Assembly (NCBI GenBank): GCA_022925895.1
Contig: JAKSYS010000255.1
Location: forward strand, 1 to 64,000
Source: Fragilaria crotonensis
Taxonomy: Eukaryota > Bacillariophyta > Fragilariophyceae > Fragilariales > Fragilariaceae
Direction: 5' to 3'
Length of the DNA stretch: 64,000 bases
Every line of letters begins with the position of its first letter. Within the stretch, counting starts at the first letter, position 1. Shown here in pieces: positions 1 through 64,000 of this stretch. Both the position numbers and the translations under genes were made by a program. Under the pieces are notes generated by a model that saw only the letters and a program-made list of their open reading frames with translations, ran no database searches and was not told where the DNA came from.

Positions 1-109
1 TTGCATTCACGTGTGCCCAACAACCGCTCGGAACGGTGTCGTCCCAAATTTCCGACTTGGGGTTCTCGCGCGGGTGTTCGCGCTCCTTTAGGATCATGTA
101 CTATTTTGA

Positions 110-268
110 CCTTGGGAGTTTAACCGTAAAGACGGCACCCATGTTTTTTTTGACAAAGGAGTGAATGATTTGGATGAGCCTCCTCCGAAGGTTAAGCATC
201 TACGGAATCTGGCCAACAATGGCGTAATCGATCCAGACCGTTTGGATCTCCCACCCAGATACACCTGA
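110..268 (+). CDS. C-terminal piece of an unrecognised protein
   Basis: An open frame of 52 codons runs to a TGA just before a convergent small gene. Its composition is protein-like: charged, with a PPPKVKHLRNLANNG stretch and the end DRLDLPPRYT. Upstream of about 110 this frame is closed, while another frame is open from base 1, so the start lies across an intron or a frameshift, or outside the window. I do not recognise the family. It could be the last exon of a gene that begins to the left of the window. Confidence 0.35.
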   Translation, partial: PWEFNRKDGTHVFFDKGVNDLDEPPPKVKHLRNLANNGVIDPDRLDLPPRYT

Positions 269-302
269 GAGCGTTTGGTTGCCCAGCAATCATCACGTTT
301 CT

Positions 303-662
303 TTAGGAATATCCATTTTTCGGTCGACGTGGCTGGTACATATACTGAAACCAGATAAGTAGGTGAAGTTGAATTGGATTATCTTCGAACTCCTTACAGA
401 GGATGGGATCAAACGTATGACCATCAACCACATAACGTCCAAGCGTGGCGTAACGATACCATTGAGTAGGATTAGTAGCGTGACGAAATTTGGCTTCATC
501 ATGAAGTCTTTTGTATCGTTCTTCAGTCGTTTCTGGTGGATTTGGAACCAATTCAGATGGTTCAAACCACTTCGAAATCCGAAAACCGAAGATGGGATCA
601 TCATCAGATGGTAGTGATGTCATGGCGAGAAACGCGGAAGAAGAAGCCGCTCCGATGGGCAT
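303..662 (-). CDS. Small hypothetical protein, 119 aa
   Basis: A complete frame from ATG at 662 to a stop at 303, convergent with the fragment that ends at 268. The N-terminus (MPIGAASSSAFLAMTSLPSD) is Ser/Ala-rich. The middle is acidic and Pro-rich (ELVPNPPETTEERYKRLHDE), followed by an aromatic stretch (WYRYATLGRYVVDG), and the protein ends in basic residues. There is no clear signal peptide, membrane helix or known motif. The composition looks coding, but no homologue is recognised, and it may be one exon of a longer gene. Confidence 0.4.
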   Translation of the reverse strand: MPIGAASSSAFLAMTSLPSDDDPIFGFRISKWFEPSELVPNPPETTEERYKRLHDEAKFRHATNPTQWYRYATLGRYVVDGHTFDPILCKEFEDNPIQLHLLIWFQYMYQPRRPKNGYS

Positions 663-771
663 GATGGTGCTTAGGGAGAGGTTTCATGATTCTTGTAGTG
701 GAAACGGACGACGGACGGAAATTGGTTGCAAAAACTAGATACTAGAAATTTTGTAGAGTTTCATAATAAAC

Positions 772-924
772 CTAGTATCTTGCATTCACAACGGCCCCCG
801 TTTTCAAAAGGTTACGCACCCGATCAATTCTGCCTTTCATGATACTCTTGAACAAACTCTCGGTCATCTCGTTCAAACTCATTTGCCCTCCATCATCGTC
901 TTGCGCTTCGAGCATCAATGTCAT
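772..924 (-). pseudogene. Orphan N-terminus of an ankyrin-family gene
   Basis: Fifty codons from ATG at 924 to a TAG at 772. The peptide contains MSLNEMTESLFKSIMKGR and RVRNLLKTGAVVNARY, which matches the N-terminal module of the ANK genes further right, especially the member starting at 58488 (NEMNESLFESIMKGRIDRVR). Translation stops exactly where the first ankyrin repeats should follow, and no repeats lie to the left. It is therefore a 3'-truncated relic that still carries the family's upstream region with the CCAAT/GACGTCATC element. It could be left by a deletion or by partial duplication of a family member. Confidence 0.7.
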
Positions 925-1500
925 AGTGCTTTAGGACTGCAAACACTTCTGATTTGTGGGCCAAGAGAGAAATTCAATCTTACTATATCAACACTATAAG
1001 ACACATTGCAAACACACTCGATAGAACAAAGTGTTGAAGTGGAAACTTACTGATACAAGCAATGAGCTCGATCCTATCTCAAAGTGAGTGTACCAAGCGA
1101 AGTCCAAATATTTTGCACTGAGTGGTATGCGCATATCATACACTGCATACGCCTGCACACACGTTAGCAAGTTACGTGAGAGACTTAGAATGGGCTCAGA
1201 ATTTTGCTAGCACTTGATGGGCCATTCAGAGTCCACTGAGACGTCATCATTTTCAAGCCTACGACAATTGAAATCAGGCCGGTGGTGCGTATAGAAAACA
1301 CAGAATTTTCGAACCAAACTGACGTCAGATTCCTTCCGCGCAACAAAATCAGTTGCTTACAGAAATCCGATGTGAACCAATTTCAATTTCCCGATGTACT
1401 TTCTTTATTTATATATTTCTTCTGTAGCAATGAGTATTAGTGTTGCCGACTAGCCGTTAAAGCGCGTTGCGTAGAAACAATACCAATTTGTTCATGTGTT
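925..1500. other. Upstream flank of the orphan ANK N-terminus; no gene seen
   Basis: The flank starts with the family's typical ...TTTAGGACTGC... 5' sequence and contains the shared CCAAT-like/GACGTCATC element at 1219-1253. A second site with a GACGTCA core lies near 1320. No convincing coding frame is seen. Confidence 0.5.
1219..1253 (+). promoter_or_regulatory. Shared ANK upstream element, copy 1
   Basis: GGCCATTCAGAGTCCACTGA followed by GACGTCATCATTTT. It lies about 300 bp before the ATG of the orphan ANK N-terminus and matches the elements found before most other ANK genes in the window. The GACGTCAT core resembles a bZIP/CRE half-palindrome, and the CCAAT part is degenerate here (CCATT). 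Confidence 0.5.
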
Positions 1501-2169
1501 TTGATGAAACATACTTTGACGAAAGGTCTGCAGAAAGCAAAATCCATCAAACATCTAAGTTCGGCGCGCCATGTTGAGAGCAAGCAAACGAAGGCGCTAT
1601 TGGTTGAGATACAGACTACAATCAACAAGGTGGCATGCTACGATTCCCCTGAAATTGTCCAAGGAGGAGACTCAATGACTGAAATGGAGCAAGCCAAGAT
1701 GATGATTGATAACTTTGGCGGCAACAATGACCCAGAATCTATCAGCTACCTTGATCAGTTTGTCAATGGGTTGGGCAGGTTTGTGGTTTTGTTTACATCA
1801 TCTGAACCTGACAAATCAGGTCAGATTTTTCTAACGATGCCACAGAAGTTGCAAAGGCAAAAAGGACTTCATATAATTGTCGGACCAACTTCCATCACGA
1901 AGGATCTCTTGTTGCAGAGGAACTTCACAAACACCACAAAGATTACGGGTCGGACATTACACAAAAGGGCACTAGAGGAGGTGCCAACGTGTAACAAGAT
2001 GATGGCGCTTGTGGCAGCATCGGGGTTCCATACCGAGACGGAGATTTTCCATCGGGTACAAACTGGGATGACTACTACTTCCTATGGTGCCTTGATGCGA
2101 TCCAGATGGAATTTGAACGAGAAGAAAACGGAAGAAAACCTAGGGGAGTGCAAGAAACTGCAATGGTGA
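1501..2169 (+). CDS. Hypothetical protein, first part of a decaying gene
   Basis: An open frame of 222 codons with an uncertain start. It is Lys/Thr-rich with no signal peptide or recognised domain. The middle reads plausibly as protein (YLDQFVNGLGRFVVLFTSSE). The frame ends at a TGA inside a strong 5' splice consensus (ATG|GTGAGT at about 2164), so it may be an exon joined to coding sequence downstream. Together with the frames at 2400-2822 and 2963-3325 it probably represents one plus-strand gene or gene relic, convergent with the transposase to the right. Confidence 0.3.
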   Translation: MMKHTLTKGLQKAKSIKHLSSARHVESKQTKALLVEIQTTINKVACYDSPEIVQGGDSMTEMEQAKMMIDNFGGNNDPESISYLDQFVNGLGRFVVLFTSSEPDKSGQIFLTMPQKLQRQKGLHIIVGPTSITKDLLLQRNFTNTTKITGRTLHKRALEEVPTCNKMMALVAASGFHTETEIFHRVQTGMTTTSYGALMRSRWNLNEKKTEENLGECKKLQW

Positions 2170-2399
2170 GTGGACCAACTGTGATGACAATGAATGAACC
2201 GGCCGGCGAGGACAATAACAACAACGACAGACAACACTCCACCAGTTGCAGCAACTTTGGCAGAAATCACTGCTGTGGCATCGGCGGCAAGACAACAAGT
2301 TGACAAGAGGGGACAGAGAAAAATCCTTATTTCAAATTCGGCATCGGCTTCTTGGCATGAGCTCTTTGGGGGCAAATCCCGATTCAGGACGAGGCAGCG

Positions 2400-2822
2400 A
2401 TGGCCTCTATGCTTTTAAATGAGTCCAAAGTAGTTACTACATCATTTGAACGTGGCACTCATACTCGGACCGCAATGCAAAAGGCGGCAATGGCAGCAAG
2501 TATGCCTCCTGTCGACAATCGACATGGCAAAAAACAATGTGTGATAGATGTGATGCAACCACCTGAGAATGCTGTCGAATTGGTTCTCTGGAAAAAAACT
2601 CCAAAGCACCTTGAGGCTGAGGCCATGGAGAAACAAGAGAAGCAGCATCATAGTATGTGTGTTCATATTCTTTGGGACAAACTCGCCGCGCGTCGTGGGA
2701 AAAGGTTCAAGCTCAGGAAGAAGCCTGACGAAACATTGCTGGAAAAGATGGAAAGGAATGAAGATGAAATTGAGAAGCTTGAACTTGAACTTGAGGAGCA
2801 ACAACAACTTGAGTGCGATTGA
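2400..2822 (+). CDS. Hypothetical protein with C-terminal coiled coil
   Basis: An open frame of 140 codons. The frame is open for some codons before the first ATG (ALWGQIPIQDEAA), so 2400 is a minimum start. The C-terminal third is highly charged: a basic patch (ARRGKRFKLRKKPDE) is followed by a heptad-like acidic helix (NEDEIEKLELELEEQQQ), a likely coiled coil. No catalytic motif is seen. It probably belongs with the neighbouring frames as one gene split by introns or decay. Confidence 0.35.
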   Translation: MASMLLNESKVVTTSFERGTHTRTAMQKAAMAASMPPVDNRHGKKQCVIDVMQPPENAVELVLWKKTPKHLEAEAMEKQEKQHHSMCVHILWDKLAARRGKRFKLRKKPDETLLEKMERNEDEIEKLELELEEQQQLECD

Positions 2823-2962
2823 AAAGGTCGGGTGTTGGTCAAGTTGAGTACTATTGAAATGGCAACTCCAATGATTGGAACAAGTGGAAGTTTTGGAGCA
2901 GCGGAATCAAAAGCAGTACAAGTGACAAAAACGAGAATGGCAGTGGTCATGGCGGAAATGAT

Positions 2963-3325
2963 GTGATCACACTGAATAAGAATGATGATGCTGACGGAGA
3001 CAATAGCACTCCTCCAGCAAACACGACCCCGAAGAACATCACTAGTAGTACTTACACGGAATGCTATTTGATGCCGTCTAACCATACTTGCTTGAAGTGC
3101 AAGCAAGTTCGAGTGTGTTCTTTTTGTTGCGATTCAAATTGAGGATTGCAGAATAATCTGTGGTGCAAGGCTTGCTTCAAAAATGAATCGCCAGTGAGTC
3201 AAACAAGGATTCGCATTGGCGACTACAACTACAGGCAAAGTAACACTACCAGGGAAGGGAGTACACGAAGTTGTAGGAGTGCAAATGGTACTAGTTATAC
3301 TAGACAGCAAGTAGAAATAGTTTGA
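2963..3325 (+). pseudogene. Cys-rich C-terminal fragment
   Basis: A frame with one internal TGA encodes NHTCLKCKQVRVCSFCC and then NLWCKACFKNES. The spacing CxxC...CxxC...WCxxCF looks like a small zinc-binding ribbon. Such Cys-rich ends occur in several transposase families (piggyBac is one), but nothing upstream shows a DDE core, so the assignment is open. It ends 10 bp before the convergent Harbinger transposase. Confidence 0.3.
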
Positions 3326-3334
3326 TGATTGCAT

Positions 3335-5329
3335 TCACACCACATCAATCAGAACAGGAACATGTCTAGGTGTCGAATGAGCAAGCCTCCTTGGCCACTG
3401 GACATTCTTTTCTTGAAAGCAAATGTTGCAATTGTCAATTAGAAGCAAACGGAACTGAAAGAAGTTCAGTTCATGCACTGCCGTTCCCGGTTCGATTCGT
3501 CCTTGTCGCATTCGAGATGATGCGGTTGCTTTCCTGTGATTTCGTCCGATGCGACGATGGCAACGGTCGTGCTGGTGACTGCGATTGCCATCATCATTTT
3601 CACTCCTTTCATCCCCACCGTCGTCATCCTCATCATCATTATCACTTACTAGAGCTGGCGGGCGTCGATACCCAAAGCGCGATCTAAGATATTGGCATAA
3701 ACGGAACTCCTCAGTTCCCGTGGGATCCACCAATCTGTGAATTGCAAACGGGATATTGTCGGCTCCGAACTTGCCACTTTCCAACTTGCAACATGTGCAA
3801 GCTCCATTGTTCCACGACTTACTGCGGCCGTCAACATCAAGTAGCATGTTGTGTTAAGCACAACGTGTAAACCAGATGTTGTCGGCAATTTCCGTATTGT
3901 ACAATCTGATGCCTGACTTCAGAATCCTCCATTGCACCTTCAAAGTTCCGAAAGTGCACTCAACATCTTTTCGCATCAATTCACGCCACTGCAAAAACCT
4001 CAACTTGCTGGATCGGTTGCAGAATGCTTTCAACAATGGTGGCACTGTGGTTGGCCACCCCAGATACCCATTGTCAACAATTATGTAGGCACCTCTGAGC
4101 ATGAGTGTCCTGTCCTCACCATTGTCCTCACTCGTCATTCCGTGTTGTGTCCTCAATTCGAAGTCAAATTTTTCGTTTACTGCTGCTCCATCGCAAAGCT
4201 CTGTCATAAAGTTATCAAAACGAATCAAAGTCTTCTTGTCATTCCACCTTGCAGGGTGGCCCTCTGTTGTATGCAGGATCTTTCTACGATGATTGCTGCA
4301 GGTCAAATTGTACGTCCACATTGACATACAAACCTTCTCCAGAGGACCATGGGTTGCATCGGTGCTACCAACGCAACCAGGAAAACCCGCTATACTGTAT
4401 TCACGCTCGCATTCCCTCAGTTCCTCAACCGTATGCAGTGCAGACACGTACATTGGGTACAGTACCTTCACTCCAAACTTCATAAATTGATGAAAAAACT
4501 TCACATCCTTCATGTCGTCAAATGTCCATCCTTTTCCCAGATACCAAAGTGATCCCAAGAGAAGCAATTCAATTGGCAAAACCCTTTTGTTTTCGTTGTT
4601 GTGCTTCCCTTCTTACGCCTTGATCCATCTGTCAAACAATAATGATAACAAAACTAATTATCGAGTTAACACCTCATCCAAACCGGCAGATCCAGAATGT
4701 GTACCCCACCCCGGCGGTTGCCCGCGAGAGTGTCCACTAACTGTATAAAGTACTTTGATGACATATAGCATGTCAATACCCCATTTGCAGTGCAAAATAG
4801 TGTGTGATGAGATCCATCTGTCAAACAACCCTATGCTTGCGTCCGATGATATCATATCAAGAAGCATCACGTACGACGCATTTGGTAATAGGCGGAATTT
4901 TTGTCTGAACTCCTTGGCAATATGCTTATCTTCAGGTTGCGGATCCTGAATGAAATGCTCCCACCATGCGCTCCTTTTGGGCGTCTCCTTGCGCTTGACA
5001 CATGTCACTGAATCAGTATACCACCTCGGCCGAGCGCGCAACTCAAGTTTTCTTGGCCGCGCGGATTCGTTGTCGAGCATCCGCCGTTGCACCTCTCTTT
5101 CGTTTCCTTGCGCTCTCTCCAACCAGCATGTTTGCTAAAGCAAGGAGCAACTTTCTCTTCTCTTCATCTTCATAGTCTTCTTGCATGAGAATTCAAATTT
5201 CTTGTCGTCATTTTCGCCATTTTTGTCAATATAATCATCTTCTGTCAGCGGAACATCGACACCACCACCATGATCACACAGACCCTTCAGCATGTCAATT
5301 GCAAGAAGTCTCAAAGCTTCTAGACCCAT
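3335..5329 (-). pseudogene. PIF/Harbinger-type DDE transposase, broken
   Basis: Read from 5329, the frame carries an acidic N-terminus, then RRMLDNESARPRKLELRARP and SAWWEHFIQDPQPED, then the catalytic part: PIELLLLGSLWYLGKGWTFD, GFPGCVGSTDATH (first D), YIIVDNGYLGWP (second D) and RKDVECTFGTLKVQWRIL (E). The end is HNMLLDVDGRSKSWNNG...LVDPTGTEEFRLCQYLRSRFGY. This order matches the DDE_Tnp_4/Harbinger family. The coding line is broken by in-frame stops near 5135 and 3854 (CA*HNMLLDV continues in the same frame). A 189-bp insertion also splits it, bounded by two copies of GATCCATCTGTCAAACAA (4622-4639 and 4811-4828). No accessory Myb-like protein or terminal repeats were identified. Confidence 0.85.
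4622..4828. repeat. 18-bp direct repeat bounding a 189-bp insertion in the transposase
   Basis: GATCCATCTGTCAAACAA occurs at 4622-4639 and 4811-4828. On the minus strand both copies encode FDRWI, and the segment between them interrupts the expected join from FDRWI to the PIELLLLGSLWYLG block. The period is 189 bp, a multiple of three. It may be a small insertion with a long target duplication, an introner-like element, or a local duplication. Confidence 0.6.
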
Positions 5330-6246
5330 GGCTGCTTCTGAAATGGCTTGAAATGGAGTGGAAGGAAGTATGATCCTATTACAATATGATTCTGACTCCA
5401 GTCATGACTGGTAGACAGTATTCCGGTGTCGGGTTTGGTTTGAAGCCGGGCCCTTCTTTACCCTGATAGTGTCAAGATTGGTTTTAGTGATGAAAAAGAC
5501 CCGGATTCACCAAAATCGACGACAGAACGGGGCCGACTTTGGAGGCTGTGCTAATTATAAGCATTGAGTTTGTACCGAAGTGACGTCGAGTGTGGTTCGT
5601 GTGTCCAGCACAAGTGTATGGTTTTCTGTTACCACCTGCCTCATACGTGCTAGTAATTGAAAAATCGGCATATACATATCTAATTATTTTGCATATGGAT
5701 CTTATGGTTCTCATATTTTATGTGTATGCATATAAAATGCATTAATGTGTACAGCACATCTATATGACCAAACTTACACTGTACTTAAGTTCTTCGAAGA
5801 CACTGTAGGTATGATACTCAAGAGTCGAGTGTACATAATAAATATATGTACAAAATAAATATATATAATAAAAATATATATATATTTATACATAAACATT
5901 GATATTTTGAAAATGCCATCGATTGACCGATCAAGGCTCATGGACAAGCATGGCGCGCCCACAAACGAAACCAAAGTTTCAGTAGTCGCTGTCCGTCACG
6001 CCAACAGTTTGAGAACAACGTTTCAAAATGCCCTGCAACATTTTTGCTTTTATATACCACAGACACGCCATCGGCTCCTGTTGCACGGATTGAGGAATTG
6101 ATTTGAAGCGGCCCCAGACATCATCGATACGAAGAAGATCCAATCATATCGGGTTGCGGCACTATTTAACGGGTACATTCAGACAAGAGCACTAGAGTCA
6201 AGGAGGTTGACTATACCAGGGAAGACACTGGATCGTAGAGCTCCTC
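5330..6246. other. Non-coding stretch with decayed repeat sequence
   Basis: From 5836 to 5900 there is an AT-rich simple tract (ATATATAAT-like). From about 5960 to 6245 the DNA resembles segments at 13.66-13.99 and 59.3-59.6 kb (GTCACGCCAA..., then ...GCAATTGATTTG), which is the region normally found upstream of an ANK gene. No ANK gene follows here, so this is probably a remnant flank. Confidence 0.4.
5836..5900. repeat. AT-rich simple sequence
   Basis: Runs of AATATATATA, ATAAAAATAT and TATATTTATA over about 65 bp. It is low-complexity DNA with no coding signal. Confidence 0.7.
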
Positions 6247-7060
6247 GTGACGGCCAGAAATGGCACATGTGAATTGGCCTCCATCTGTGATGTGGTAGCT
6301 GCGGCACTTGGCATCAGTCATCCCCTACGAAGTACCAAATCCATATTGCTGTCGTTTTCTTTTCCGCCGTTGGTGACTCGGGATGATGCGACCTATGAAA
6401 TGTTGACGAAAGAAATAGTTCAACGAACAAAGGATGCCGCGCCTATATCACTTCCCTCTCTGACAGAACTTAACAAGATTGTTGCGGATCTCGATGCGAG
6501 AGTGACAGAAGTGGTTCTGTTTTCGAAACAAATCAAGAAGGCCAAAGTGCTGCCAAGGAATTGCAAGCTTGGAACATGTATTGATCAACACCATGACTAT
6601 CCATATGCCATCCAAGACTGGCACCTATGTCGCGTGACATGATGAGAAAAATGAAGCTCCTTCATAGGTCTCGTATTCTAGTTCATTGACGTCCTGCATG
6701 ATGGTAGTATTCTAGTTCATTGACATCGCGCACGATGTGCGGGCAACATGATGCGCATCAAACATGGCAAAAACAAAATGCAAGAGGAAACAAACCAACA
6801 ACCTGGATTTGTTGGTTTGTCATGACGTGTCACGAAAAGAATATGTTGTAGTGCCACTGGGTGACGAAGTCATGAGCACAAGAAACACTGACGCCATGAC
6901 GATGTGTGAAACGAGGTGCTTGAGTAAAAATTCGCGGTCATTAACAAGGATGCACTCGGCCATAATCATTTTCATGGGTAGGCGATTGTTTGGAACGATA
7001 ATCGGTAAGTCTATGTGAATCGATCGCTATAATGAATCGATTCCTCTCCTGAATAACAGA
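6247..7060 (+). pseudogene. R1 relic, copy beside the giant ANK pseudogene
   Basis: A decayed copy of a dispersed coiled-coil gene, here called R1. The frame at 6247-6642 includes SLPSLTELNKIVADLDARVTE, which matches the copies at 48.46 kb (LNELDMILADLDTEVTE) and 40.86 kb (DKIVADPDAKVIEI), and ends with HDYPYAIQDWHLCR. After a gap, the R1 tail (GCATCAAACATGGC...) at 6740-7060 matches 41.45-41.8 and 53.03-53.35 kb. It lies convergent to the ANK gene on its right, as other R1 copies do. The function is unknown. Confidence 0.5.
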
Positions 7061-7241
7061 CCTACAACATGCTCTTTTCTGAACGTTCGAAGGTGTTACA
7101 ACTACATTATTTCCAAAGGTTTTCATCATCGCTCTCCATTCAATGGCTCTCACACAATGTTCAGTCGCTAACAACCTCTTCCTCCCTCTCGCTTCCCTTA
7201 CAGAGTTGCAATTGTTCTAATGACAGCACTGATACCTTTTC

Positions 7242-10200
7242 CTACCAATTTGTCATATCGTCGCAGGATATTCGAGACGACAAGAAGACTCCTTTAGATG
7301 TCGCTCCAAAAAGAATAGCGATATCTGGCAGCTCACACTTGCGAGCAATGTCAAGAACCGTAGAACCAGCTTTATTCTTGCAATTGGAATCCACTTTGTC
7401 GTGTTTCAACATATCGCGAACCACATCCACCTGCCCCCTAAGGGCTGCCCATATAAGAGCAGTGTTACCGTGCGAGCCAAACAACATTAACGTTGACCTG
7501 CTGGTGTTTGAGCAATTCGCGGAAAATCTCCCAGTGCCCCGTATAGCTTGCCCAGAGAAACGCTGTTCGGCCAAAATTATCTTTGTGCATCCACATCCAC
7601 ACTCTCCTGCATTAATAACTCGCGAACTACCTCACTATGTCCATTGGAACTCGCCACAATAAGGGATGTGAAGCCGCGTTTGTCTTTGGCATTGACAGCC
7701 ACATTCTTGTGCATCAACAACTCTCGAACCACTTCCACATAGCCGTATTGGCTCGCCACAAAGAGAGCTGTGCGCTCAGAAGTGTCTTTGGCACTTACAT
7801 CCACATCGCGGTGCCTTAACAACTCGCGAACCACTTCAACTCGGCCATTGCTACTCGCTGCGATGAGGGCTGTGTGATCATAAGTGTCTTTGGCATTCAC
7901 ATCCAGATTTTGGTGCACAAGCAACTCGCGAACCAAATTCGCGGAGCCACGACTGCTCACCGCGATGAGGGCTGTGCGACCATCGCTGTCTCTAACATTG
8001 ACATCAACACTTTCGTGCTTCAACAATTCTCGAACCACTTCCACATAGCCGCCACCGCAAGCTACGACAAGGGATGTGAGACCATTTCTTTCTCTAGCAT
8101 TCACATCAATACTTTCGTGCATCAACAACTCGCGAACAACACCCAAACGACCACCACTGCACGCTGCGACGAGGGCTGTGCGACTAAATCTGTCTTTGAC
8201 ATTAACAGCCACATTCTTGTGCTTCAACAACTCACGAACAACTTCCACATGGCCGACTTCAGAAGCCATGAAAAGTGATGTGCGATCAATTTTGTCTTTG
8301 ACATTAGAATCGACACGGTGGTGCTTTAGCAACTCTCGAACCACCTCCATATGGCCGCCAGCGCAAGCCACGAAGAGGGACGTGCGACCGTACTCTTCTA
8401 TAGCATTCACATCAATACTTTTGTGCATCAACAGTTCTCGAACGACGTCCACATGACCGCTATCGCACGCTCTGACGAGGGCTGTGCGATGATATCTGTC
8501 GATGACATTCACACATCCACATTCTTGTGCGTCAGCAACTCTCGAACCACCTCCACATGGTCGCCATTGCAAGCTGCGACGAGGGCTGTAATATCAAATG
8601 TATCTTTGATATTGACATCAACCTTGCGGTGCTTCAGCAACTCTCGAACCACCTCCGCATGACCCTTGCAGCTCGCCACGATGAGGGATGTGCGACCTGA
8701 TGATTCTTGAGCATTAATATCAACGTTGTCGTCCTTTAGCAACTCTCGAACCACCTCCACATGGCCGCTACCGCAAGCTGCGACGAGGGCTGTAAAATCA
8801 AATGTATCTTTGATATTAACATCCACATCGTGATGCTTCAACAACTCTCTAACCACCTCCACATGGCCGCCCTTGCAAGCCACAATGAGGGATTTGAGAC
8901 CGTCATTTTCTTGATCATTCACAACCACCTTCTCGTGTTCCAGCAACTCTCGAACAACTTCCCAATGGCCGCTTCCGCAAGCTGCGACGAGGGCTGTGCA
9001 ATTATATCTGTCTTTCATATTGACATCCGCGTTTTCGTGATTCAACAACTCTCGAACCACTTCCACATGGCCGCCTTCGCTAGCTACAGATAGGGCTGTG
9101 CGATCAAATACATCTTTGGCATTTACATCGACATCTTTGTGCTTCAGCATCTCTCGAACAACCTCCATATAGCCGCCTACGCAAGCCGCGAATAGCGACG
9201 TTCGATCACATGTGTCCCTGTCATTTACTTCCACACTTTCATTCATCAACAACTCGCGAACAACCTCTACATGGCCGCCACCGCAAGCCACGAATAGGGC
9301 TGTTCGATCATATGCGTCCTTGACATTCACGTCAATACTTGCATGCGTCAACAACTCGCGAACAACGTCCGAATGGCCGCAACCGCAAGCCGCGACTAGG
9401 GCTGTTCGATCAAATGTGTCTTTGAAATTGACATCCACATGTTCGTGCTTCAACAAGGCTCGAACCAACTCCGTATGACCCATGCAGCTCGCCACGATAA
9501 GTACTGTGCCACCGTCTCTTTCTTTTGCGTTCACATCAACATCTACGTGCATCAACAGCTCTTGAACCACCTCCACACGACCACCACTGCACGTTGCGAC
9601 GAGGGCTGTGCGATTGTATCTATCTTTGACATTGACATCCACGTTGTTGTGCTTCAACAACTCACGAACTACCTCCACATGGCTGTCACAGCAAGCCGCG
9701 AATAGGGCTGTGCGATCATGTGTGTCTTTTTCATTAACGTCCACATGTTTGTGCTTCAACAACTCTCGAACGACCTCCACATGGTCGCCTTCGCAAGCCA
9801 CGAATAGGGCTGTGCGATCACACGTGTCTTTGGCATTGACGTCAACATTTTGGTGCTTCACCAACTCGCGAACCACCTCCACATGGCCGACCTCGCTAGC
9901 CACGACTAAGGCTGTGCGATCACTCGTGTCTTTGGCATTGACGTCAACATTTTGGTGCTTCACCAACTCGCGAACCACCTCCACATGGCCGACCTCGCAA
10001 GCCGCGAATAAGGCTGTGCGATCACTCGTGTCTTTGGCATTAACGTCAACATTGTGGTGTTTCAACAACACTCGAACCACCTCCACATGACCGCCCTCGC
10101 AAGCCGCGAATAAGGCTGTGCGATAAAATGTGTCTTTAGCATGAGCATCCACATTGTGGTGCATCAACAACTCGTGAAGCACCTCTGCATGGCCGCCCTT

Positions 10201-12308
10201 GCAAGCCACGTTGAGGGATGCGAGACCGTCGTCTTCTTGAGCTCTGACATCCACACGATACTTGTGCTTCAGCAACTCTCGAACAACCTCCAAATGCCCC
10301 CCACCGCAAGCTGCGACGAGAGTTGTGCGATTACATTTGTCTTTGGTATTGACATGCACATTTTTGTGTTTGAACAATTCTCGAACCACTTCCACATGGC
10401 CGCCTTCGCAAGCCGCAAAAAGGGCTGTTCGATTACATGTGTCCTTGACATTGACATCCACATGTTCATGCATCAACAACTCGCGAACAACCTCTAAATG
10501 GCCGCCACCGCAAGCCGCGAATAGGCACGTTCGATCGTATGTCTCCTTGGCATTGACATCCACATCGTCATGCATCAACAACTCGCGAACAACCTCTAAA
10601 ATGGCCGCCACTGCAAGCAGTGAATAGAGCCGTTCGATCATATGTGTCTTTGACATTGATATCCACATTGTTGTGCTTCAACAACTCGCGAACCACCTCC
10701 GCGTGGCCTCTGCTGCTCGCCACGATGAGGACTGTGAGACCGCATTTCGTTTTAGCATTCACATCAATATGTTCGTGCTTCAACAACTCTCGTACTAGCT
10801 CCACACGACCGACACCACAAACTGCGACTAGGGCTGTGCGGTCATATCTGTCTTTGATATGAACATCCAAATTCTTGTTCTTCAATAACTCGCGAACCAC
10901 CTCCATATGGCTGTCATCACAAGCCGCTAAGAGGGCTGTGCGATCATATATGTCTTTCGCATTAACATCGATATCTTCGAGCTGCAACAACTCTCGAACG
11001 ACCTCCACATGGTTGCCCTCGCAAGCCGCAATGAGGGCGTTGACATCCACATGATTCTTGTGCTTCAGCAACTCTCGAACTACCTCCACATGGCCACCAC
11101 CGCAAGCTGCGACCAAGGGTGAGAGACCATATCGTTCTTGACCATGCACATCAATACCAATGTTCATCAACAACTCCCGAACTACATCTACACGACCGAC
11201 CTCGCAAGCCACAACTAGGACGGTGCGATCCCAAGTATCTTTCGCATTTTACATCGATATCATCGTGCTTCAGCATCTCACGAACAACATCCATATAGGC
11301 GCCATTGCAAGCCGCAAATAGGGCTGTTCGCTTCAGCATCTCACGAACAACTTCCAAATGGCCTCCATCGAAAGCCGGGAATAGGGCCGTTCGATCATAT
11401 ATGTCTTTGACGTTCACATCAATACTTTCATGCGTCAACAACTCGCGAACAACCTCCAAATGGCCGCCATCGTAAGCTGCAAATAGGGCTGTTCGATCAT
11501 TAATGTCTTTGACGTTCACATCAATACTTTCATGCGTCAACAATTCGCGAACAACCTCCAAATGGCCGCAATCGCAAGCCGCAAATAGCGCTGTTCGATG
11601 ATACTTGTCTTTGATGTTCACAACAATACTTTCATGCGACAACAACTCGCGAACAACCTCCAAATGGCCGAAGTCGCAAGCCGCAGATAGGGCTGTCTGA
11701 TGATATTTGTCTTTGACGTTCACATCAATACTTTCATGCGACAACAATTCGCGAACAACCTCCAAATGGCCGCAATGGCATGCCGCAAATAGCCCTGTTC
11801 GATGATACGTGTCTTTGACGTTCACATCAATACTTTCATGCGACAACAACTCGCGAACAACCTCCAAATGGCCGAAGTCGCAAGCCGCAGATAGGGCTGT
11901 TTGATGATATTTGTCTTTGACGTTCACATCAATACTTTCATGCGTCAACAACTCGCGAACAACCTCCAAATGGCCGAAATCGCAAGCCACCATTAGGGCT
12001 GTTCGATCAAAAGTGTTTTTGACATTAACATCCACATGTTCGTGCTTCAACAACTCTCGAACAACCCCCGCATGGCCGAGGAGGCTAGCCAGCATAAGGG
12101 GTGCTTCCGTAGCAACGAAGGCGTCTTTGTCGACAGCGTTATCGTCACTGCCTCCAAGCACCTCCATAGCATCATGATTAATATAACATATTGCATTCAC
12201 ATCGGTCCCGTTTTTCAATAGGTCACGAACTTGAACAACGTTGCCTTGAATGACACTCTGGAACAAGCAATTGTTCAAAATGTCTAGCGCTTTGTGCGTT
12301 GATGACAT
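7242..12308 (-). pseudogene. Giant ankyrin-repeat gene, frameshifted (ANK-A)
   Basis: ATG at 12308 opens MSSTHKALDILNNCLFQSV...VVQVRDLLKNGTDVNA, the family N-terminal module. About 45-50 ankyrin repeats of 33 residues follow (pattern DRTALFAACxGGHLEVVRELLxHExIDVNVKD), then the invariant end modules and KNKAGSTVLDIARKCEL. Without breaks it would be about 1,690 residues. The frame shifts near 11247 (TTTT for TTT), 10600 (AAAA for AAA), 8510 (two extra bases), 7575 and 7490. Two of these are homopolymer slips, so sequencing error is possible for some, but five together favour a pseudogene. No signal peptide or other domain is seen. It is probably a former intracellular ANK scaffold. Confidence 0.85.
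11330..12000 (-). repeat. Near-identical 99/198-bp units inside ANK-A
   Basis: Six to seven consecutive repeats differ by few bases. Blocks 198 bp apart (for example AAATGGCCGAAGTCGCAAGC at about 11664 and 11862) are almost the same, so pairs of ankyrin repeats have been duplicated together and recently. Confidence 0.65.
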
Positions 12309-12344
12309 GTGACGTTGATAAAAAAATTAAAGGATAAAGGCACA

Positions 12345-12445
12345 CGTCCGATTTTTGGATGAAGCTGTGCTCCAGATTTATCTGCCAACCGAGAGAATAA
12401 TACCACTCTAGCTAGCTAGTAGTAGAATGTAACAACAGTGTATAT
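12345..12445 (-). promoter_or_regulatory. Conserved 5' leader block of ANK genes
   Basis: The stretch GTCCGATTTTTGG...TTTATCTGCCAACCGAGAGA...CTCTAGCTAGCTAG...CAACAGTGT recurs before the ANK genes at 39110, 47206 and 51649, and in part before 15014, 44140 and 56057. It lies just upstream of the ATG, so it is 5' untranslated or core-promoter sequence copied with the genes. Confidence 0.5.
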
Positions 12446-12633
12446 CAACTCTGTGAAGACACTGAATAGAGAACAGGATTGATCAAGGGAGTGTGGTCGT
12501 CGATGGGATGTGATTCATCCAAACGTGCATGTCCTTCGAGTGTATCAGAAACAAGCAGCAGTGGATCACACAATCCACGGGTTGAAAGTTGCGGTATTGC
12601 AACTATACGGCTATATGCATGTGAATTTTTTTT

Positions 12634-12668
12634 GCGCCAATCAGAATCGTTTGAGACGTCATCATTTT
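12634..12668 (+). promoter_or_regulatory. Shared ANK upstream element, copy 2
   Basis: GCGCCAATCAGAATCG, then TTTGAGACGTCATCATTTT, about 330 bp before the ATG of ANK-A. It has both an intact CCAAT box and the GACGTCATC site. Confidence 0.55.
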
Positions 12669-13239
12669 GAGTTTTTCACAAACTCACAACAACGACATAC
12701 TAAAAAAAAGTATGACATAAAGGCAATCGATCGTAGGTCTGCCTGCATGATAGAGATAGAGTCGGTGTGTATGGTATGAATACTCTTAGTATCATACTGT
12801 TGTACATACTACCATCAGGTATCATGTACGATACCTGGTATGACAAAGCAGTTCTCGTTGAAACATCATATTCCCACGACTTGTGGCAGTAGCCCGTTCA
12901 ACTCGTGATTCTAATACCAGTAGGGAGTAAAAAAAACACATTACACATTACACATGACACATGATGAATGATGACGGAAGGAATCCGACAACTCATGATA
13001 AAAGTTAGCAAGATTGCGTTGATTACCATGTATGCATACAATGTACCTCAACCATCTGATTCTGAGTTCACTGAGTGTCAAGAGGAGTGTACGTGGTACG
13101 AGTATTGGATTACTGATTATACTGATACAACATCTCAATTTCTTGGATTGTGAAGACTGACTGACGTCAATCATTCATCCGCAGACTTTGAGGATTCATT
13201 CGTTCCTAAGAGCAGCAACAAGAAACAGGGATAGAAAAA

Positions 13240-13570
13240 CTTCATGTCGAAACGATGACGAACCAGCCGCCCTATTGCGAGTTCGGAACCTTCATTGTGG
13301 TCTTTTTCTCTAGAGGCAGTCATCCAACCTGGTGTATTTGACCTGAGCGTGCACCGAATGAGTCTTGATGACGAAGGATCTGAAGGGAAGAATCGATATC
13401 AACATCAAAAATCGATTTCATAATCGTACGGAGAAGGATGTCTCAATGGCTATCAGGAAGCTATGGAGAGAGATGACGTTGCTGCCCTGATATATGTCAA
13501 TGCTACCGCAACTTGTCCATCAAAGCACTACCTGCTCGGCAGCAGACATTGTTTTTGTCAAAGGCTGGCT
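13240..13570. repeat. R3 block, copy 1
   Basis: Shares ordered segments with 16080-16620: GACGAACCAGCCGCCCTA, CTGAAGGGAAGAA, AAGGATGTCTCAATG and CTCGGCAGCAGACA. It is probably a decayed duplicate. Neither copy gives a sound reading frame. Confidence 0.5.
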
Positions 13571-13959
13571 AAGTCCCTTTGTCCGCGGCTGTCTCGGTAA
13601 ATCTTGCTTAATAGGCAGTTTTATCGATTCAACGAGCCGAGATTAAATCCAACCAGACAAGCACGTCCATTTTGTCCATACGAGTAGGTTGAGAAACGAG
13701 ACCAGATACTCAGATGTCGCCCGCTTCGTCGCATCAACCGTGGGGAGCAAGATTTTCACAATGCCCTGGACCAGATTTTTGCATTTACAGACACTGAAAC
13801 GAACTCGGCTCCACTCCTTGCTCTTGATTGGATTGTGCAATTGATTTGAAGCACCCCCTTCCAGCCAAGTGGTGATTGGCCATCAGATTCACATTCGGTG
13901 GCGCCAAACATTGAGCGGTACATTCGGACAAGAATGGTCTAGACTCTTGACTGCAGGAG

Positions 13960-14290
13960 GTTTACTATCCTAGGAAGTAGACATTGCATCGTGGCGCTCA
14001 TCTTGATGGCCGACACTGGCAAACATCAAGCAGTCGATTCCTTTGAAAGCAATGGTTCTTACTGTGGTCCACACAAATTCAGCACACATTGTTGTCTTGG
14101 ATACACAACAACACATCTCCAATGACTTGCAGAGATCTCAAAGCACATTCGAATCAACAGACGTGGGCAAAACAAAATTGCCTCTGTATTCATGGAACAT
14201 AAATTTGAGGTCGAGGTTTTTTCATGCATCTTCATCGCTCCCTCTGTCGCAGAGGGGCAAATTCAAAACGAAAAAGATGATTTGAGAGAT
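13960..14290 (+). repeat. R2 relic, copy 1
   Basis: A decayed copy of a dispersed sequence, R2, seen also at 28.18-28.52, 36.59-36.89, 44.76-45.02 and 56.38-56.70 kb. Shared landmarks are CACAACAACACA, GCAGAGATCTCAAA and GTGGGCAAAACAAAATTG. It lies just beyond the 3' end of an ANK gene. Confidence 0.5.
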
Positions 14291-14606
14291 GTGCGAAAAT
14301 CCCGAGTATGTTCCGCGGGACATGTTTTGGCCCAGTTAAAGGTTCGATGACAACGTGAGCCTTTGTGTCACGGCAAAATGAGGATGTGTTCGGTAATATC
14401 GTCTCATCATCAGAGGTAGGCATTAGTGCTGCTAGTAAAAACTTGAGTCTGAGAGCCTCGCGAGAAAAGCTGCACACAGAGTGGGGTCTATCAATTATTC
14501 CAACTGCGATGAGTAAAGAGCGCAACATATCGTTGAGTTGCTGTCAAACTCAACCTCCCTCCAACAACCTACTAGAGTAGCCTTTGTTTTCAATTAAAAA
14601 ATTATC

Positions 14607-15014
14607 TCAGCACTGCTTCCTATTTCTATTTTGCAGCATCGAGGCTTGATATTCAAGACGAGGCAAAGACTGCATGACATGTTTATCCACAAGACTAACG
14701 ATATCGAACAGCTCACACTTACGAACAATGTCAAGAACTGTAGATCCAGCTTTATTCTTGCAATTCACATCCACTTTGTCGTGTTTCAAAATGTCGCGAA
14801 CAACATCCAACTGCCTCCCAAGGGTTGCCCAGATAAGAGCAGTGTTGCCTTGCGAGTCTTTGGCATTGACGTCGACGTGATGGTGTTTGAGGAACTCACG
14901 AACGACCTCCCAGCGCCCCTTATAGCTCGCCCATAGAAATGCTGTGCGGCCTTTATCATCTTGGGCATTGACATCCACATCATCATGCACCAAGAACTCG
15001 CGAACTACCTCCAC
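14607..15014 (-). pseudogene. C-terminal ankyrin fragment (ANK-B)
   Basis: The 135 residues cover the last four ankyrin repeats of the family, with GRTAFLWASYKGRWEVVREF, GNTALIWATLGRQLDVVRDI and KNKAGSTVLDIVRKCELFDI, and the tail ends in QNRNRKQC. There is no ATG. Immediately upstream (15060-15140) the family's 5' leader (GCTGTGCGCCAGA...CCAACCAAGAGAATA) appears, so a deletion has joined leader to C-terminus and removed the N-terminal module and all inner repeats. It is a broken copy. Confidence 0.8.
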
Positions 15015-16816
15015 ACTTTGGGCATTGATGTGTTTGTGATGAAGGACATGCTACAACTGCCAACTTTGTGGGTGATGCTGTGCGCCAGAGCCAACTACCA
15101 ACCAAGAGAATATATAATCACTCTATGTAAACACTGCAACAAACGCTAGCTGATGAAGGAAACGCGCTGATGTCTGATGAAAAATGACATCCTATAATAC
15201 ACGGCAGCGTTTAAAGATTGCAGGAACGATGCGTCTGTGGCCATTTGTCGCACACCACACCGTAAGCGTAGTACGAATACTTGTATCGAAGTAGTGTACG
15301 CGGAGAGCACAAAATACTTCGCTGGACGGTTTTTGAACGATTAATGCACATATAAAGCCCACTGGCCGTTTTACGACCTTATTTAATTCAAGCTTTCGAC
15401 ACACAAAACGTGCAATGCTACTACTCTAGAGAGAATCGTTTTCGTAGTAGCAGGTAAGTGGTTGGTTCCTTTTTACCAGGTATGTTCGTAGTAGACTACA
15501 GTAAAACTGATGGAGGATGGAGGAACAAATACAGCGGGTATGATCAGTTGCAATATACTGGATTACTTGGAGTACTACCAGTGATTTGTGGGTTGAAGTC
15601 ATTCACCATGGTGAAAGCAATCGAACATCGTGAAAAGCGATTGCTTCAGTTCAGTGTTAGTCAGACTGTATCCGAATTTCCAGGTTGACCTTGCCCATCA
15701 GATCTTATTTAAGTACTATATATAACCGCTCAGAAAGCTCTCGTTTTGTGTAGACTTCGATCATTCGTTGGAGTTAAGACGGGGCCGATGCACATCACTA
15801 TAGGCTAATTCGGACTTTGTTCTTCCATTCCACTAGCTCGGTTGCCTTGAAAGTCTTCAGAAAGTTAGTATTAGACTTTCTGAGACCTGGTTCGAATCGG
15901 TCTTCTAGACGCCAGAAATCAAGTACTTCGAGTATCAGGTACAGCAAACGTTGAACTTCTAGAGCACTTGAATATCGTGGAGACTTTACCATCCTTGGGT
16001 TCGGGATTGCTCCAATCAGTCCTGACAATGCAATGTTCACCTCAGTCTTGAACGATTCGATTAACCAGAGCAGCAAAAACTTGAGGTTAAGACGATGACG
16101 AACCAGCCGCCCTACCTTGATTTCCGAACCCTCCTGTTTGGCTTTTCCTGTGATGGCTGCCGCAGTCGTTCTCAATCTCCCCTGCGTTGTACTAGAGTAC
16201 CAAATTCATCTTGCTATCCTTGTTTCCTGCCTGCTCTTTCCGTTGTTTTTGTTTGCGATTTTGACTTCTTGCTTATTACGACCCGCATCATGGGCATCAT
16301 TATGATTCTGGTCGGTGTCTTCATGAGTAGTGATCCCTGCTACTAGACGATGCTCAACATCACCATTTCGACGTGGGTATGGGAACCAAATGGAGCCTGA
16401 AGGGAAGAACCGATAACAACATCAATAGCATCACCAACATAGCCAAGAGGTAAAGGATGTCTCAATGATTATAAAGAACTGATGGCGAGAAAAGAAGATG
16501 CTGCCAAGACGAATGCTGTTGCAATTGCGACTCGGCCAAGAAAACTCCCAAAACAACTTCTGACTCGGCAGCAGACACTGTCAATGACTGTCAATGACAA
16601 TATTGACAATGGCCGGCTTTGTCTGCGTCCAAGCCACCTTGGCGAGTCATGCTCATATGCAACGTCATCGCTCCCTTCAAGACTACGAGGACGGTTCGAT
16701 ACCGTGCAAAATTCTGAGTATGCTAATGTTGACATGCTTTGCCAATGTTAGGTGTTGGTGCCGCAATGAGAATGTGCTCGATAACAAAATCCCAGCATTG
16801 ACGTACGTACTTCGTC
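15015..16816. other. Spacer with a second R3 copy; no sound gene
   Basis: 15015-15180 is the leader-like remnant of ANK-B. 15180-15790 shows no coding signal that I trust. An open minus frame without an ATG covers 15798-16175 (LNLKFLLLWLIESFKTEVN and on) and may be a relic of an unknown protein. 16080-16620 is the second R3 copy, and 16640-16816 is the usual 3' flank of an ANK gene. Confidence 0.4.
16080..16620. repeat. R3 block, copy 2
   Basis: A homologue of 13240-13570 with the same order of landmarks. Here it includes a hydrophobic stretch on the plus strand (LAILVSCLLFPLFLFAILTS), which looks membrane-like but lies in a short frame without support. Confidence 0.45.
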
Positions 16817-17857
16817 TTAGCACAATTTCCTCTTTTTGTTTTGCAGTATCGACTTATGATGTGTGAGGGGAGGCAAAGACTGTTCAGCCTGCTTTTCCAA
16901 CAAACTTGCAATATCAAACAGCTCACACTTGCGAGCAATATCAAGAACTGTAGATCCGGCTTTATTCTTGTGATTCACATCCACTTTATTGTGCTTCAAA
17001 ATGTCGCGAACCAAATCCAACCGCCCCGTAAGGGTTGCCCAGAAATTAGCTGTGTTGCCTTGTGACCCCGTGACATTGACGTCGACCTCATGGCGTTTGA
17101 GAAACTCGCGAACAATCTCCCAGTGGCCGCTATAGCTGGCCCAGAGAAGCGGTGTGCCACCTATAACATCTTGGGCATTCACGCCCACGTTCTTGTGCAT
17201 TAACAACTCGCCAACCACGTCCAAGCGACCCTTGTAGCTCGCTATGGCGAGGGATGTGAAACCAAGTCTGTCTTTGGCAGTCACATCCACATTCTCATGC
17301 ATCAATAACTCGCGAACCACCTCCGCATTGCCAAATTGGCTTGCCACAAAGAGGGGCGAGCGCTGTTCTTTCTCCCTGGCATTCACATCCATATTGCCGT
17401 CTTTCACCAACTCACGAACCACTGCCACATGGCCCCGCATGCAAGCCGAGGTGAGGGCTGTGTGACCCCATTTGTTTTTGGCATTCACATCCACATTCTC
17501 GATCATCAACAACTCGCGAACCACCTCCAAATGACCACTAGAGCTTGCCCCATTGAGAGATGCGATACCGTCATTTTCTTTGGCATTCACGTCTACAGTA
17601 TCGTGCACCAACAACTTGCGAACCACCTCCACACGACCGTTGTGACTCGCTCCAATGAGGGCTGTGCGACCAGCTTTGTCTTTGGAGTTCAAATCAAGAT
17701 TTTTGTACTTCAAGAACACGCAAACCACGTCCAAATGACCACGGACACTTGCCAAGATGAGCGCTGTGCAACCACCTTTGTCTTTGGAATTCAAATCAAG
17801 ATTTTTGTGCTTCAACAACTCGCAATCCACGTCCAGTATAATGAACCTCCATCTCAA
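16817..17857 (-). pseudogene. 5'-truncated ankyrin gene (ANK-C)
   Basis: An uninterrupted frame of about 346 codons with about ten ankyrin repeats. It ends with the invariant modules (GGTPLLWASYSGHWEIVREF, GNTANFWATLTGRLDLVRDI, KNKAGSTVLDIARKCELFDI) and a basic tail (QNKKRKLC). The 5' end runs out inside a repeat (CELLKHKNLDLNSKDKGG) with no ATG and no N-terminal module, and unrelated DNA follows. The ends of the repeats read NLDLNSKDK, unlike most neighbours. It could only be expressed from an internal or fused start, so I read it as truncated. Confidence 0.75.
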
Positions 17858-17972
17858 CTAATAATGTGTAAGATTTCTCAGGATTCACACGATTGAGACG
17901 TTTCTGTCTCGAATTTGTTACGGCTACGTAGTACAACTTACCAGGTACAAGTACTACCAGTCGTTTTGACAT

Positions 17973-18020
17973 GGGGGTTGCGGGAAACACCGATTTTTCA
18001 CTACGGTTCCCCGCAACCCC
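17973..18020. repeat. GC-rich hairpin, left member of an inverted pair
   Basis: GGGGTTGCGGGAAAC and GGTTCCCCGCAACCCC lie as inverted repeats around a short AT-rich loop (ACCGATTTTTCACTAC). The same hairpin with about 45 bp of extra flank (GAAAAATTCCGGTGTACAG) recurs in reverse orientation at 21109-21154. Confidence 0.7.
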
Positions 18021-19939
18021 GAAAAATTCCGGTGTACAGTGTACAGCTCAGTACTGGTATCAGTAGAGAGTATGGCTGGTTTCAACCTGAGCCTGCATAT
18101 CGTTGAATCACGTAGACTTCAGTAATGTAAAAATTTAGTTGAAGCCAATTTCCGCAGCCTATGCTGATCAGATATCAGAAGAGACGCAACAACTCGAGCA
18201 ACCTCACCGACGGCGTCTCTGTCTCTGTGGTGTTCAATTAAAAGAAACAACTTTTTATGTGACCGCAGGTTGAAATCCATGAGCTACGAAGCCAGCAAAT
18301 CGAAAACGATAGCAGTCCTCTGGCGGGTTTTAGTGCTGATAGGGCGGTCACGGTTCCATGCGTGGTAAGAAGTGGTGGTGTGTTGTCGCCTTCGTTGCTC
18401 TTGCTTAGAGAATAGAACCGATCATTCCTACAATTCAAAATCAATCATTCAAGTGGATGTGATGCGCTATGACTCATCGGAGCCTCGACAACATCTAAAC
18501 GAATTAATAACCATGTCGGCAAAATCACGACGGTGTTGCATACTTCTTGTGACAGATCGTATCCTGAGGAAGGAAACGTCGACTACAACAACGAGACAAT
18601 CAAGTCAGTTACATGAATTAGCAACGAGGAGGTTCCATGGAATGTGCTTGAACCGTTTGCAAATTTGAAACGAGGAAGATCCTAATTGGCTGAGGAAAGA
18701 ATCGGTCAATATCGAGTTGGGTCATGGCAGTTGTCTCACAGTAAGGATGATGATGAAGCATGTAAAGAATGGGAAGAATGACAAATAAAGCTAACGACAC
18801 GGTCAGTTGTCGGTGCCCTCCTCTGAGCTACCCGACATTTCTTCCCGACAACACATTCGACGACTGTTGAACGAGCAACGGCATGCATCAGCGGTCCACG
18901 ACGAGACTGTAGCAAATCTTGAGCCTTAAGAAATTGCAGGAGTCATTGCTACACCGAAAAGCAGCAGTTTGACGAGAAGTCTAAAGCTTTTCTTGATACT
19001 CGGTGTTTGTTCTCTTGACGGTGATTATTGGCGCAGCTAGATTGTTGCCACTCAGTCCAGGTGATGACTAGAGAAATGGCGTTCGTCGGATTTGTTGATA
19101 AGAATGCAGTTCAAGGACTTCGCTACATCTTTGATGCAGTTGGTACACCAATTATGAAGGTTTGAAGGCACCATTAAAGGAAGCTGAAGGCATCAACCAT
19201 GAAGCCTTAAATGCATGGCTAGTAAAGATGTGCCTCTTGTCTCAAGATTTTCAGATCCTTGGCTGCTTGCCGAATTTACTAGTCACGCTCACGGGGGTTG
19301 TTGTTGTTATTCAAGTGCCTGCTCAGAGCCCTAGTCAAACAAACTATCCAAGCTACTGCTCATAATTCTTACTACTTTGCTGGTGAATCAACAATGCATC
19401 AACGCCATGACTTGAGATGCTGGTCGCGCTCCCGCTACTGGAATTGTTCGTAGCAATTATGCAGAAACAGGAGGGAGTGGAGGCAGGCTCCCAAATAGAC
19501 ATATTGCTATTTTGAAGATGGCTATTCAGAATGCAGATAAATGCCTAGAAAAGGATACAAATATACATTGTTTATAAGCGGAAGCACTACTATTTCCATT
19601 CGGGAAAGGTTGTTTGAGATTGTCCGCACCCAGCAATATGCCTGTACCTTCTTCATTATTGCTTAACTGCCGACCCTTTCAAGCCAAACACTGACCTCAA
19701 GTCCACAATTAAGCTGTTTGCAGCAAAAGGGTCGGCAGTTTCGATGTGGAAGATAGTGAGCTCGTCGTTTTTCCATCATGGTCGGCAAATCGTATTTGTG
19801 TGTGGGACGAATCGTGTTGTTTGGAAGCGCGAGGATGCCGGACCTGGTGCCAGTTCATGACGCCAGCAAATTTTATACTGAGCCTACAGTGCTTGTACTA
19901 TATGTATGAAAACGATGAAACCAGCCATACTGAAATATG
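18021..19939. other. Decayed coding sequence of unknown type between inverted hairpins
   Basis: Short protein-like stretches appear on the plus strand in several frames: VEIHELRSQQIENDSSPLAG near 18270, EEVPWNVLEPFANLKRGRS near 18640, MAFVGFVDKNAVQGLRYIFD near 19077 and LKAPLKEAEGINHEALNAWL near 19160. No domain is recognised and the frames are broken many times. It may be the interior of an old element bounded by the two hairpins, or just old genic debris. Confidence 0.35.
19665..19740. repeat. Stem-loop with a perfect 15-bp stem
   Basis: AACTGCCGACCCTTT at 19665-19679 is the exact reverse complement of AAAGGGTCGGCAGTT at 19726-19740, with a 46-base loop. The core CTGCCGAC is echoed at the arms of the neighbouring palindrome (ACTGCCGACTTTG near 20778). 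Confidence 0.6.
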
Positions 19940-20300
19940 GAGTATGTATAAGAGTATAGCAACAATATATATATACTAGACTACGGATAAAATGAAATAA
20001 TATATATGATTACGTGTGCTGCTTCCTCCTAAAAACCCAGAACTCTACTAGAGAGAAAACCGTTTTCCAGGGTTTTTAACGGCGTCTTGGATCTCTGCCA
20101 TTGATCAGTTCGTATAGCGTAGTAGTATGATATATGCATATATGTCATACCATGGTACTAGTACCTTTGATTACCATGTAAGAAAGGCGAAGGACAAAGC
20201 CGGCAGCTTTTTTAGGGGATGCGGGAAACAGCTGGTTTCGATTTGTTGTTTCGTACTAGTATCGAAAAATGGAGCTCGACAAAAATAGCGTCTTTCAGAG

Positions 20301-20357
20301 AATTTTCGAGTTGTCCGGAGGATTTTCGAGTTGTCCGGAGGATTTTCGAGTTGTCCT
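20301..20357. repeat. 20-bp tandem repeat, about 3 copies
   Basis: GATTTTCGAGTTGTCCGGAG is repeated head to tail in the left half of the palindrome core. GAGTTGTCCG is the reverse complement of the CGGACAACTT-type unit in the right half. Confidence 0.75.
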
Positions 20358-20586
20358 TCTGGATCACTTCTTAACCCTATTTTTGTGTAGCTTCTGGTAT
20401 AGGTCTACAGCGATTAAAAAGAAGTGATCCCAATTCCGGATCACTCATTTCTTGAAACGACTTTTCAGAGCGATTTGACTTTTTGAAACTCGTTTCAGAG
20501 GATGAAATTACGTTTACATGGACTACTCTACTGACATTCCTACACACCCTAGTACTCAGTACCGCTATGCATTAGGGATACGCTCT

Positions 20587-20685
20587 CGGACAACTTCTCG
20601 GATCACTCGGACAACTTCTCGGATCACTCGGACAACTTCTCGGATCACTCGGACAACTTCTCGGATCACTCGGACAACTTCCTCT
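20587..20685. repeat. 21-bp tandem repeat, four copies plus a partial
   Basis: Four identical 21-bp units (20587-20670), each beginning CGGACAACTTCTCGG and ending ATCACT, are followed by a partial unit. They lie in the right half of the palindrome core and mirror the left-hand repeats. Confidence 0.85.
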
Positions 20686-21108
20686 ATGATTGTCGAATCC
20701 GTGTTGAGCTCTCTCTGACGCAATAGCGTGACACCAGAGAATCAATTCCAGCCGGTTCCCGCAACCCCTAAAAAAACTGCCGACTTTGTCCTTCGCGTAT
20801 CTTACATGCTCATCATAGGTATGACATATATGCATATATCATACGATAGCAATACAAGCTGTTTACTGGAAGCGCGATCCGAGACGCCGTTACGAACCCT
20901 GGAAAACGGTGTTCTCGCTAGTAGTAGAGTTCTGGGTTTTTAGGAGGAAGCATACGTAATCAAATATATTATTTCATTTTATGCGTAGTCTACTATATAC
21001 AGTATATATATATTGTTACTATACTCTTATACTACAGTACTCTGTATTCCAGTACAGTACTTGTATTCTGTACTGATTCCAGCACTGAACTGTACGCCGG
21101 AATTCTTC

Positions 21109-21154
21109 GGGGTTGCGGGAACCGTATTGAAAAATCGGTGTTTCCCGCAACCCC
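21109..21154. repeat. GC-rich hairpin, right member of an inverted pair
   Basis: GGGGTTGCGGGAACC and TTTCCCGCAACCCC around GTATTGAAAAATCGGTG. It is the reverse-orientation copy of 17973-18020, including the adjacent GTACGCCGGAATTCTTC. It directly follows the palindrome. Confidence 0.7.
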
Positions 21155-21579
21155 ATGACTGCAGTGAGATATGATCGAAGGGCGCCTGAACCGAGATTTG
21201 CGTGCTGATGCTGCTGGATAAACGCCAGTTACTACAGTACAGTACAAAGATGCGATTGAAACTTTCCAGATCCGAGATGTTTGCTTGCCTATATGTATGT
21301 AATCAATATCTACGGAATCGAAGTACGGGTTATGGACAAGCTCGTTCGTCATTAACCGAACGAAAATGAAGATTTAGGTCTGGAGGGACATAGACCCTCG
21401 CCCCGCCTCATCAGCGAGCACAAGTCCACCAGTTCTGGTGTTCGGTGTTTGGTGCAGACGTGTGTTCATACGCATTTTAATGATAATTGGACTCTAATAT
21501 ATAGTAATTGGACTCTGGTAGTGGGAAACGATGTGAACAGCCTGTTTGCCAAGCGCCGATACGTCCCAAAACCAGCACC
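21155..21579. other. Upstream region of the LRR protein gene
   Basis: No gene is seen. A duplicated AATTGGACTCT occurs near 21486 and 21505, with TAATATATAG between, a possible TATA-like stretch about 80 bp before the chosen ATG. Confidence 0.3.
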
Positions 21580-24500
21580 ATGAAGCTCAAATTTGCTGTA
21601 TCCATCCTCCTCCTTTCGGTCAGGTCTCGCAATACCTCCGCTGAAGAGAATCACTTCGCTAATGAAGGAGCGGCTTCATCTGTTCATGAAGCTGCGGAGG
21701 GACTCGCCATTCAACGTGGCCTCAAGATGAACCAAACGAAGAAGCCAACGAAGAGGCCGCGTACGAAGAGGCCGCGTACGAAGAAGCCTACGAACCGGTC
21801 AACAAACAAGCCCGCGACGACAACGACACCTTTACCCTCCGGCGTCCCGACAGCAGTTCCCACCGGCGCCCCGACTGCAGTTCCCACCGGCGCCCCGACT
21901 GCAGTCCGCACCGGCATCCCGACCGCAGTACCCACCGGCATCCCGACCGCAGTACCCACCGGCATCCCGACTAGAGTACCCACCCGCATCCCGACGGCAG
22001 TTCCCACCGGCATCCCGACCGCAGTACCCACCGGCATCCCGACGGCAGTTCCCACCGGCGCCCCGACTGCAGTTCCCACCGGCAACCCGACAGCAGTTCC
22101 CACCGGCATCCCAACGGCAGTGCCCACCGGCATCCCGACTAGAGTACCCACCCGCATCCCGACAGCAGTACCCACTAGCATCCCAACGGCGGTACCCACC
22201 GGCATCCCGACTGCAGTACCCACCGGCGCCCCGACTGCAGTTCCCACCGGCATCCCGACTGCAGTTCCCACCGGCATCCCGACCGCAGTACCCACCGGCA
22301 TCCCGACTAGAGTACCCACACGCATCCCGACAGCAGTACCCACTAGCATCCCGACGGCGGTACCCACCGGCGCCCCGCTTGCTGTTCCCACCGGCATCCC
22401 AACCGCAGTACCCACCGGCATCCCGACTAGAGTACCCACCGGCATCCCGACAGCAGTTCCCACCGGCGTCCCGACTGCAGTTCCCACCGGCGTCCCGACT
22501 GCAGTTCCCACCGGCGTCCCGACAAAAGCCTCCAACCGCCGCCCCGACTGCACCACCCACCAGCAACCCGACGGCAGTTCCGACCGGCGCCCCGACTGCA
22601 GAACCCACCAACATCCCTACGGCGGTACCCACCGGCGCCCCGACTGCAGTTCCCACCGGCGCCCCGACTGCAGTTCCCACCGGCATCCCGACGGCAGTGC
22701 CCACCGGCATCCCGACTAGAGTACCCACCCGCATCCCGACAGCAGTACCCACCGGCATCCCGACGGCGGTACCCACCGGCATCCCGACTGCAGTTACCAC
22801 CGGCGCCCGACTGCAGTTCCCACCGGCGCCCCGACTGCAGTTCCCACCGGCGCCCCGACTGTAGTTCCCACCGGCGTCCCGACTGCAGTTCGCACCGGCG
22901 TCCCGACAGCAGTTCCCACCGGCGCCCCGACTGCAGTTCCCACCGGCATCCCGACGGCGGTACCCACCGGCATCCCGACAGCAGTACCCACTAGCATCCC
23001 GACGGCGGTACCCACCGGCATCCCGACTGCAGTACCCACCGGGGCCCCGACTGCAGTTCCCACCGGCATCCCGACTGCAGTTCCCACCGGCGTCCCGACT
23101 GCAGTTCCCACCGGCGTCCCGACTGCAGTTCCCACCAGCGTCCCCACAACAGTTCCCACCGGCTTCCCGACTGCAGTTCCCACCGGCGTCCCGACGGCGG
23201 TTCCCACCAGCAACCCGACAGCAGTACCCACCGGCGACCCGACGGCAGTTCCCACCGGCGTCCCGACTGCAGAACCCACCGGCATCCCGACCACAGAACC
23301 CACCGGCGCCCCGACTGCAGAACCCACCAGCAACCCTACTGCAGTTCCTACTGGCATCCCGACTGCAGCTCCCACAGCTTTACCAACCGGCGTCCCGACA
23401 GCAGTTCCCACCGGCGCCCCGACTGCAGTTCCCACCGGCGTCCCGACGGCAGTTCCCACCGGCGTCCCGACTGCAGTTCCCTCCGGCATCCCGACTGCAA
23501 TACCCACCAGCAACCCGACGTCAGTTCCACCAGGGCCCCGACTGCACTACCCACCAGCAATCCGACGGCAGTTCCCACCGGAGCCCCGACTGCAGAACCC
23601 ACCAACATCCCGACGGCGGTACCCACCGGCATCCCGACGGCAGTACCCACCGGCGCCCCGACTGCAGTTCCCACCGGCGTCCCGACTGCAGTTCCCACCG
23701 GCGTCCCGACAGCAGTTCCCACCGGCGTCCCGACTGCAATTCCCTCCGGCATCCCGACTGCAATACCCACCAGCAACCCGACGTCAGTTCCCACCAGGGC
23801 GCCGACTGCACTACCCACCAGCAATCCGACGGCAGTTCCCACCGGCGCCCCGACTGCAGAACCCACCAACATCCCGACGGCGGTACCCACCGGCATCCCG
23901 ACGGCAGTACCCACCGGCGCCCCGACTGCAGTTCCCACCGGCGCCCCGACTGCAGTTCCCACCGTCGTCCCGACTGCAGTTCCCACCGTCGTCCCGACAG
24001 CAGTTCCCACCGGCGCCCCGACTGCAGTTCCCACCGGCATCCCGACGGCGGTACCCACCGGCATCCCGACAGCAGTACCCACTAGCATCCCGACGGCGGT
24101 ACCCACCGGCATCCCGACTGCAGTACCCACCGGCGCCCCGACTGCAGTTCCCACCGGCATCCCGACTGCAGTTCCCACCGGCGTCCCGACTGCACTACCC
24201 ACCAGCAACCCGACGGCAGTTCCCACCGGCGCCCCGACTGCAGAACCCACCAACATCCCGACGGCGGTACCCACCGGCATCCCGACGGCAGTTCCCACCG
24301 GCGCCCCGACAGCAGTTCCCACCGGCGCCCCGACTGCAGTTCCCACCGGCATCCCGACGGCGGTACCCACCGGCATCCCGACAGCAGTACCCACTAGCAT
24401 CCCGACGGCAGTTCCCACCGGCTCCCCGACTGCAGTTCCCACCGGCGTCCCGACTACACTACCCACCAGCAACCCGACGGCAGTTCCCACCGGCGTCCCG

Positions 24501-27500
24501 ACTGCACTACCCACCAGCAACCCGACGGCGGTTCCCACCGGCGTCCCGACTGCAGTTCCCACCGGCGTCCCGACTGCAGTTCCCACCGGCGTCCCGACTG
24601 CAGTTCCCACCGGCATCCCGACTGCACTACCCACCAGCAACCCGACGGCAGTTCCCACCAGGGCCCCGACTGCACTTCCCACCAGCAACCCGACGGCAGT
24701 TCCCACCAGGGCCCCGACTGCACTACCCACCAGCAACCCGACGGCAGTTCCCACCGGCGCCCCGACTGCAGAACCCACCAACATCCCGACGGCGGTACCC
24801 ACCGGCATCCCGACGGCAGTACCCACCGGCGCCCCGACTGCAGTTCCCACCGGCGCCCCGACTGCAGTTCCCACCGGCGTCCCGACAGCAGTTCCCACCG
24901 GCGCCCCGACTGCAGTTCCCACCGGCATCCCGACGGCGGTACCCACCGGCATCCCGACAGCAGTACCAACTAGCATCCCGACGGCGGTACCCACCGGCAT
25001 CCCGACTGCAGTACCCACCGGCGCCCCGACTGCAGTTCCCACCGGCATCCCGACTGCAGTTCCCACCGGCGTCCCGACTACACTACCCACCAGCAACCCG
25101 ACGGCAGTTCCCACCGGCTCCCCGACTGCAGTTCCCACCGGCGTCCCGACTACACTACCCACCAGCAACCCGACGGCAGTTCCCACCGGCGTCCCGACTG
25201 CACTACCCACCAGCAACCCGACGGCAGTTCCCACCGGCGTCCCGACTGCAGTTCCCACCGGCGTCCCGACTGCAGTTCCCACCGGCGTCCCGACTGCAGT
25301 TCCCACCGGCGTCCCGACTGCAGTTCCCACCGGCATCCCGACTGCACTACCCACCAGCAACCCGACGGCAGTTCCCACCAGGGCCCCGACTGCACTTCCC
25401 ACCAGCAACCCGACGGCAGTTCCCACCAGGGCCCCGACTGCACTACCCACCAGCAACCCGACGGCAGTTCCCACCGGCGCCCCGACTGCAGTTCCCACCA
25501 ACATCCCGACGGCGGTACCCACCGGCATCCCGACTGCAGTACCCACCGGCATCCCGACTGCAGTACCCACCGGCGCCCCGACTGCAGTTCCCACCGGCGC
25601 CCCGACTGCAGTTCCCAACGGCGTCCCGACTGCAGTTCCCTCCGGCATCCCGACTGCAATACCCACCAGCAACCCGACGTCAGTTCCCACCAGGGCCCCG
25701 ACTGCACTACCCACCAGCAATCCGACGGCAGTTCCCACCGGCGCCCCGACTGCAGTACCCACCGGCGCCCCGACTGCAGTTCCCACCGGCGCCCCGACTG
25801 CAGTTCCCACCGGCGTCCCGACTGCAGTTCCCACCGGCGTCCCGACTGCAGTTCCCACCGGCGCCCCGACTGCAGTTCCCACCGGCATCCCGACCGCGGT
25901 ACCCACCGGCATCCCGACTAGAGTACCCACTAGCATCCCGACGGCGGTACCCACCGGCATCCCGACGGCAATTCCCACCGGCATCTCGACTGCAGAACCC
26001 ACCGCACTTCCTGGCATCACATCAGCCTGCGATTTTCTTCGAATTCCAGATTTGCCGACGTGTCAAACGACTTCTTTTTGGTCTGCGACAACCAATGGTA
26101 CCTCCATTCCCAGTGAGATTGGGCTCTTGACACAACTCACATACTTGCGTATTTTCGGGAACCAGTTGACCTCCTCGATTCCCAGTGAGATTGGACGCTT
26201 GACGCTTTTGCAGTTTTTGGATTTCTACAACAACGAGTTGACTTCCTTCATTCCAACTCAGATTGGCCTCCTGACGCAATTGACAGCAGTGGATTTTGGA
26301 AGCAACCTGTTGACTTCCTCCATTCCCAGTCAGATTGGACTCTTGACGCAAATGATATCTTTGTCGTTCGCTTTCAACCAGTTGACTTCCTCCATTCCCA
26401 GTCAGGTTGGACTCTTGACGCAAATGATGTCTTTGTCGTTCGCTTTCAACCCATTGACTTCCTCCATTCCCAGTGAGATTGGGCACTTGACGCACTTGAC
26501 CTATTTGTATTTCTACCATAACCAGTTGGCTTCTTCGATTCCCAGTCAGATTGGCATGTTGACGCAATTGACAGCAGTGGGTTTAGGAAGCAACCAGTTG
26601 ACTTCCTCCATTCCAAGTGAGGTTGGTCGCTTGACGCGATTGAAGTATTTGGATCTTTTCTATAACCATTTGACTTCCTTCATTCCCAGTGAGATTGGCC
26701 TGTTGACGCAATTGTGGCTATTGAGTTTTGCAAACAACCAGTTGACTTCCTCCATTCCAAGTGAGGTTGGTCGCATGACGCAACTGGCATCTTTGTCGTT
26801 CGCCTTCAACCAGTTGACTTCCTCCATTCCCAGTCAGATCGGCCTCTTGACGCAATTGTCCGATTTGGATTTCTACAACAACGAGTTGATTTCCTCCATT
26901 CCAAGTGAGATTGGGCAGTTGACACAATTGACCTTGTTGTATTTTCAGAACAACCAGTTGGCTTCCTCGATTCCCAGTGAGGTTGGCCTGTTGACGCAAT
27001 TGACGGTAATGCTTTTTGGAGGCAATCAGTTGGCTTCCTCCATTCCCAGTGAGATTGGCCTGCTGACGCAATTGTCGGCATTGAGTTTTGGAAGCAACCA
27101 GTTGGCTTCCTCGATTCCCAGTCAGATTGGCCTGTTGACGCAATTGACGGCATTGATTTTAGGAGGCAACCTGTTGACTTCCTCCATTCCAAGTCAGATT
27201 GGCCTGTTGACGCAATTGACAAACTTGGATTTACCCAGGAACCAGTTGACTTCCTCTATTCCCAGTGTGATGGGGCTCTTGACGCAATTGGTATCTTTAT
27301 CTTTCGCCGGCAACCAGTTGACTTCCTCCATTCCCAGTCAGATTGGCCTCTTGACGCAATTGACCGATTTGGTTTTCTCCATCAACGAGTTGATTTCCTC
27401 CATTCCAAGTGAGATTGGGCAGTTGACGCAACTGACATCTTTGTCGTTCGCCTTCAACCAGTTGGCTTCCTCGATTCCCAGTCAGATCGGCCTGTTGACG

Positions 27501-27998
27501 CAATTGAAGTATTTGGATCTTTTCATTAACGATTTGACTTCCTCGATTCCCAGTGAGATTGGGCTCTTGACACAACTCACATACTTGGTTTTTCAAGGCA
27601 ACCTGTTGACTTCCTCCATTCCCACTGATATTGGGCGCTTGTCGCAATTGACGGGATTGAGTTTTGGAGACAACCTATTGACTTCCTCCATTCCCACTCA
27701 TATTGGGCGCTTGTCGCAATTGACGGCATTGGGTTTTGGAGGCAACCAGTTGACTTCCACCATTCCCAGTGAGGTTGGCCTCTTGACGCAATTAAAAAAC
27801 TTGGATTTATCCAGTAACCAATTGACTTCCTCCATTCCCACTGATATTGGGCGCTTGTCGCAATTGGCAGGATTGATTCTTTCAAGCAACCTGTTGGGCG
27901 GAGTAATGCCGTCATCCGTCTGCTCCATCACGTCCGTCATACCTATCTTTATTGACTGTGGTGAAATCACGTGTGCGACAAGCTGTTGCGCGTGTTAG
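21580..27998 (+). CDS. Secreted stalked LRR protein (signal peptide, PTAVPTG repeats, 25 LRRs)
   Basis: The ATG at 21580 is preferred over the one at 21508 because it opens a signal peptide (MKLKFAVSILLLSV). A basic linker follows (KKPTKRPRTKRPRTKKPT), then about 4.2 kb of 24-bp units coding PTAVPTG[I/V/A]. Next comes a Cys-bearing LRR cap (CDFLRIPDLPTCQTTSFW), 25 repeats of 24 residues (SIPSEIGLLTQLTxLxFxxNQLTS) and a Cys-rich end (IDCGEITCATSCCAC). The Pro/Thr tract should be an extended, O-glycosylated stalk and the LRRs a binding surface, so the protein is likely extracellular. No membrane anchor is seen. The reading phase changes near 22535, 22803 and 23528, each in the repeat tract at C-runs, so these are either assembly errors or real breaks. 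The LRR part (26052-27998) is intact. Confidence 0.75.
21840..26010 (+). repeat. 24-bp minisatellite coding PTAVPTGx, about 170 copies
   Basis: The unit is CCGACTGCAGTTCCCACCGG plus four bases (CATC, CGTC or CGCC). Variants such as PTSNPTAVPTGAPTAEPTN form higher-order blocks that recur several times between 23.4 and 25.9 kb, which shows block duplication. The antisense strand is also open for long stretches (VGTAVGMPVG), an effect of the repeat period and not a gene. Confidence 0.9.
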
Positions 27999-27999
27999 G

Positions 28000-28639
28000 A
28001 TGTTTTCTCGTGGTTAAGCAGGCGAAAGGAAGGATGACTATAGGGCCGAATGGACGATTGTAGCAGAAAGCAAGGCGCCGGACGGTTTGGGATCAATGCC
28101 TTTCCATTCCATTTGTATTCGTTTACTTTCAGTGGCAGGTATCAATCATTCGATTCAGAAAGTGACAGGTGGCAGGTGGCAGGTATGAATCATTCGAGGA
28201 GCAATGATTCTTGCTGTGGTCTACACTCTACACATACTCAGGACGTACTGGGACCAGACTCGGCAACACAATGATACAACTTCAATGGCTGGCTGCTTGC
28301 AGTTATACTTGTATACTTGCTCGTAATGACACTCGTCATAACATGGAAACATGGTGCCCAGAGAGTTTGGGAGCGTTTCGAAGCGCCTATGCGTCAGCCG
28401 ACGTGGGCCAAAATCAAATTGGCTTCGTATTCATGGCACATACTAGACTAGTAGCGTACATGAAAGGTCGAGTTTTTAATGCACCTGCATCGCTTCCTAA
28501 TCAAACGTGTGTCTATCATCCGTCAGTCGTGATGTCGTGATGTCGTGCTTCGTGATTGACTTTGAAATGGTACTGTAAACTGTAACCTGCAACTGCAACC
28601 TATACTGTACACGGGAAACAGAACATAGTGATACACTGA
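28000..28639. other. Spacer with an R2 copy
   Basis: No intact gene. 28180-28520 is an R2 relic (CAGGACGTACTGGGACCAGA, CTCGGCAACACAATG, GACGTGGGCCAAAATCAAAT), preceded by a short tandem GGTGGCAGGTGGCAGGT. Confidence 0.5.
28180..28520 (+). repeat. R2 relic, copy 2
   Basis: QDVLGPDSATQ and a Trp-rich segment (TWAKIKLASYSWH) correspond to VLGPDSATQQHN at 44.8 kb and to NVGKTKIGVVFMARKSEV at 56.48 kb. The frame is broken. Confidence 0.5.
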
Positions 28640-29560
28640 TACACACTATATTCTGAATGAGTCGACGCCTTGAAAAGCAAGGAAACGATCGAGATCATTT
28701 TCTTTGGATATGATCGTTCCATACTGCCTACGAATGCGTAACGCAGCTCTGAAATTGGCCAGCGAGTATCAAGGGTGGGAGACGAAGTTGATTCTCCCAC
28801 TTCCGGTAGTAGGTTTCCTTTTAGCCTGCAGCTGGCACAAGACCCAAAGACCGTTGCAGTCACCGTCCTCGCATCATGTGCAGCGGAGGCATGACCCAGC
28901 AACTACCGGCGGAAATAACCGGCAGCTGTACTTGATAATGATGGGTGTGTCACCAGCAAGTCGTAGTGCCGGAGACCAGGCAGCTCTGGATATTTTTCGA
29001 AACGAATCACGAAGCCTAAAACTGCTGCCAAGCCATTGCAAGCTTCGACACGTCAGGTATTGCGACGGTCCTGATGATTTGTTTCCGTACCGCGTCGTTG
29101 TCGACTTGGAATGCGAAAGCGCCATTGCGGATTTGATGGCACGTCTGCATTTGTACGATTGAGCTCGCGCCTTCATCCCTACACTGCATTTTTTAATTGC
29201 TCCTCAGTGGCACGGAGGTGCCTTTCATCGCTTGGCCTATCACGTTCTGCTAGTCACGATCAGGACTCATACGATTCCCTATTTGGCATTTCAGTAGTAT
29301 TCGTCGGCCTATTCTCACTAGAAGGAAGGGACCTTCGGAAGCGCCGGACAAGAAACTAACTAACATCAGTTGAATCGAAATTCTGAACAATCGATTGTTG
29401 CAATCTAATGTGGTAGATACAAGCTATGCTTGGTTCATCATTCGTCGTTAATTCTCGTAAGGATGCGCATCAAACGCGATGCACGTGCGAGATGAATCGG
29501 ACAAAAAATCCTGCTAAAGGCAGCCGCACGATGGGATCGAGGATGCGTTGGTGTGTCATT
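28640..29560 (+). pseudogene. R1 relic beside ANK-D
   Basis: It starts with the R1 landmark GTCGACGCCTTGAAAAGCAA, carries CCAGCAACTACCGGCGGAAA and the coding piece ALDIFRNESRSLKLLPSH, then DDLFPYRVVVDLECESAIAD, and has a tail-like piece near 29.46-29.56 kb. The longest open frame is 28704-29162. It lies convergent to ANK-D. The same order of blocks is found at 40.5-41.8 and 48.0-49.2 kb. Confidence 0.55.
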
Positions 29561-29734
29561 TAGAGTCGTGCAAACACTAATTCGCCCGGATGATTAATGT
29601 AGACAGGAGTGGTGCAATACTTGTACTAAATCCCATGAGTAATCGACTCCCACATAACCTTGACTCTTCGTCAAACTCTTCCTCACTCCAACTTCTCCAA
29701 CAGAGCTCCCTCATTTGAATGAAACAACGTCGCC

Positions 29735-30661
29735 TCAGCGCAGCTTCCTTTTTCGATTTTGCCGCATCGAGGCTTGATATCCGAGACCAAGCGACGACGG
29801 CACTCCATGTTTCTCCAAAAGACTTGCAACATCAGACAGCACCGCACACTTGCACGCAATATCAAGAGCGGTAGATCCAGCGTTATTCTTGCAAGTCACA
29901 TCAACCTTCTCATGCGTCAAAATGTCGCGAACAACATCCAACTGCCCCCTAAGGGTTGCCCAGAACAGAGCAGTGTTACCTTGCGAACCTTTGGCATTGA
30001 CGTCGACGTCACGGTGTTTGAGGAACTCACGAACGACCTCCCAGTGACCCTCATAGCTCGCCCAGAGAAATGCTGAGCGGCCGTTCTTATCTTGGGCATT
30101 CACATGCACATTCTCGATCGTCAACAACTCGCGAACCACGTCCAAGTGACCCTTGTAGCTCGCCGCGATGAGAGCTGTGAAACCGCGTTCATCTTTGGTG
30201 TTTACATCCACATTCTCATTCGTCAACAGCTTGCCTACCACTCCAAGATGACACCTGTCGGAAGCCCTGATGAGAGCTGTTCGATTACGTTTGTCTTTTG
30301 CATTGACATCGACATTATTGTGCTTCAACAATTCGCAAACCACTTCCGAACGACCACTGATGCTCGCCACAATGAGTGCCGTGCGACCATGCTTGTCTTT
30401 GACAGTAACATCAACGTGTGTTTGCTTCAACAATTCGCAAACAATCTCTGCGTGCCCAAAACGGCTTGCCAGAATCAGAGCCGTATCACCACCTGCGTTG
30501 TTGTTGTTGTCATGATCACGTCTCTGAATCTCCAGAGATTCATAATCTATATAATACCGTACATTCACATTGGCGCCTTTTTGTAATAGGTCACGTACTT
30601 GAACAATGTCGCCTTTCATGACATTGTGGAACAACCTCTTGTTCAAATCATCCAAACTCAT
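29735..30661 (-). CDS. Short ankyrin-repeat protein, 308 aa (ANK-D)
   Basis: An intact frame from ATG at 30661 (MSLDDLNKRLFHNVMKGDIV, then VRDLLQKGANVNVRYYIDYE). The frame is open ten codons further upstream without an ATG, so a short 5' exon is possible. About seven ankyrin repeats include the invariant end modules (GRSAFLWASYEGHWEVVREF, GNTALFWATLRGQLDVVRDI). The tail LGYQASMRQNRKRKLR is strongly basic and could act as a nuclear signal. An N-rich loop (DHDNNNNAGGD) separates the N-module from the repeats. It is the shortest whole member, likely an intracellular binding protein. Confidence 0.8.
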   Translation of the reverse strand: MSLDDLNKRLFHNVMKGDIVQVRDLLQKGANVNVRYYIDYESLEIQRRDHDNNNNAGGDTALILASRFGHAEIVCELLKQTHVDVTVKDKHGRTALIVASISGRSEVVCELLKHNNVDVNAKDKRNRTALIRASDRCHLGVVGKLLTNENVDVNTKDERGFTALIAASYKGHLDVVRELLTIENVHVNAQDKNGRSAFLWASYEGHWEVVREFLKHRDVDVNAKGSQGNTALFWATLRGQLDVVRDILTHEKVDVTCKNNAGSTALDIACKCAVLSDVASLLEKHGVPSSLGLGYQASMRQNRKRKLR

Positions 30662-31202
30662 TGGTTCCTTGTCGCAGTTGCATTTCTGCAATGAATAGTG
30701 CCATCTGCAATCAGTGTGTATGATATCTACTTACGACGTATTCGAAGAGATTGGTATGCCAATGCTACATGCTACCATACTCATACCAGTGTGTGTATGA
30801 ACATATACATATGATTCGTGATTCGTGATGTCTCAGTGGATTCTGATTGGCGCAAGTATCATACAGTATCCGGTTGACTCTGATACCCAGTATGCGTCGA
30901 AACATACAATTCCAAGAAGCCTATATTCGCATGTCTGTACGAGTGTAAGAGTCTCCCACACTTGTCTTGGATCTTGGATCTGATGTGTATCTCTTTGGTT
31001 CAATTTCGAAGATTTGTTGCAATGACAATTGACGAATGAAGCACCAGAGGATGGTGGTGTCGCAAGGCGCATGAGTTTGAACAAAATGAACAGTTGTTAT
31101 TTCCAGAGTGTCGTGAGGGAAAAAAGAGGCTGATGTGAAGGAACGAACGTGTGTCGATTATGAAAATCATGGAGATTCTGAGACGCACGCGAGCACATAT
31201 CA
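30662..31202. promoter_or_regulatory. Divergent intergenic region between ANK-D and inverted ANK-E
   Basis: It lies between two ANK copies pointing apart and contains one CCAAT/GACATC element in reverse orientation (30825-30855). No other gene is seen. Confidence 0.45.
30825..30855 (-). promoter_or_regulatory. Shared ANK upstream element, inverted copy
   Basis: Read on the minus strand it is TTGCGCCAATCAGAATCC, then ACTGAGACATCACG. All other copies lie on the plus strand before minus-strand genes. This one is flipped, as expected for the plus-strand ANK relic that begins near 31.2 kb. The ACGT core is changed to ACAT. Confidence 0.5.
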
Positions 31203-31710
31203 ATGTCGATGATCATGATAGCTACGTTGATTTCGAAACAGTCCTATTGCTGGCGAGCCGTTTGGCGTCATTCATCGGTTCTTCGGGCAGTGTTGAAGCG
31301 TGAAGACATTGTTCCAGAATCATCCAAACATTATAATGTGAAATGTCAAAGCCACAGACGAAAGGGGTTACAAATGCCACCCCCTTGCGGCGAGTGACAT
31401 GTGGAGGACGCTTGCGAATTGTTGATACGCAATGATGTGGACGTCAGTGCCACAAAAAACAAGGCCACACGTCCTTATTTGGGGCGAGCCAATATGGCCC
31501 TATGAAGGTGGTTTGAGGTTTGCAATACCGTGTACTCCGAGTATGTGACTGCCAAAGACAACTTGAAACACGGGAATGTGAAGGTGAAAGGAGCTGTCTG
31601 ATATTGGAATCCTTTTGGAGAAAAATGGAGTGCAATCGTCACCTCCTCTCGAATATCAAGACTCGATGCGGCAAGGTAGAAAAAGAAGCGGCTCTGAGAT
31701 GACTTTTTAA
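31203..31710 (+). pseudogene. Plus-strand ankyrin relic (ANK-E)
   Basis: The only ANK copy on the plus strand. Pieces in different frames match the family in order: DSYVDFETVLLLASRLA and RHSSVLRAVLKREDIV (post-N-module region), CELLIRNDVDVSATKNKAT (one repeat), then LLEKNGVQSSPPLEYQDSMR and GRKRSGSEMTF to a TAA at 31710 (C-terminal tail). Almost all inner repeats are gone. With the inverted promoter element on its left and an inverted R1 relic on its right it forms a complete mirror-image unit. Confidence 0.7.
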
Positions 31711-31842
31711 TGGGATGGAGGCTGTTTGCAAGGGAAGTGGAAGGGAGAAAGGTGTTGACAGCAACTCAACGTTATTCAGGACCTGTTGAATGGAGGGCTA
31801 TGACTGAAAGTTCTGGAGATAGTGTATCCTGTAACACATGTT

Positions 31843-32410
31843 TGTTCGTTTCCTCGCGCATGACGTAAGCCGTGTTTGATGCACACGTTCAACAATACGT
31901 ACATCGATATTGACAACTTCTGATCCTAGTGCTGCAGCTAGCTTCCAAGTTTAACTGAAAACAAGAGATTCTTAGGTTTTCGCTTCGACTGATAGTCGTA
32001 AGCATCACAAAAAAATTGAATGTATTGTTCCTAAACTGTTATGGGCACACGATGTCATTATACTAGAATGTTCATTCTCCTTCTCGTGCCACGACGCATA
32101 GCTTCCAGTCTTGGTGGGCACATGAATGATCATGGCCTTGATCAAACCATGTTTCTTCGCATCGCCGAGGAATCACATGCATCCTTCTTGATGCGCAAGA
32201 CGTGTTCTTCATATCTCTCCACGACCGCACCAAGGCACAATCGGCTTCGTATGAGTTATGTTCTTGTTGCGATCCGGGTCGATGATTGTGAGTATTGTCT
32301 TGGATGCTCGCTTACAATGCCGGTCCAGAGGGATTTCCAGCTTGTCCGACCTACCGTTCCATGTGAGAATAGGCCGACAAATATTCTTGAAACACCAAAT
32401 GGGGCATGGT
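31843..32410 (-). pseudogene. R1 relic, inverted copy
   Basis: In reverse complement this matches the 3' half of R1 at 52.59-52.93 and 41.1-41.4 kb (AAGACAATACTCACAATCAT, CCCGGATCGCAAC, TTGCGCATCAAGAAGG, ATGGTTTGATCAAGGCCATG). The R1 tail is seen at 31843-31900. It faces the plus-strand ANK relic, keeping the convergent R1/ANK arrangement in mirror image. Confidence 0.6.
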
Positions 32411-32644
32411 ATAAGTAATGACGATGACTTACTTGCAATACACGAGTTGCGTTCGTCAAAAAATGACAAGGCTACCGCCCCAAACAAGGCTTGTTTAGAC
32501 CTCCCATCCATTCAGGCTGACAAGATAAGACACATCCTGACATACGCCTCCGGGATATTCATACCACCCTTCGTGAATGGACAAAGCATGAAAAACAGCC
32601 CATTGGCTATTCGCAAATGCAAAGATACCAACTATGTCGTTGTC
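32411..32644. other. Short spacer; nothing recognised
   Basis: No coding signal or repeat was recognised between the inverted R1 relic and the stop of ANK-F. Confidence 0.4.
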
Positions 32645-35057
32645 TTAATCATTCATATTCGTCACTTGGTGATCCGATAAAAGACGAGCCACGTCCAAAT
32701 GGCCACTATTGCTTGCACATGTGAGAGCTGTTCTGCCATTATCATCCATTATATTCACATCCACCCCTTCGTGACTCAATAAAGCACGAACCACTTCCAA
32801 ATTGCCGTAATTGCTTGCCGAGATGAGAGCTGTGTCACCATTAATATCAATGATATTCACATTCACCACCTCGTTATTCAATAAATCGCAAACCACATCC
32901 AAATGACCCCTTCTACTTGCCGAGATGAGAGCTGAGGTGCCATTATCATCCTGTATATTCACATCCACCTCTCTGTGACGCAATAACAAACGAACCACTT
33001 CCAAATGGTTATTGTCGCTTGCACAGATAAGAGCTGATTTACCAGAATAAGAACGGACATTCACATTCACTCCTTCGTGATTCAGTAAAGCACGAACCAC
33101 ATCCAAACGTCCACAATTGCTCGCATAGATCGTAGCTGTGCTACCCGTATATGCCTGGATATTCACATTCACGCCTTCGTGGTCTAGCAAAGCACGAACC
33201 ACTTCCAATCGGCCATAATTGCTTGCAATGATGAGTGCCGTATCCCCATTCGTATCCTCGATATTTACATTCACCCCATCATTATTCAATAATGCACGAA
33301 CCACTTCCACATGACCCTTTCTGCTTGCCGAGATAAGAGCTGTGTTGCCATCATCATCTTGGATATTCACATCCACCCCTCTCTGATGCAATAAAAGGCT
33401 AACCACATCCATATGGCCATTATTGATTGCACAGATAAGAGCTGTTTTACCAGAATACGCCTGGATGTTCACATTTATCCCTTCATAGTTCAATAAGGCA
33501 CGAACCACTTCCAATCGGCCAAAAGTGCTTGCCAAGATGAGTGCAGTGTCACCATTAGGATCCTGGATGTTCACATTCACCCCTTCGCGCTTCAATAAAT
33601 CACGAACCACTTCCCATTGGCCTTTGTAGCTCGCCAAAACAAGAGGTGTCCAGAGATAACTATTCTGGATACCCACATCCACAACTTCGTAATTCAACAA
33701 AGTAGTGGCCACTTCCAAATGGCCATTATTGTTCGCAAACGAGAGCTGTCCTGCCATCGTTATCCACGATATTCACATTCACCCCTCTGTGTCGCAATAA
33801 GAAGCGAACCACTTCCAAATGGCCATTATTGCTTGCGTAAATGAGAGCTGTCCCGCCATTATTATCCTGGATATTCACATTAAACCCGGCTTGATAAGAT
33901 AAAGCACGACGAACTTCCCATTTGGCATTAAACCTTGAAACGACGAGAGCTTTGTCGCCATCATCGCCATCATTGACCATGACCTTCAGATTCGCCCCTC
34001 TGTGATGCAATAAATCTAGAAGCACGTCCAATTCACCATTATACCTTGCAGTTATGATTGCAGTCCTGCCGTCATCCTCGATTTTTACATTCGCCCTCCA
34101 TTTGTACCGTAATAAAAAATGAACCACTTCCAAGTGGCCGTAATCGCACGCACAAATGAGAGCTGTCCTGCCATGAATGTCCTGAATATACATATTTACC
34201 TCATCTTGATACAGCAAATAACGAACCATTTCCCATTGGCCATTGCTGCTTGCCAAGATAAGTGCCGTCGTGCCTTTGTGGTCCTGGATATTCACATTCA
34301 TCCCTTTGTGATTCAATAAAGCACGAACCAATTCGAGATTGCCATGATTGATTGCCAACATGAGAGCTGTCCTGCCATGACTATCCTGGATGTTCACATT
34401 CGCCTTTAGCCTTTGACGCAATAAATAACGAACCATTTCCAAGTTGCCATTATGGCATGCACAGATGAGTGCGGTGTCGCCATCGTTATCCTGAATATTC
34501 ACATCCACCCCTTTGTGACGAGATAAATCACAAACTACTTCCAAATGATCATTGTTGCTTGCAGAGATGAGAGCAGTCATGCCATTATTGTCCTGAACAT
34601 TCACATCCACTCCTTCGTGATTCAATAAAGCTCGAACCACTTCCAATTCTCCATTATTACTTGCCAAAATGAGAGCTGTATGACCATCAGTATCCTGTAT
34701 ATTCACTTGTATCCCATCGTGATTTAATAACTCACGAACCACTTCAGATCGGCCATGATAGCTTGCCAAAATGAGCGCTGTCCTGCCATGATGATTCTGA
34801 ATATTGACATCCACCTTCTCATCATGATTCAACAACGCGCGAACTACTTCCAAATGGCCCCTTGCGCTGGCCAAGAAGAGAGCAGTATTGCCATGTACAC
34901 CAATTTTGGCATTTATATTTCCTCCTTGTTCCAAGAGGTCACGAACCCCATCGACATTCCCATCTCGTGCATTCTGAATCAATTCCAAATCCACATCCAT
35001 GTATCGGAGTCGTTTACATGTACCCGCTCCTTCTTCTTCTTCGCTGTCATGGGCCAT
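32645..35057 (-). CDS. Divergent ankyrin-repeat gene with one frame break (ANK-F)
   Basis: ATG at 35057 opens MAHDSEEEEGAGTCKRLRYM, an acidic start unlike the other members, then DGNVDGVRDLLEQGGNINAK. About 23-24 repeats follow the pattern NIQDNDGxTALIxASNNGHLEVVRALLNHEGVNV, where NIQD and RALLNHEG replace the NAKD and RELLKHEN of the neighbours. The constant C-terminal modules and tail are absent, and it ends LLSDHQVTNMND. The frame shifts once near 33745, splitting it into 443- and 370-codon parts, which otherwise read through cleanly. It is a separate subfamily, perhaps older, placed inside the cluster. Coding in spite of the shift is possible if that is a sequence error. Confidence 0.75.
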
Positions 35058-36038
35058 TTGTCTGCTGCTGCAGTTGCTGTGGCAGTTGCCTATCGTTTCT
35101 TGTTGTGCACCAATATACTACTAATTGGACTGCACAAGAATGGTGAGGGAAAAATGGATTACGAGGGATTGATGGACACTATATCAAGATTCCCATGTCG
35201 TGCATTTTTTGAATCAATTCCTGAATGAAATATACATCCGCCTCTTCAACAATGCTGTTACGGACCCTTCTTGGCAGCTGCGTTCAATGGTTTGTGTGCA
35301 CCAATGTTCTACGGTAGTCTGCACAATGGCGAGGGAGAAATGGTCAAGAAATATTGGACTCTGTATTTGTTGTTTGCATCCAACGAACATGTGCGTTTTA
35401 GTTCTCTATGTCGTATGTCATACTCGTACTCGAGTACCGGTATCATAGTTGGTTGTGGTGGTGGAGTATTGTCCTATCCCGTATGATACACATTGATCCT
35501 GCATACAACACTGGAAAATCCACTATGAAATATTTCTGCGCATGTGCGCGTACAGCACTACGGTGGATGCGCCAATCACAGTCCATTGAGACGTCATCAT
35601 GTTCAGTGTTTGCCTTTGACACTTCATAGATTCGCCATCATGGTGAAGATCTCCCACCATCATCAGCAAGCAAGCATGTCCGCACGTTTCCCCACACACA
35701 TGTCGAGACGTCGAGAGAGAGAGAGACTACGAAACCACAATCTCGCATGTCGGCCTCTCCCAAACTCAAACGCCAAGCCAAACAGTGGGACAAGAACGTT
35801 TCATAAGTCGTGCAACACTTTGACACGCAGACAAGACACGGAAATGTCCCTCGTCGGCTCTCCTGTCGCATGCTGGATTGAGCAAAAAGCAATTTAGACA
35901 AATCTCCACACAAAGTACATGTACTGGTAGTTCCGTTGTTACGATCGATCCGCACTCGGCAATTGTGAATGGGCCGTGAGAATCATATTGGGTGAATGAA
36001 GCTATTCAGCGGGACATCCTACTGTACTAGCTGCAAAG
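35058..36038. other. Upstream region of ANK-F with a partial self-duplication
   Basis: 35160-35340 is a degenerate copy of about 34960-35150 (GTGCACCAATATACTACT... against GTGCACCAATGTTCTACG..., GAATGGTGAGGGAAAAATGG against ATGGCGAGGGAGAAATGG), so the 5' end of ANK-F has been duplicated. The shared element lies at 35569-35600. 35740-36000 resembles the ANK upstream flanks at 59.3 and 62.1 kb. Confidence 0.45.
35569..35600 (+). promoter_or_regulatory. Shared ANK upstream element, copy before ANK-F
   Basis: GCGCCAATCACAGTCC, then ATTGAGACGTCATCAT, about 510 bp before the ATG of ANK-F. It has both the CCAAT box and GACGTCATC, although ANK-F belongs to a different repeat subfamily. Confidence 0.5.
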
Positions 36039-36581
36039 GTGACACTTCAATATCAATCGTTTCCCTTGGACCTAATGTTACCAGAGTGGGATATTATGAT
36101 TGGGTGGTATTCAAGATTTGTTGTCGGAAATGCCTGCCATGTTTTGCTTCACTGTATCAAGAGATATCAAAAGACCGACACTCTGATTCCATGCGACGGC
36201 ATCACCACTGAAAATGTAAATGGCTCAACCATGCCGGTGGTCAAACCATGCGTTAGTCACTGTCAACTGGCGAGCTCACGAACCGAGTCTACGAAAACAT
36301 CTAGTAACGTCGTCGACCCCATTTACTTAGGGAGTACGTCGGTTGGTGGAATTCTACCCACATCTGCGATTCAAGATGTCACAGACCAAATTGGTGGGCA
36401 CTTCACGCACCAATTCGTCAAAGCCAGCCAGTTTGAAACATACGAAACAACGAGCGATACGAGGCGTCCTGTCGATCCAACAGCAGTTTGCAACTTTGCC
36501 AATGTATTCGAGATGGGAAGCCGAGATGGGAAGCGGGAAGCTTTGTACTGGAAGCCGGAAGTGTCCAGCCGTGCGGGCTGA
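36039..36581 (+). CDS. Hypothetical protein, 180 aa
   Basis: An open frame from ATG at 36039. No signal peptide or known motif is seen. The second half has a protein-like composition (DVTDQIGGHFTHQFVKASQF, then NFANVFEMGSRDGKREALYW). It sits in a spacer otherwise made of decayed repeats, so it may be a fortuitous frame. Confidence 0.25.
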   Translation: MTLQYQSFPLDLMLPEWDIMIGWYSRFVVGNACHVLLHCIKRYQKTDTLIPCDGITTENVNGSTMPVVKPCVSHCQLASSRTESTKTSSNVVDPIYLGSTSVGGILPTSAIQDVTDQIGGHFTHQFVKASQFETYETTSDTRRPVDPTAVCNFANVFEMGSRDGKREALYWKPEVSSRAG

Positions 36582-36589
36582 TTTGGGTT

Positions 36590-36890
36590 GATTTAGGAAG
36601 GAGACGAGACACTGCATCGTGGCGTTCATCGTAGCGGAGAGTAGTTGCAGATATATGAGTTATCCAATTCATTTGACAGCATGTGAACTCAGGATGTACT
36701 CGGACCTGACTCAGCCACACAACAACACAGCTTCACGAACTTGCAGGGCGCCGACCAAAAATCAGTTCCAACCGTCGCTAGCCATCACATGGAACCGACT
36801 GTGCGAGAGCAATGACCGAGAGATCTGGAACTGCATTTGAATTTGCCGAGATGGGTCGATCAAAGTTGGCTGCGCTGCCGAGGAAATTCG
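36590..36890 (+). repeat. R2 relic, copy 3
   Basis: GAGACACTGCATCGTGGCG, then GCAGATATGAGTTATCCAAT, GTACTCGGACCTGACTCAGC and CGACTGTGCGAGAGC match 44.76-45.02 kb closely. It is placed just 3' of ANK-G, as other R2 copies are to their ANK genes. Confidence 0.6.
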
Positions 36891-37037
36891 GTCGCGCTGA
36901 AATTACCTCGTTTCGCAGTGAGGCATCATCTTTGAAGGGATTGGACGCGGCGCAGTCGGTCTAACGAAGTGTTGAACCGTGCGAGGTTTTTGCTTCTACG
37001 GACGACGAAGCACCACGAAAACTAGAGGTCGAGTTTA

Positions 37038-39110
37038 TTAATAATGCAATTTCATATGTTTTTCCAAGAGACTAACGATATCAAACAGCGCACACTTGCG
37101 AGCAATGTCAAGAGCGGTAGATCCAGCTTTATTCTTGCAATTTACATCCACCTTCTTGTGATTCAAAATGTCGTGAACAACATCCAACTGCCCCCTAAGG
37201 GTTGCCCAGATAAGTGTAGTATTGCCTTGCAAGCCTTTGGCATTGACGTCGACCTCATTGTGTTTGACGAATTCGTGAACGACCTCCCAGTGGCCCATAT
37301 ACCTTGCCCAGAGAAATGCTGTGAAACCACGTTTGTCTTTGGCATTCACATCCACATTCTCCTGCTTTAAGTTTTCCAACTTACCGTTGTAGCTCGCCGA
37401 CACGAAAAGTGTGCGATCATTCGTGTCTTCGACATGGACATCAACATTCTTGTACAAATCACGAACCGCCTGCACTTTGCCGTATTGGCTCGCAGCAAAG
37501 AGAGACATGCACTCTTCTTTGCCTTCCGCACTGTCACCCGAAATCTTGTGATTCAAAAATTCTCGAACAACCTCCAAATGGCCGCATTGGCTAGCCTCAA
37601 TGAGGGCTGTGTATCCGTGTTCTTCGTGGGCATTTGCATCGACATTCTCGTGCATCAGCAACTCGCGCACAACCTCGAAATGACCATAGCGGCTTGCGTC
37701 TCTGAGCGGTGTGCCTAGGAACGAGTGTTTGGCATTGACATTCACATTCTTGTGCTTCAGCAACTCGCGAACAATATCCAAACGGCCAGTTCTGCCTGCG
37801 AGGAGGAGCGCTGTGCAACCGCAGCAGTCTTCTGCATTCACGTCCACAATATCGCTCCGCAACAGCTCGCAAACCACGTCCTCATGCCCGTTATCGCCGG
37901 CCACGGTGAGGGCTGTGCAGCCGTGATTAAAAGCAGCATTGGCATCCACATTATCTTTCTTCAACAGCTCGCGAACAACCTTAACAAAGCCATTAATGGT
38001 GGCCGCGATGAGGGCTGTGCGGCCTTGTTTATCTTTGGCATTCAAATTCACAATATCGTTCTGCAACAGCTCACGAACCACATCCTCCTTTCCATTTTCG
38101 CTGGCCGCGATGAGGGCTGTGCGGCCGTGTTTATCTCTGGCATTCAAATTCACATTAACGGTGTTCAACAGCTCGCGAACAACCTCCTCGTGCCCATTAT
38201 GGCTTGCAGCGATGAGGGCTGTGCGGCCGTCTTTATCTGTGGCGTTCAAATTCGCATTATCGTTCTTCAACAGCTCGCGAACAACTTTCACAAAGCCAAT
38301 ATTGCTGGCCGCGATGAGGGCTGTGCGGCCGTGTTTATCTGTGGCATTCAAATTCAAGTTATCGGTCTGCAACAACTCGCGAACCACCTCCTCATGCCCA
38401 TTTCCGCTGGCCGACATGAGGGCTGTGTGGCCTTGTTCATCTGTGGCATTAGAATTTACATTATCATTCTGCAAAAGCTCGCGAACAACCTTCACAGATC
38501 CATAACCGCTGGCCGCGATGAGGGCTGTGCGGCCCTGGTCATCTGTGGCATTGACATTGATATATTTGTGCTTCAACAACTCGCGAACAACCTCTACACG
38601 GCCACAATAGGACGCCGCGTTGAGGGAAGTTTCACCTCTATCGTCCTTGGCATCGAAATCCATATAAAAGGGCACCCCCATCCGGAAAACGTCATCTTTG
38701 TTTTTGTCATTGACATTGATATTCTTGTGCTTTAACAACTCGCGAACAATATCAACGCGGCCGTATTGGCTTGCCACAAAGAGAGCTGTGCTACGCGTGC
38801 TGTCTTTGGCGTTGACATCTACATCTTCGTGCTTCAACAACTCGTGTACAACCTCTGAATGACTGAGGCGGCTTGCCAGAATAAGGGCTGTACATGTACA
38901 GAAATCATCGTCGACTGGAAAATAACGAATCAAGTCATCCCCGCCTCCCAGACTCTTCAGAATGTCACTATTTATATCTTTCGTTGCATTCACATTGGCA
39001 CCTCTTCGCAATACATCACGAACTTGAGCAACATCGCTCTGAAAGACACTCTGGAAAAAACTCTCGTTCAACTCGTTCAAACTGTCTGGCGGATTGAGCA
39101 TTGATGTCAT
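37038..39110 (-). CDS. Ankyrin-repeat protein, 690 aa (ANK-G)
   Basis: An intact frame from ATG at 39110 (MTSMLNPPDSLNELNESFFQ) with the family N-module (VAQVRDVLRRGANVNATKD). About 18-19 ankyrin repeats follow, many of the ATDKHGRTALIAASxNGHEEVVRELLQNDNVNLN type, and a loop (KNKDDVFRMGVPFYMDFDAK) lengthens one repeat. It ends with RGFTAFLWARYMGHWEVVHE, GNTTLIWATLRGQLDVVHDI and LLEKHMKLHY. One repeat near the end (DLYKNVDVHVEDTNDRTLF) is shortened. No signal peptide or enzyme domain is seen. It is probably a cytoplasmic or nuclear protein-binding scaffold, with an R2 relic downstream and the shared promoter element upstream. Confidence 0.88.
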   Translation of the reverse strand: MTSMLNPPDSLNELNESFFQSVFQSDVAQVRDVLRRGANVNATKDINSDILKSLGGGDDLIRYFPVDDDFCTCTALILASRLSHSEVVHELLKHEDVDVNAKDSTRSTALFVASQYGRVDIVRELLKHKNINVNDKNKDDVFRMGVPFYMDFDAKDDRGETSLNAASYCGRVEVVRELLKHKYINVNATDDQGRTALIAASGYGSVKVVRELLQNDNVNSNATDEQGHTALMSASGNGHEEVVRELLQTDNLNLNATDKHGRTALIAASNIGFVKVVRELLKNDNANLNATDKDGRTALIAASHNGHEEVVRELLNTVNVNLNARDKHGRTALIAASENGKEDVVRELLQNDIVNLNAKDKQGRTALIAATINGFVKVVRELLKKDNVDANAAFNHGCTALTVAGDNGHEDVVCELLRSDIVDVNAEDCCGCTALLLAGRTGRLDIVRELLKHKNVNVNAKHSFLGTPLRDASRYGHFEVVRELLMHENVDANAHEEHGYTALIEASQCGHLEVVREFLNHKISGDSAEGKEECMSLFAASQYGKVQAVRDLYKNVDVHVEDTNDRTLFVSASYNGKLENLKQENVDVNAKDKRGFTAFLWARYMGHWEVVHEFVKHNEVDVNAKGLQGNTTLIWATLRGQLDVVHDILNHKKVDVNCKNKAGSTALDIARKCALFDIVSLLEKHMKLHY

Positions 39111-39513
39111 ATTGATTCAAAGGATAAGAACAAGGACACCGGTCCGATTTGTGGTCGAAGCTGTGGAACCAGATTTATCTGCGAACCGAAAGAATAATAC
39201 TCTCTAGCTATAGCTAGGAGTAGAATGTATCAACAGTGTATCAACAGTGTGTTCACCCAGTGAACACACAGAATAGAATGAAGGACTTTGATCAAGGAAA
39301 TGTGCTCCTGTCTTGAAATTGATCCAAACGTGCAAGGACTGCGAAGCGTCCTCTGGGATTGGGGATTGGTGCTGGAGTACTTGTACTATGATCTACTAGA
39401 GAGCACCTGTACTAGTACTTCTTTGCTGGTACCAGTACAATCCAGAAGAATGCTATATATGATATATACAGATATAAATATATCTGTAAAGTAGATGCGA
39501 GTAAACAGCATTT

Positions 39514-39552
39514 AGGCCAATCAGAATCCGTTGAGACGTCATCTTTTCGATT
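39514..39552 (+). promoter_or_regulatory. Shared ANK upstream element, copy before ANK-G
   Basis: AGGCCAATCAGAATCCG, then TTGAGACGTCATCTTTT, about 400 bp before the ATG of ANK-G. The conserved leader block lies between them at about 39145-39245. Confidence 0.55.
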
Positions 39553-39609
39553 ACTCAATACTGCTTCACAAAGTCTCAACATATAGTACGATGTACCAGT
39601 AGAGAGACT

Positions 39610-40100
39610 ATGCAGGGTTGGCTACTAACGTGTACCGAGCCAACGTCATTTCAACTGGACACGGCGATCTATGAAGATGAGTATGAACGATTGACAATAC
39701 AACAAAATAAGATTGGTTGGAGACATATATTTCTAGGGAGATTCAGTTGCAAATGGGTTGATTTGCAGAACGCTCATTATGCTACACGACCAAATTACAA
39801 CCCGAAGAAAAGCAGAAAAGGTTCCAAGTGGGAAGTCCTCACTCTTATTGGAAGATTGTGGGACAACTGGTATTTGTTATGGGAAAGCAGGAACAATGAT
39901 TTGCACGGAGCTGATGCTAGGTTGAGTGCCCTCGCGGACAGGCTGAACGCATTACAAACGTTGCGGGAATTGTGTGAGTTATGAAACATGTATGAACCGA
40001 ATGTTCAGGAGTTATTGATGGCCGATGTCCGCGACCATGAAGCCAAGGTTGCAGATAAACGAATCGATCCTCAGAACAAGTGTGAAGCGGGCGACTAAAC
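39610..40100 (+). pseudogene. Possible C-terminal relic of a LINE-like reverse-transcriptase ORF
   Basis: The frame encodes IFLGRFSCKWVDLQNAHY, then LTLIGRLWDNWYLLWESRNN and DLHGADARLSALADRLNAL. The WxxWWxxRNxxLHG-like pattern is, to my knowledge, typical of the region after the reverse transcriptase in diatom retroelement proteins, but no reverse-transcriptase motif is present here. The relic is broken and appears to run to about 40.1 kb. It lies between the promoter of ANK-G and the R1 relic of ANK-H. Confidence 0.35.
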
Positions 40101-40544
40101 TAGGGACCTCGGGGATGAGATCGTTAAAGTCATATTGGGAAAAACGATAGGAATTAGGAATAACCATGGTCGTGGGGTCTAGCCTACTCCCAGGCTACGG
40201 TCTCACCGTGTGGGTCGAGCGTCCATATAACCAAGACACAGCGGCAGCACGATAAACTAGATTTGGTGTTTTTTCTTGCAGTCGTGGTTTCGTGTACGAG
40301 TGTCTGTCGAACGCCTTCATAGCAACCCAAGTACAGGGAGGTATATGATGCGGGTGTGTCTATCATCCGTCAGTCGTAATTCGTGATAGGCGTTGAACTG
40401 GCATACGCACACGTATCATACGAGTATCATACATCTGTAGGTGGTGTACGGAACCTGCAATCGATCAGCGACAGTATCTACTACATACGTATAGATACGT
40501 ACGCTACATACTGAGCAAGTGAGAGGGCACAGTGATGTCTGACT
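40101..40544. other. Spacer; nothing recognised
   Basis: No coding frame or repeat that I can support. A few near-tandem CGTATCATACG/TACATACG motifs lie around 40400-40510. Confidence 0.35.
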
Positions 40545-41800
40545 GTGCCGACGCCTTGAAAGCAAAGAAACGACAGAGATCATTTCTTTGGATGTGATCA
40601 ATCCATTCTGTAGCAGATCAAACCAGGCGAGCCGTCAGTCAGTCTATGTGTGTACTGTTGTAACGCGGCTCTGAAATAGACTAGCGAGCGAGCATAAAGG
40701 GTGATACAAAGATACGTTTCCTTTGAGACTGCAGATGGCACAAGACCCGACCACCGTCACCCTTCTGGCAACATGTACAGCGGAGGCAACACCCAGCAAC
40801 TACCGGCGGAAATAACCAGCAGCTGTACTTGATGTATAACTTGACAAGATTGTTGCAGATCCCGATGCCAAAGTGATAGAAATTAAAGAACGAGCGGATA
40901 TTTCGGAAACGAATCATGACGCCCAAATCGCCGTCAAGGAATTGCATGATGCGACCCGCCAACTGCTTGCTAGTTCTGGATCTTGAACGATTGAAATCGC
41001 GCCTTCGTCGTTGAAACCGCATTCCATATTGCTTGCCAGTGGATCGGAAGTGCCTTTCATTGCATCGCAGGTCATATTGCAGGTCATGGTGATGACTCAT
41101 AACATTCCACGTTCGGCATTGCAAGAATATTCGTCTCGGGACCAACACAGTATGCGAGCATCGAGACCAATATCCGCAATCATGGACCCGGATCGCAACA
41201 TGTTGATAATCCAGACGAAGCGTCTTGCGCATCAACAAGGTGTAGGGCTTGGGATTCCTCGTGGATGCGACGAAACATTTTTTTGATCAAGACCTTGACT
41301 ATCCATGTGCCATCCAAGACGGGAACCTACGTCGCATTGCACGATGAGGAGGATGAAGCGCTTTCATAAATAAAGATTACAGTACATTGACACGCTCGGT
41401 TCAGAATTTTGTCTATCCTCGTCGTAAATACTCGCCACGATGCGGATGCAACATGATGCATATGGAACATGGCACATATCACGCGAGAGGAGACAATGAC
41501 AATGAAACATCCTACAAAATGGAGCCCCGATATTTTGATCAAGGCTTTGTTGGTGTGTCATCCAAGTGTAACGACAAAACGAGTGCGACCTGTGACAAAT
41601 GTATTACAACAAAACAACACTGGCACCATAAAGACGTGCACAAAGAAACCCTTCAGTAGAACTCCGCGTCATCAATGAGGGTGCACACGTCCATTTTCAT
41701 TTTCATTCTCATTCTCATCGGCAAACTATCCATTTGAATGACAAGCTATCGGCAAGTATATGTAAAAAGCGATTAATATAATGTATCATGATTCACGATG
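40545..41800 (+). pseudogene. R1 relic beside ANK-H, nearly full length
   Basis: It contains all R1 blocks in order: CCGACGCCTTGAAAGCAAAG, CCAGCAACTACCGGCGGAAA, the coding piece DKIVADPDAKVIEIKERADI and HDAQIAVKELHDATRQLLAS, GTATGCGAGCATC...ATGGACCCGGATCGCAAC, TTGATCAAGACCTTGACTATCC and the tail from about 41450. The heptad-like KIVADxDAxVxEIxERADI suggests a coiled coil. Frames are broken. It is convergent with ANK-H. Confidence 0.6.
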
Positions 41801-41821
41801 CATTCTCTGGCTTTGCCGATG

Positions 41822-44140
41822 TTAAGGGGTTAAATGATCACGTGAGCCTTTGCCTCGGTGCGAAGACTGCACGGCGTAGTTTTCCAAAAAACTAGCGATA
41901 TCAGTCAGGTCACACTTGCGAGCAATGTCAAGAGCGGTAGATCCAGCTTTATTCTTGAGAGTCGCATCCACTTTCTTGTGATTCAAAATGTCCCGGACCA
42001 CATCCAATCGTCCACTAAGAGTTGCCCAGATGAGAGCAGTGTTACCTTGCGAGCCTTTGACATTGACGTCGACGTCATGGTGTTTGAGGAACTCGCGCAC
42101 AACCTCCCAATGCCCTTTATAGCCCGCCCAGAGCAACGCGGTGCGACCTACATTATCATGGCCGTTAACGTCCACGTTATTGTGCTTCAACAACTCACGC
42201 ACCACCTCAACATCACCGAAGCAGCTCGCCGAGATGAGGGCTGTGCTGTCGTGATCGAATGTGACATTGACATCCAAATCCTTGTGCTTCAACAACTCGC
42301 GTACAACATCTGCACAGGCCCGTCGGACCGCCGCGATGAGCGCTGTGTCACCAAAGCGGTCTTTGACATTTACATCCACGCCATCGTGCTTCAATAACAC
42401 ACTCACCACATGTGCATGCCCGAAACAGCATGCCGAAGTCAGGGCGGTGCGGCCGTTTCTATCTGTGGCATTGACATCTACCTTATCATTTTTCAACAAC
42501 TCGCGAATGACTTCCACACTCACAGAGACCTTGTTGCTGGCCGCGATGAGGGCTGTGCAGCCATGTTTATCTTTGGCATTCAACTTCACATTATTATTCT
42601 GCAACAGCTCGCGAACCACATCCTCATGCCCATTATCGCTGGCAGCGATGAGGGCTGTGCGGCCGTGTTTATCTGTGGCATTGACATCCACGGTATCGTT
42701 CTTCAACAGCTCACGCACCACCTCCGCATGCCCATTTTTGCTGGCCGCGATGAGGGCTGTTTGGCCCTCTTCATCTGTGGCATTGACATCCAAATTTTTG
42801 TGCGTCATCAACTCGCGAACCACCTCAATGCGGTCATTTTTGCTCGCCAGGAGGAGCGCTGTGTCACCATTGTAGGCTTTGGCATTGGCATCGACGTTAT
42901 CGTGCTTCAATAACACGCTCACCACAGATGCACGACCACGACTGCTTGCCGTGATAAGGGCGGTGCGGCCGTGTTTATCTGTGACATTCATATCCGTGTT
43001 CTCGTGCATCAACAGCTCCCGCACCACCTCAACACGACCATTACGGCTCGCCGCGATGAGCGATGTGCATGAGAATAAGTCTTTGGCATTGACATCCAAA
43101 TTTTTGTGCGTCATCAACTCGCGAACCACCTCTATGCGGCCATTTATGCTCGCCAGGTGGAGCGCTGTGTTCTCACCATTCCAGGTTTTGGCATTGGCAT
43201 CGACGTTATCGTGCTTCAATAACACACTCACCACAGATGCATGACCACGAGTGCTTGCCGTGATAAGGGCGGTGCGGCCGTCTTTATCTGTGGCATTGAC
43301 ATCTACCTTATCATTTTTCAACAACTCGCGAATGACTTCCACGCTCCCATAGCCCTTGTTGCTAGCCACGATGAGGGCTGTGCGGCCGCGTTTATCTTTG
43401 GCATTGACATCCACTTTTTTGTGCATCAACAACTCACTTACCACATCTACATGGCGACCTTGGCACGCCGCAATGAGACCAGCAAAGACATCCTCAACGT
43501 CGTGCTTCAACAATTCGCGAATAACCTCTATACGGCCACAATAGCACGCCGCGATGAGGGCAGTTTTACCACATTCATCCTCGGCATTGAATTCCATGCA
43601 TACATGCCTCAACATCCGGTGAACGTTTCCTTTGTTTTTGGAGTTGACATCGATATTTTTGTGCTTCAACAACTCGCGAACAACCTCAACGCGGCCAGCA
43701 CGGCTTGCCACAAAGAGGGCTGTGTTACCCATGCCATCTTTGGCATTGACATCCACGTCGTCGTGCTTTAACAACTCGCGAACAACCTCTACGCGGCCAT
43801 GATCGCTTGCCACGAAAAGGACTGTGCGATCTTGCTTGTTTTTGGCATTGACATCGATATTTGCGTGCTTCAACAACTCGCAAACAATCCGCCAATCATT
43901 GAGCCGGCTTGCCAGAAAAAGGGCTGTATCGAAATCACCGTCGAAATCCACAAATTGAAGGCACGCAAGCCCGCCTCCCAGAATGTTCAGTGTCTCAGTA
44001 TCTATATATTTTCTTGCATTCACATCGGCACCTCTTTGCAATACGTCAAGAACTTGAGCAATGTTGCCTTGCGCGACACTCTGGAACAAACGCTCGTTCA
44101 ACTCGTTCAAACTGTCTGGCGCTTTGAGTGTTGATGCCAT
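41822..44140 (-). CDS. Ankyrin-repeat protein, 772 aa (ANK-H)
   Basis: The start is ATG at 44140 (MASTLKAPDSLNELNERLFQ), chosen by homology; the frame is open 56 codons further up to an unsupported Met. The N-module IAQVLDVLQRGADVNARKYI is followed by about 20 ankyrin repeats and the invariant end (GRTALLWAGYKGHWEVVREF, GNTALIWATLSGRLDVVRDI, KNKAGSTALDIARKCDL). The tail (SSHRGKGSRDHLTP) differs from its paralogues. One repeat is irregular (KHDVEDVFAGLIAACQGRHV), as in ANK-J. Pairs of repeats (HASVVSVLLKHDNVDANAK units) have been duplicated inside the gene. The usual CCAAT/GACGTCATC element is not found upstream. Confidence 0.87.
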   Translation of the reverse strand: MASTLKAPDSLNELNERLFQSVAQGNIAQVLDVLQRGADVNARKYIDTETLNILGGGLACLQFVDFDGDFDTALFLASRLNDWRIVCELLKHANIDVNAKNKQDRTVLFVASDHGRVEVVRELLKHDDVDVNAKDGMGNTALFVASRAGRVEVVRELLKHKNIDVNSKNKGNVHRMLRHVCMEFNAEDECGKTALIAACYCGRIEVIRELLKHDVEDVFAGLIAACQGRHVDVVSELLMHKKVDVNAKDKRGRTALIVASNKGYGSVEVIRELLKNDKVDVNATDKDGRTALITASTRGHASVVSVLLKHDNVDANAKTWNGENTALHLASINGRIEVVRELMTHKNLDVNAKDLFSCTSLIAASRNGRVEVVRELLMHENTDMNVTDKHGRTALITASSRGRASVVSVLLKHDNVDANAKAYNGDTALLLASKNDRIEVVRELMTHKNLDVNATDEEGQTALIAASKNGHAEVVRELLKNDTVDVNATDKHGRTALIAASDNGHEDVVRELLQNNNVKLNAKDKHGCTALIAASNKVSVSVEVIRELLKNDKVDVNATDRNGRTALTSACCFGHAHVVSVLLKHDGVDVNVKDRFGDTALIAAVRRACADVVRELLKHKDLDVNVTFDHDSTALISASCFGDVEVVRELLKHNNVDVNGHDNVGRTALLWAGYKGHWEVVREFLKHHDVDVNVKGSQGNTALIWATLSGRLDVVRDILNHKKVDATLKNKAGSTALDIARKCDLTDIASFLENYAVQSSHRGKGSRDHLTP

Positions 44141-44760
44141 ATTGACTAAAAGGATAAGGGCTCGTGTCCGATTTGTGGGCGAACACTTTATGATAGAGTG
44201 CAGGATTGAGCAAGGAAATGTGCTCTTGTGATAATGAAGTTGATCCAGTCGTGCTCTAAACAACGACACACGGGTTTGAAGGATGCGCGACTGCAGAACT
44301 GCGGGCAAGTCTCTAACAACCCACGAACCACCTCCAAATGACCCCTACTACCGGTAGTAGGTACCTGGTGGCAACGTATAACAGCCATCAGCACAAACAA
44401 TCACTGTTCCGTTGCGTTTCAAGGCGTCAAGAGACGAGAAGAGGACTGCGGTGTTTGCGTTTGGTGCATATGCAAATTCTGTCCGTCTGGCTGTCGCTTA
44501 CTCTGCGCTCCTGTTTCCAGCTTGTGAAAACGTGCCCGGAGTTTGCAAACATACCAAACGCGCTCAGCCCCGCAACAAAACATCGTTTGGCTAATCTGCT
44601 GTTGACAAGAGGAGCTCAGATGTGACGCCGAAAGCTTCATTTCACTTTGGCTCTGCCCCCCGGTTTGGCGCCTTTTTGCTCACAATCAAAGGCGAATTCA
44701 ATGGAAATGAGCGTCAATAATGACCTCAGTAGGCCAGGCCGACCGCTGTAGTAGTGACAC
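44141..44760. other. Upstream of ANK-H with a tiny ANK relic
   Basis: The leader block is cut short (GTCCGATTTGTGGGCGAAC, then unrelated DNA). At 44300-44345 a minus-strand scrap reads RGHLEVVRGLLETC, one ankyrin half-repeat. The rest has no supported gene. The shared promoter element is missing, which suggests a deletion or rearrangement here. Confidence 0.45.
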
Positions 44761-45021
44761 GTGACACCAAGTGGCAGATATGAGTTATTCAATCCATTTG
44801 ACAGCATACGAGCTCAGGAGGTACTCGGACCTGACTCAGCCACACAACAACACAACTTCACGTACTGGCAGCTTCCTGACAAAAATCAGTTCCAAACGAC
44901 ACTCGTCACCGCATGGAAACGACTGTGCGAGAGCCTTTACCGAGATATCTGGAATCGCATTTGGACTTGCCGACGTGTGTCGCTCAAATTGGCTACGTGT
45001 TTTTGTTTGCCCAGTAACTGA
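44761..45021 (+). repeat. R2 relic, copy 4 (best reading frame)
   Basis: The frame reads AQEVLGPDSATQQHNFTYWQ, then LPDKNQFQTTLVTAWKRLCE and SLYRDIWNRIWTC. It is the clearest view of the protein R2 once encoded. No family is recognised. It lies 3' of ANK-I. Confidence 0.5.
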
Positions 45022-45436
45022 GATGCAACATAAAGCGAAAGTTCAAGCTATCGAGGGAATTACAAAGGCGCATTGTCTGTGTAGTGATTGTACTTGGCGC
45101 TGTCTCTCTTAAGAAGTGTTGAACCGTGCGAGTTGTTTTCCCTTATTCTAAAGACAACGCTGCACCACGAAAACTAAACGTCCACTTATCTTTATTGCTC
45201 CGTTTTCATTGCTCCCATTGTCCCCGTGAGGCTCATTGCGCAACGACCACTATCTCAACATCAGATGTATAGTAGGCAGGAATGCTGCTACTGCTAGTAC
45301 AAACATAAATCTGAGAGCCTCGCGTGCAAAGCGGTTGATTGAGTGGGTTCTTCTATCAATTATTCCAACTGCCGTGTGTAAAAGGCTTCCAGATAAGTAC
45401 CAGTCAAACCTCTTCATAGAAATCCCATCATTTGAA
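45022..45436. other. 3' flank of ANK-I
   Basis: No gene. 45170-45436 matches 14.2-14.6 and 59.6-59.8 kb (GAGACTCATTGCRCARCGAC, CACTATCTCAAC, CTGAGAGCCTCGCG, ATCAATTATTCCAACT), the conserved spacer that follows ANK stop codons. Confidence 0.5.
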
Positions 45437-47206
45437 TCAATTGTACCGCATTGACGCATGATATTCAAGACGAAGAGAAGACTCTCTGAAATGTCTTTCC
45501 AAGACACTAACGATATCTAGCAGCGCGCACTTGCGAGCAATGTCAAGAGCGGTTGATCCAGCTTTATTCTTGTGTTGCACTTCCAATTTCTCGTGTTTCA
45601 AAATGTAGTGAACGACATCCAACTGCCCCCTAAGAGTTGCCCAGATAAGTGCATTATTGCCTTGCGAGCCTTTGGCATTGACATCGACCTCGTTGTGTTT
45701 GAGGAATTCGCGAACGACCTCCCAATGGCCCCAATAGCTCGCCCAGAGAAATGCTGTGAAACCACGTTTGTCTTTGGCATTCACATCCACAGTCTCCTGC
45801 GTTAACAACTCTTGAACCTCTTCCAAATTACCGTTGTAGCTCGCCGACACGAATGCTGTGCGATCATATGCGTCTTTGACATGGACATCAACTTGCTTGT
45901 TCAAATCACGAGCCACCTGCACTTTTCCATTTTGGCTGTCCGCAACGAGAGACGTGCGCTCTTCTTTGCGATCGGCTGTACCACCCACAATCTTGTGATT
46001 CAAAAGCTCTCGCACAACATCCAAATGGCCGCATTGGCTCGCCACCACGAGGGCTGTGCAGTCATGTTTATCTTTGGCATTCAACTTCACGTTATCGTTC
46101 TTCAACAGCTCGCGAACAACTTTCACATACCCATTATTGCTGGCCGCGATGAGGGCTGTGCAGGCATATTTATCTTTGGCATTCAAATTCACATCATTAC
46201 TCTGCAACAGCTCGCTAACCACCTCCTCATGCCCATTATGGCTTGCAGCGATGAGGGCTGTTCGGCCGTCTTTATCTGTTGCATTGACATTGATAGTATG
46301 ATTCTGCAACAGCTCGCGAACCACCTCCGCATGCCCATTTTTGCTGGCCGCGATGAGGGCTGTGCGGCCCTGTTCATCTGTGGCATTGACGTAAATATAT
46401 TTGTGCTTCAATAACTCGCGAACAACTTCTACGCGACCCCAATAGCACGCCGCGATGAAGGCAGTTTTACCACTATCGTCCTTGGCATTGAAACACATGT
46501 TTATGGGCCTCAACATCCGGGAATAATTATCTTTGTTTTTGGCGTTGACATTGATAATTTTGTGCTTCAACAACTCGCGAACAACCTCTACGCGGCCATA
46601 ACGGCTTGCCACAAAGAGGGCAGTGTTACCCATATTGTCTTTGGCATTGACATCCACATCTTCGTGCTTCAACAACTCGCGAACCACCTCAACGCGGCCA
46701 TCGCGGCTTGCCACAAAGAGAGCAGTTTCACCACTATCTTTTTTGCAAGTGAAATCCAAACTACAGGACTCCCACATCCGGTGAACATTACCTTTGTTTT
46801 TGGCGTTGACATTGATATTTTTGTGCTTCAACAACTCGCGAACAACCACAACGCGGTTAGATCGGCTTGCCACAAACAGGGCAGTGTTACCCATGCTGTC
46901 TGTGGCGTTGACATCCACATGTTCTTGCTTCAACAACTCGTGTACAACGTCAGAATGATCGAGACGGCTTGCCAGAATAAGGGCTGTACATGTATAGAAA
47001 TCATCGTTGACTTGAAAACAATTAATCATACGATGCCTGCCTCCCAGAATCTCCAGAGTTCCACTATTTATATCTTTTCTTGCATTCATTTCGGCTCCTC
47101 TTTGCAATGTATCACGAACTTGAGCAATGTTGCTTCGCACGACACTCTGGAACAAACTCTCGTTCAACTCGTTCAAACTGTCTGGCGCTTTGAGCATTGA
47201 TGTCAT
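45437..47206 (-). CDS. Ankyrin-repeat protein, 589 aa (ANK-I)
   Basis: An intact frame from ATG at 47206 (MTSMLKAPDSLNELNESLFQ, then IAQVRDTLQRGAEMNARKDI). About 15-16 ankyrin repeats include two long-loop repeats (KNKGNVHRMWESCSLDFTCK and KNKDNYSRMLRPINMCFNAK) that recur in ANK-G, -H and -J at the same place, so they mark this subgroup. The end is RGFTAFLWASYWGHWEVVRE, GNNALIWATLRGQLDVVHYI and RLEYHASMRYN. It is very close to ANK-G over the last 250 residues. It is likely an intracellular scaffold. R2 lies downstream and the shared element upstream. Confidence 0.88.
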   Translation of the reverse strand: MTSMLKAPDSLNELNESLFQSVVRSNIAQVRDTLQRGAEMNARKDINSGTLEILGGRHRMINCFQVNDDFYTCTALILASRLDHSDVVHELLKQEHVDVNATDSMGNTALFVASRSNRVVVVRELLKHKNINVNAKNKGNVHRMWESCSLDFTCKKDSGETALFVASRDGRVEVVRELLKHEDVDVNAKDNMGNTALFVASRYGRVEVVRELLKHKIINVNAKNKDNYSRMLRPINMCFNAKDDSGKTAFIAACYWGRVEVVRELLKHKYIYVNATDEQGRTALIAASKNGHAEVVRELLQNHTINVNATDKDGRTALIAASHNGHEEVVSELLQSNDVNLNAKDKYACTALIAASNNGYVKVVRELLKNDNVKLNAKDKHDCTALVVASQCGHLDVVRELLNHKIVGGTADRKEERTSLVADSQNGKVQVARDLNKQVDVHVKDAYDRTAFVSASYNGNLEEVQELLTQETVDVNAKDKRGFTAFLWASYWGHWEVVREFLKHNEVDVNAKGSQGNNALIWATLRGQLDVVHYILKHEKLEVQHKNKAGSTALDIARKCALLDIVSVLERHFRESSLRLEYHASMRYN

Positions 47207-47530
47207 TTTGATTAAAAGGATAAGAACACAAGTCCGATTTGTGGGTAAAGCTGTGCTCCAGATTTATCTGCTAACCGAGAGAATAATACTCTAGCTATAG
47301 CTAGGAGCAGAATGTATCAACAGTGTAACAACAGTGTATCAACTCCGGTTACACACTGAGAATGAAATGGAGGATTTTGATCAGGAAATGAAATAATGTC
47401 GTGAAATTGATCCAGACGTGCAAGTGTTTACGGTAGTCCGAGTGTGTCCTTGCTATTTGTGCAATCTGGTACATGTGTACACACGGGTACAGTACACGGA
47501 GGCGGGAAATAATGCGAGTAAACAGCCTTA

Positions 47531-47570
47531 AGGCTAATCAGACTCTGTTGAGACGTCATCATTTTCGATT
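47531..47570 (+). promoter_or_regulatory. Shared ANK upstream element, copy before ANK-I
   Basis: AGGCTAATCAGACTCTG, then TTGAGACGTCATCATTTTCG, about 330 bp before the ATG. The CCAAT box has changed to CTAAT, while the GACGTCATC part is intact. Confidence 0.5.
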
Positions 47571-47959
47571 TCTGGAGTATGGTACTGGTACTGCGGCTCT
47601 TCAGCAGCTCTCAACATAGAGGCTGTTCCGCATCCTGACACGTAGGACAACACGAAAAGGCCCATCTCAGGCTGTTCGTTAGCCTCACACGGTGGAGCAC
47701 ACGTTGGCGACGTTTCGGAAAAAACTACAAGTACCAGATACTGTACCAGGTACCGGTTAAGTTGCGCCTATTAAAGGGATGGGGGATGGGGGGAATGTAT
47801 GATACAGTATACAACAGATCCAAGAACTCGACGGAGAGCCCTCCATTCGATCAGAATTACACAAGGGTTACTATTGGAGCTCATCCCAGATACCGAAAGT
47901 GGCATTTGAAAGCAATAATTCTTGCCGAAGCACACCGATGTATGAACTTTTATTTCTGA
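47571..47959. other. Spacer; nothing recognised
   Basis: No coding signal is seen. There are short GTACCAGGTACC-like palindromic stretches near 47730-47755. Confidence 0.35.
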
Positions 47960-49190
47960 CTTTGTGGCGACGCCTTGAAAAGCAACGGAACGACAGATGA
48001 TTCTTTGGACGTGCTCGATCCATACGCTTTCGTTTAGCAGATTAAACACCGCCAGTCTATGAGTGCACTGTAGTAACGCAGCTCTGAAATAGACCAGCGA
48101 GCGACCATCAAGGGTGAGACAAACGATGATTCTCCTACCACTACTACCGTTAGTAGTGTTGTTATCATATGAGACTGCAGCCGGCACCGACCAATGCAGT
48201 GGAGGCAACACCCGACAACTACCGGGAGCTGTTCTTGGAGATGGGACATGAGAGTCGCTGTTGGAACGCGTACTCTAATGATAGAACACAGTGTACTAGC
48301 GGTGGCGGACCTTTGCATGGGCGTACTCGGGGACTATTTTGCCGTCCAATACCCGAGCTGTCCATTGTGAGCTGTCCATTGTGAGCTGCCATTTGGCGAC
48401 AGTTCAAGTTCAAGGAGCGAAGGATACTGCATCTTTTTTACCACTTTCCACGTTGAACGAACTTGACATGATTCTTGCGGATCTTGATACCGAAGTGACA
48501 GAAATTACTGATCGTGTGGATATTCTTCGGAACGAATCGCGAAGCCCAAACTGCGGCGATGCAATTGCAAGCTGAGGGCACGTCAAGTTTAGGTCCTGAT
48601 GATCAGTATCCGTAGCGCATTGTTGTTAATGTGGAATTCCAAACCACAATCTCAGACTTTGCTGAGCATTGCAGTTCTGGATCTTTTATGATTTGAACTG
48701 GCACCGTTATCCCTGCAATCGCATTCAATCCATACATTTCTGGAAATTGCTCGTCAGTGGCACGGTGGCGCCTTTCATCGCATCGCACATAACGTTCTGA
48801 AATTCATCGTCACGACACACATCAATCCCCATTTGGTATTTCAAGAGTATTCGTCAGCATACCGTCACAAGTATCGGACCGTCAGATACTCCGGACGACC
48901 CTCCGGACCGACATGGTATGCGAACATCCAAGACAATACTCACAATCATGGACCCGGATCCTGTACGAAGCCGATTTGTGCTTGAGGACAGTCGAGGAGG
49001 CGTATGAAGAACATGTCTTGAGCATCAAGAAAGTGGAGGGCATGGGATTCCTTGGGGATGCGAAGAAACATGTTTTGATCGAGACCATGAATATCCATGT
49101 GCCATCCAACATGGAAACCGATGCCGCGTGGAACGATATGGAAAAATTTAGCGGTTTCATAGAATACATTCCATGTTATTGACTTTGTGT
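47960..49190 (+). pseudogene. R1 relic beside ANK-J
   Basis: It carries the R1 blocks GCGACGCCTTGAAAAGCAAC, the coding piece LNELDMILADLDTEVTEITD then VDILRNESRSPN, GATGATCAGTATCCGTA, GTATGCGAACATCCAAGACA and ATCAAGAAAGTGGAGGGCAT. Open parts are 48339-48575 and 48913-49182. It is broken into several frames and convergent with ANK-J, whose stop lies 147 bp away. Confidence 0.6.
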
Positions 49191-49336
49191 TCCCGTGATG
49201 AATACATGCAAGTGTTTTCTAGCGAAGCAAACTAATATCAGTTGAATCGGTATTCTGAACAATCTCTTGCTTCCAGTTGAATTTGGCAGCTAACTGCTAC
49301 ACACGGATTATGAGGTTGTAAATACTCTTTGTAAAT

Positions 49337-51649
49337 TCATACACAACGGGCATCAATTCTGCATGGCGTGGCATGTTTCTTCAAGAGACTAGCGATATCA
49401 AGCAGCTCACACTTGCAAGCAATGTCAAGAGCGGTAGTCCCAGCTTTATTCTTGCAAGTCACATCCACTTTCGTGTGGTTCAAAATGTCGTGAACCACAT
49501 CTAACTGCCCCCCAAGAGTTGCCCAGATAAGAGCAGTATTGCCTTGCGAGCCTTTGACATTGACGTCGACGTTATGGTGTTTGAGGAACTCGCGAACAAT
49601 CTCCCAGTGGCCCCAATAGCTCGCCCAAAGAAATGCGGTGCGGCCTGCATTATCTTGGGCATTTACATCCACATTCTCATGCATCAACAACTCACGAACC
49701 ACCTCCAAACGACCCTTGTAGCTCGCCGTGACTAGGGCTGTGCGACCATTTATGCCTTTGGCGTTCACATCCACATAGTTGCGCACATATCCAACCACCT
49801 GCTTATTCTCAATGTTGTGTTTCAACAAGACTCGAACAACGTCCACACGGCCACATTGACTCGCAATAATGAGTGCTGTAAAACCGAGTCCTTGTTCGGC
49901 ATTTACATCGACATCTTTGTGCGTCAACAGCTCGTGAACTACCTCAATACGATCGTTGAGGCTCGCCACAATGAGCGGTGTCCAATGGAACCTGTCTTCG
50001 GCATTCACATTCACATGTTCGTGCTTCAACAACTCCCGAACAATGTCGACACGACCATCTTTGCTAGCCCCGTGGAGAGCTGTGAAGCCAGAGCTGCGGT
50101 TTTTGGCATTCACGTCCACGTGTTTGTGCATCAACAACTCGCGAACCACATCCACATGGCCGCTACCGCACGCCAGGATGAGAGGAGTTGGACCGTCTGC
50201 ATAGCCATCATCAAGTTCTTCAGCTAGGTCATCTTCGTCGAGTTCTATGTCTTCTTGCTCATCGCCTTCGTCGTCTAATTCTTCGTCGTCTTGTTCCTCC
50301 TCCTCAAGTTCTTCGTCTTCGTCTTCAGATTCCACTTCGTCTTCGTCTTCAGATTCCACTTCGTCTTCGTCTTCAGATTCCACTTCGTCTTCTTCGTGTT
50401 CAAGCTCCATTTTATCTTCTTTGCAATTGACATCGACATTATCGTGTTTCAACAGCTCGCGAACAACCTCTACGCGGCCATGTTTACTTGCCGCACCGAG
50501 GGCACTGCCACCCATATTGTCTTTCGCATTGATATCCACATTTTTGTGCTTCAACAGCTCGCGAACAACCTCTACGTGGCCATGTTTGCTAGCCACAAAG
50601 AAGGCAGTCTTACCCGTGTTGTCATTGGCATTGATATTCACTTTTTTATGCTTTAACAACTCGCGAACGACCTCTATGTGGCCATTTTCGCTTGCCGCAA
50701 AGAGGGCAGTCCTATCCGTTTCGTCGTTGGCATTGATATCCACATTTTCCTGCATTAGTAGCTCGCTAACCACATTCACAAAGCCATTATCGCTGGCCGC
50801 AATGAGGGCTGTGCGACCAAATTTATCTGTGTCATTGAAATCCATTTTTTCATGCTTCAACAACATGCGAACCACCCCAACATGGCGACTTGGGCACGCC
50901 GCTATGAGGTCAGCAAAGCTATCCACAATATCGTGCTTCAACAACTCGCGAACAACTTCTTCGCGGCCACAACGACACGCCGCGATGAGGGCAGTTTCAC
51001 CCTTGTTGTCTTTGGCATTGACATCCACATCTTTGTGCTTCAACAACTCGCGAACAACCTTTACACGGCCAAAAAAGCACGCCGCGATTAAGGCACTTTC
51101 ACCCATGTTGCCTTTGGCATTGACATCCACATCATTGTGCTTCAGCAACTCGCGAACAACCTCTATGTGACCATCACGGCTGGCCACGTAGAGAGCAGTT
51201 TCACCATGAACTTCATTGCAATCGAAAGGCATTCTACGGAACCCCAACATCGGATGAACGTTACCTTCGTTTTTGGCGTTGACATTGATATTTTTGTGCT
51301 TCAACAACTCGCGAACGACCGCAACGCGGTCTGCGCGGCTATTATAGCGGCTTGCCACAAAGAGGGCTGTGTTACCCATGCTGTCTTTGGCGTTGACATC
51401 GACATCTTTGTGCTTCAACAACTCGCACACAACCTGAGAATAACCGAGACGGCTTGCCAGAATAAGGGGTGTACATGTATAGAAATCATCGGTGTCCTGT
51501 AAACAAATCAAGCCATACCGGCCACCTTTTCTTGCATTCACATCGGCCCCTCGTCGCAATACGTCACGAACTTGAGCAATGTTGCATCGCGCAACACTCT
51601 GGAATAAAGTCTCGTTCAACTCGTTCAAATTATCTGGCGGATTGAGCAT
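49337..51649 (-). CDS. Ankyrin-repeat protein with internal acidic insert, 770 aa (ANK-J)
   Basis: Relatives start MTSMLNPPDSL. Here the first codon is TTG (LTSMLNPPDNL), so the ATG at 51649 (MLNPPDNLNELNETLFQSVA) is taken, three residues later. The frame is open upstream but without an ATG. About 19 ankyrin repeats carry the subgroup's long-loop repeat (KNEGNVHPMLGFRRMPFDCN). In the middle (about residues 415-485) lies an extremely acidic stretch with three EVESEDED units and ELEEEEQDDEELDDEGDEQE. Repeats then resume (GPTPLILACGSGHVDVVREL). The end modules are normal (GRTAFLWASYWGHWEIVREF, GNTALIWATLGGQLDVVHDI). The insert could be a flexible hinge or a basic-partner binding site. The frame is intact. 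Confidence 0.85.
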   Translation of the reverse strand: MLNPPDNLNELNETLFQSVARCNIAQVRDVLRRGADVNARKGGRYGLICLQDTDDFYTCTPLILASRLGYSQVVCELLKHKDVDVNAKDSMGNTALFVASRYNSRADRVAVVRELLKHKNINVNAKNEGNVHPMLGFRRMPFDCNEVHGETALYVASRDGHIEVVRELLKHNDVDVNAKGNMGESALIAACFFGRVKVVRELLKHKDVDVNAKDNKGETALIAACRCGREEVVRELLKHDIVDSFADLIAACPSRHVGVVRMLLKHEKMDFNDTDKFGRTALIAASDNGFVNVVSELLMQENVDINANDETDRTALFAASENGHIEVVRELLKHKKVNINANDNTGKTAFFVASKHGHVEVVRELLKHKNVDINAKDNMGGSALGAASKHGRVEVVRELLKHDNVDVNCKEDKMELEHEEDEVESEDEDEVESEDEDEVESEDEDEELEEEEQDDEELDDEGDEQEDIELDEDDLAEELDDGYADGPTPLILACGSGHVDVVRELLMHKHVDVNAKNRSSGFTALHGASKDGRVDIVRELLKHEHVNVNAEDRFHWTPLIVASLNDRIEVVHELLTHKDVDVNAEQGLGFTALIIASQCGRVDVVRVLLKHNIENKQVVGYVRNYVDVNAKGINGRTALVTASYKGRLEVVRELLMHENVDVNAQDNAGRTAFLWASYWGHWEIVREFLKHHNVDVNVKGSQGNTALIWATLGGQLDVVHDILNHTKVDVTCKNKAGTTALDIACKCELLDIASLLKKHATPCRIDARCV
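50193..50410 (-). repeat. Acidic-coding repeat inside ANK-J
   Basis: Three 24-bp units (CTTCGTCTTCAGATTCCA type) code EVESEDED, followed by a longer non-periodic Glu/Asp run. This purine/pyrimidine-skewed stretch looks like slippage-grown sequence between two ankyrin repeats. Confidence 0.75.
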
Positions 51650-51982
51650 TGATGTCAAGTCAATTGAACGCTGAGAACAAGGGTACACGTCCGATTTGTG
51701 GTCGAAGCTGTGGAACCAGCCAGACTTATCTGCCAACCAAGAGAATGTAGTACTCTAGCTATAACGAGGAGTAGAAGCGTATCGACAGTGAAACAGCAGT
51801 GTATCAACTCAGTGAACACACAGAATAGAATACAGGACCTTGATCAAGGAAATGTGCTGATGCCTTGAAATTGATCCAAACGTGCAAGGACTCCGAGTGT
51901 GTCCTCTGCTATTGGTGCTGGAGTGCTACTTCTGTACTGGCATACCAGTACCATCCAGATGAAATACGAGTAAACAGCATTT

Positions 51983-52020
51983 AGACCAATGAGAATCCGT
52001 TGAGGCGTCTTCTTTTTCGA
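51983..52020 (+). promoter_or_regulatory. Degenerate shared ANK upstream element before ANK-J
   Basis: GACCAATGAGAATCCG, then TTGAGGCGTCTTCTTTTTCG. CCAAT is kept but GACGTCATC has changed to GGCGTCTTC. It lies about 335 bp before the ATG. Confidence 0.4.
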
Positions 52021-52309
52021 TTTTTTATTACATTACTTCACAAACATGCAACATATCTACATATAGATATATATATGTACAGTACGATACGGTGCAAGTA
52101 GAGTACAAGTACATGAAGCTGTTTGTATCATAGCAATATATATATGCATAGAATAAAATCCACCGTCGTAAAAACAGTAAAATCTCATCGGATGCGTGAT
52201 ACTATGATAGCTACTGGTACTGTAGTCGTAGTATTCTAAGTTCATCAAAAACAACACGAATAAGACGTTCACGAAACGACGACTATGCGCTTGCAACCAC
52301 AATATGATT
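52021..52309. other. AT-rich spacer
   Basis: No gene. There are TATATATGTA-type tracts around 52055-52150. Confidence 0.35.
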
Positions 52310-53350
52310 ATCTTCCAATCCTCCTCAGTTGGACCTTTTTGACGTCAAGGCTTGTTTTATCAAGTTTGCAAGGCCTCAACCAAGTCGTTGAACCGGAGAC
52401 CAACGAACAAGTTCAAGGATCGATCTATACGACTTGCCACATGGAAATATGCCAAAGCGAGAGATGGTAGAAAGCGAGCGGATTTTTTCGATCGAAACCA
52501 GCATGAAGCCCAAACTGTTGCAACGCAATTGCAAGCCGAGACACGCCAAGTCTTGTACCGTCGTTTCAGTCCTGATGATCAGTATCCGTATCTCCTAGGT
52601 ACCATTTCCCAATTTGGCATTTCAAGAATATTCGTCAGCCCAGCCTCACCAGGAACGGACCGTCGGATACGCCGGACGACCCCCGGGACCAGCATGGGTA
52701 TGCGAATATCCAAGACAATACTCACAATCATGGACCTGGATGGCAACAAGATCATGACTCGTACAATGCCGATTCGTGCTTTGGGACGGTCGTGGAGGGA
52801 TGTGGAGTACACGTCTTGCGCATCAAGAAGGTGAAGGGCATGGGAATCCTCGTGAACGCGGAGAACCATGTTTTGAACAAGACCATGATCATCAATGTGG
52901 CATCCAAGTTGGGAACTTGTGTGGCATGGCATGATACGGAGAATGAAGCGCTTTCATTGGTTTCTGGTTCATTGACATCGTGTACAGGTAACAATACATT
53001 CATAGCGTGCATGAGTGGGGAAGCCATGTGAACACCAAACACGGCGAAACAACATGCGAGAGGAAACATGCCAACAGCCTTCTAAATGCAGTCCCAAGAC
53101 TGCAATCGAGGATTTGTTGTTGTGCCATCACGTGTCACGAAAAGAATATGATTTTAATGCGACTGGGTAACAAAGTTATGAACACAACAAACTCTGACTG
53201 ACCATAACGACATGTGAACAGAGGTGCTTGGGTAAAAATCCGCGGTCATCAATAAGGATGCACTCGTCCATAATCATTTTCATTGGTAAGCGATTCTTTT
53301 GAACGATAATCGGCAAGTCCATGCGAATCGATTGCTGTACTGGATCACGA
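52310..53350 (+). pseudogene. R1 relic beside ANK-K, longest open frame
   Basis: The frame 52352-52834 (160 codons) reads RKRADFFDRNQHEAQTVATQ, then LQAETRQVLYRRFSPDDQYP and on to ISKTILTIMDLDGNKIMTR. Beyond it the R1 3' part (GTCTTGCGCATCAAGAAGG, GAACAAGACCATGATCAT) and tail (53030-53350) follow in other frames. This copy gives the best view of R1: a charged, probably helical protein of unknown family. It is convergent with ANK-K. Confidence 0.5.
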
Positions 53351-53582
53351 TACATTCTCTCATCCTGCATTTTACTTTCCATAATGCGAACCTACATCAT
53401 GCTCTTTCCTAAACGTTCAAAGATGTTACAACTACATAATTTCCAAAGTTTTTCATCAAAGCTCTCCATTCAACGGCTCCCACACAATGTTCGGTCGCTA
53501 AAAACCTCATTCTCGCTCACACTGCCCTAGCAGGGCAGCAATTGTTCCAATGACAGCACTGCTACCTTTTCCAACCAAGCCG

Positions 53583-56057
53583 TCATATCCTCGCAGGATA
53601 TTCGAGACGACGCGAAGACTCCTTAAGATGTTGCTCTAAAAGAATGGCGATATCTGACAGCTCACACTTGCGAGCAATGTCAAGAACCGTAGAACCAGCT
53701 TTATTCTTCCAATTGGAATCCACTTTGTCGTGTTTCAACATATCGCGAACCACACCCACCTGCCCCCTAAGGGTTGCCCATATTAGAGCAGTGTTACCTT
53801 GCGAGCCAATAGCATTAACGTCGACCTGCTGGTGTCTGAGCAACTCGCGGATAATCTCCCAGTGCCCCGTATAGCTGGCCCAGAGAAACGCTGTTCGGCC
53901 TAAACTATCTTTTGCATCCACATCCACACTCTCCTGCATTAATAACTCGCGAACCACCTCAAAATGGTCATTGGAGCTCGCCACAATAAGGGATGTGAAC
54001 CCGCGTTTGTCTTTGGCATTGACATCCACATTCTTGTCCATCAACAACTCGCGAACCACATCAACATAGCCATATTGGCTCGCCACAACGAGAGATGTGC
54101 GCTCCGATGAGTCTTTTGCACTTACATCCACATCACGGTGCTTCAATAACTCGCGAACCACCTCCACACGGCCATTGTTGCTCGCTGCGATGAGGGCCGT
54201 GTGATCATACGTGTCTTTGGCGTTCACATCCAGATTTTGGTGCTCAAGCAACTCGCGAACCAAATTCGCGGAGCCACGACTGCTCACCGCGATGAGGGAT
54301 GTGCGACCGTCGCTGTCCCTAACATTGACATCAACGTCTTTGTGCTTCAACAACTCTCGAACCACCTCCACGTGGCCACGAACGCAAGCTAATAGGAGGG
54401 ATGAGAGACCACCTCTTACTTTAACATTCACATCAATACTTTCGTGTGTCAACAATTCGCGAACAACGTCCACACGACCGACCTCGCATGCCAAAACTAG
54501 GGCTGTGCGATCACATGTGCCTTTGGCATTCACATCGATATTTTCGTGCCTCAGCAACTCTCGAACAACCTCCACATGGCCACCAAAGCAAGCTGCGATG
54601 AGGGATGAGATACCACCTCTTTCTGTCACATTCACATCAATGCTTTCGTGTGTCAATAATTCGCGAACAACGTCCACACGACCGACCTCGCATGCCAAAA
54701 CTAGGGCTGTGCAATATGTGCCTTTGGCATTCACATCGATATCTTCGTGCCTCAACAACTCTCGAACAACCTCCACATGGCCATAAAAGCAAGCTACGAC
54801 AAGGGATGAGAGACCACCTCTTTCTGTAACTTCTGTAACATTCACATCAATACTTTCATGTGTCAACAATTCGCGAACAACGTCCAAACGACCGACTTTG
54901 CAAGCCGAAAACAGGGCTGTGCGATCACATGTGCCTTTGGCATTCACATCGATATCTTCGTGCTTCAGCATCTCACGAACAACCTCTAAATGGCCGCCAT
55001 CGCAAGCCGCAAATAGGGCTGTTCGATCATCTATGTCTTTGACATTCACATCAATACATTCATGCGTCAACAACTCGCGAACCACATCCAAATGGCCGAT
55101 CTCGCAAGCCAAAAATAGGGCTGTGCGATCACAAGTGCCTTTGGCATTCACATCGACATTTTCTTGCTTCAGCATCTCACGAACAACCTCAACGTGACCC
55201 CTGCTGCTCGCCACGATGAGGACTGTGAGACCGCATTTCGTTTTAGCATTCACATCAATATTCTCGTGATTTAACAACTCTCGAACTACCTCTGAACGAC
55301 CATCACCACAAGCTGCTACGAGGGCTGTGCGATCATACCTGTCTTTGACATGAACATCCAAGTTCTTGTGCTTCAATAACTCGCGAACCACCTCCACATG
55401 GCTGTCATCACAAGCCGCTAAGAGGGCTGTGCGGTCATATGTGTCTTTTACATTAACATCCACATATTCATGCTTCAACAATTCTCGTACTACCTCCGCA
55501 TGGTTGCCCTCGCAAGCCACTATGAGGGATGTAAGACCCTCTTTTTCTTGAGCATTTAAATCCAAATTTTTGTGCATCAATAACTCGCGAACCACCTCCA
55601 CATGGCTGTCGACGCATGCCGCGAATAGGGCTGTTCGATCATACGTGTCCTTGACATTTACATCGATATGTTCGTGCTTCAACAATTCTCGAACAACGTC
55701 CACATGGTTGCCCTCGCAAGCCACGAAGAGGGATGCGAGGCCGCGGTATGATTTAGCATTCACATCAATATCCCCTTGCATTAACAACTCTCGAACTACC
55801 TTCGAATGACCGAGACGGCTTGCCAGCAAAAGGGGTGTTTCGACATCAACGTAGGCGTCTACGCCTCCCGGAACCTCCAAAGTATCATAAATTATATCAC
55901 ATCTTGCATTCACATCGGCCCCGTTTTTCAATAGGTAACGAATTTGATCAATGTTGCCTTCCTTGACGCTCTGGAACAAACTCTCATTCATCTCATTCAA
56001 GCTCATGGGCTGCCTGGTGCACCACCATCCTCTAGCGAGTTTCAGCATTGATGTCAT
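53583..56057 (-). CDS. Ankyrin-repeat protein, 824 aa (ANK-K)
   Basis: An intact frame from ATG at 56057 (MTSMLKLARGWWCTRQPMSL, then NEMNESLFQSVKEGNIDQIR). It is the nearest whole relative of the giant pseudogene ANK-A, with the same 3' flank and repeats such as GSANLVRELLEHQNLDVNAK. About 23 ankyrin repeats are present, including several near-identical two-repeat blocks (ACEVGRVDVVRELLTHESID followed by GGLSSLVVACFYGHVEVV). The end modules are GRTAFLWASYTGHWEIIREL, GNTALIWATLRGQVGVVRDM and RRLEYPARI. It is probably an intracellular binding scaffold. The upstream CCAAT/GACGTCATC element is not found. Confidence 0.88.
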   Translation of the reverse strand: MTSMLKLARGWWCTRQPMSLNEMNESLFQSVKEGNIDQIRYLLKNGADVNARCDIIYDTLEVPGGVDAYVDVETPLLLASRLGHSKVVRELLMQGDIDVNAKSYRGLASLFVACEGNHVDVVRELLKHEHIDVNVKDTYDRTALFAACVDSHVEVVRELLMHKNLDLNAQEKEGLTSLIVACEGNHAEVVRELLKHEYVDVNVKDTYDRTALLAACDDSHVEVVRELLKHKNLDVHVKDRYDRTALVAACGDGRSEVVRELLNHENIDVNAKTKCGLTVLIVASSRGHVEVVREMLKQENVDVNAKGTCDRTALFLACEIGHLDVVRELLTHECIDVNVKDIDDRTALFAACDGGHLEVVREMLKHEDIDVNAKGTCDRTALFSACKVGRLDVVRELLTHESIDVNVTEVTERGGLSSLVVACFYGHVEVVRELLRHEDIDVNAKGTYCTALVLACEVGRVDVVRELLTHESIDVNVTERGGISSLIAACFGGHVEVVRELLRHENIDVNAKGTCDRTALVLACEVGRVDVVRELLTHESIDVNVKVRGGLSSLLLACVRGHVEVVRELLKHKDVDVNVRDSDGRTSLIAVSSRGSANLVRELLEHQNLDVNAKDTYDHTALIAASNNGRVEVVRELLKHRDVDVSAKDSSERTSLVVASQYGYVDVVRELLMDKNVDVNAKDKRGFTSLIVASSNDHFEVVRELLMQESVDVDAKDSLGRTAFLWASYTGHWEIIRELLRHQQVDVNAIGSQGNTALIWATLRGQVGVVRDMLKHDKVDSNWKNKAGSTVLDIARKCELSDIAILLEQHLKESSRRLEYPARI

Positions 56058-56379
56058 ACTTCATTTAGGGCAAGAACCACTTCCGATTTGTGAGTGAAGC
56101 TGTGATGTGCGTCAGAGGCAGAATCACTTCCAACCAACAGAATGATCTGCAACCTTGTTAGCAGCACTTCAACAAACTCCTCGCAGTGGCTAGCTAGAAC
56201 TATTGTAGTACCAGGTACCAGGTACGTATCGATGAGCTGCAAAAGGTATCCACGTCTGACTACTATACTTGTGTACTCGGAGTATGTTAAATGAATGTAA
56301 AATGTACAGTACTACCGGTAGTCGTATGTAGATCCAAGAAAAGTCGAGTCGTGGGAGAGCCCTCCATTCGATCAGAATT
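56058..56379. other. Short upstream region of ANK-K; shared element absent
   Basis: It begins like the other leaders (CACTTCCGATTTGTGAGTGA) but soon diverges. A CCAGGTACCAGGTAC direct repeat lies near 56210. No GACGTCATC is seen. Confidence 0.4.
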
Positions 56380-56700
56380 ACACACGAATTGTACGAAATC
56401 AGCACACGGAGTGGTCTCGGCAACACAACAACACAGCTCCAACGGCTTGCAGAGATCTCAAAATACGTTTATATCAACGTGGGTAAAACGAAAATTGGCG
56501 TTGTATTCATGGCCCGTAAATCTGAGGTCAAGGTTGTTGATTCATCATCAGCGCTCCCTTTTGTACTGCGGGAAAATCCTATGTATGTTCTGCACGACTT
56601 GTTTTTGGCCATACTAGAGGACCGATGCTTACGTCAGCCTTCGCGTCCATGCTCAATGAGGATGTGCTCAATAACATCGTCTCATCGTCGGATGTAGACA
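56380..56700 (+). repeat. R2 relic, copy 5
   Basis: The frame reads LGNTTTQLQRLAEISKYVYI, then NVGKTKIGVVFMARKSEVKV and LPFVLRENPMYVLHDLFLAI. Matching DNA is found at 14.1-14.25 and 28.4 kb. It is the best preserved middle part of R2, of unknown family, placed 3' of ANK-L. Confidence 0.5.
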
Positions 56701-56848
56701 GGAGTAATGCGTGCTGTACACTGAGTGGAATCTATCAATTGCTCCAATTCAAATGAGCAAGCGGCTCCAACATGACGTCGCTTTCAAATATTTCCTCCCT
56801 CCCACGTTCCTAACAGAACGGCCTTCATTATGATTCAATGACTTCTTC

Positions 56849-58488
56849 TTAGCGCCGCTTCCTTTTTCGATCTTCCCGCATCGACTTGTGATATTCAAGG
56901 CGAGGCGACGACGGCACTCCATGTTTTTCCAAAAGACTAGCGATATCAAACAGCTCACACTTGTGAGCAATGTCAAGAGCGGTAGACCCAGCTTTATTCT
57001 TGCAATCCACATCCACTTTCTCGTGTTTCAAAATGTCGTGAACCACATCCAACTGCCCCCTAAGGGTTGCCCAGATAAGGGCATTGTTACCTTCCAAGCC
57101 TTTGGCATTGACGTCGACCTCGTTGTGTTTGAGAAAGTCACGAACAATCTCCCAGTGGCCCCTATAGCTTGCCCATAGAAATGCTGTGCGGCCTTTATCA
57201 TCTTGGGCATTCACATACTCGTCATTGTCGTGTTTCAAGAACTCGCGAACTACCGCCACATGACCACAAGTGCTCGCTCTGATGAGGGCAGTACAACCAT
57301 GTTTTCCTCTGGCATGCATTTCCACATTATCATACTTCAATAAAACACTAACCACATCTGCATGGCCACGACTGCTCGCCGCCATAAGGGCTGTACGGTC
57401 AGCTTTGTCTCTGGCGCTAACTTCCACATTCTCGTGCTTCAACAACTCGCGAACCACCGCCACACATCCAAGATGGCTCGCAACGATGAGGGGAGTGCGA
57501 TAAGATTTGTCTTTGGCATTCACATTCACATTTTGGAACTTGTACCTCAACAATTCGCGAACCACCGCTACATGCTTAGATGTGCTAGCTCCAATAAGGG
57601 GTGTGGAATTAAATTTGTCTTTGGCGTTCACATCCACTTTCTCGTGGTTCAGCAACTCGCGAACCACGCTCAAACGACCCCTGAAGCTCGCCGCGATGAG
57701 GGCTGTGCGATCATATTTGTCTTTGGAATTTACTTCCACATCATCGTGCTTCAACAACTCACGAACCACCCAAACACTGCTATCAAGACTCGCAGAGATG
57801 AGGGCAGTGCAACCACTGCTGTCTTTAGCATTGACATCCACACCTTTGTACTTTAACAAATCGCGAACCATGGTCAAGTGGCGACGTTGGCTCGCCGCCA
57901 TGAGGGCTGTCCGACCGTCTTTTTCTGTGGCATTCACATCTATGTTATCGTGCTTCAACAACTCACAAACAACGTCTCCACGCCTATATATGCTCGCCGC
58001 GATGAGGGCAGTGTAACCCAGGTAGTCTTTGGCATTCGCATCAATATTCTCGTGCTTCAACAACTCTCTAACTACATTCACATGCTCGCCGCGATGACAG
58101 TGGAAGTCTTTGGCATTCGATCAATATTCTCGTGGGCCGCAACTGTAAGGGCTGTGCGACCAAGTTTGTCTTTCCCAGTGCCATCCACATCATCGTGCTT
58201 CAACAACGCACTAACAACCTTCGAATGACCAAGACGGCTTCCCAGAAACAAGGCCGTATCGTAATGAACGTTGGTATCAGTTGTATCCACGTTGGCATCC
58301 TCCCCTCCCAGAATCTTCCGAGTTTTAACATTTATGTAGTATCTTGCATTCACATCGGCCCCCTTTCTCAATAGGCTACGCACACGATCAATTCTGCCTT
58401 TCATGATACTCTCGAACAAACTCTCGTTCATCTCGTTCACACTCATGTGCTCCACACCATTGTCTGACGCTTCAAACATCGATGCCAT
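56849..58488 (-). pseudogene. Ankyrin-repeat gene split near its 5' end (ANK-L)
   Basis: ATG at 58488 gives MASMFEASDNGVEHMSVNEM, then NESLFESIMKGRIDRVRSLL and about one and a half repeats before TGA. A second frame of 410 codons starts four bases earlier (ATGA overlap at 58078-58081) and carries about 12 repeats to the normal end (GRTAFLWASYRGHWEIVRDF, GNNALIWATLRGQLDVVHDI) and a very basic tail (SMREDRKRKRR). The break coincides with a small duplication: CTTTGGCATTCG...TCAATATTCTCGTG occurs at about 58028 and again at about 58110. Without the break it would be about 545 residues. The long second frame might still be translated from its own ATG. Confidence 0.75.
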
Positions 58489-58678
58489 AGTGATTTAGGA
58501 CAGCACGAACACTTGTATGATGCGCGGTTGAACAGAGAATGTTGATACACCTTCTACACATGTGCTCAACTCTGTTACAGACACACAGCAACACACGGCA
58601 ACACACGCGATAGACTATGCATATAGTATAACAGCAAAGGACATATCATAATACAGTGTAAATACCCATATACGCATA

Positions 58679-59043
58679 CAGGCTGTGTTATTTGGGGAAC
58701 TTTTCCTTATTTAGGGAGATTTCTCCCCATTAAACTTTTCCAAAGTTCCCGAAATAAGATTCGTAAATCATGCAGAATTCAGTACTCCGAGTGCATTTTA
58801 ATCGACTTCACCTCGCACTCGAACCGTCAAACTGTAGACTGGTACACTGGTACTGTCATACTGATGTTTCAGTACTGTATCAGATCATTGATGTACTGAA
58901 TGCCCACGTAGAAATCACGTAGGACGTGCACGGTACAGTGTACTGTATGGTTCCCCATTAAAGTTCCCGAATAAACTTTTTAAAATATCCCCAAATTTTT
59001 TATTTGGGGATCGTGGGGAGAAACCCCGAAATAACACAGCCTG
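58679..59043. mobile_element. hAT-like MITE, 365 bp, with 8-bp target duplication
   Basis: The terminal inverted repeats are CAGGCTGTGTTATTTGGGG at the left and, read inwards from the right, CAGGCTGTGTTATTTCGGGG. The flanking TACGCATA (58671-58678 and 59044-59051) is duplicated. In the tandem duplicate at about 61840 the element is absent and a single TACGCATA remains, a direct empty site. An 8-bp duplication and CAGG ends fit the hAT superfamily. There is no coding capacity, and internal palindromes of the GGGGAA/TTCCCC type are present. It inserted after, or on one side of, the local duplication, so it is young. Confidence 0.9.
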
Positions 59044-59080
59044 TACGCATATCGTCGCATATGCAGCAAGCAGGACTTGA

Positions 59081-59122
59081 TGCGCCAATCAGAGTCCACT
59101 GAGACACTGAGACGTCATCAAT
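59081..59122 (+). promoter_or_regulatory. Shared ANK upstream element, copy before ANK-L
   Basis: GCGCCAATCAGAGTCC, then ACTGAGACACTGAGACGTCA and TCAATTTC. The ACTGAGAC part is doubled here and in the copy at 61880. The MITE has pushed this site to about 600 bp from the ATG of ANK-L. Confidence 0.5.
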
Positions 59123-59901
59123 TTCAGATTTTGCATTCGATCCGACTCGCGGGACTGCAAAAAAATCTCGATCCCTGAACCACTTAATTCCTGCACATCT
59201 ATCTGTCCTTGTACTTTGTAGGGCAACTTCATCGATTCACCTGCAACGACACAAGGAAAGATCCCACCATTAAGAGACAGCACGTTTTCTATTTCCCACA
59301 TGTCGAAGAGAAAAACGATACCCAAATCTCAAAATGTCGCTCTGCGTCACGCCAAGCCAACAGCGGACAAGAACGTGAACGATTCACAAAGTCCTGCAAC
59401 AAATGTACACACAGAGACAGACATGTCCTCGGCTCCTGTTGCATGGATTGCGCAATTGGGGTTATGCGTCCCGATGCAATCTCCATGAAGTACCGGTAGA
59501 TTCATTGCAGCACGATCCGCAATTGCCAATGGTGATTGGCCGTTAAAATCACATTGGGTGGGAGCAGCTATTCTGCCGAAAACTCAGCACCATGACAGTA
59601 AGAGGTCAATTTTTATTATAAATGCAACTTCATTGCTCCGTCTTCGTCGCTCTATCTGTCAGCCTGAGACTCATTGCAGAGCGACCACTATCTCAACGTC
59701 AGATGTACGATAGGCTAAAGTACTTCTCGTACAAACGTGAGTCTGAGAGCCCTGCTAGCACCGTTGTAGATCGAGGAGGGTCTCCTATCAATGATTCCAA
59801 CTCCCACGAGTAGATGGCTCCCGCATAATGTTCAGTCGATGTCGACCACTTCACAGAAAAGCCTTCACAGGAAACTCTCTTACCGCATTGAGGCTTGATC
59901 T

Positions 59902-61656
59902 TCAAGACGAGGCGAAAGATGGCACTCCATGTGTTTCCAAAAGACTAGCGATATCGAATAGCTCACACTTGCGAGCAATATCCAGAGCGGTAGACCCAGC
60001 TTTATTCTTGCAATTCACATCCACTTTCTCGTGTTTCAACATGTCGTTAACGACATCCAACTGTCCCCCAAGGGTTGCCCATATAAGAGCAGTATTACCT
60101 CGTGAACCTTTGGCATTGACGTGGACCTTGTTGTGTTTGAGGAACTCGCGAACGACCTCCCAGTGGCCCATATAGCTTGCCCAGAGAAATGCTGTGAAAC
60201 CACGTTTGTCTTTGGCATTCACATCCGTTTGGTGGTGTCCCAGCAACTCGCGAACCACCTCCACATAGCCATATTGGCTTGCCACAACGAGAGATGTGCG
60301 CCCCGATGAGTCCTTTGCACGTACATCCACATCACGGTGCTTCAACAACTGGCGAACCACTTCCACACGGCCATTGTTGCTCGCTGCGATGAGGGCCGTG
60401 TGATCATAAGTGTCTTTGGCATTCACATCCAGATTTCCGTGCACAAGCAACTCGCGAACCAAATTCGCGGAGCCACGACTGCTCATCGCGATGAGGGATG
60501 TGCGACCATCGCTGTCCCTAACATTGACATCAACGTCTTTGTGCTTCAACAACTCTCGAACCACCTCCACGTGGCCACTACGGCAAGCTACAACGAGGGA
60601 TGAGAGACCACCTCCTTCTGTAACATTCACATCAATACTTTCGTGTGTCAACAATTCGCGAACAACGTCCACACGACCGACCTCACAAGCCACAAATAGG
60701 GCTGTGCGACTATATCTGTCTTTGACATTCACATTGATATTTTCGTGCTTCAACAACTGTCGAACCACCTCCACGTGGCCACCACGGCAAGCTACAACGA
60801 GGGATGAGAGACCACCTCCTTCTGTAACATTCACATCAATACTTTCGTGTGTCAACAATTCGCGAACAACGTCCACACGACCGACATTGCATGCCGAATA
60901 TAGGGCTGTGCGATGACATGTGGCTTTGGCATTCACATCGATATCTTCGCGCTTCAGCATCTCACGAACAACCTCTAAATGGCCGCCATCGCAAGCCGCA
61001 AAAAGGGCTGTTTGATCATACATGTCTTTGACATTCACATCGATACATTCATGCGTCAACAACTCGCGAACTACATCCACACATCCAAGACGGCTCGCAA
61101 CGATGAGGGCAGTGCGACAAGATTTGTCTTTGGCATTCACATTCACATTTTGGAACATGTTCCTCAACAACTCGCGAACCACCGCTACATGGTTAGATTT
61201 GCTAGCTCCAATAAGGGGTGTGGAATTGAATTTGTCTTTGGCGTTCACATCCACATTCTCGTGTTTCAGCAACTCGCGAACTACGCTCAAATGACCCCTG
61301 AAGCTCGCCGCGATGAGGGCTGTGCGATCATAGTTGTCTTTGGAATTTACTTCCACATCATCGTGCTTCAACAACTCACAAACAGCCTCCGAATGACCAA
61401 GACGGCTTCCCAGCAACAAGGCCGTATCGTAATGAACGTTGGTATCAGTTGTATCCACGTCGGCATCCTCCGCTCCCAGAATATTCCGAGTTTTAACATT
61501 TATGTAGTATCTTGCATTCACATCGGCCCCCTTTTTCAAAAGGCTACGCACCCGACCAATACTGCCATTCATGACACTCTGGAACAAACTCTCGTTCATC
61601 TCGTTCACACTCATGTGCTCCACACCATCGTCTGGCACTCCGAACATCGATGTCAT
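59902..61656 (-). CDS. Mosaic ankyrin-repeat protein, 584 aa (ANK-M)
   Basis: An intact frame from ATG at 61656 (MTSMFGVPDDGVEHMSVNEM, then NESLFQSVMNGSIGRVRSLL). About 15 ankyrin repeats. The first third matches ANK-L (DTNVHYDTALLLGSRLGHSE, NKSxNHVAVVRELLRNMFQN), the middle matches ANK-K (ACDGGHLEVVREMLKREDID, GGLSSLVVACRGGHVEVV, GSANLVRELLVHGNLDVNAK), and the end matches ANK-N (LGHHQTDVNAKDKRGFTAFL). It thus looks assembled from three paralogues by unequal exchange or conversion. The tail is ETHGVPSFASS. No targeting signal is seen. Confidence 0.87.
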   Translation of the reverse strand: MTSMFGVPDDGVEHMSVNEMNESLFQSVMNGSIGRVRSLLKKGADVNARYYINVKTRNILGAEDADVDTTDTNVHYDTALLLGSRLGHSEAVCELLKHDDVEVNSKDNYDRTALIAASFRGHLSVVRELLKHENVDVNAKDKFNSTPLIGASKSNHVAVVRELLRNMFQNVNVNAKDKSCRTALIVASRLGCVDVVRELLTHECIDVNVKDMYDQTALFAACDGGHLEVVREMLKREDIDVNAKATCHRTALYSACNVGRVDVVRELLTHESIDVNVTEGGGLSSLVVACRGGHVEVVRQLLKHENINVNVKDRYSRTALFVACEVGRVDVVRELLTHESIDVNVTEGGGLSSLVVACRSGHVEVVRELLKHKDVDVNVRDSDGRTSLIAMSSRGSANLVRELLVHGNLDVNAKDTYDHTALIAASNNGRVEVVRQLLKHRDVDVRAKDSSGRTSLVVASQYGYVEVVRELLGHHQTDVNAKDKRGFTAFLWASYMGHWEVVREFLKHNKVHVNAKGSRGNTALIWATLGGQLDVVNDMLKHEKVDVNCKNKAGSTALDIARKCELFDIASLLETHGVPSFASS

Positions 61657-62662
61657 AGTGATTTAGGACAGCACGAACGCTTGTATGATGCGCGGTTGAA
61701 CGGAGAAGATGTTGACTACACCTTCTACACATGTGCTCAACTCTGTTACAGACACACAGCAACACACGGCAACACACGCGATAGACTATGCATATAGTAT
61801 AACAGCAAAGGACATATCATAATACAGTGTAAATACCCATATACGCATATCGTCGCATATGCAGCATGCAGGACTTGATGCGCCAATCAGAGTCCACTGA
61901 GACACTGAGACGTCATCAATTTCAGATTTTGCATTCGATCCGACTCGCGGGACTGCAAAAAAATCTCGATCACTGAACCACTTAATTCCTGCACATCTAT
62001 CTGTCCTTGTACTTTGTAGGGCAACTTCATCGATTCACCTGCAACGACACAAGGAAAGATCCCACCATTAAGAGACAGCACGTTTTCTATTTCCCACATG
62101 TCGAAGAGAGAAACGATACCCAAATCTCAAAATGTCGCTCTGCGTCACGCCAAGCCAACAGCGGACAAGAACGTGAACGATTCACGAAGTCCTGCAACAA
62201 ATGTACACAAAGAGACAGACATGTCCTCGGCTCCTGTTGCATGGATTGTGCAATTGGGGTTATGCGTCCCGAGAAAATCTCCATGAAGTACCGGTAGATC
62301 CATTGCTGATTGGCCGTTAAAATCATATTGGGTGGGAGCAGCTATTCTGCCGACAACTCAGCACCACGACAGTAAGAGGTCCATTTTTGTTTTAAATGCA
62401 ACTTCATTGCTCCGTCTTTGTCGCTCTATCTGTCAGCCTGAGACTAATTGCAGAGTGACCACTATCTCAACGATAGATGTACAATAGGCTGAAGTGCTGC
62501 TCGTACAAACGTGAGTCTGAGAGCCCTGCTAGCACCGTTGTCGATCGAGGGGGGTCTCCTATCAATAATTCCAACTCCCACGAGTAAATGGCTCCCGCAT
62601 AATGTTCAGTCGATGTCGACCACTTCACAGAAAAGCCTTCACACGAAACTTTCTTATTGCAT
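61657..62662. repeat. Tandem-duplicate spacer between ANK-M and ANK-N
   Basis: Nearly identical to 58489-59901 minus the MITE and a deletion of about 30 bp near 62307. The duplication extends into both flanking genes (the N-terminus of ANK-L/ANK-M and the C-terminus of ANK-M/ANK-N), giving a period of about 2.8 kb. Confidence 0.8.
61880..61920 (+). promoter_or_regulatory. Shared ANK upstream element, copy before ANK-M
   Basis: Identical to the copy at 59081, including the doubled ACTGAGAC. It lies about 230 bp from the ATG of ANK-M, because no MITE intervenes. Confidence 0.55.
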
Positions 62663-63919
62663 TTAGGCTTGATCTTCAAGGCGAGGCGACGACGGCTCTC
62701 CATGTGTTTCCAAAAGACTTACGATATCGAATAGCTCATACTTGCGAGCAATGTCCAGAGCGGTAGACCCAGCTTTATTCTTGCAATTCACATCCACTTT
62801 CTCGTGTTTCAACATGTCGTTAACGACATCCAACTGTCCCCCAAGGGTTGCCCATATAAGAGCAGTATTACCTCGTGAACCTTTGGCATTGACGTCCACC
62901 TTGTTGTGTTTGAGGAATTCGCGAACGACCTCCCAGTGCCCCATATAACTTGCCCACAGAAATGCTGTGAAACCACGTTTGTCTCGGGCATTCACATCCG
63001 TTTGGTGGTGTCCCAGCAACTCGCGAACCACCGCCACACGGTCGAATCGGCTCGCTGCGATGAGGGCGGTAAAATTCCTTTTGGATTTGGCGTTCACATC
63101 CACATTCTCGTGCTTCAACAATTCACGAACCACCTCCAAAAACCCCATGTACATCGCCACGATGAGGGATGTATTACCAGCTTTATCTTTGGCATTCACA
63201 TCCACATTATCGTGCGTCAACAGCACACTAACCACATTCACATGGCCGCGAATACTCGCCGTGATGAGCGCTGTGCAATCTCCTATGTCTTTGGCATTCA
63301 CATCTACGTTGCGGTGCTTCAACAACTCACGCACCACCTCCACATGGCCAGTACAGCTCGCCAGGATGAGAGCTGTGCGATCGAGTCTACCTTTGACATT
63401 GACGTCGACATGATCGTGTTTCAACACCTCGCGAACCATATCGGCATGGCCACGACTACTCGCCGCGAGGAGGGCTGTGCGACCTTCTTTATCCTTGGCA
63501 TTCACATACAATTTTCCGTGCTTGTACAGCGAACAACTCGCGAACCACAGACACGTGCAAAGTCTCGCAAGCCCTGATTAGAGCTGTGCAATGGAAATTG
63601 TCTTTGGCATTCACATCCACATTCATCTGCTTCAACAACTCGCGAACCACCTCTGAATGACCGAAATGGCATGCCACCATAAGAGGTGTGACACCATTGT
63701 GATCATCAGTTGGACAACTCAATTGATTTTTGCTTCCGCAAGTCGCAGTCTCAGCACCATGCGAGCGTCGTTCAAATACTTGACTTGACGGATGTGACCT
63801 TGGTGGATTCTCTTTAGAAACAAGGAATAATTGTTTCTAGGGCAGGCGTGGCCTTCTCTTGGATGGTGAAGTCGCCTGTTGTGACACAGTCCCGTGGTCA
63901 TCTTGTCGATTCTTTCCAT
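62663..63919 (-). pseudogene. Ankyrin-repeat gene with frame breaks (ANK-N)
   Basis: At the 5' side a frame from 63919 reads MERIDKMTTGLCHNRRLHHP, then NNYSLFLKRIHQGHIRQVKY, a diverged N-module (compare ESLFQSVKEGNIDQIRYL). It shifts near 63720 to TPLMVACHFGHSEVVRELLK, and again near 63520 (RELFAVQARK, an insertion in RELLKH) to a clean 282-codon frame with eight repeats. The end modules are GFTAFLWASYMGHWEVVREF, GNTALIWATLGGQLDVVNDM and ETHGEPSSPRLEDQA. The last 110 residues nearly equal those of ANK-M. The gene is broken at its 5' part. The remaining frame is intact but lacks the N-module. Confidence 0.7.
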
Positions 63920-64000
63920 GAACTCTAAACTGGAGTACTAGACAACATCACGCAATTCAACAAAGTCAAAGGCGTTGTCAACTTCATTATTCGCATGCTG
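63920..64000. other. Window edge; nothing recognised
   Basis: The flank upstream of ANK-N. Too short to judge. Confidence 0.3.

Follow-up and report, generated by a model that had tools for sequence, protein, structure and literature searches.

Birth-and-death evolution is an established concept for multigene families, and the convergent pair of an R1 sequence and an ANK-repeat gene analyzed here resembles it in its repeated duplication and largely independent losses. The pair differs in that its two linked genes have fared unequally: one is broken in every copy found except a single one, and the other mostly persists. On the R1 side, the closest described family is that of the PF00160 cyclophilins: three relatives of R1 pass the cut-off of this family and a four-protein profile aligns to solved cyclophilins, but R1 has no Pfam match of its own above cut-off, and it differs by its long linker and a hydrophobic stretch near the N terminus. 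On the ANK side, the partners are long ANK-repeat proteins (PF12796), distinguished by a C-terminal module that the R1-facing ones have in common. Judging from titles and the opening parts of abstracts, none of the papers listed for diatom cyclophilins, ankyrins and gene-family expansion appears to describe the R1-ANK pair. The R1 finding is real and largely explained as gene birth and death of an ordinary kind; new are the identity of R1, the existence of an intact copy, and the evidence for a mostly one-by-one death of the others. A formerly unrecognized repeated relic thereby receives a name, and a series of lesions and substitutions within one genome records how one gene of a duplicated convergent pair died repeatedly, with one copy apparently remaining constrained. 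The case also points to diverged cyclophilin-like proteins, with a putative N-terminal anchor, that a plain family search overlooks.

The window, by which we mean the whole 64,000-nt stretch of Fragilaria crotonensis DNA, contains five sites (a to e) where R1 lies on the plus strand and the next gene to the right is an ANK gene on the minus strand, so that R1 is located beyond the ANK 3' end (Table 1). This recurring order had been reported in the initial annotation for all five sites, and the homology of R1 between them was borne out by self-comparison of the non-ANK parts of the window, with 74% identity between 6575-7240 and 52867-53570 (2e-127, the best match), 76% between 48826-49160 and 52607-52957 (1.5e-72) and 70% between 28987-29349 and 48517-48896 (6e-39). 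Units a and e form a single gapped alignment (6575-9494 and 52867-55825, 76.6%) that runs from the R1 tail through the spacer and into part of the ANK gene; therefore, the pair was copied as a unit there. The separation of R1 and ANK, given earlier as 20-240 bp, needs correction: measured from where the R1 coding remnant ends to the stop of the ANK frame, it is ~574 bp in a, 385 bp in b, 453 bp in c, 174 bp in d and 625 bp in e. The statement that R1 is broken in most copies while most ANK partners stay open agrees with our results, as all six R1 copies in the window, including an inverted sixth one (f), contain frameshifts, and four of the five ANK partners are open. Units b, c and d have a common stretch upstream of R1, outside the R1 gene.

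Table 1. Positions of R1 copies, ANK partners and shared upstream stretches in the window (h nt, nucleotides of the intact copy h)
Feature	Position	Strand	Remarks
R1 copy a	6382..6667	+	remnant, h nt 190-388 and 911-1005; middle missing; frameshifts; 1 premature stop
ANK partner of a	7242..12326	-	broken, five overlapping frames; tblastn, Pfam on longest frame
upstream stretch of unit b	28652..28936	+	seen at units b, c and d; not in R1 gene
R1 copy b	28989..29349	+	remnant, h nt 337-724; frameshifts; 2 premature stops
ANK partner of b	29735..30730	-	single open frame, 331 codons stop to stop; identified by tblastn
R1 copy f	32071..32430	-	inverted remnant, h nt 629-993; no facing ANK gene; 2 frameshifts, 3 premature stops
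upstream stretch of unit c	40535..40833	+	same stretch as at b and d
R1 copy c	40838..41368	+	remnant, h nt 278-409 and 502-1004; several deletions; frameshifts; 2 premature stops
ANK partner of c	41822..44344	-	single open frame, 840 codons stop to stop
upstream stretch of unit d	47952..48225	+	same stretch as at b and c
R1 copy d	48393..49162	+	longest remnant in the window, h nt 211-1005; 10 frameshifting indels, 1 premature stop
ANK partner of d	49337..51754	-	single open frame, 805 codons stop to stop
R1 copy e	52449..52957	+	remnant, h nt 305-445 and 653-1003; 7 frameshifting indels; no premature stop seen
ANK partner of e	53583..56060	-	single open frame, 825 codons stop to stop

DNA-level searches of the genome, which comprises 62.1 Mb in 881 contigs, used the R1 of d, e and b as queries and located R1 at 12 or more places on four contigs, the counts being lower bounds: a to f in the window, whose contig we call C176; g, h and i on C159; j1 and j2, which are near-identical (97.9% over 1459 columns), on C231; and k on C530. 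Outside C176, the mapping covered C159 beyond its first 2000 bases and selected stretches of C231 and C530. At 10 of the 12 places R1 faces an ANK gene, the exceptions being f and h, and all copies but h are remnants. A back-translated pattern of the peptide DDQYPY, for which the codon choice is uninformative, had no match in the genome.

The initial annotation had proposed looking for an intact R1 gene elsewhere in the genome, and copy h, outside the window, is such a gene (C159, 67860-68864). It is a single uninterrupted frame of 334 residues from ATG to stop. A single strongly hydrophobic stretch at residues 23-41 (Kyte-Doolittle mean 2.65) is followed by a linker with versions of the R1 peptide motifs noted earlier, and then by a C-terminal domain. 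Judged from the hydrophobic stretch, the product is probably membrane-anchored.

R1 had been described as no recognizable family, which we can now replace with a cyclophilin-like assignment. For h alone Pfam gave nothing above its cut-offs (only PspA_IM30 at 0.018 over the linker, below the cut-off of that family), the comparison of h with solved structures returned no cyclophilin, and three open R1 pieces of the window matched no Pfam families. The same genome encodes three relatives of h, on C16 (41% identity, 5.6e-17), C393 (37%, 1.3e-10) and C284 (27%, 7.6e-8), all of which match PF00160 above the curated cut-off, with E-values of 5.8e-6, 6.1e-8 and 1e-13 and bit scores of 27.1, 33.5 and 52.3, respectively, vs a cut-off of 21.7. 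The C393 and C284 places were listed in a genome-wide PF00160 search and the C16 place was not; the C284 relative likewise has a long N-terminal part ahead of the domain. Furthermore, a profile of h and the three relatives, in which the relatives may carry the signal, matched 21 PDB sequences at E <= 0.01 (best 1.3e-7), the names of which are all cyclophilin, peptidyl-prolyl isomerase or PPIL2. By a transitive link through its relatives, R1 can therefore be read from its sequence as a diverged gene of cyclophilin-like type. By eye, h contains the motif FHRI, in which human cyclophilin A carries its catalytic arginine, and the three relatives lack it; the other catalytic positions could not be placed with confidence. 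From the family, one might guess that the h protein is a membrane-tethered folding or binding factor. Four weak matches of h to calcium-binding protein 1, which extend past the linker and have E-values no better than 0.017, were judged to be chance, and a comparison of the four-protein alignment with viral contigs gave 59 pattern matches, none of which was confirmed.

To follow the decay of R1, each copy was aligned to h and the changes were sorted by codon position, using a, b, c, d, e, f, g, i, j2 and h, and leaving out j1, k and sites with fewer than four copies. Private changes pooled over the nine broken copies are spread evenly over the three codon positions (90/79/73, chi-square p 0.40; 0.112/0.093/0.123 per site examined). 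Those of h fall at 1/0/6 (p 0.012; Fisher test of h vs the broken copies, 0.005), a test resting on seven private changes in a copy that is also the alignment reference, which can lower its count. Sites with two variants, each in at least two copies, favor third positions (21/25/60). This third-position bias of the shared variants, together with the flat private changes, points to a shared past under selection for the protein and a recent past without it, h excepted. The remnants show homology to an intact gene, lesions of the frame and a neutral substitution pattern, as is expected of pseudogenes. Our best reading of these sequences is that R1 was probably a working gene for much of the spread of the unit, and then mostly died copy by copy. 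The constrained frame is that of the plus strand, and we dropped the idea that R1 is a minus-strand continuation of the ANK gene.

We consider it very likely that the convergent pair was spread by segmental duplication and that R1, a redundant passenger, was lost repeatedly. The ancestral R1 would have been a cellular gene encoding a hydrophobic N-terminal stretch, probably a membrane anchor, followed by a linker and a C-terminal cyclophilin-like domain, and would have been arranged convergently with genes of a single ANK subfamily. Duplication of segments, mostly in tandem, would then have copied the pair with its spacer within the contig and to three other contigs, presumably by unequal crossing-over. 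Extra R1 copies, freed from selection, would have decayed largely separately, while the ANK partners mostly stayed open; redundancy is the cause of the loss that we infer. The suggestion in the initial annotation that R1 was a passenger gains support from its having been copied together with ANK and then having decayed in a neutral pattern.

The lesions themselves bear on whether R1 was alive when copied. Across ten copies (without j1, as in the remnant mapping), 96 of the 104 frameshifting indels and premature stops are at a place of their own, in an alignment whose cheap gaps may split one event into several; without k, the least reliable copy with 19 indels, the count is 79 of 85. The remaining eight share exactly the same place with a lesion of another copy (c/g, d/e twice, f/k), compared with 2.6 on average under random placement (17 of 500 as high), and 24 of the 104 coincide within 3 bases, including b/d, against a mean of 12.9 (2 of 500 as high). 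The damage to R1 is thus largely private, and a part of it may be inherited or sit at hot spots. The coincidences above random placement suit a history in which R1 was already dead during much of the copying and several remnants are duplicates of one pseudogene, and so does the reduction of 11 of the 12 copies to remnants. Moreover, the upstream stretch common to b, c and d, found in the genome searches at these three units only, has no match in the flank of h, which indicates that part of the copying came after a rearrangement. Against this history stand the private places of most lesions and the preference of the shared variants for third codon positions. We regard it as unlikely, the lesion coincidences having raised our estimate of it a little and lowered slightly that of segmental duplication with repeated R1 loss.

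R1 was lost at every ANK-facing place found, and the sole intact R1 has no ANK neighbor. It is conceivable, though in our view quite improbable, that ANK and the cyclophilin-like gene once were a functional pair (e.g. an ANK protein and a tethered folding or binding partner) and that this pattern would reflect selection against R1 beside ANK rather than simple redundancy. That an intact and apparently constrained h exists shows that R1 itself is not simply dispensable. Beside h, in place of ANK, is a gene with a DUF6824 domain (PF20710, 1.6e-17), and no ANK match was found downstream of h before 72635, where the partner of i ends. A segment of the 3' flank of h (69205-69336) is 72% identical to 53342-53473 in the spacer of e, where the similarity reaches to ~110 bp from the stop of ANK e, and a piece further beyond h, at 71229-71330, resembles the flank of other ANK genes. 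Either h formerly had an ANK neighbor that has since been lost, to which we lean, or h represents the state preceding the joining of ANK.

The partners of R1 were identified as long ANK-repeat proteins by Pfam, with a and b identified by tblastn and the longest frame of a also by Pfam; the genome has 246 or more PF12796 matches. Beyond the window, the partners of i and k each have one long frame (1169 and 427 codons), that of g has two overlapping frames, and in that of j2 an open frame covers no more than part of the ANK match. The C-terminal module was taken in 19 genes of the fetched stretches, nine facing R1 and ten not; these are the clear matches to the module, a diverged one on C159 (15475-15651, 49%) and the partner of j1, cut by the contig end, being left out. 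On a tree of the ANK 3' ends, weak in that 3 of its 16 inner branches are well supported, the R1 label needs five changes, vs a mean of 6.7 for shuffled labels (74 of 500 as low). A single origin of the pairing with later losses and a mixing by recombination both fit this result. The presence of R1 beyond the ANK 3' end at 10 of the 12 places would also suit a role of the R1 segments in regulating the ANK genes, as RNA or antisense, for which broken frames would be irrelevant. The ten subfamily genes without R1 speak against such a role, as do the numerous private changes and the large gaps of the copies, and we rate it as very improbable.

The claim that selection keeps ANK is weakly supported. 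The four open partners in the window are in its favor, but the third-position excess of private changes in the ANK frames is modest (68/63/105 in e, 69/50/77 in i), the broken a behaves alike (53/38/78), and e in another trio is flat (26/21/20). Judged from these sequences, selection on the ANK frames may be weak or uneven, or else blurred by exchange between repeats.

The initial annotation had named a known transposon with independent insertions as an alternative for R1, and the inverted copy and the spread over four contigs would be compatible with a transposable element inserting beside ANK genes. We dropped this explanation, to which we give an even smaller chance than to a regulatory RNA: the copies are not in unrelated contexts, as 10 of only 12 places found face ANK and the R1-ANK spacers are homologous in several units, and the intact copy has a constrained-looking frame and, in Pfam, no transposase match. 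Least probable of all is that the R1 copies are live genes misread as broken owing to introns, which are possible in a genome that by its size of 62.1 Mb is likely eukaryotic, since the intact h is a single uninterrupted frame, small frameshifts lie inside aligned stretches, and the private changes are flat. The array in the window also holds recent tandem copies, 59044-60777 and 61842-63557, which are 85% identical.

A conserved element that combines a CCAAT-like box with an ACGTCA core is repeated upstream of ankyrin-repeat (ANK) genes, or of an ANK relic, in the window. At up to 3 mismatches, the element was matched seven times in the window and not once in 100 shuffles, and a slightly longer form gave 54 genome-wide matches at up to 2 mismatches (control, 0). 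On three other contigs of the same genome (C387, C482 and C689), the longer form occurs as inverted pairs with a spacing of 0.9 kb, which look as if they were the two ends of a small mobile element with terminal repeats. Separately, inverted repeat arms were located within 17974-21154.

Coordinates of the elements, repeats and transposase fragment in the window
Feature	Position	Strand	Detail
Transposase fragment	3854-4612	minus	Plant_tran and DDE_Tnp_4 matches
Inverted repeat arm pair	19928-20243 vs 21054-20740		78%
Inverted repeat arm pair	17974-18072 vs 21154-21064		85%
CCAAT-like/ACGTCA element	1223-1248, 12638-12663, 35573-35598, 39518-39543, 47535-47560, 51987-52012		pattern match, ≤3 mismatches
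CCAAT-like/ACGTCA element	30824-30849	minus	pattern match, ≤3 mismatches
24-bp unit array	21835-26004		GC-rich (69%); PT disordered repeat match at array start
72-bp unit array	26101-27896		follows 24-bp array

The end of an ANK gene and its flank were recently duplicated in tandem (59044-60777 vs 61842-63557, 85%; 93% in the non-ANK part). R1, the decayed cyclophilin-like gene, is absent from this duplication, and a genome search found full copies of the flank only at these two places. Upstream of the intact R1 gene on another contig, two adjoining copies of a 355-bp unit are 97.5% identical (C159:66882-67569).

Unlike its neighbours, the ANK gene at 32540-35177 has no clear C-terminal module of their kind. 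By eye, it is similar to the plus-strand ANK genes of C159 and may represent a second ANK subfamily inside the cluster. Open frames of more than 1000 codons occur in the region of the two unit arrays, and the 72-bp array by eye reads like leucine-rich repeats.
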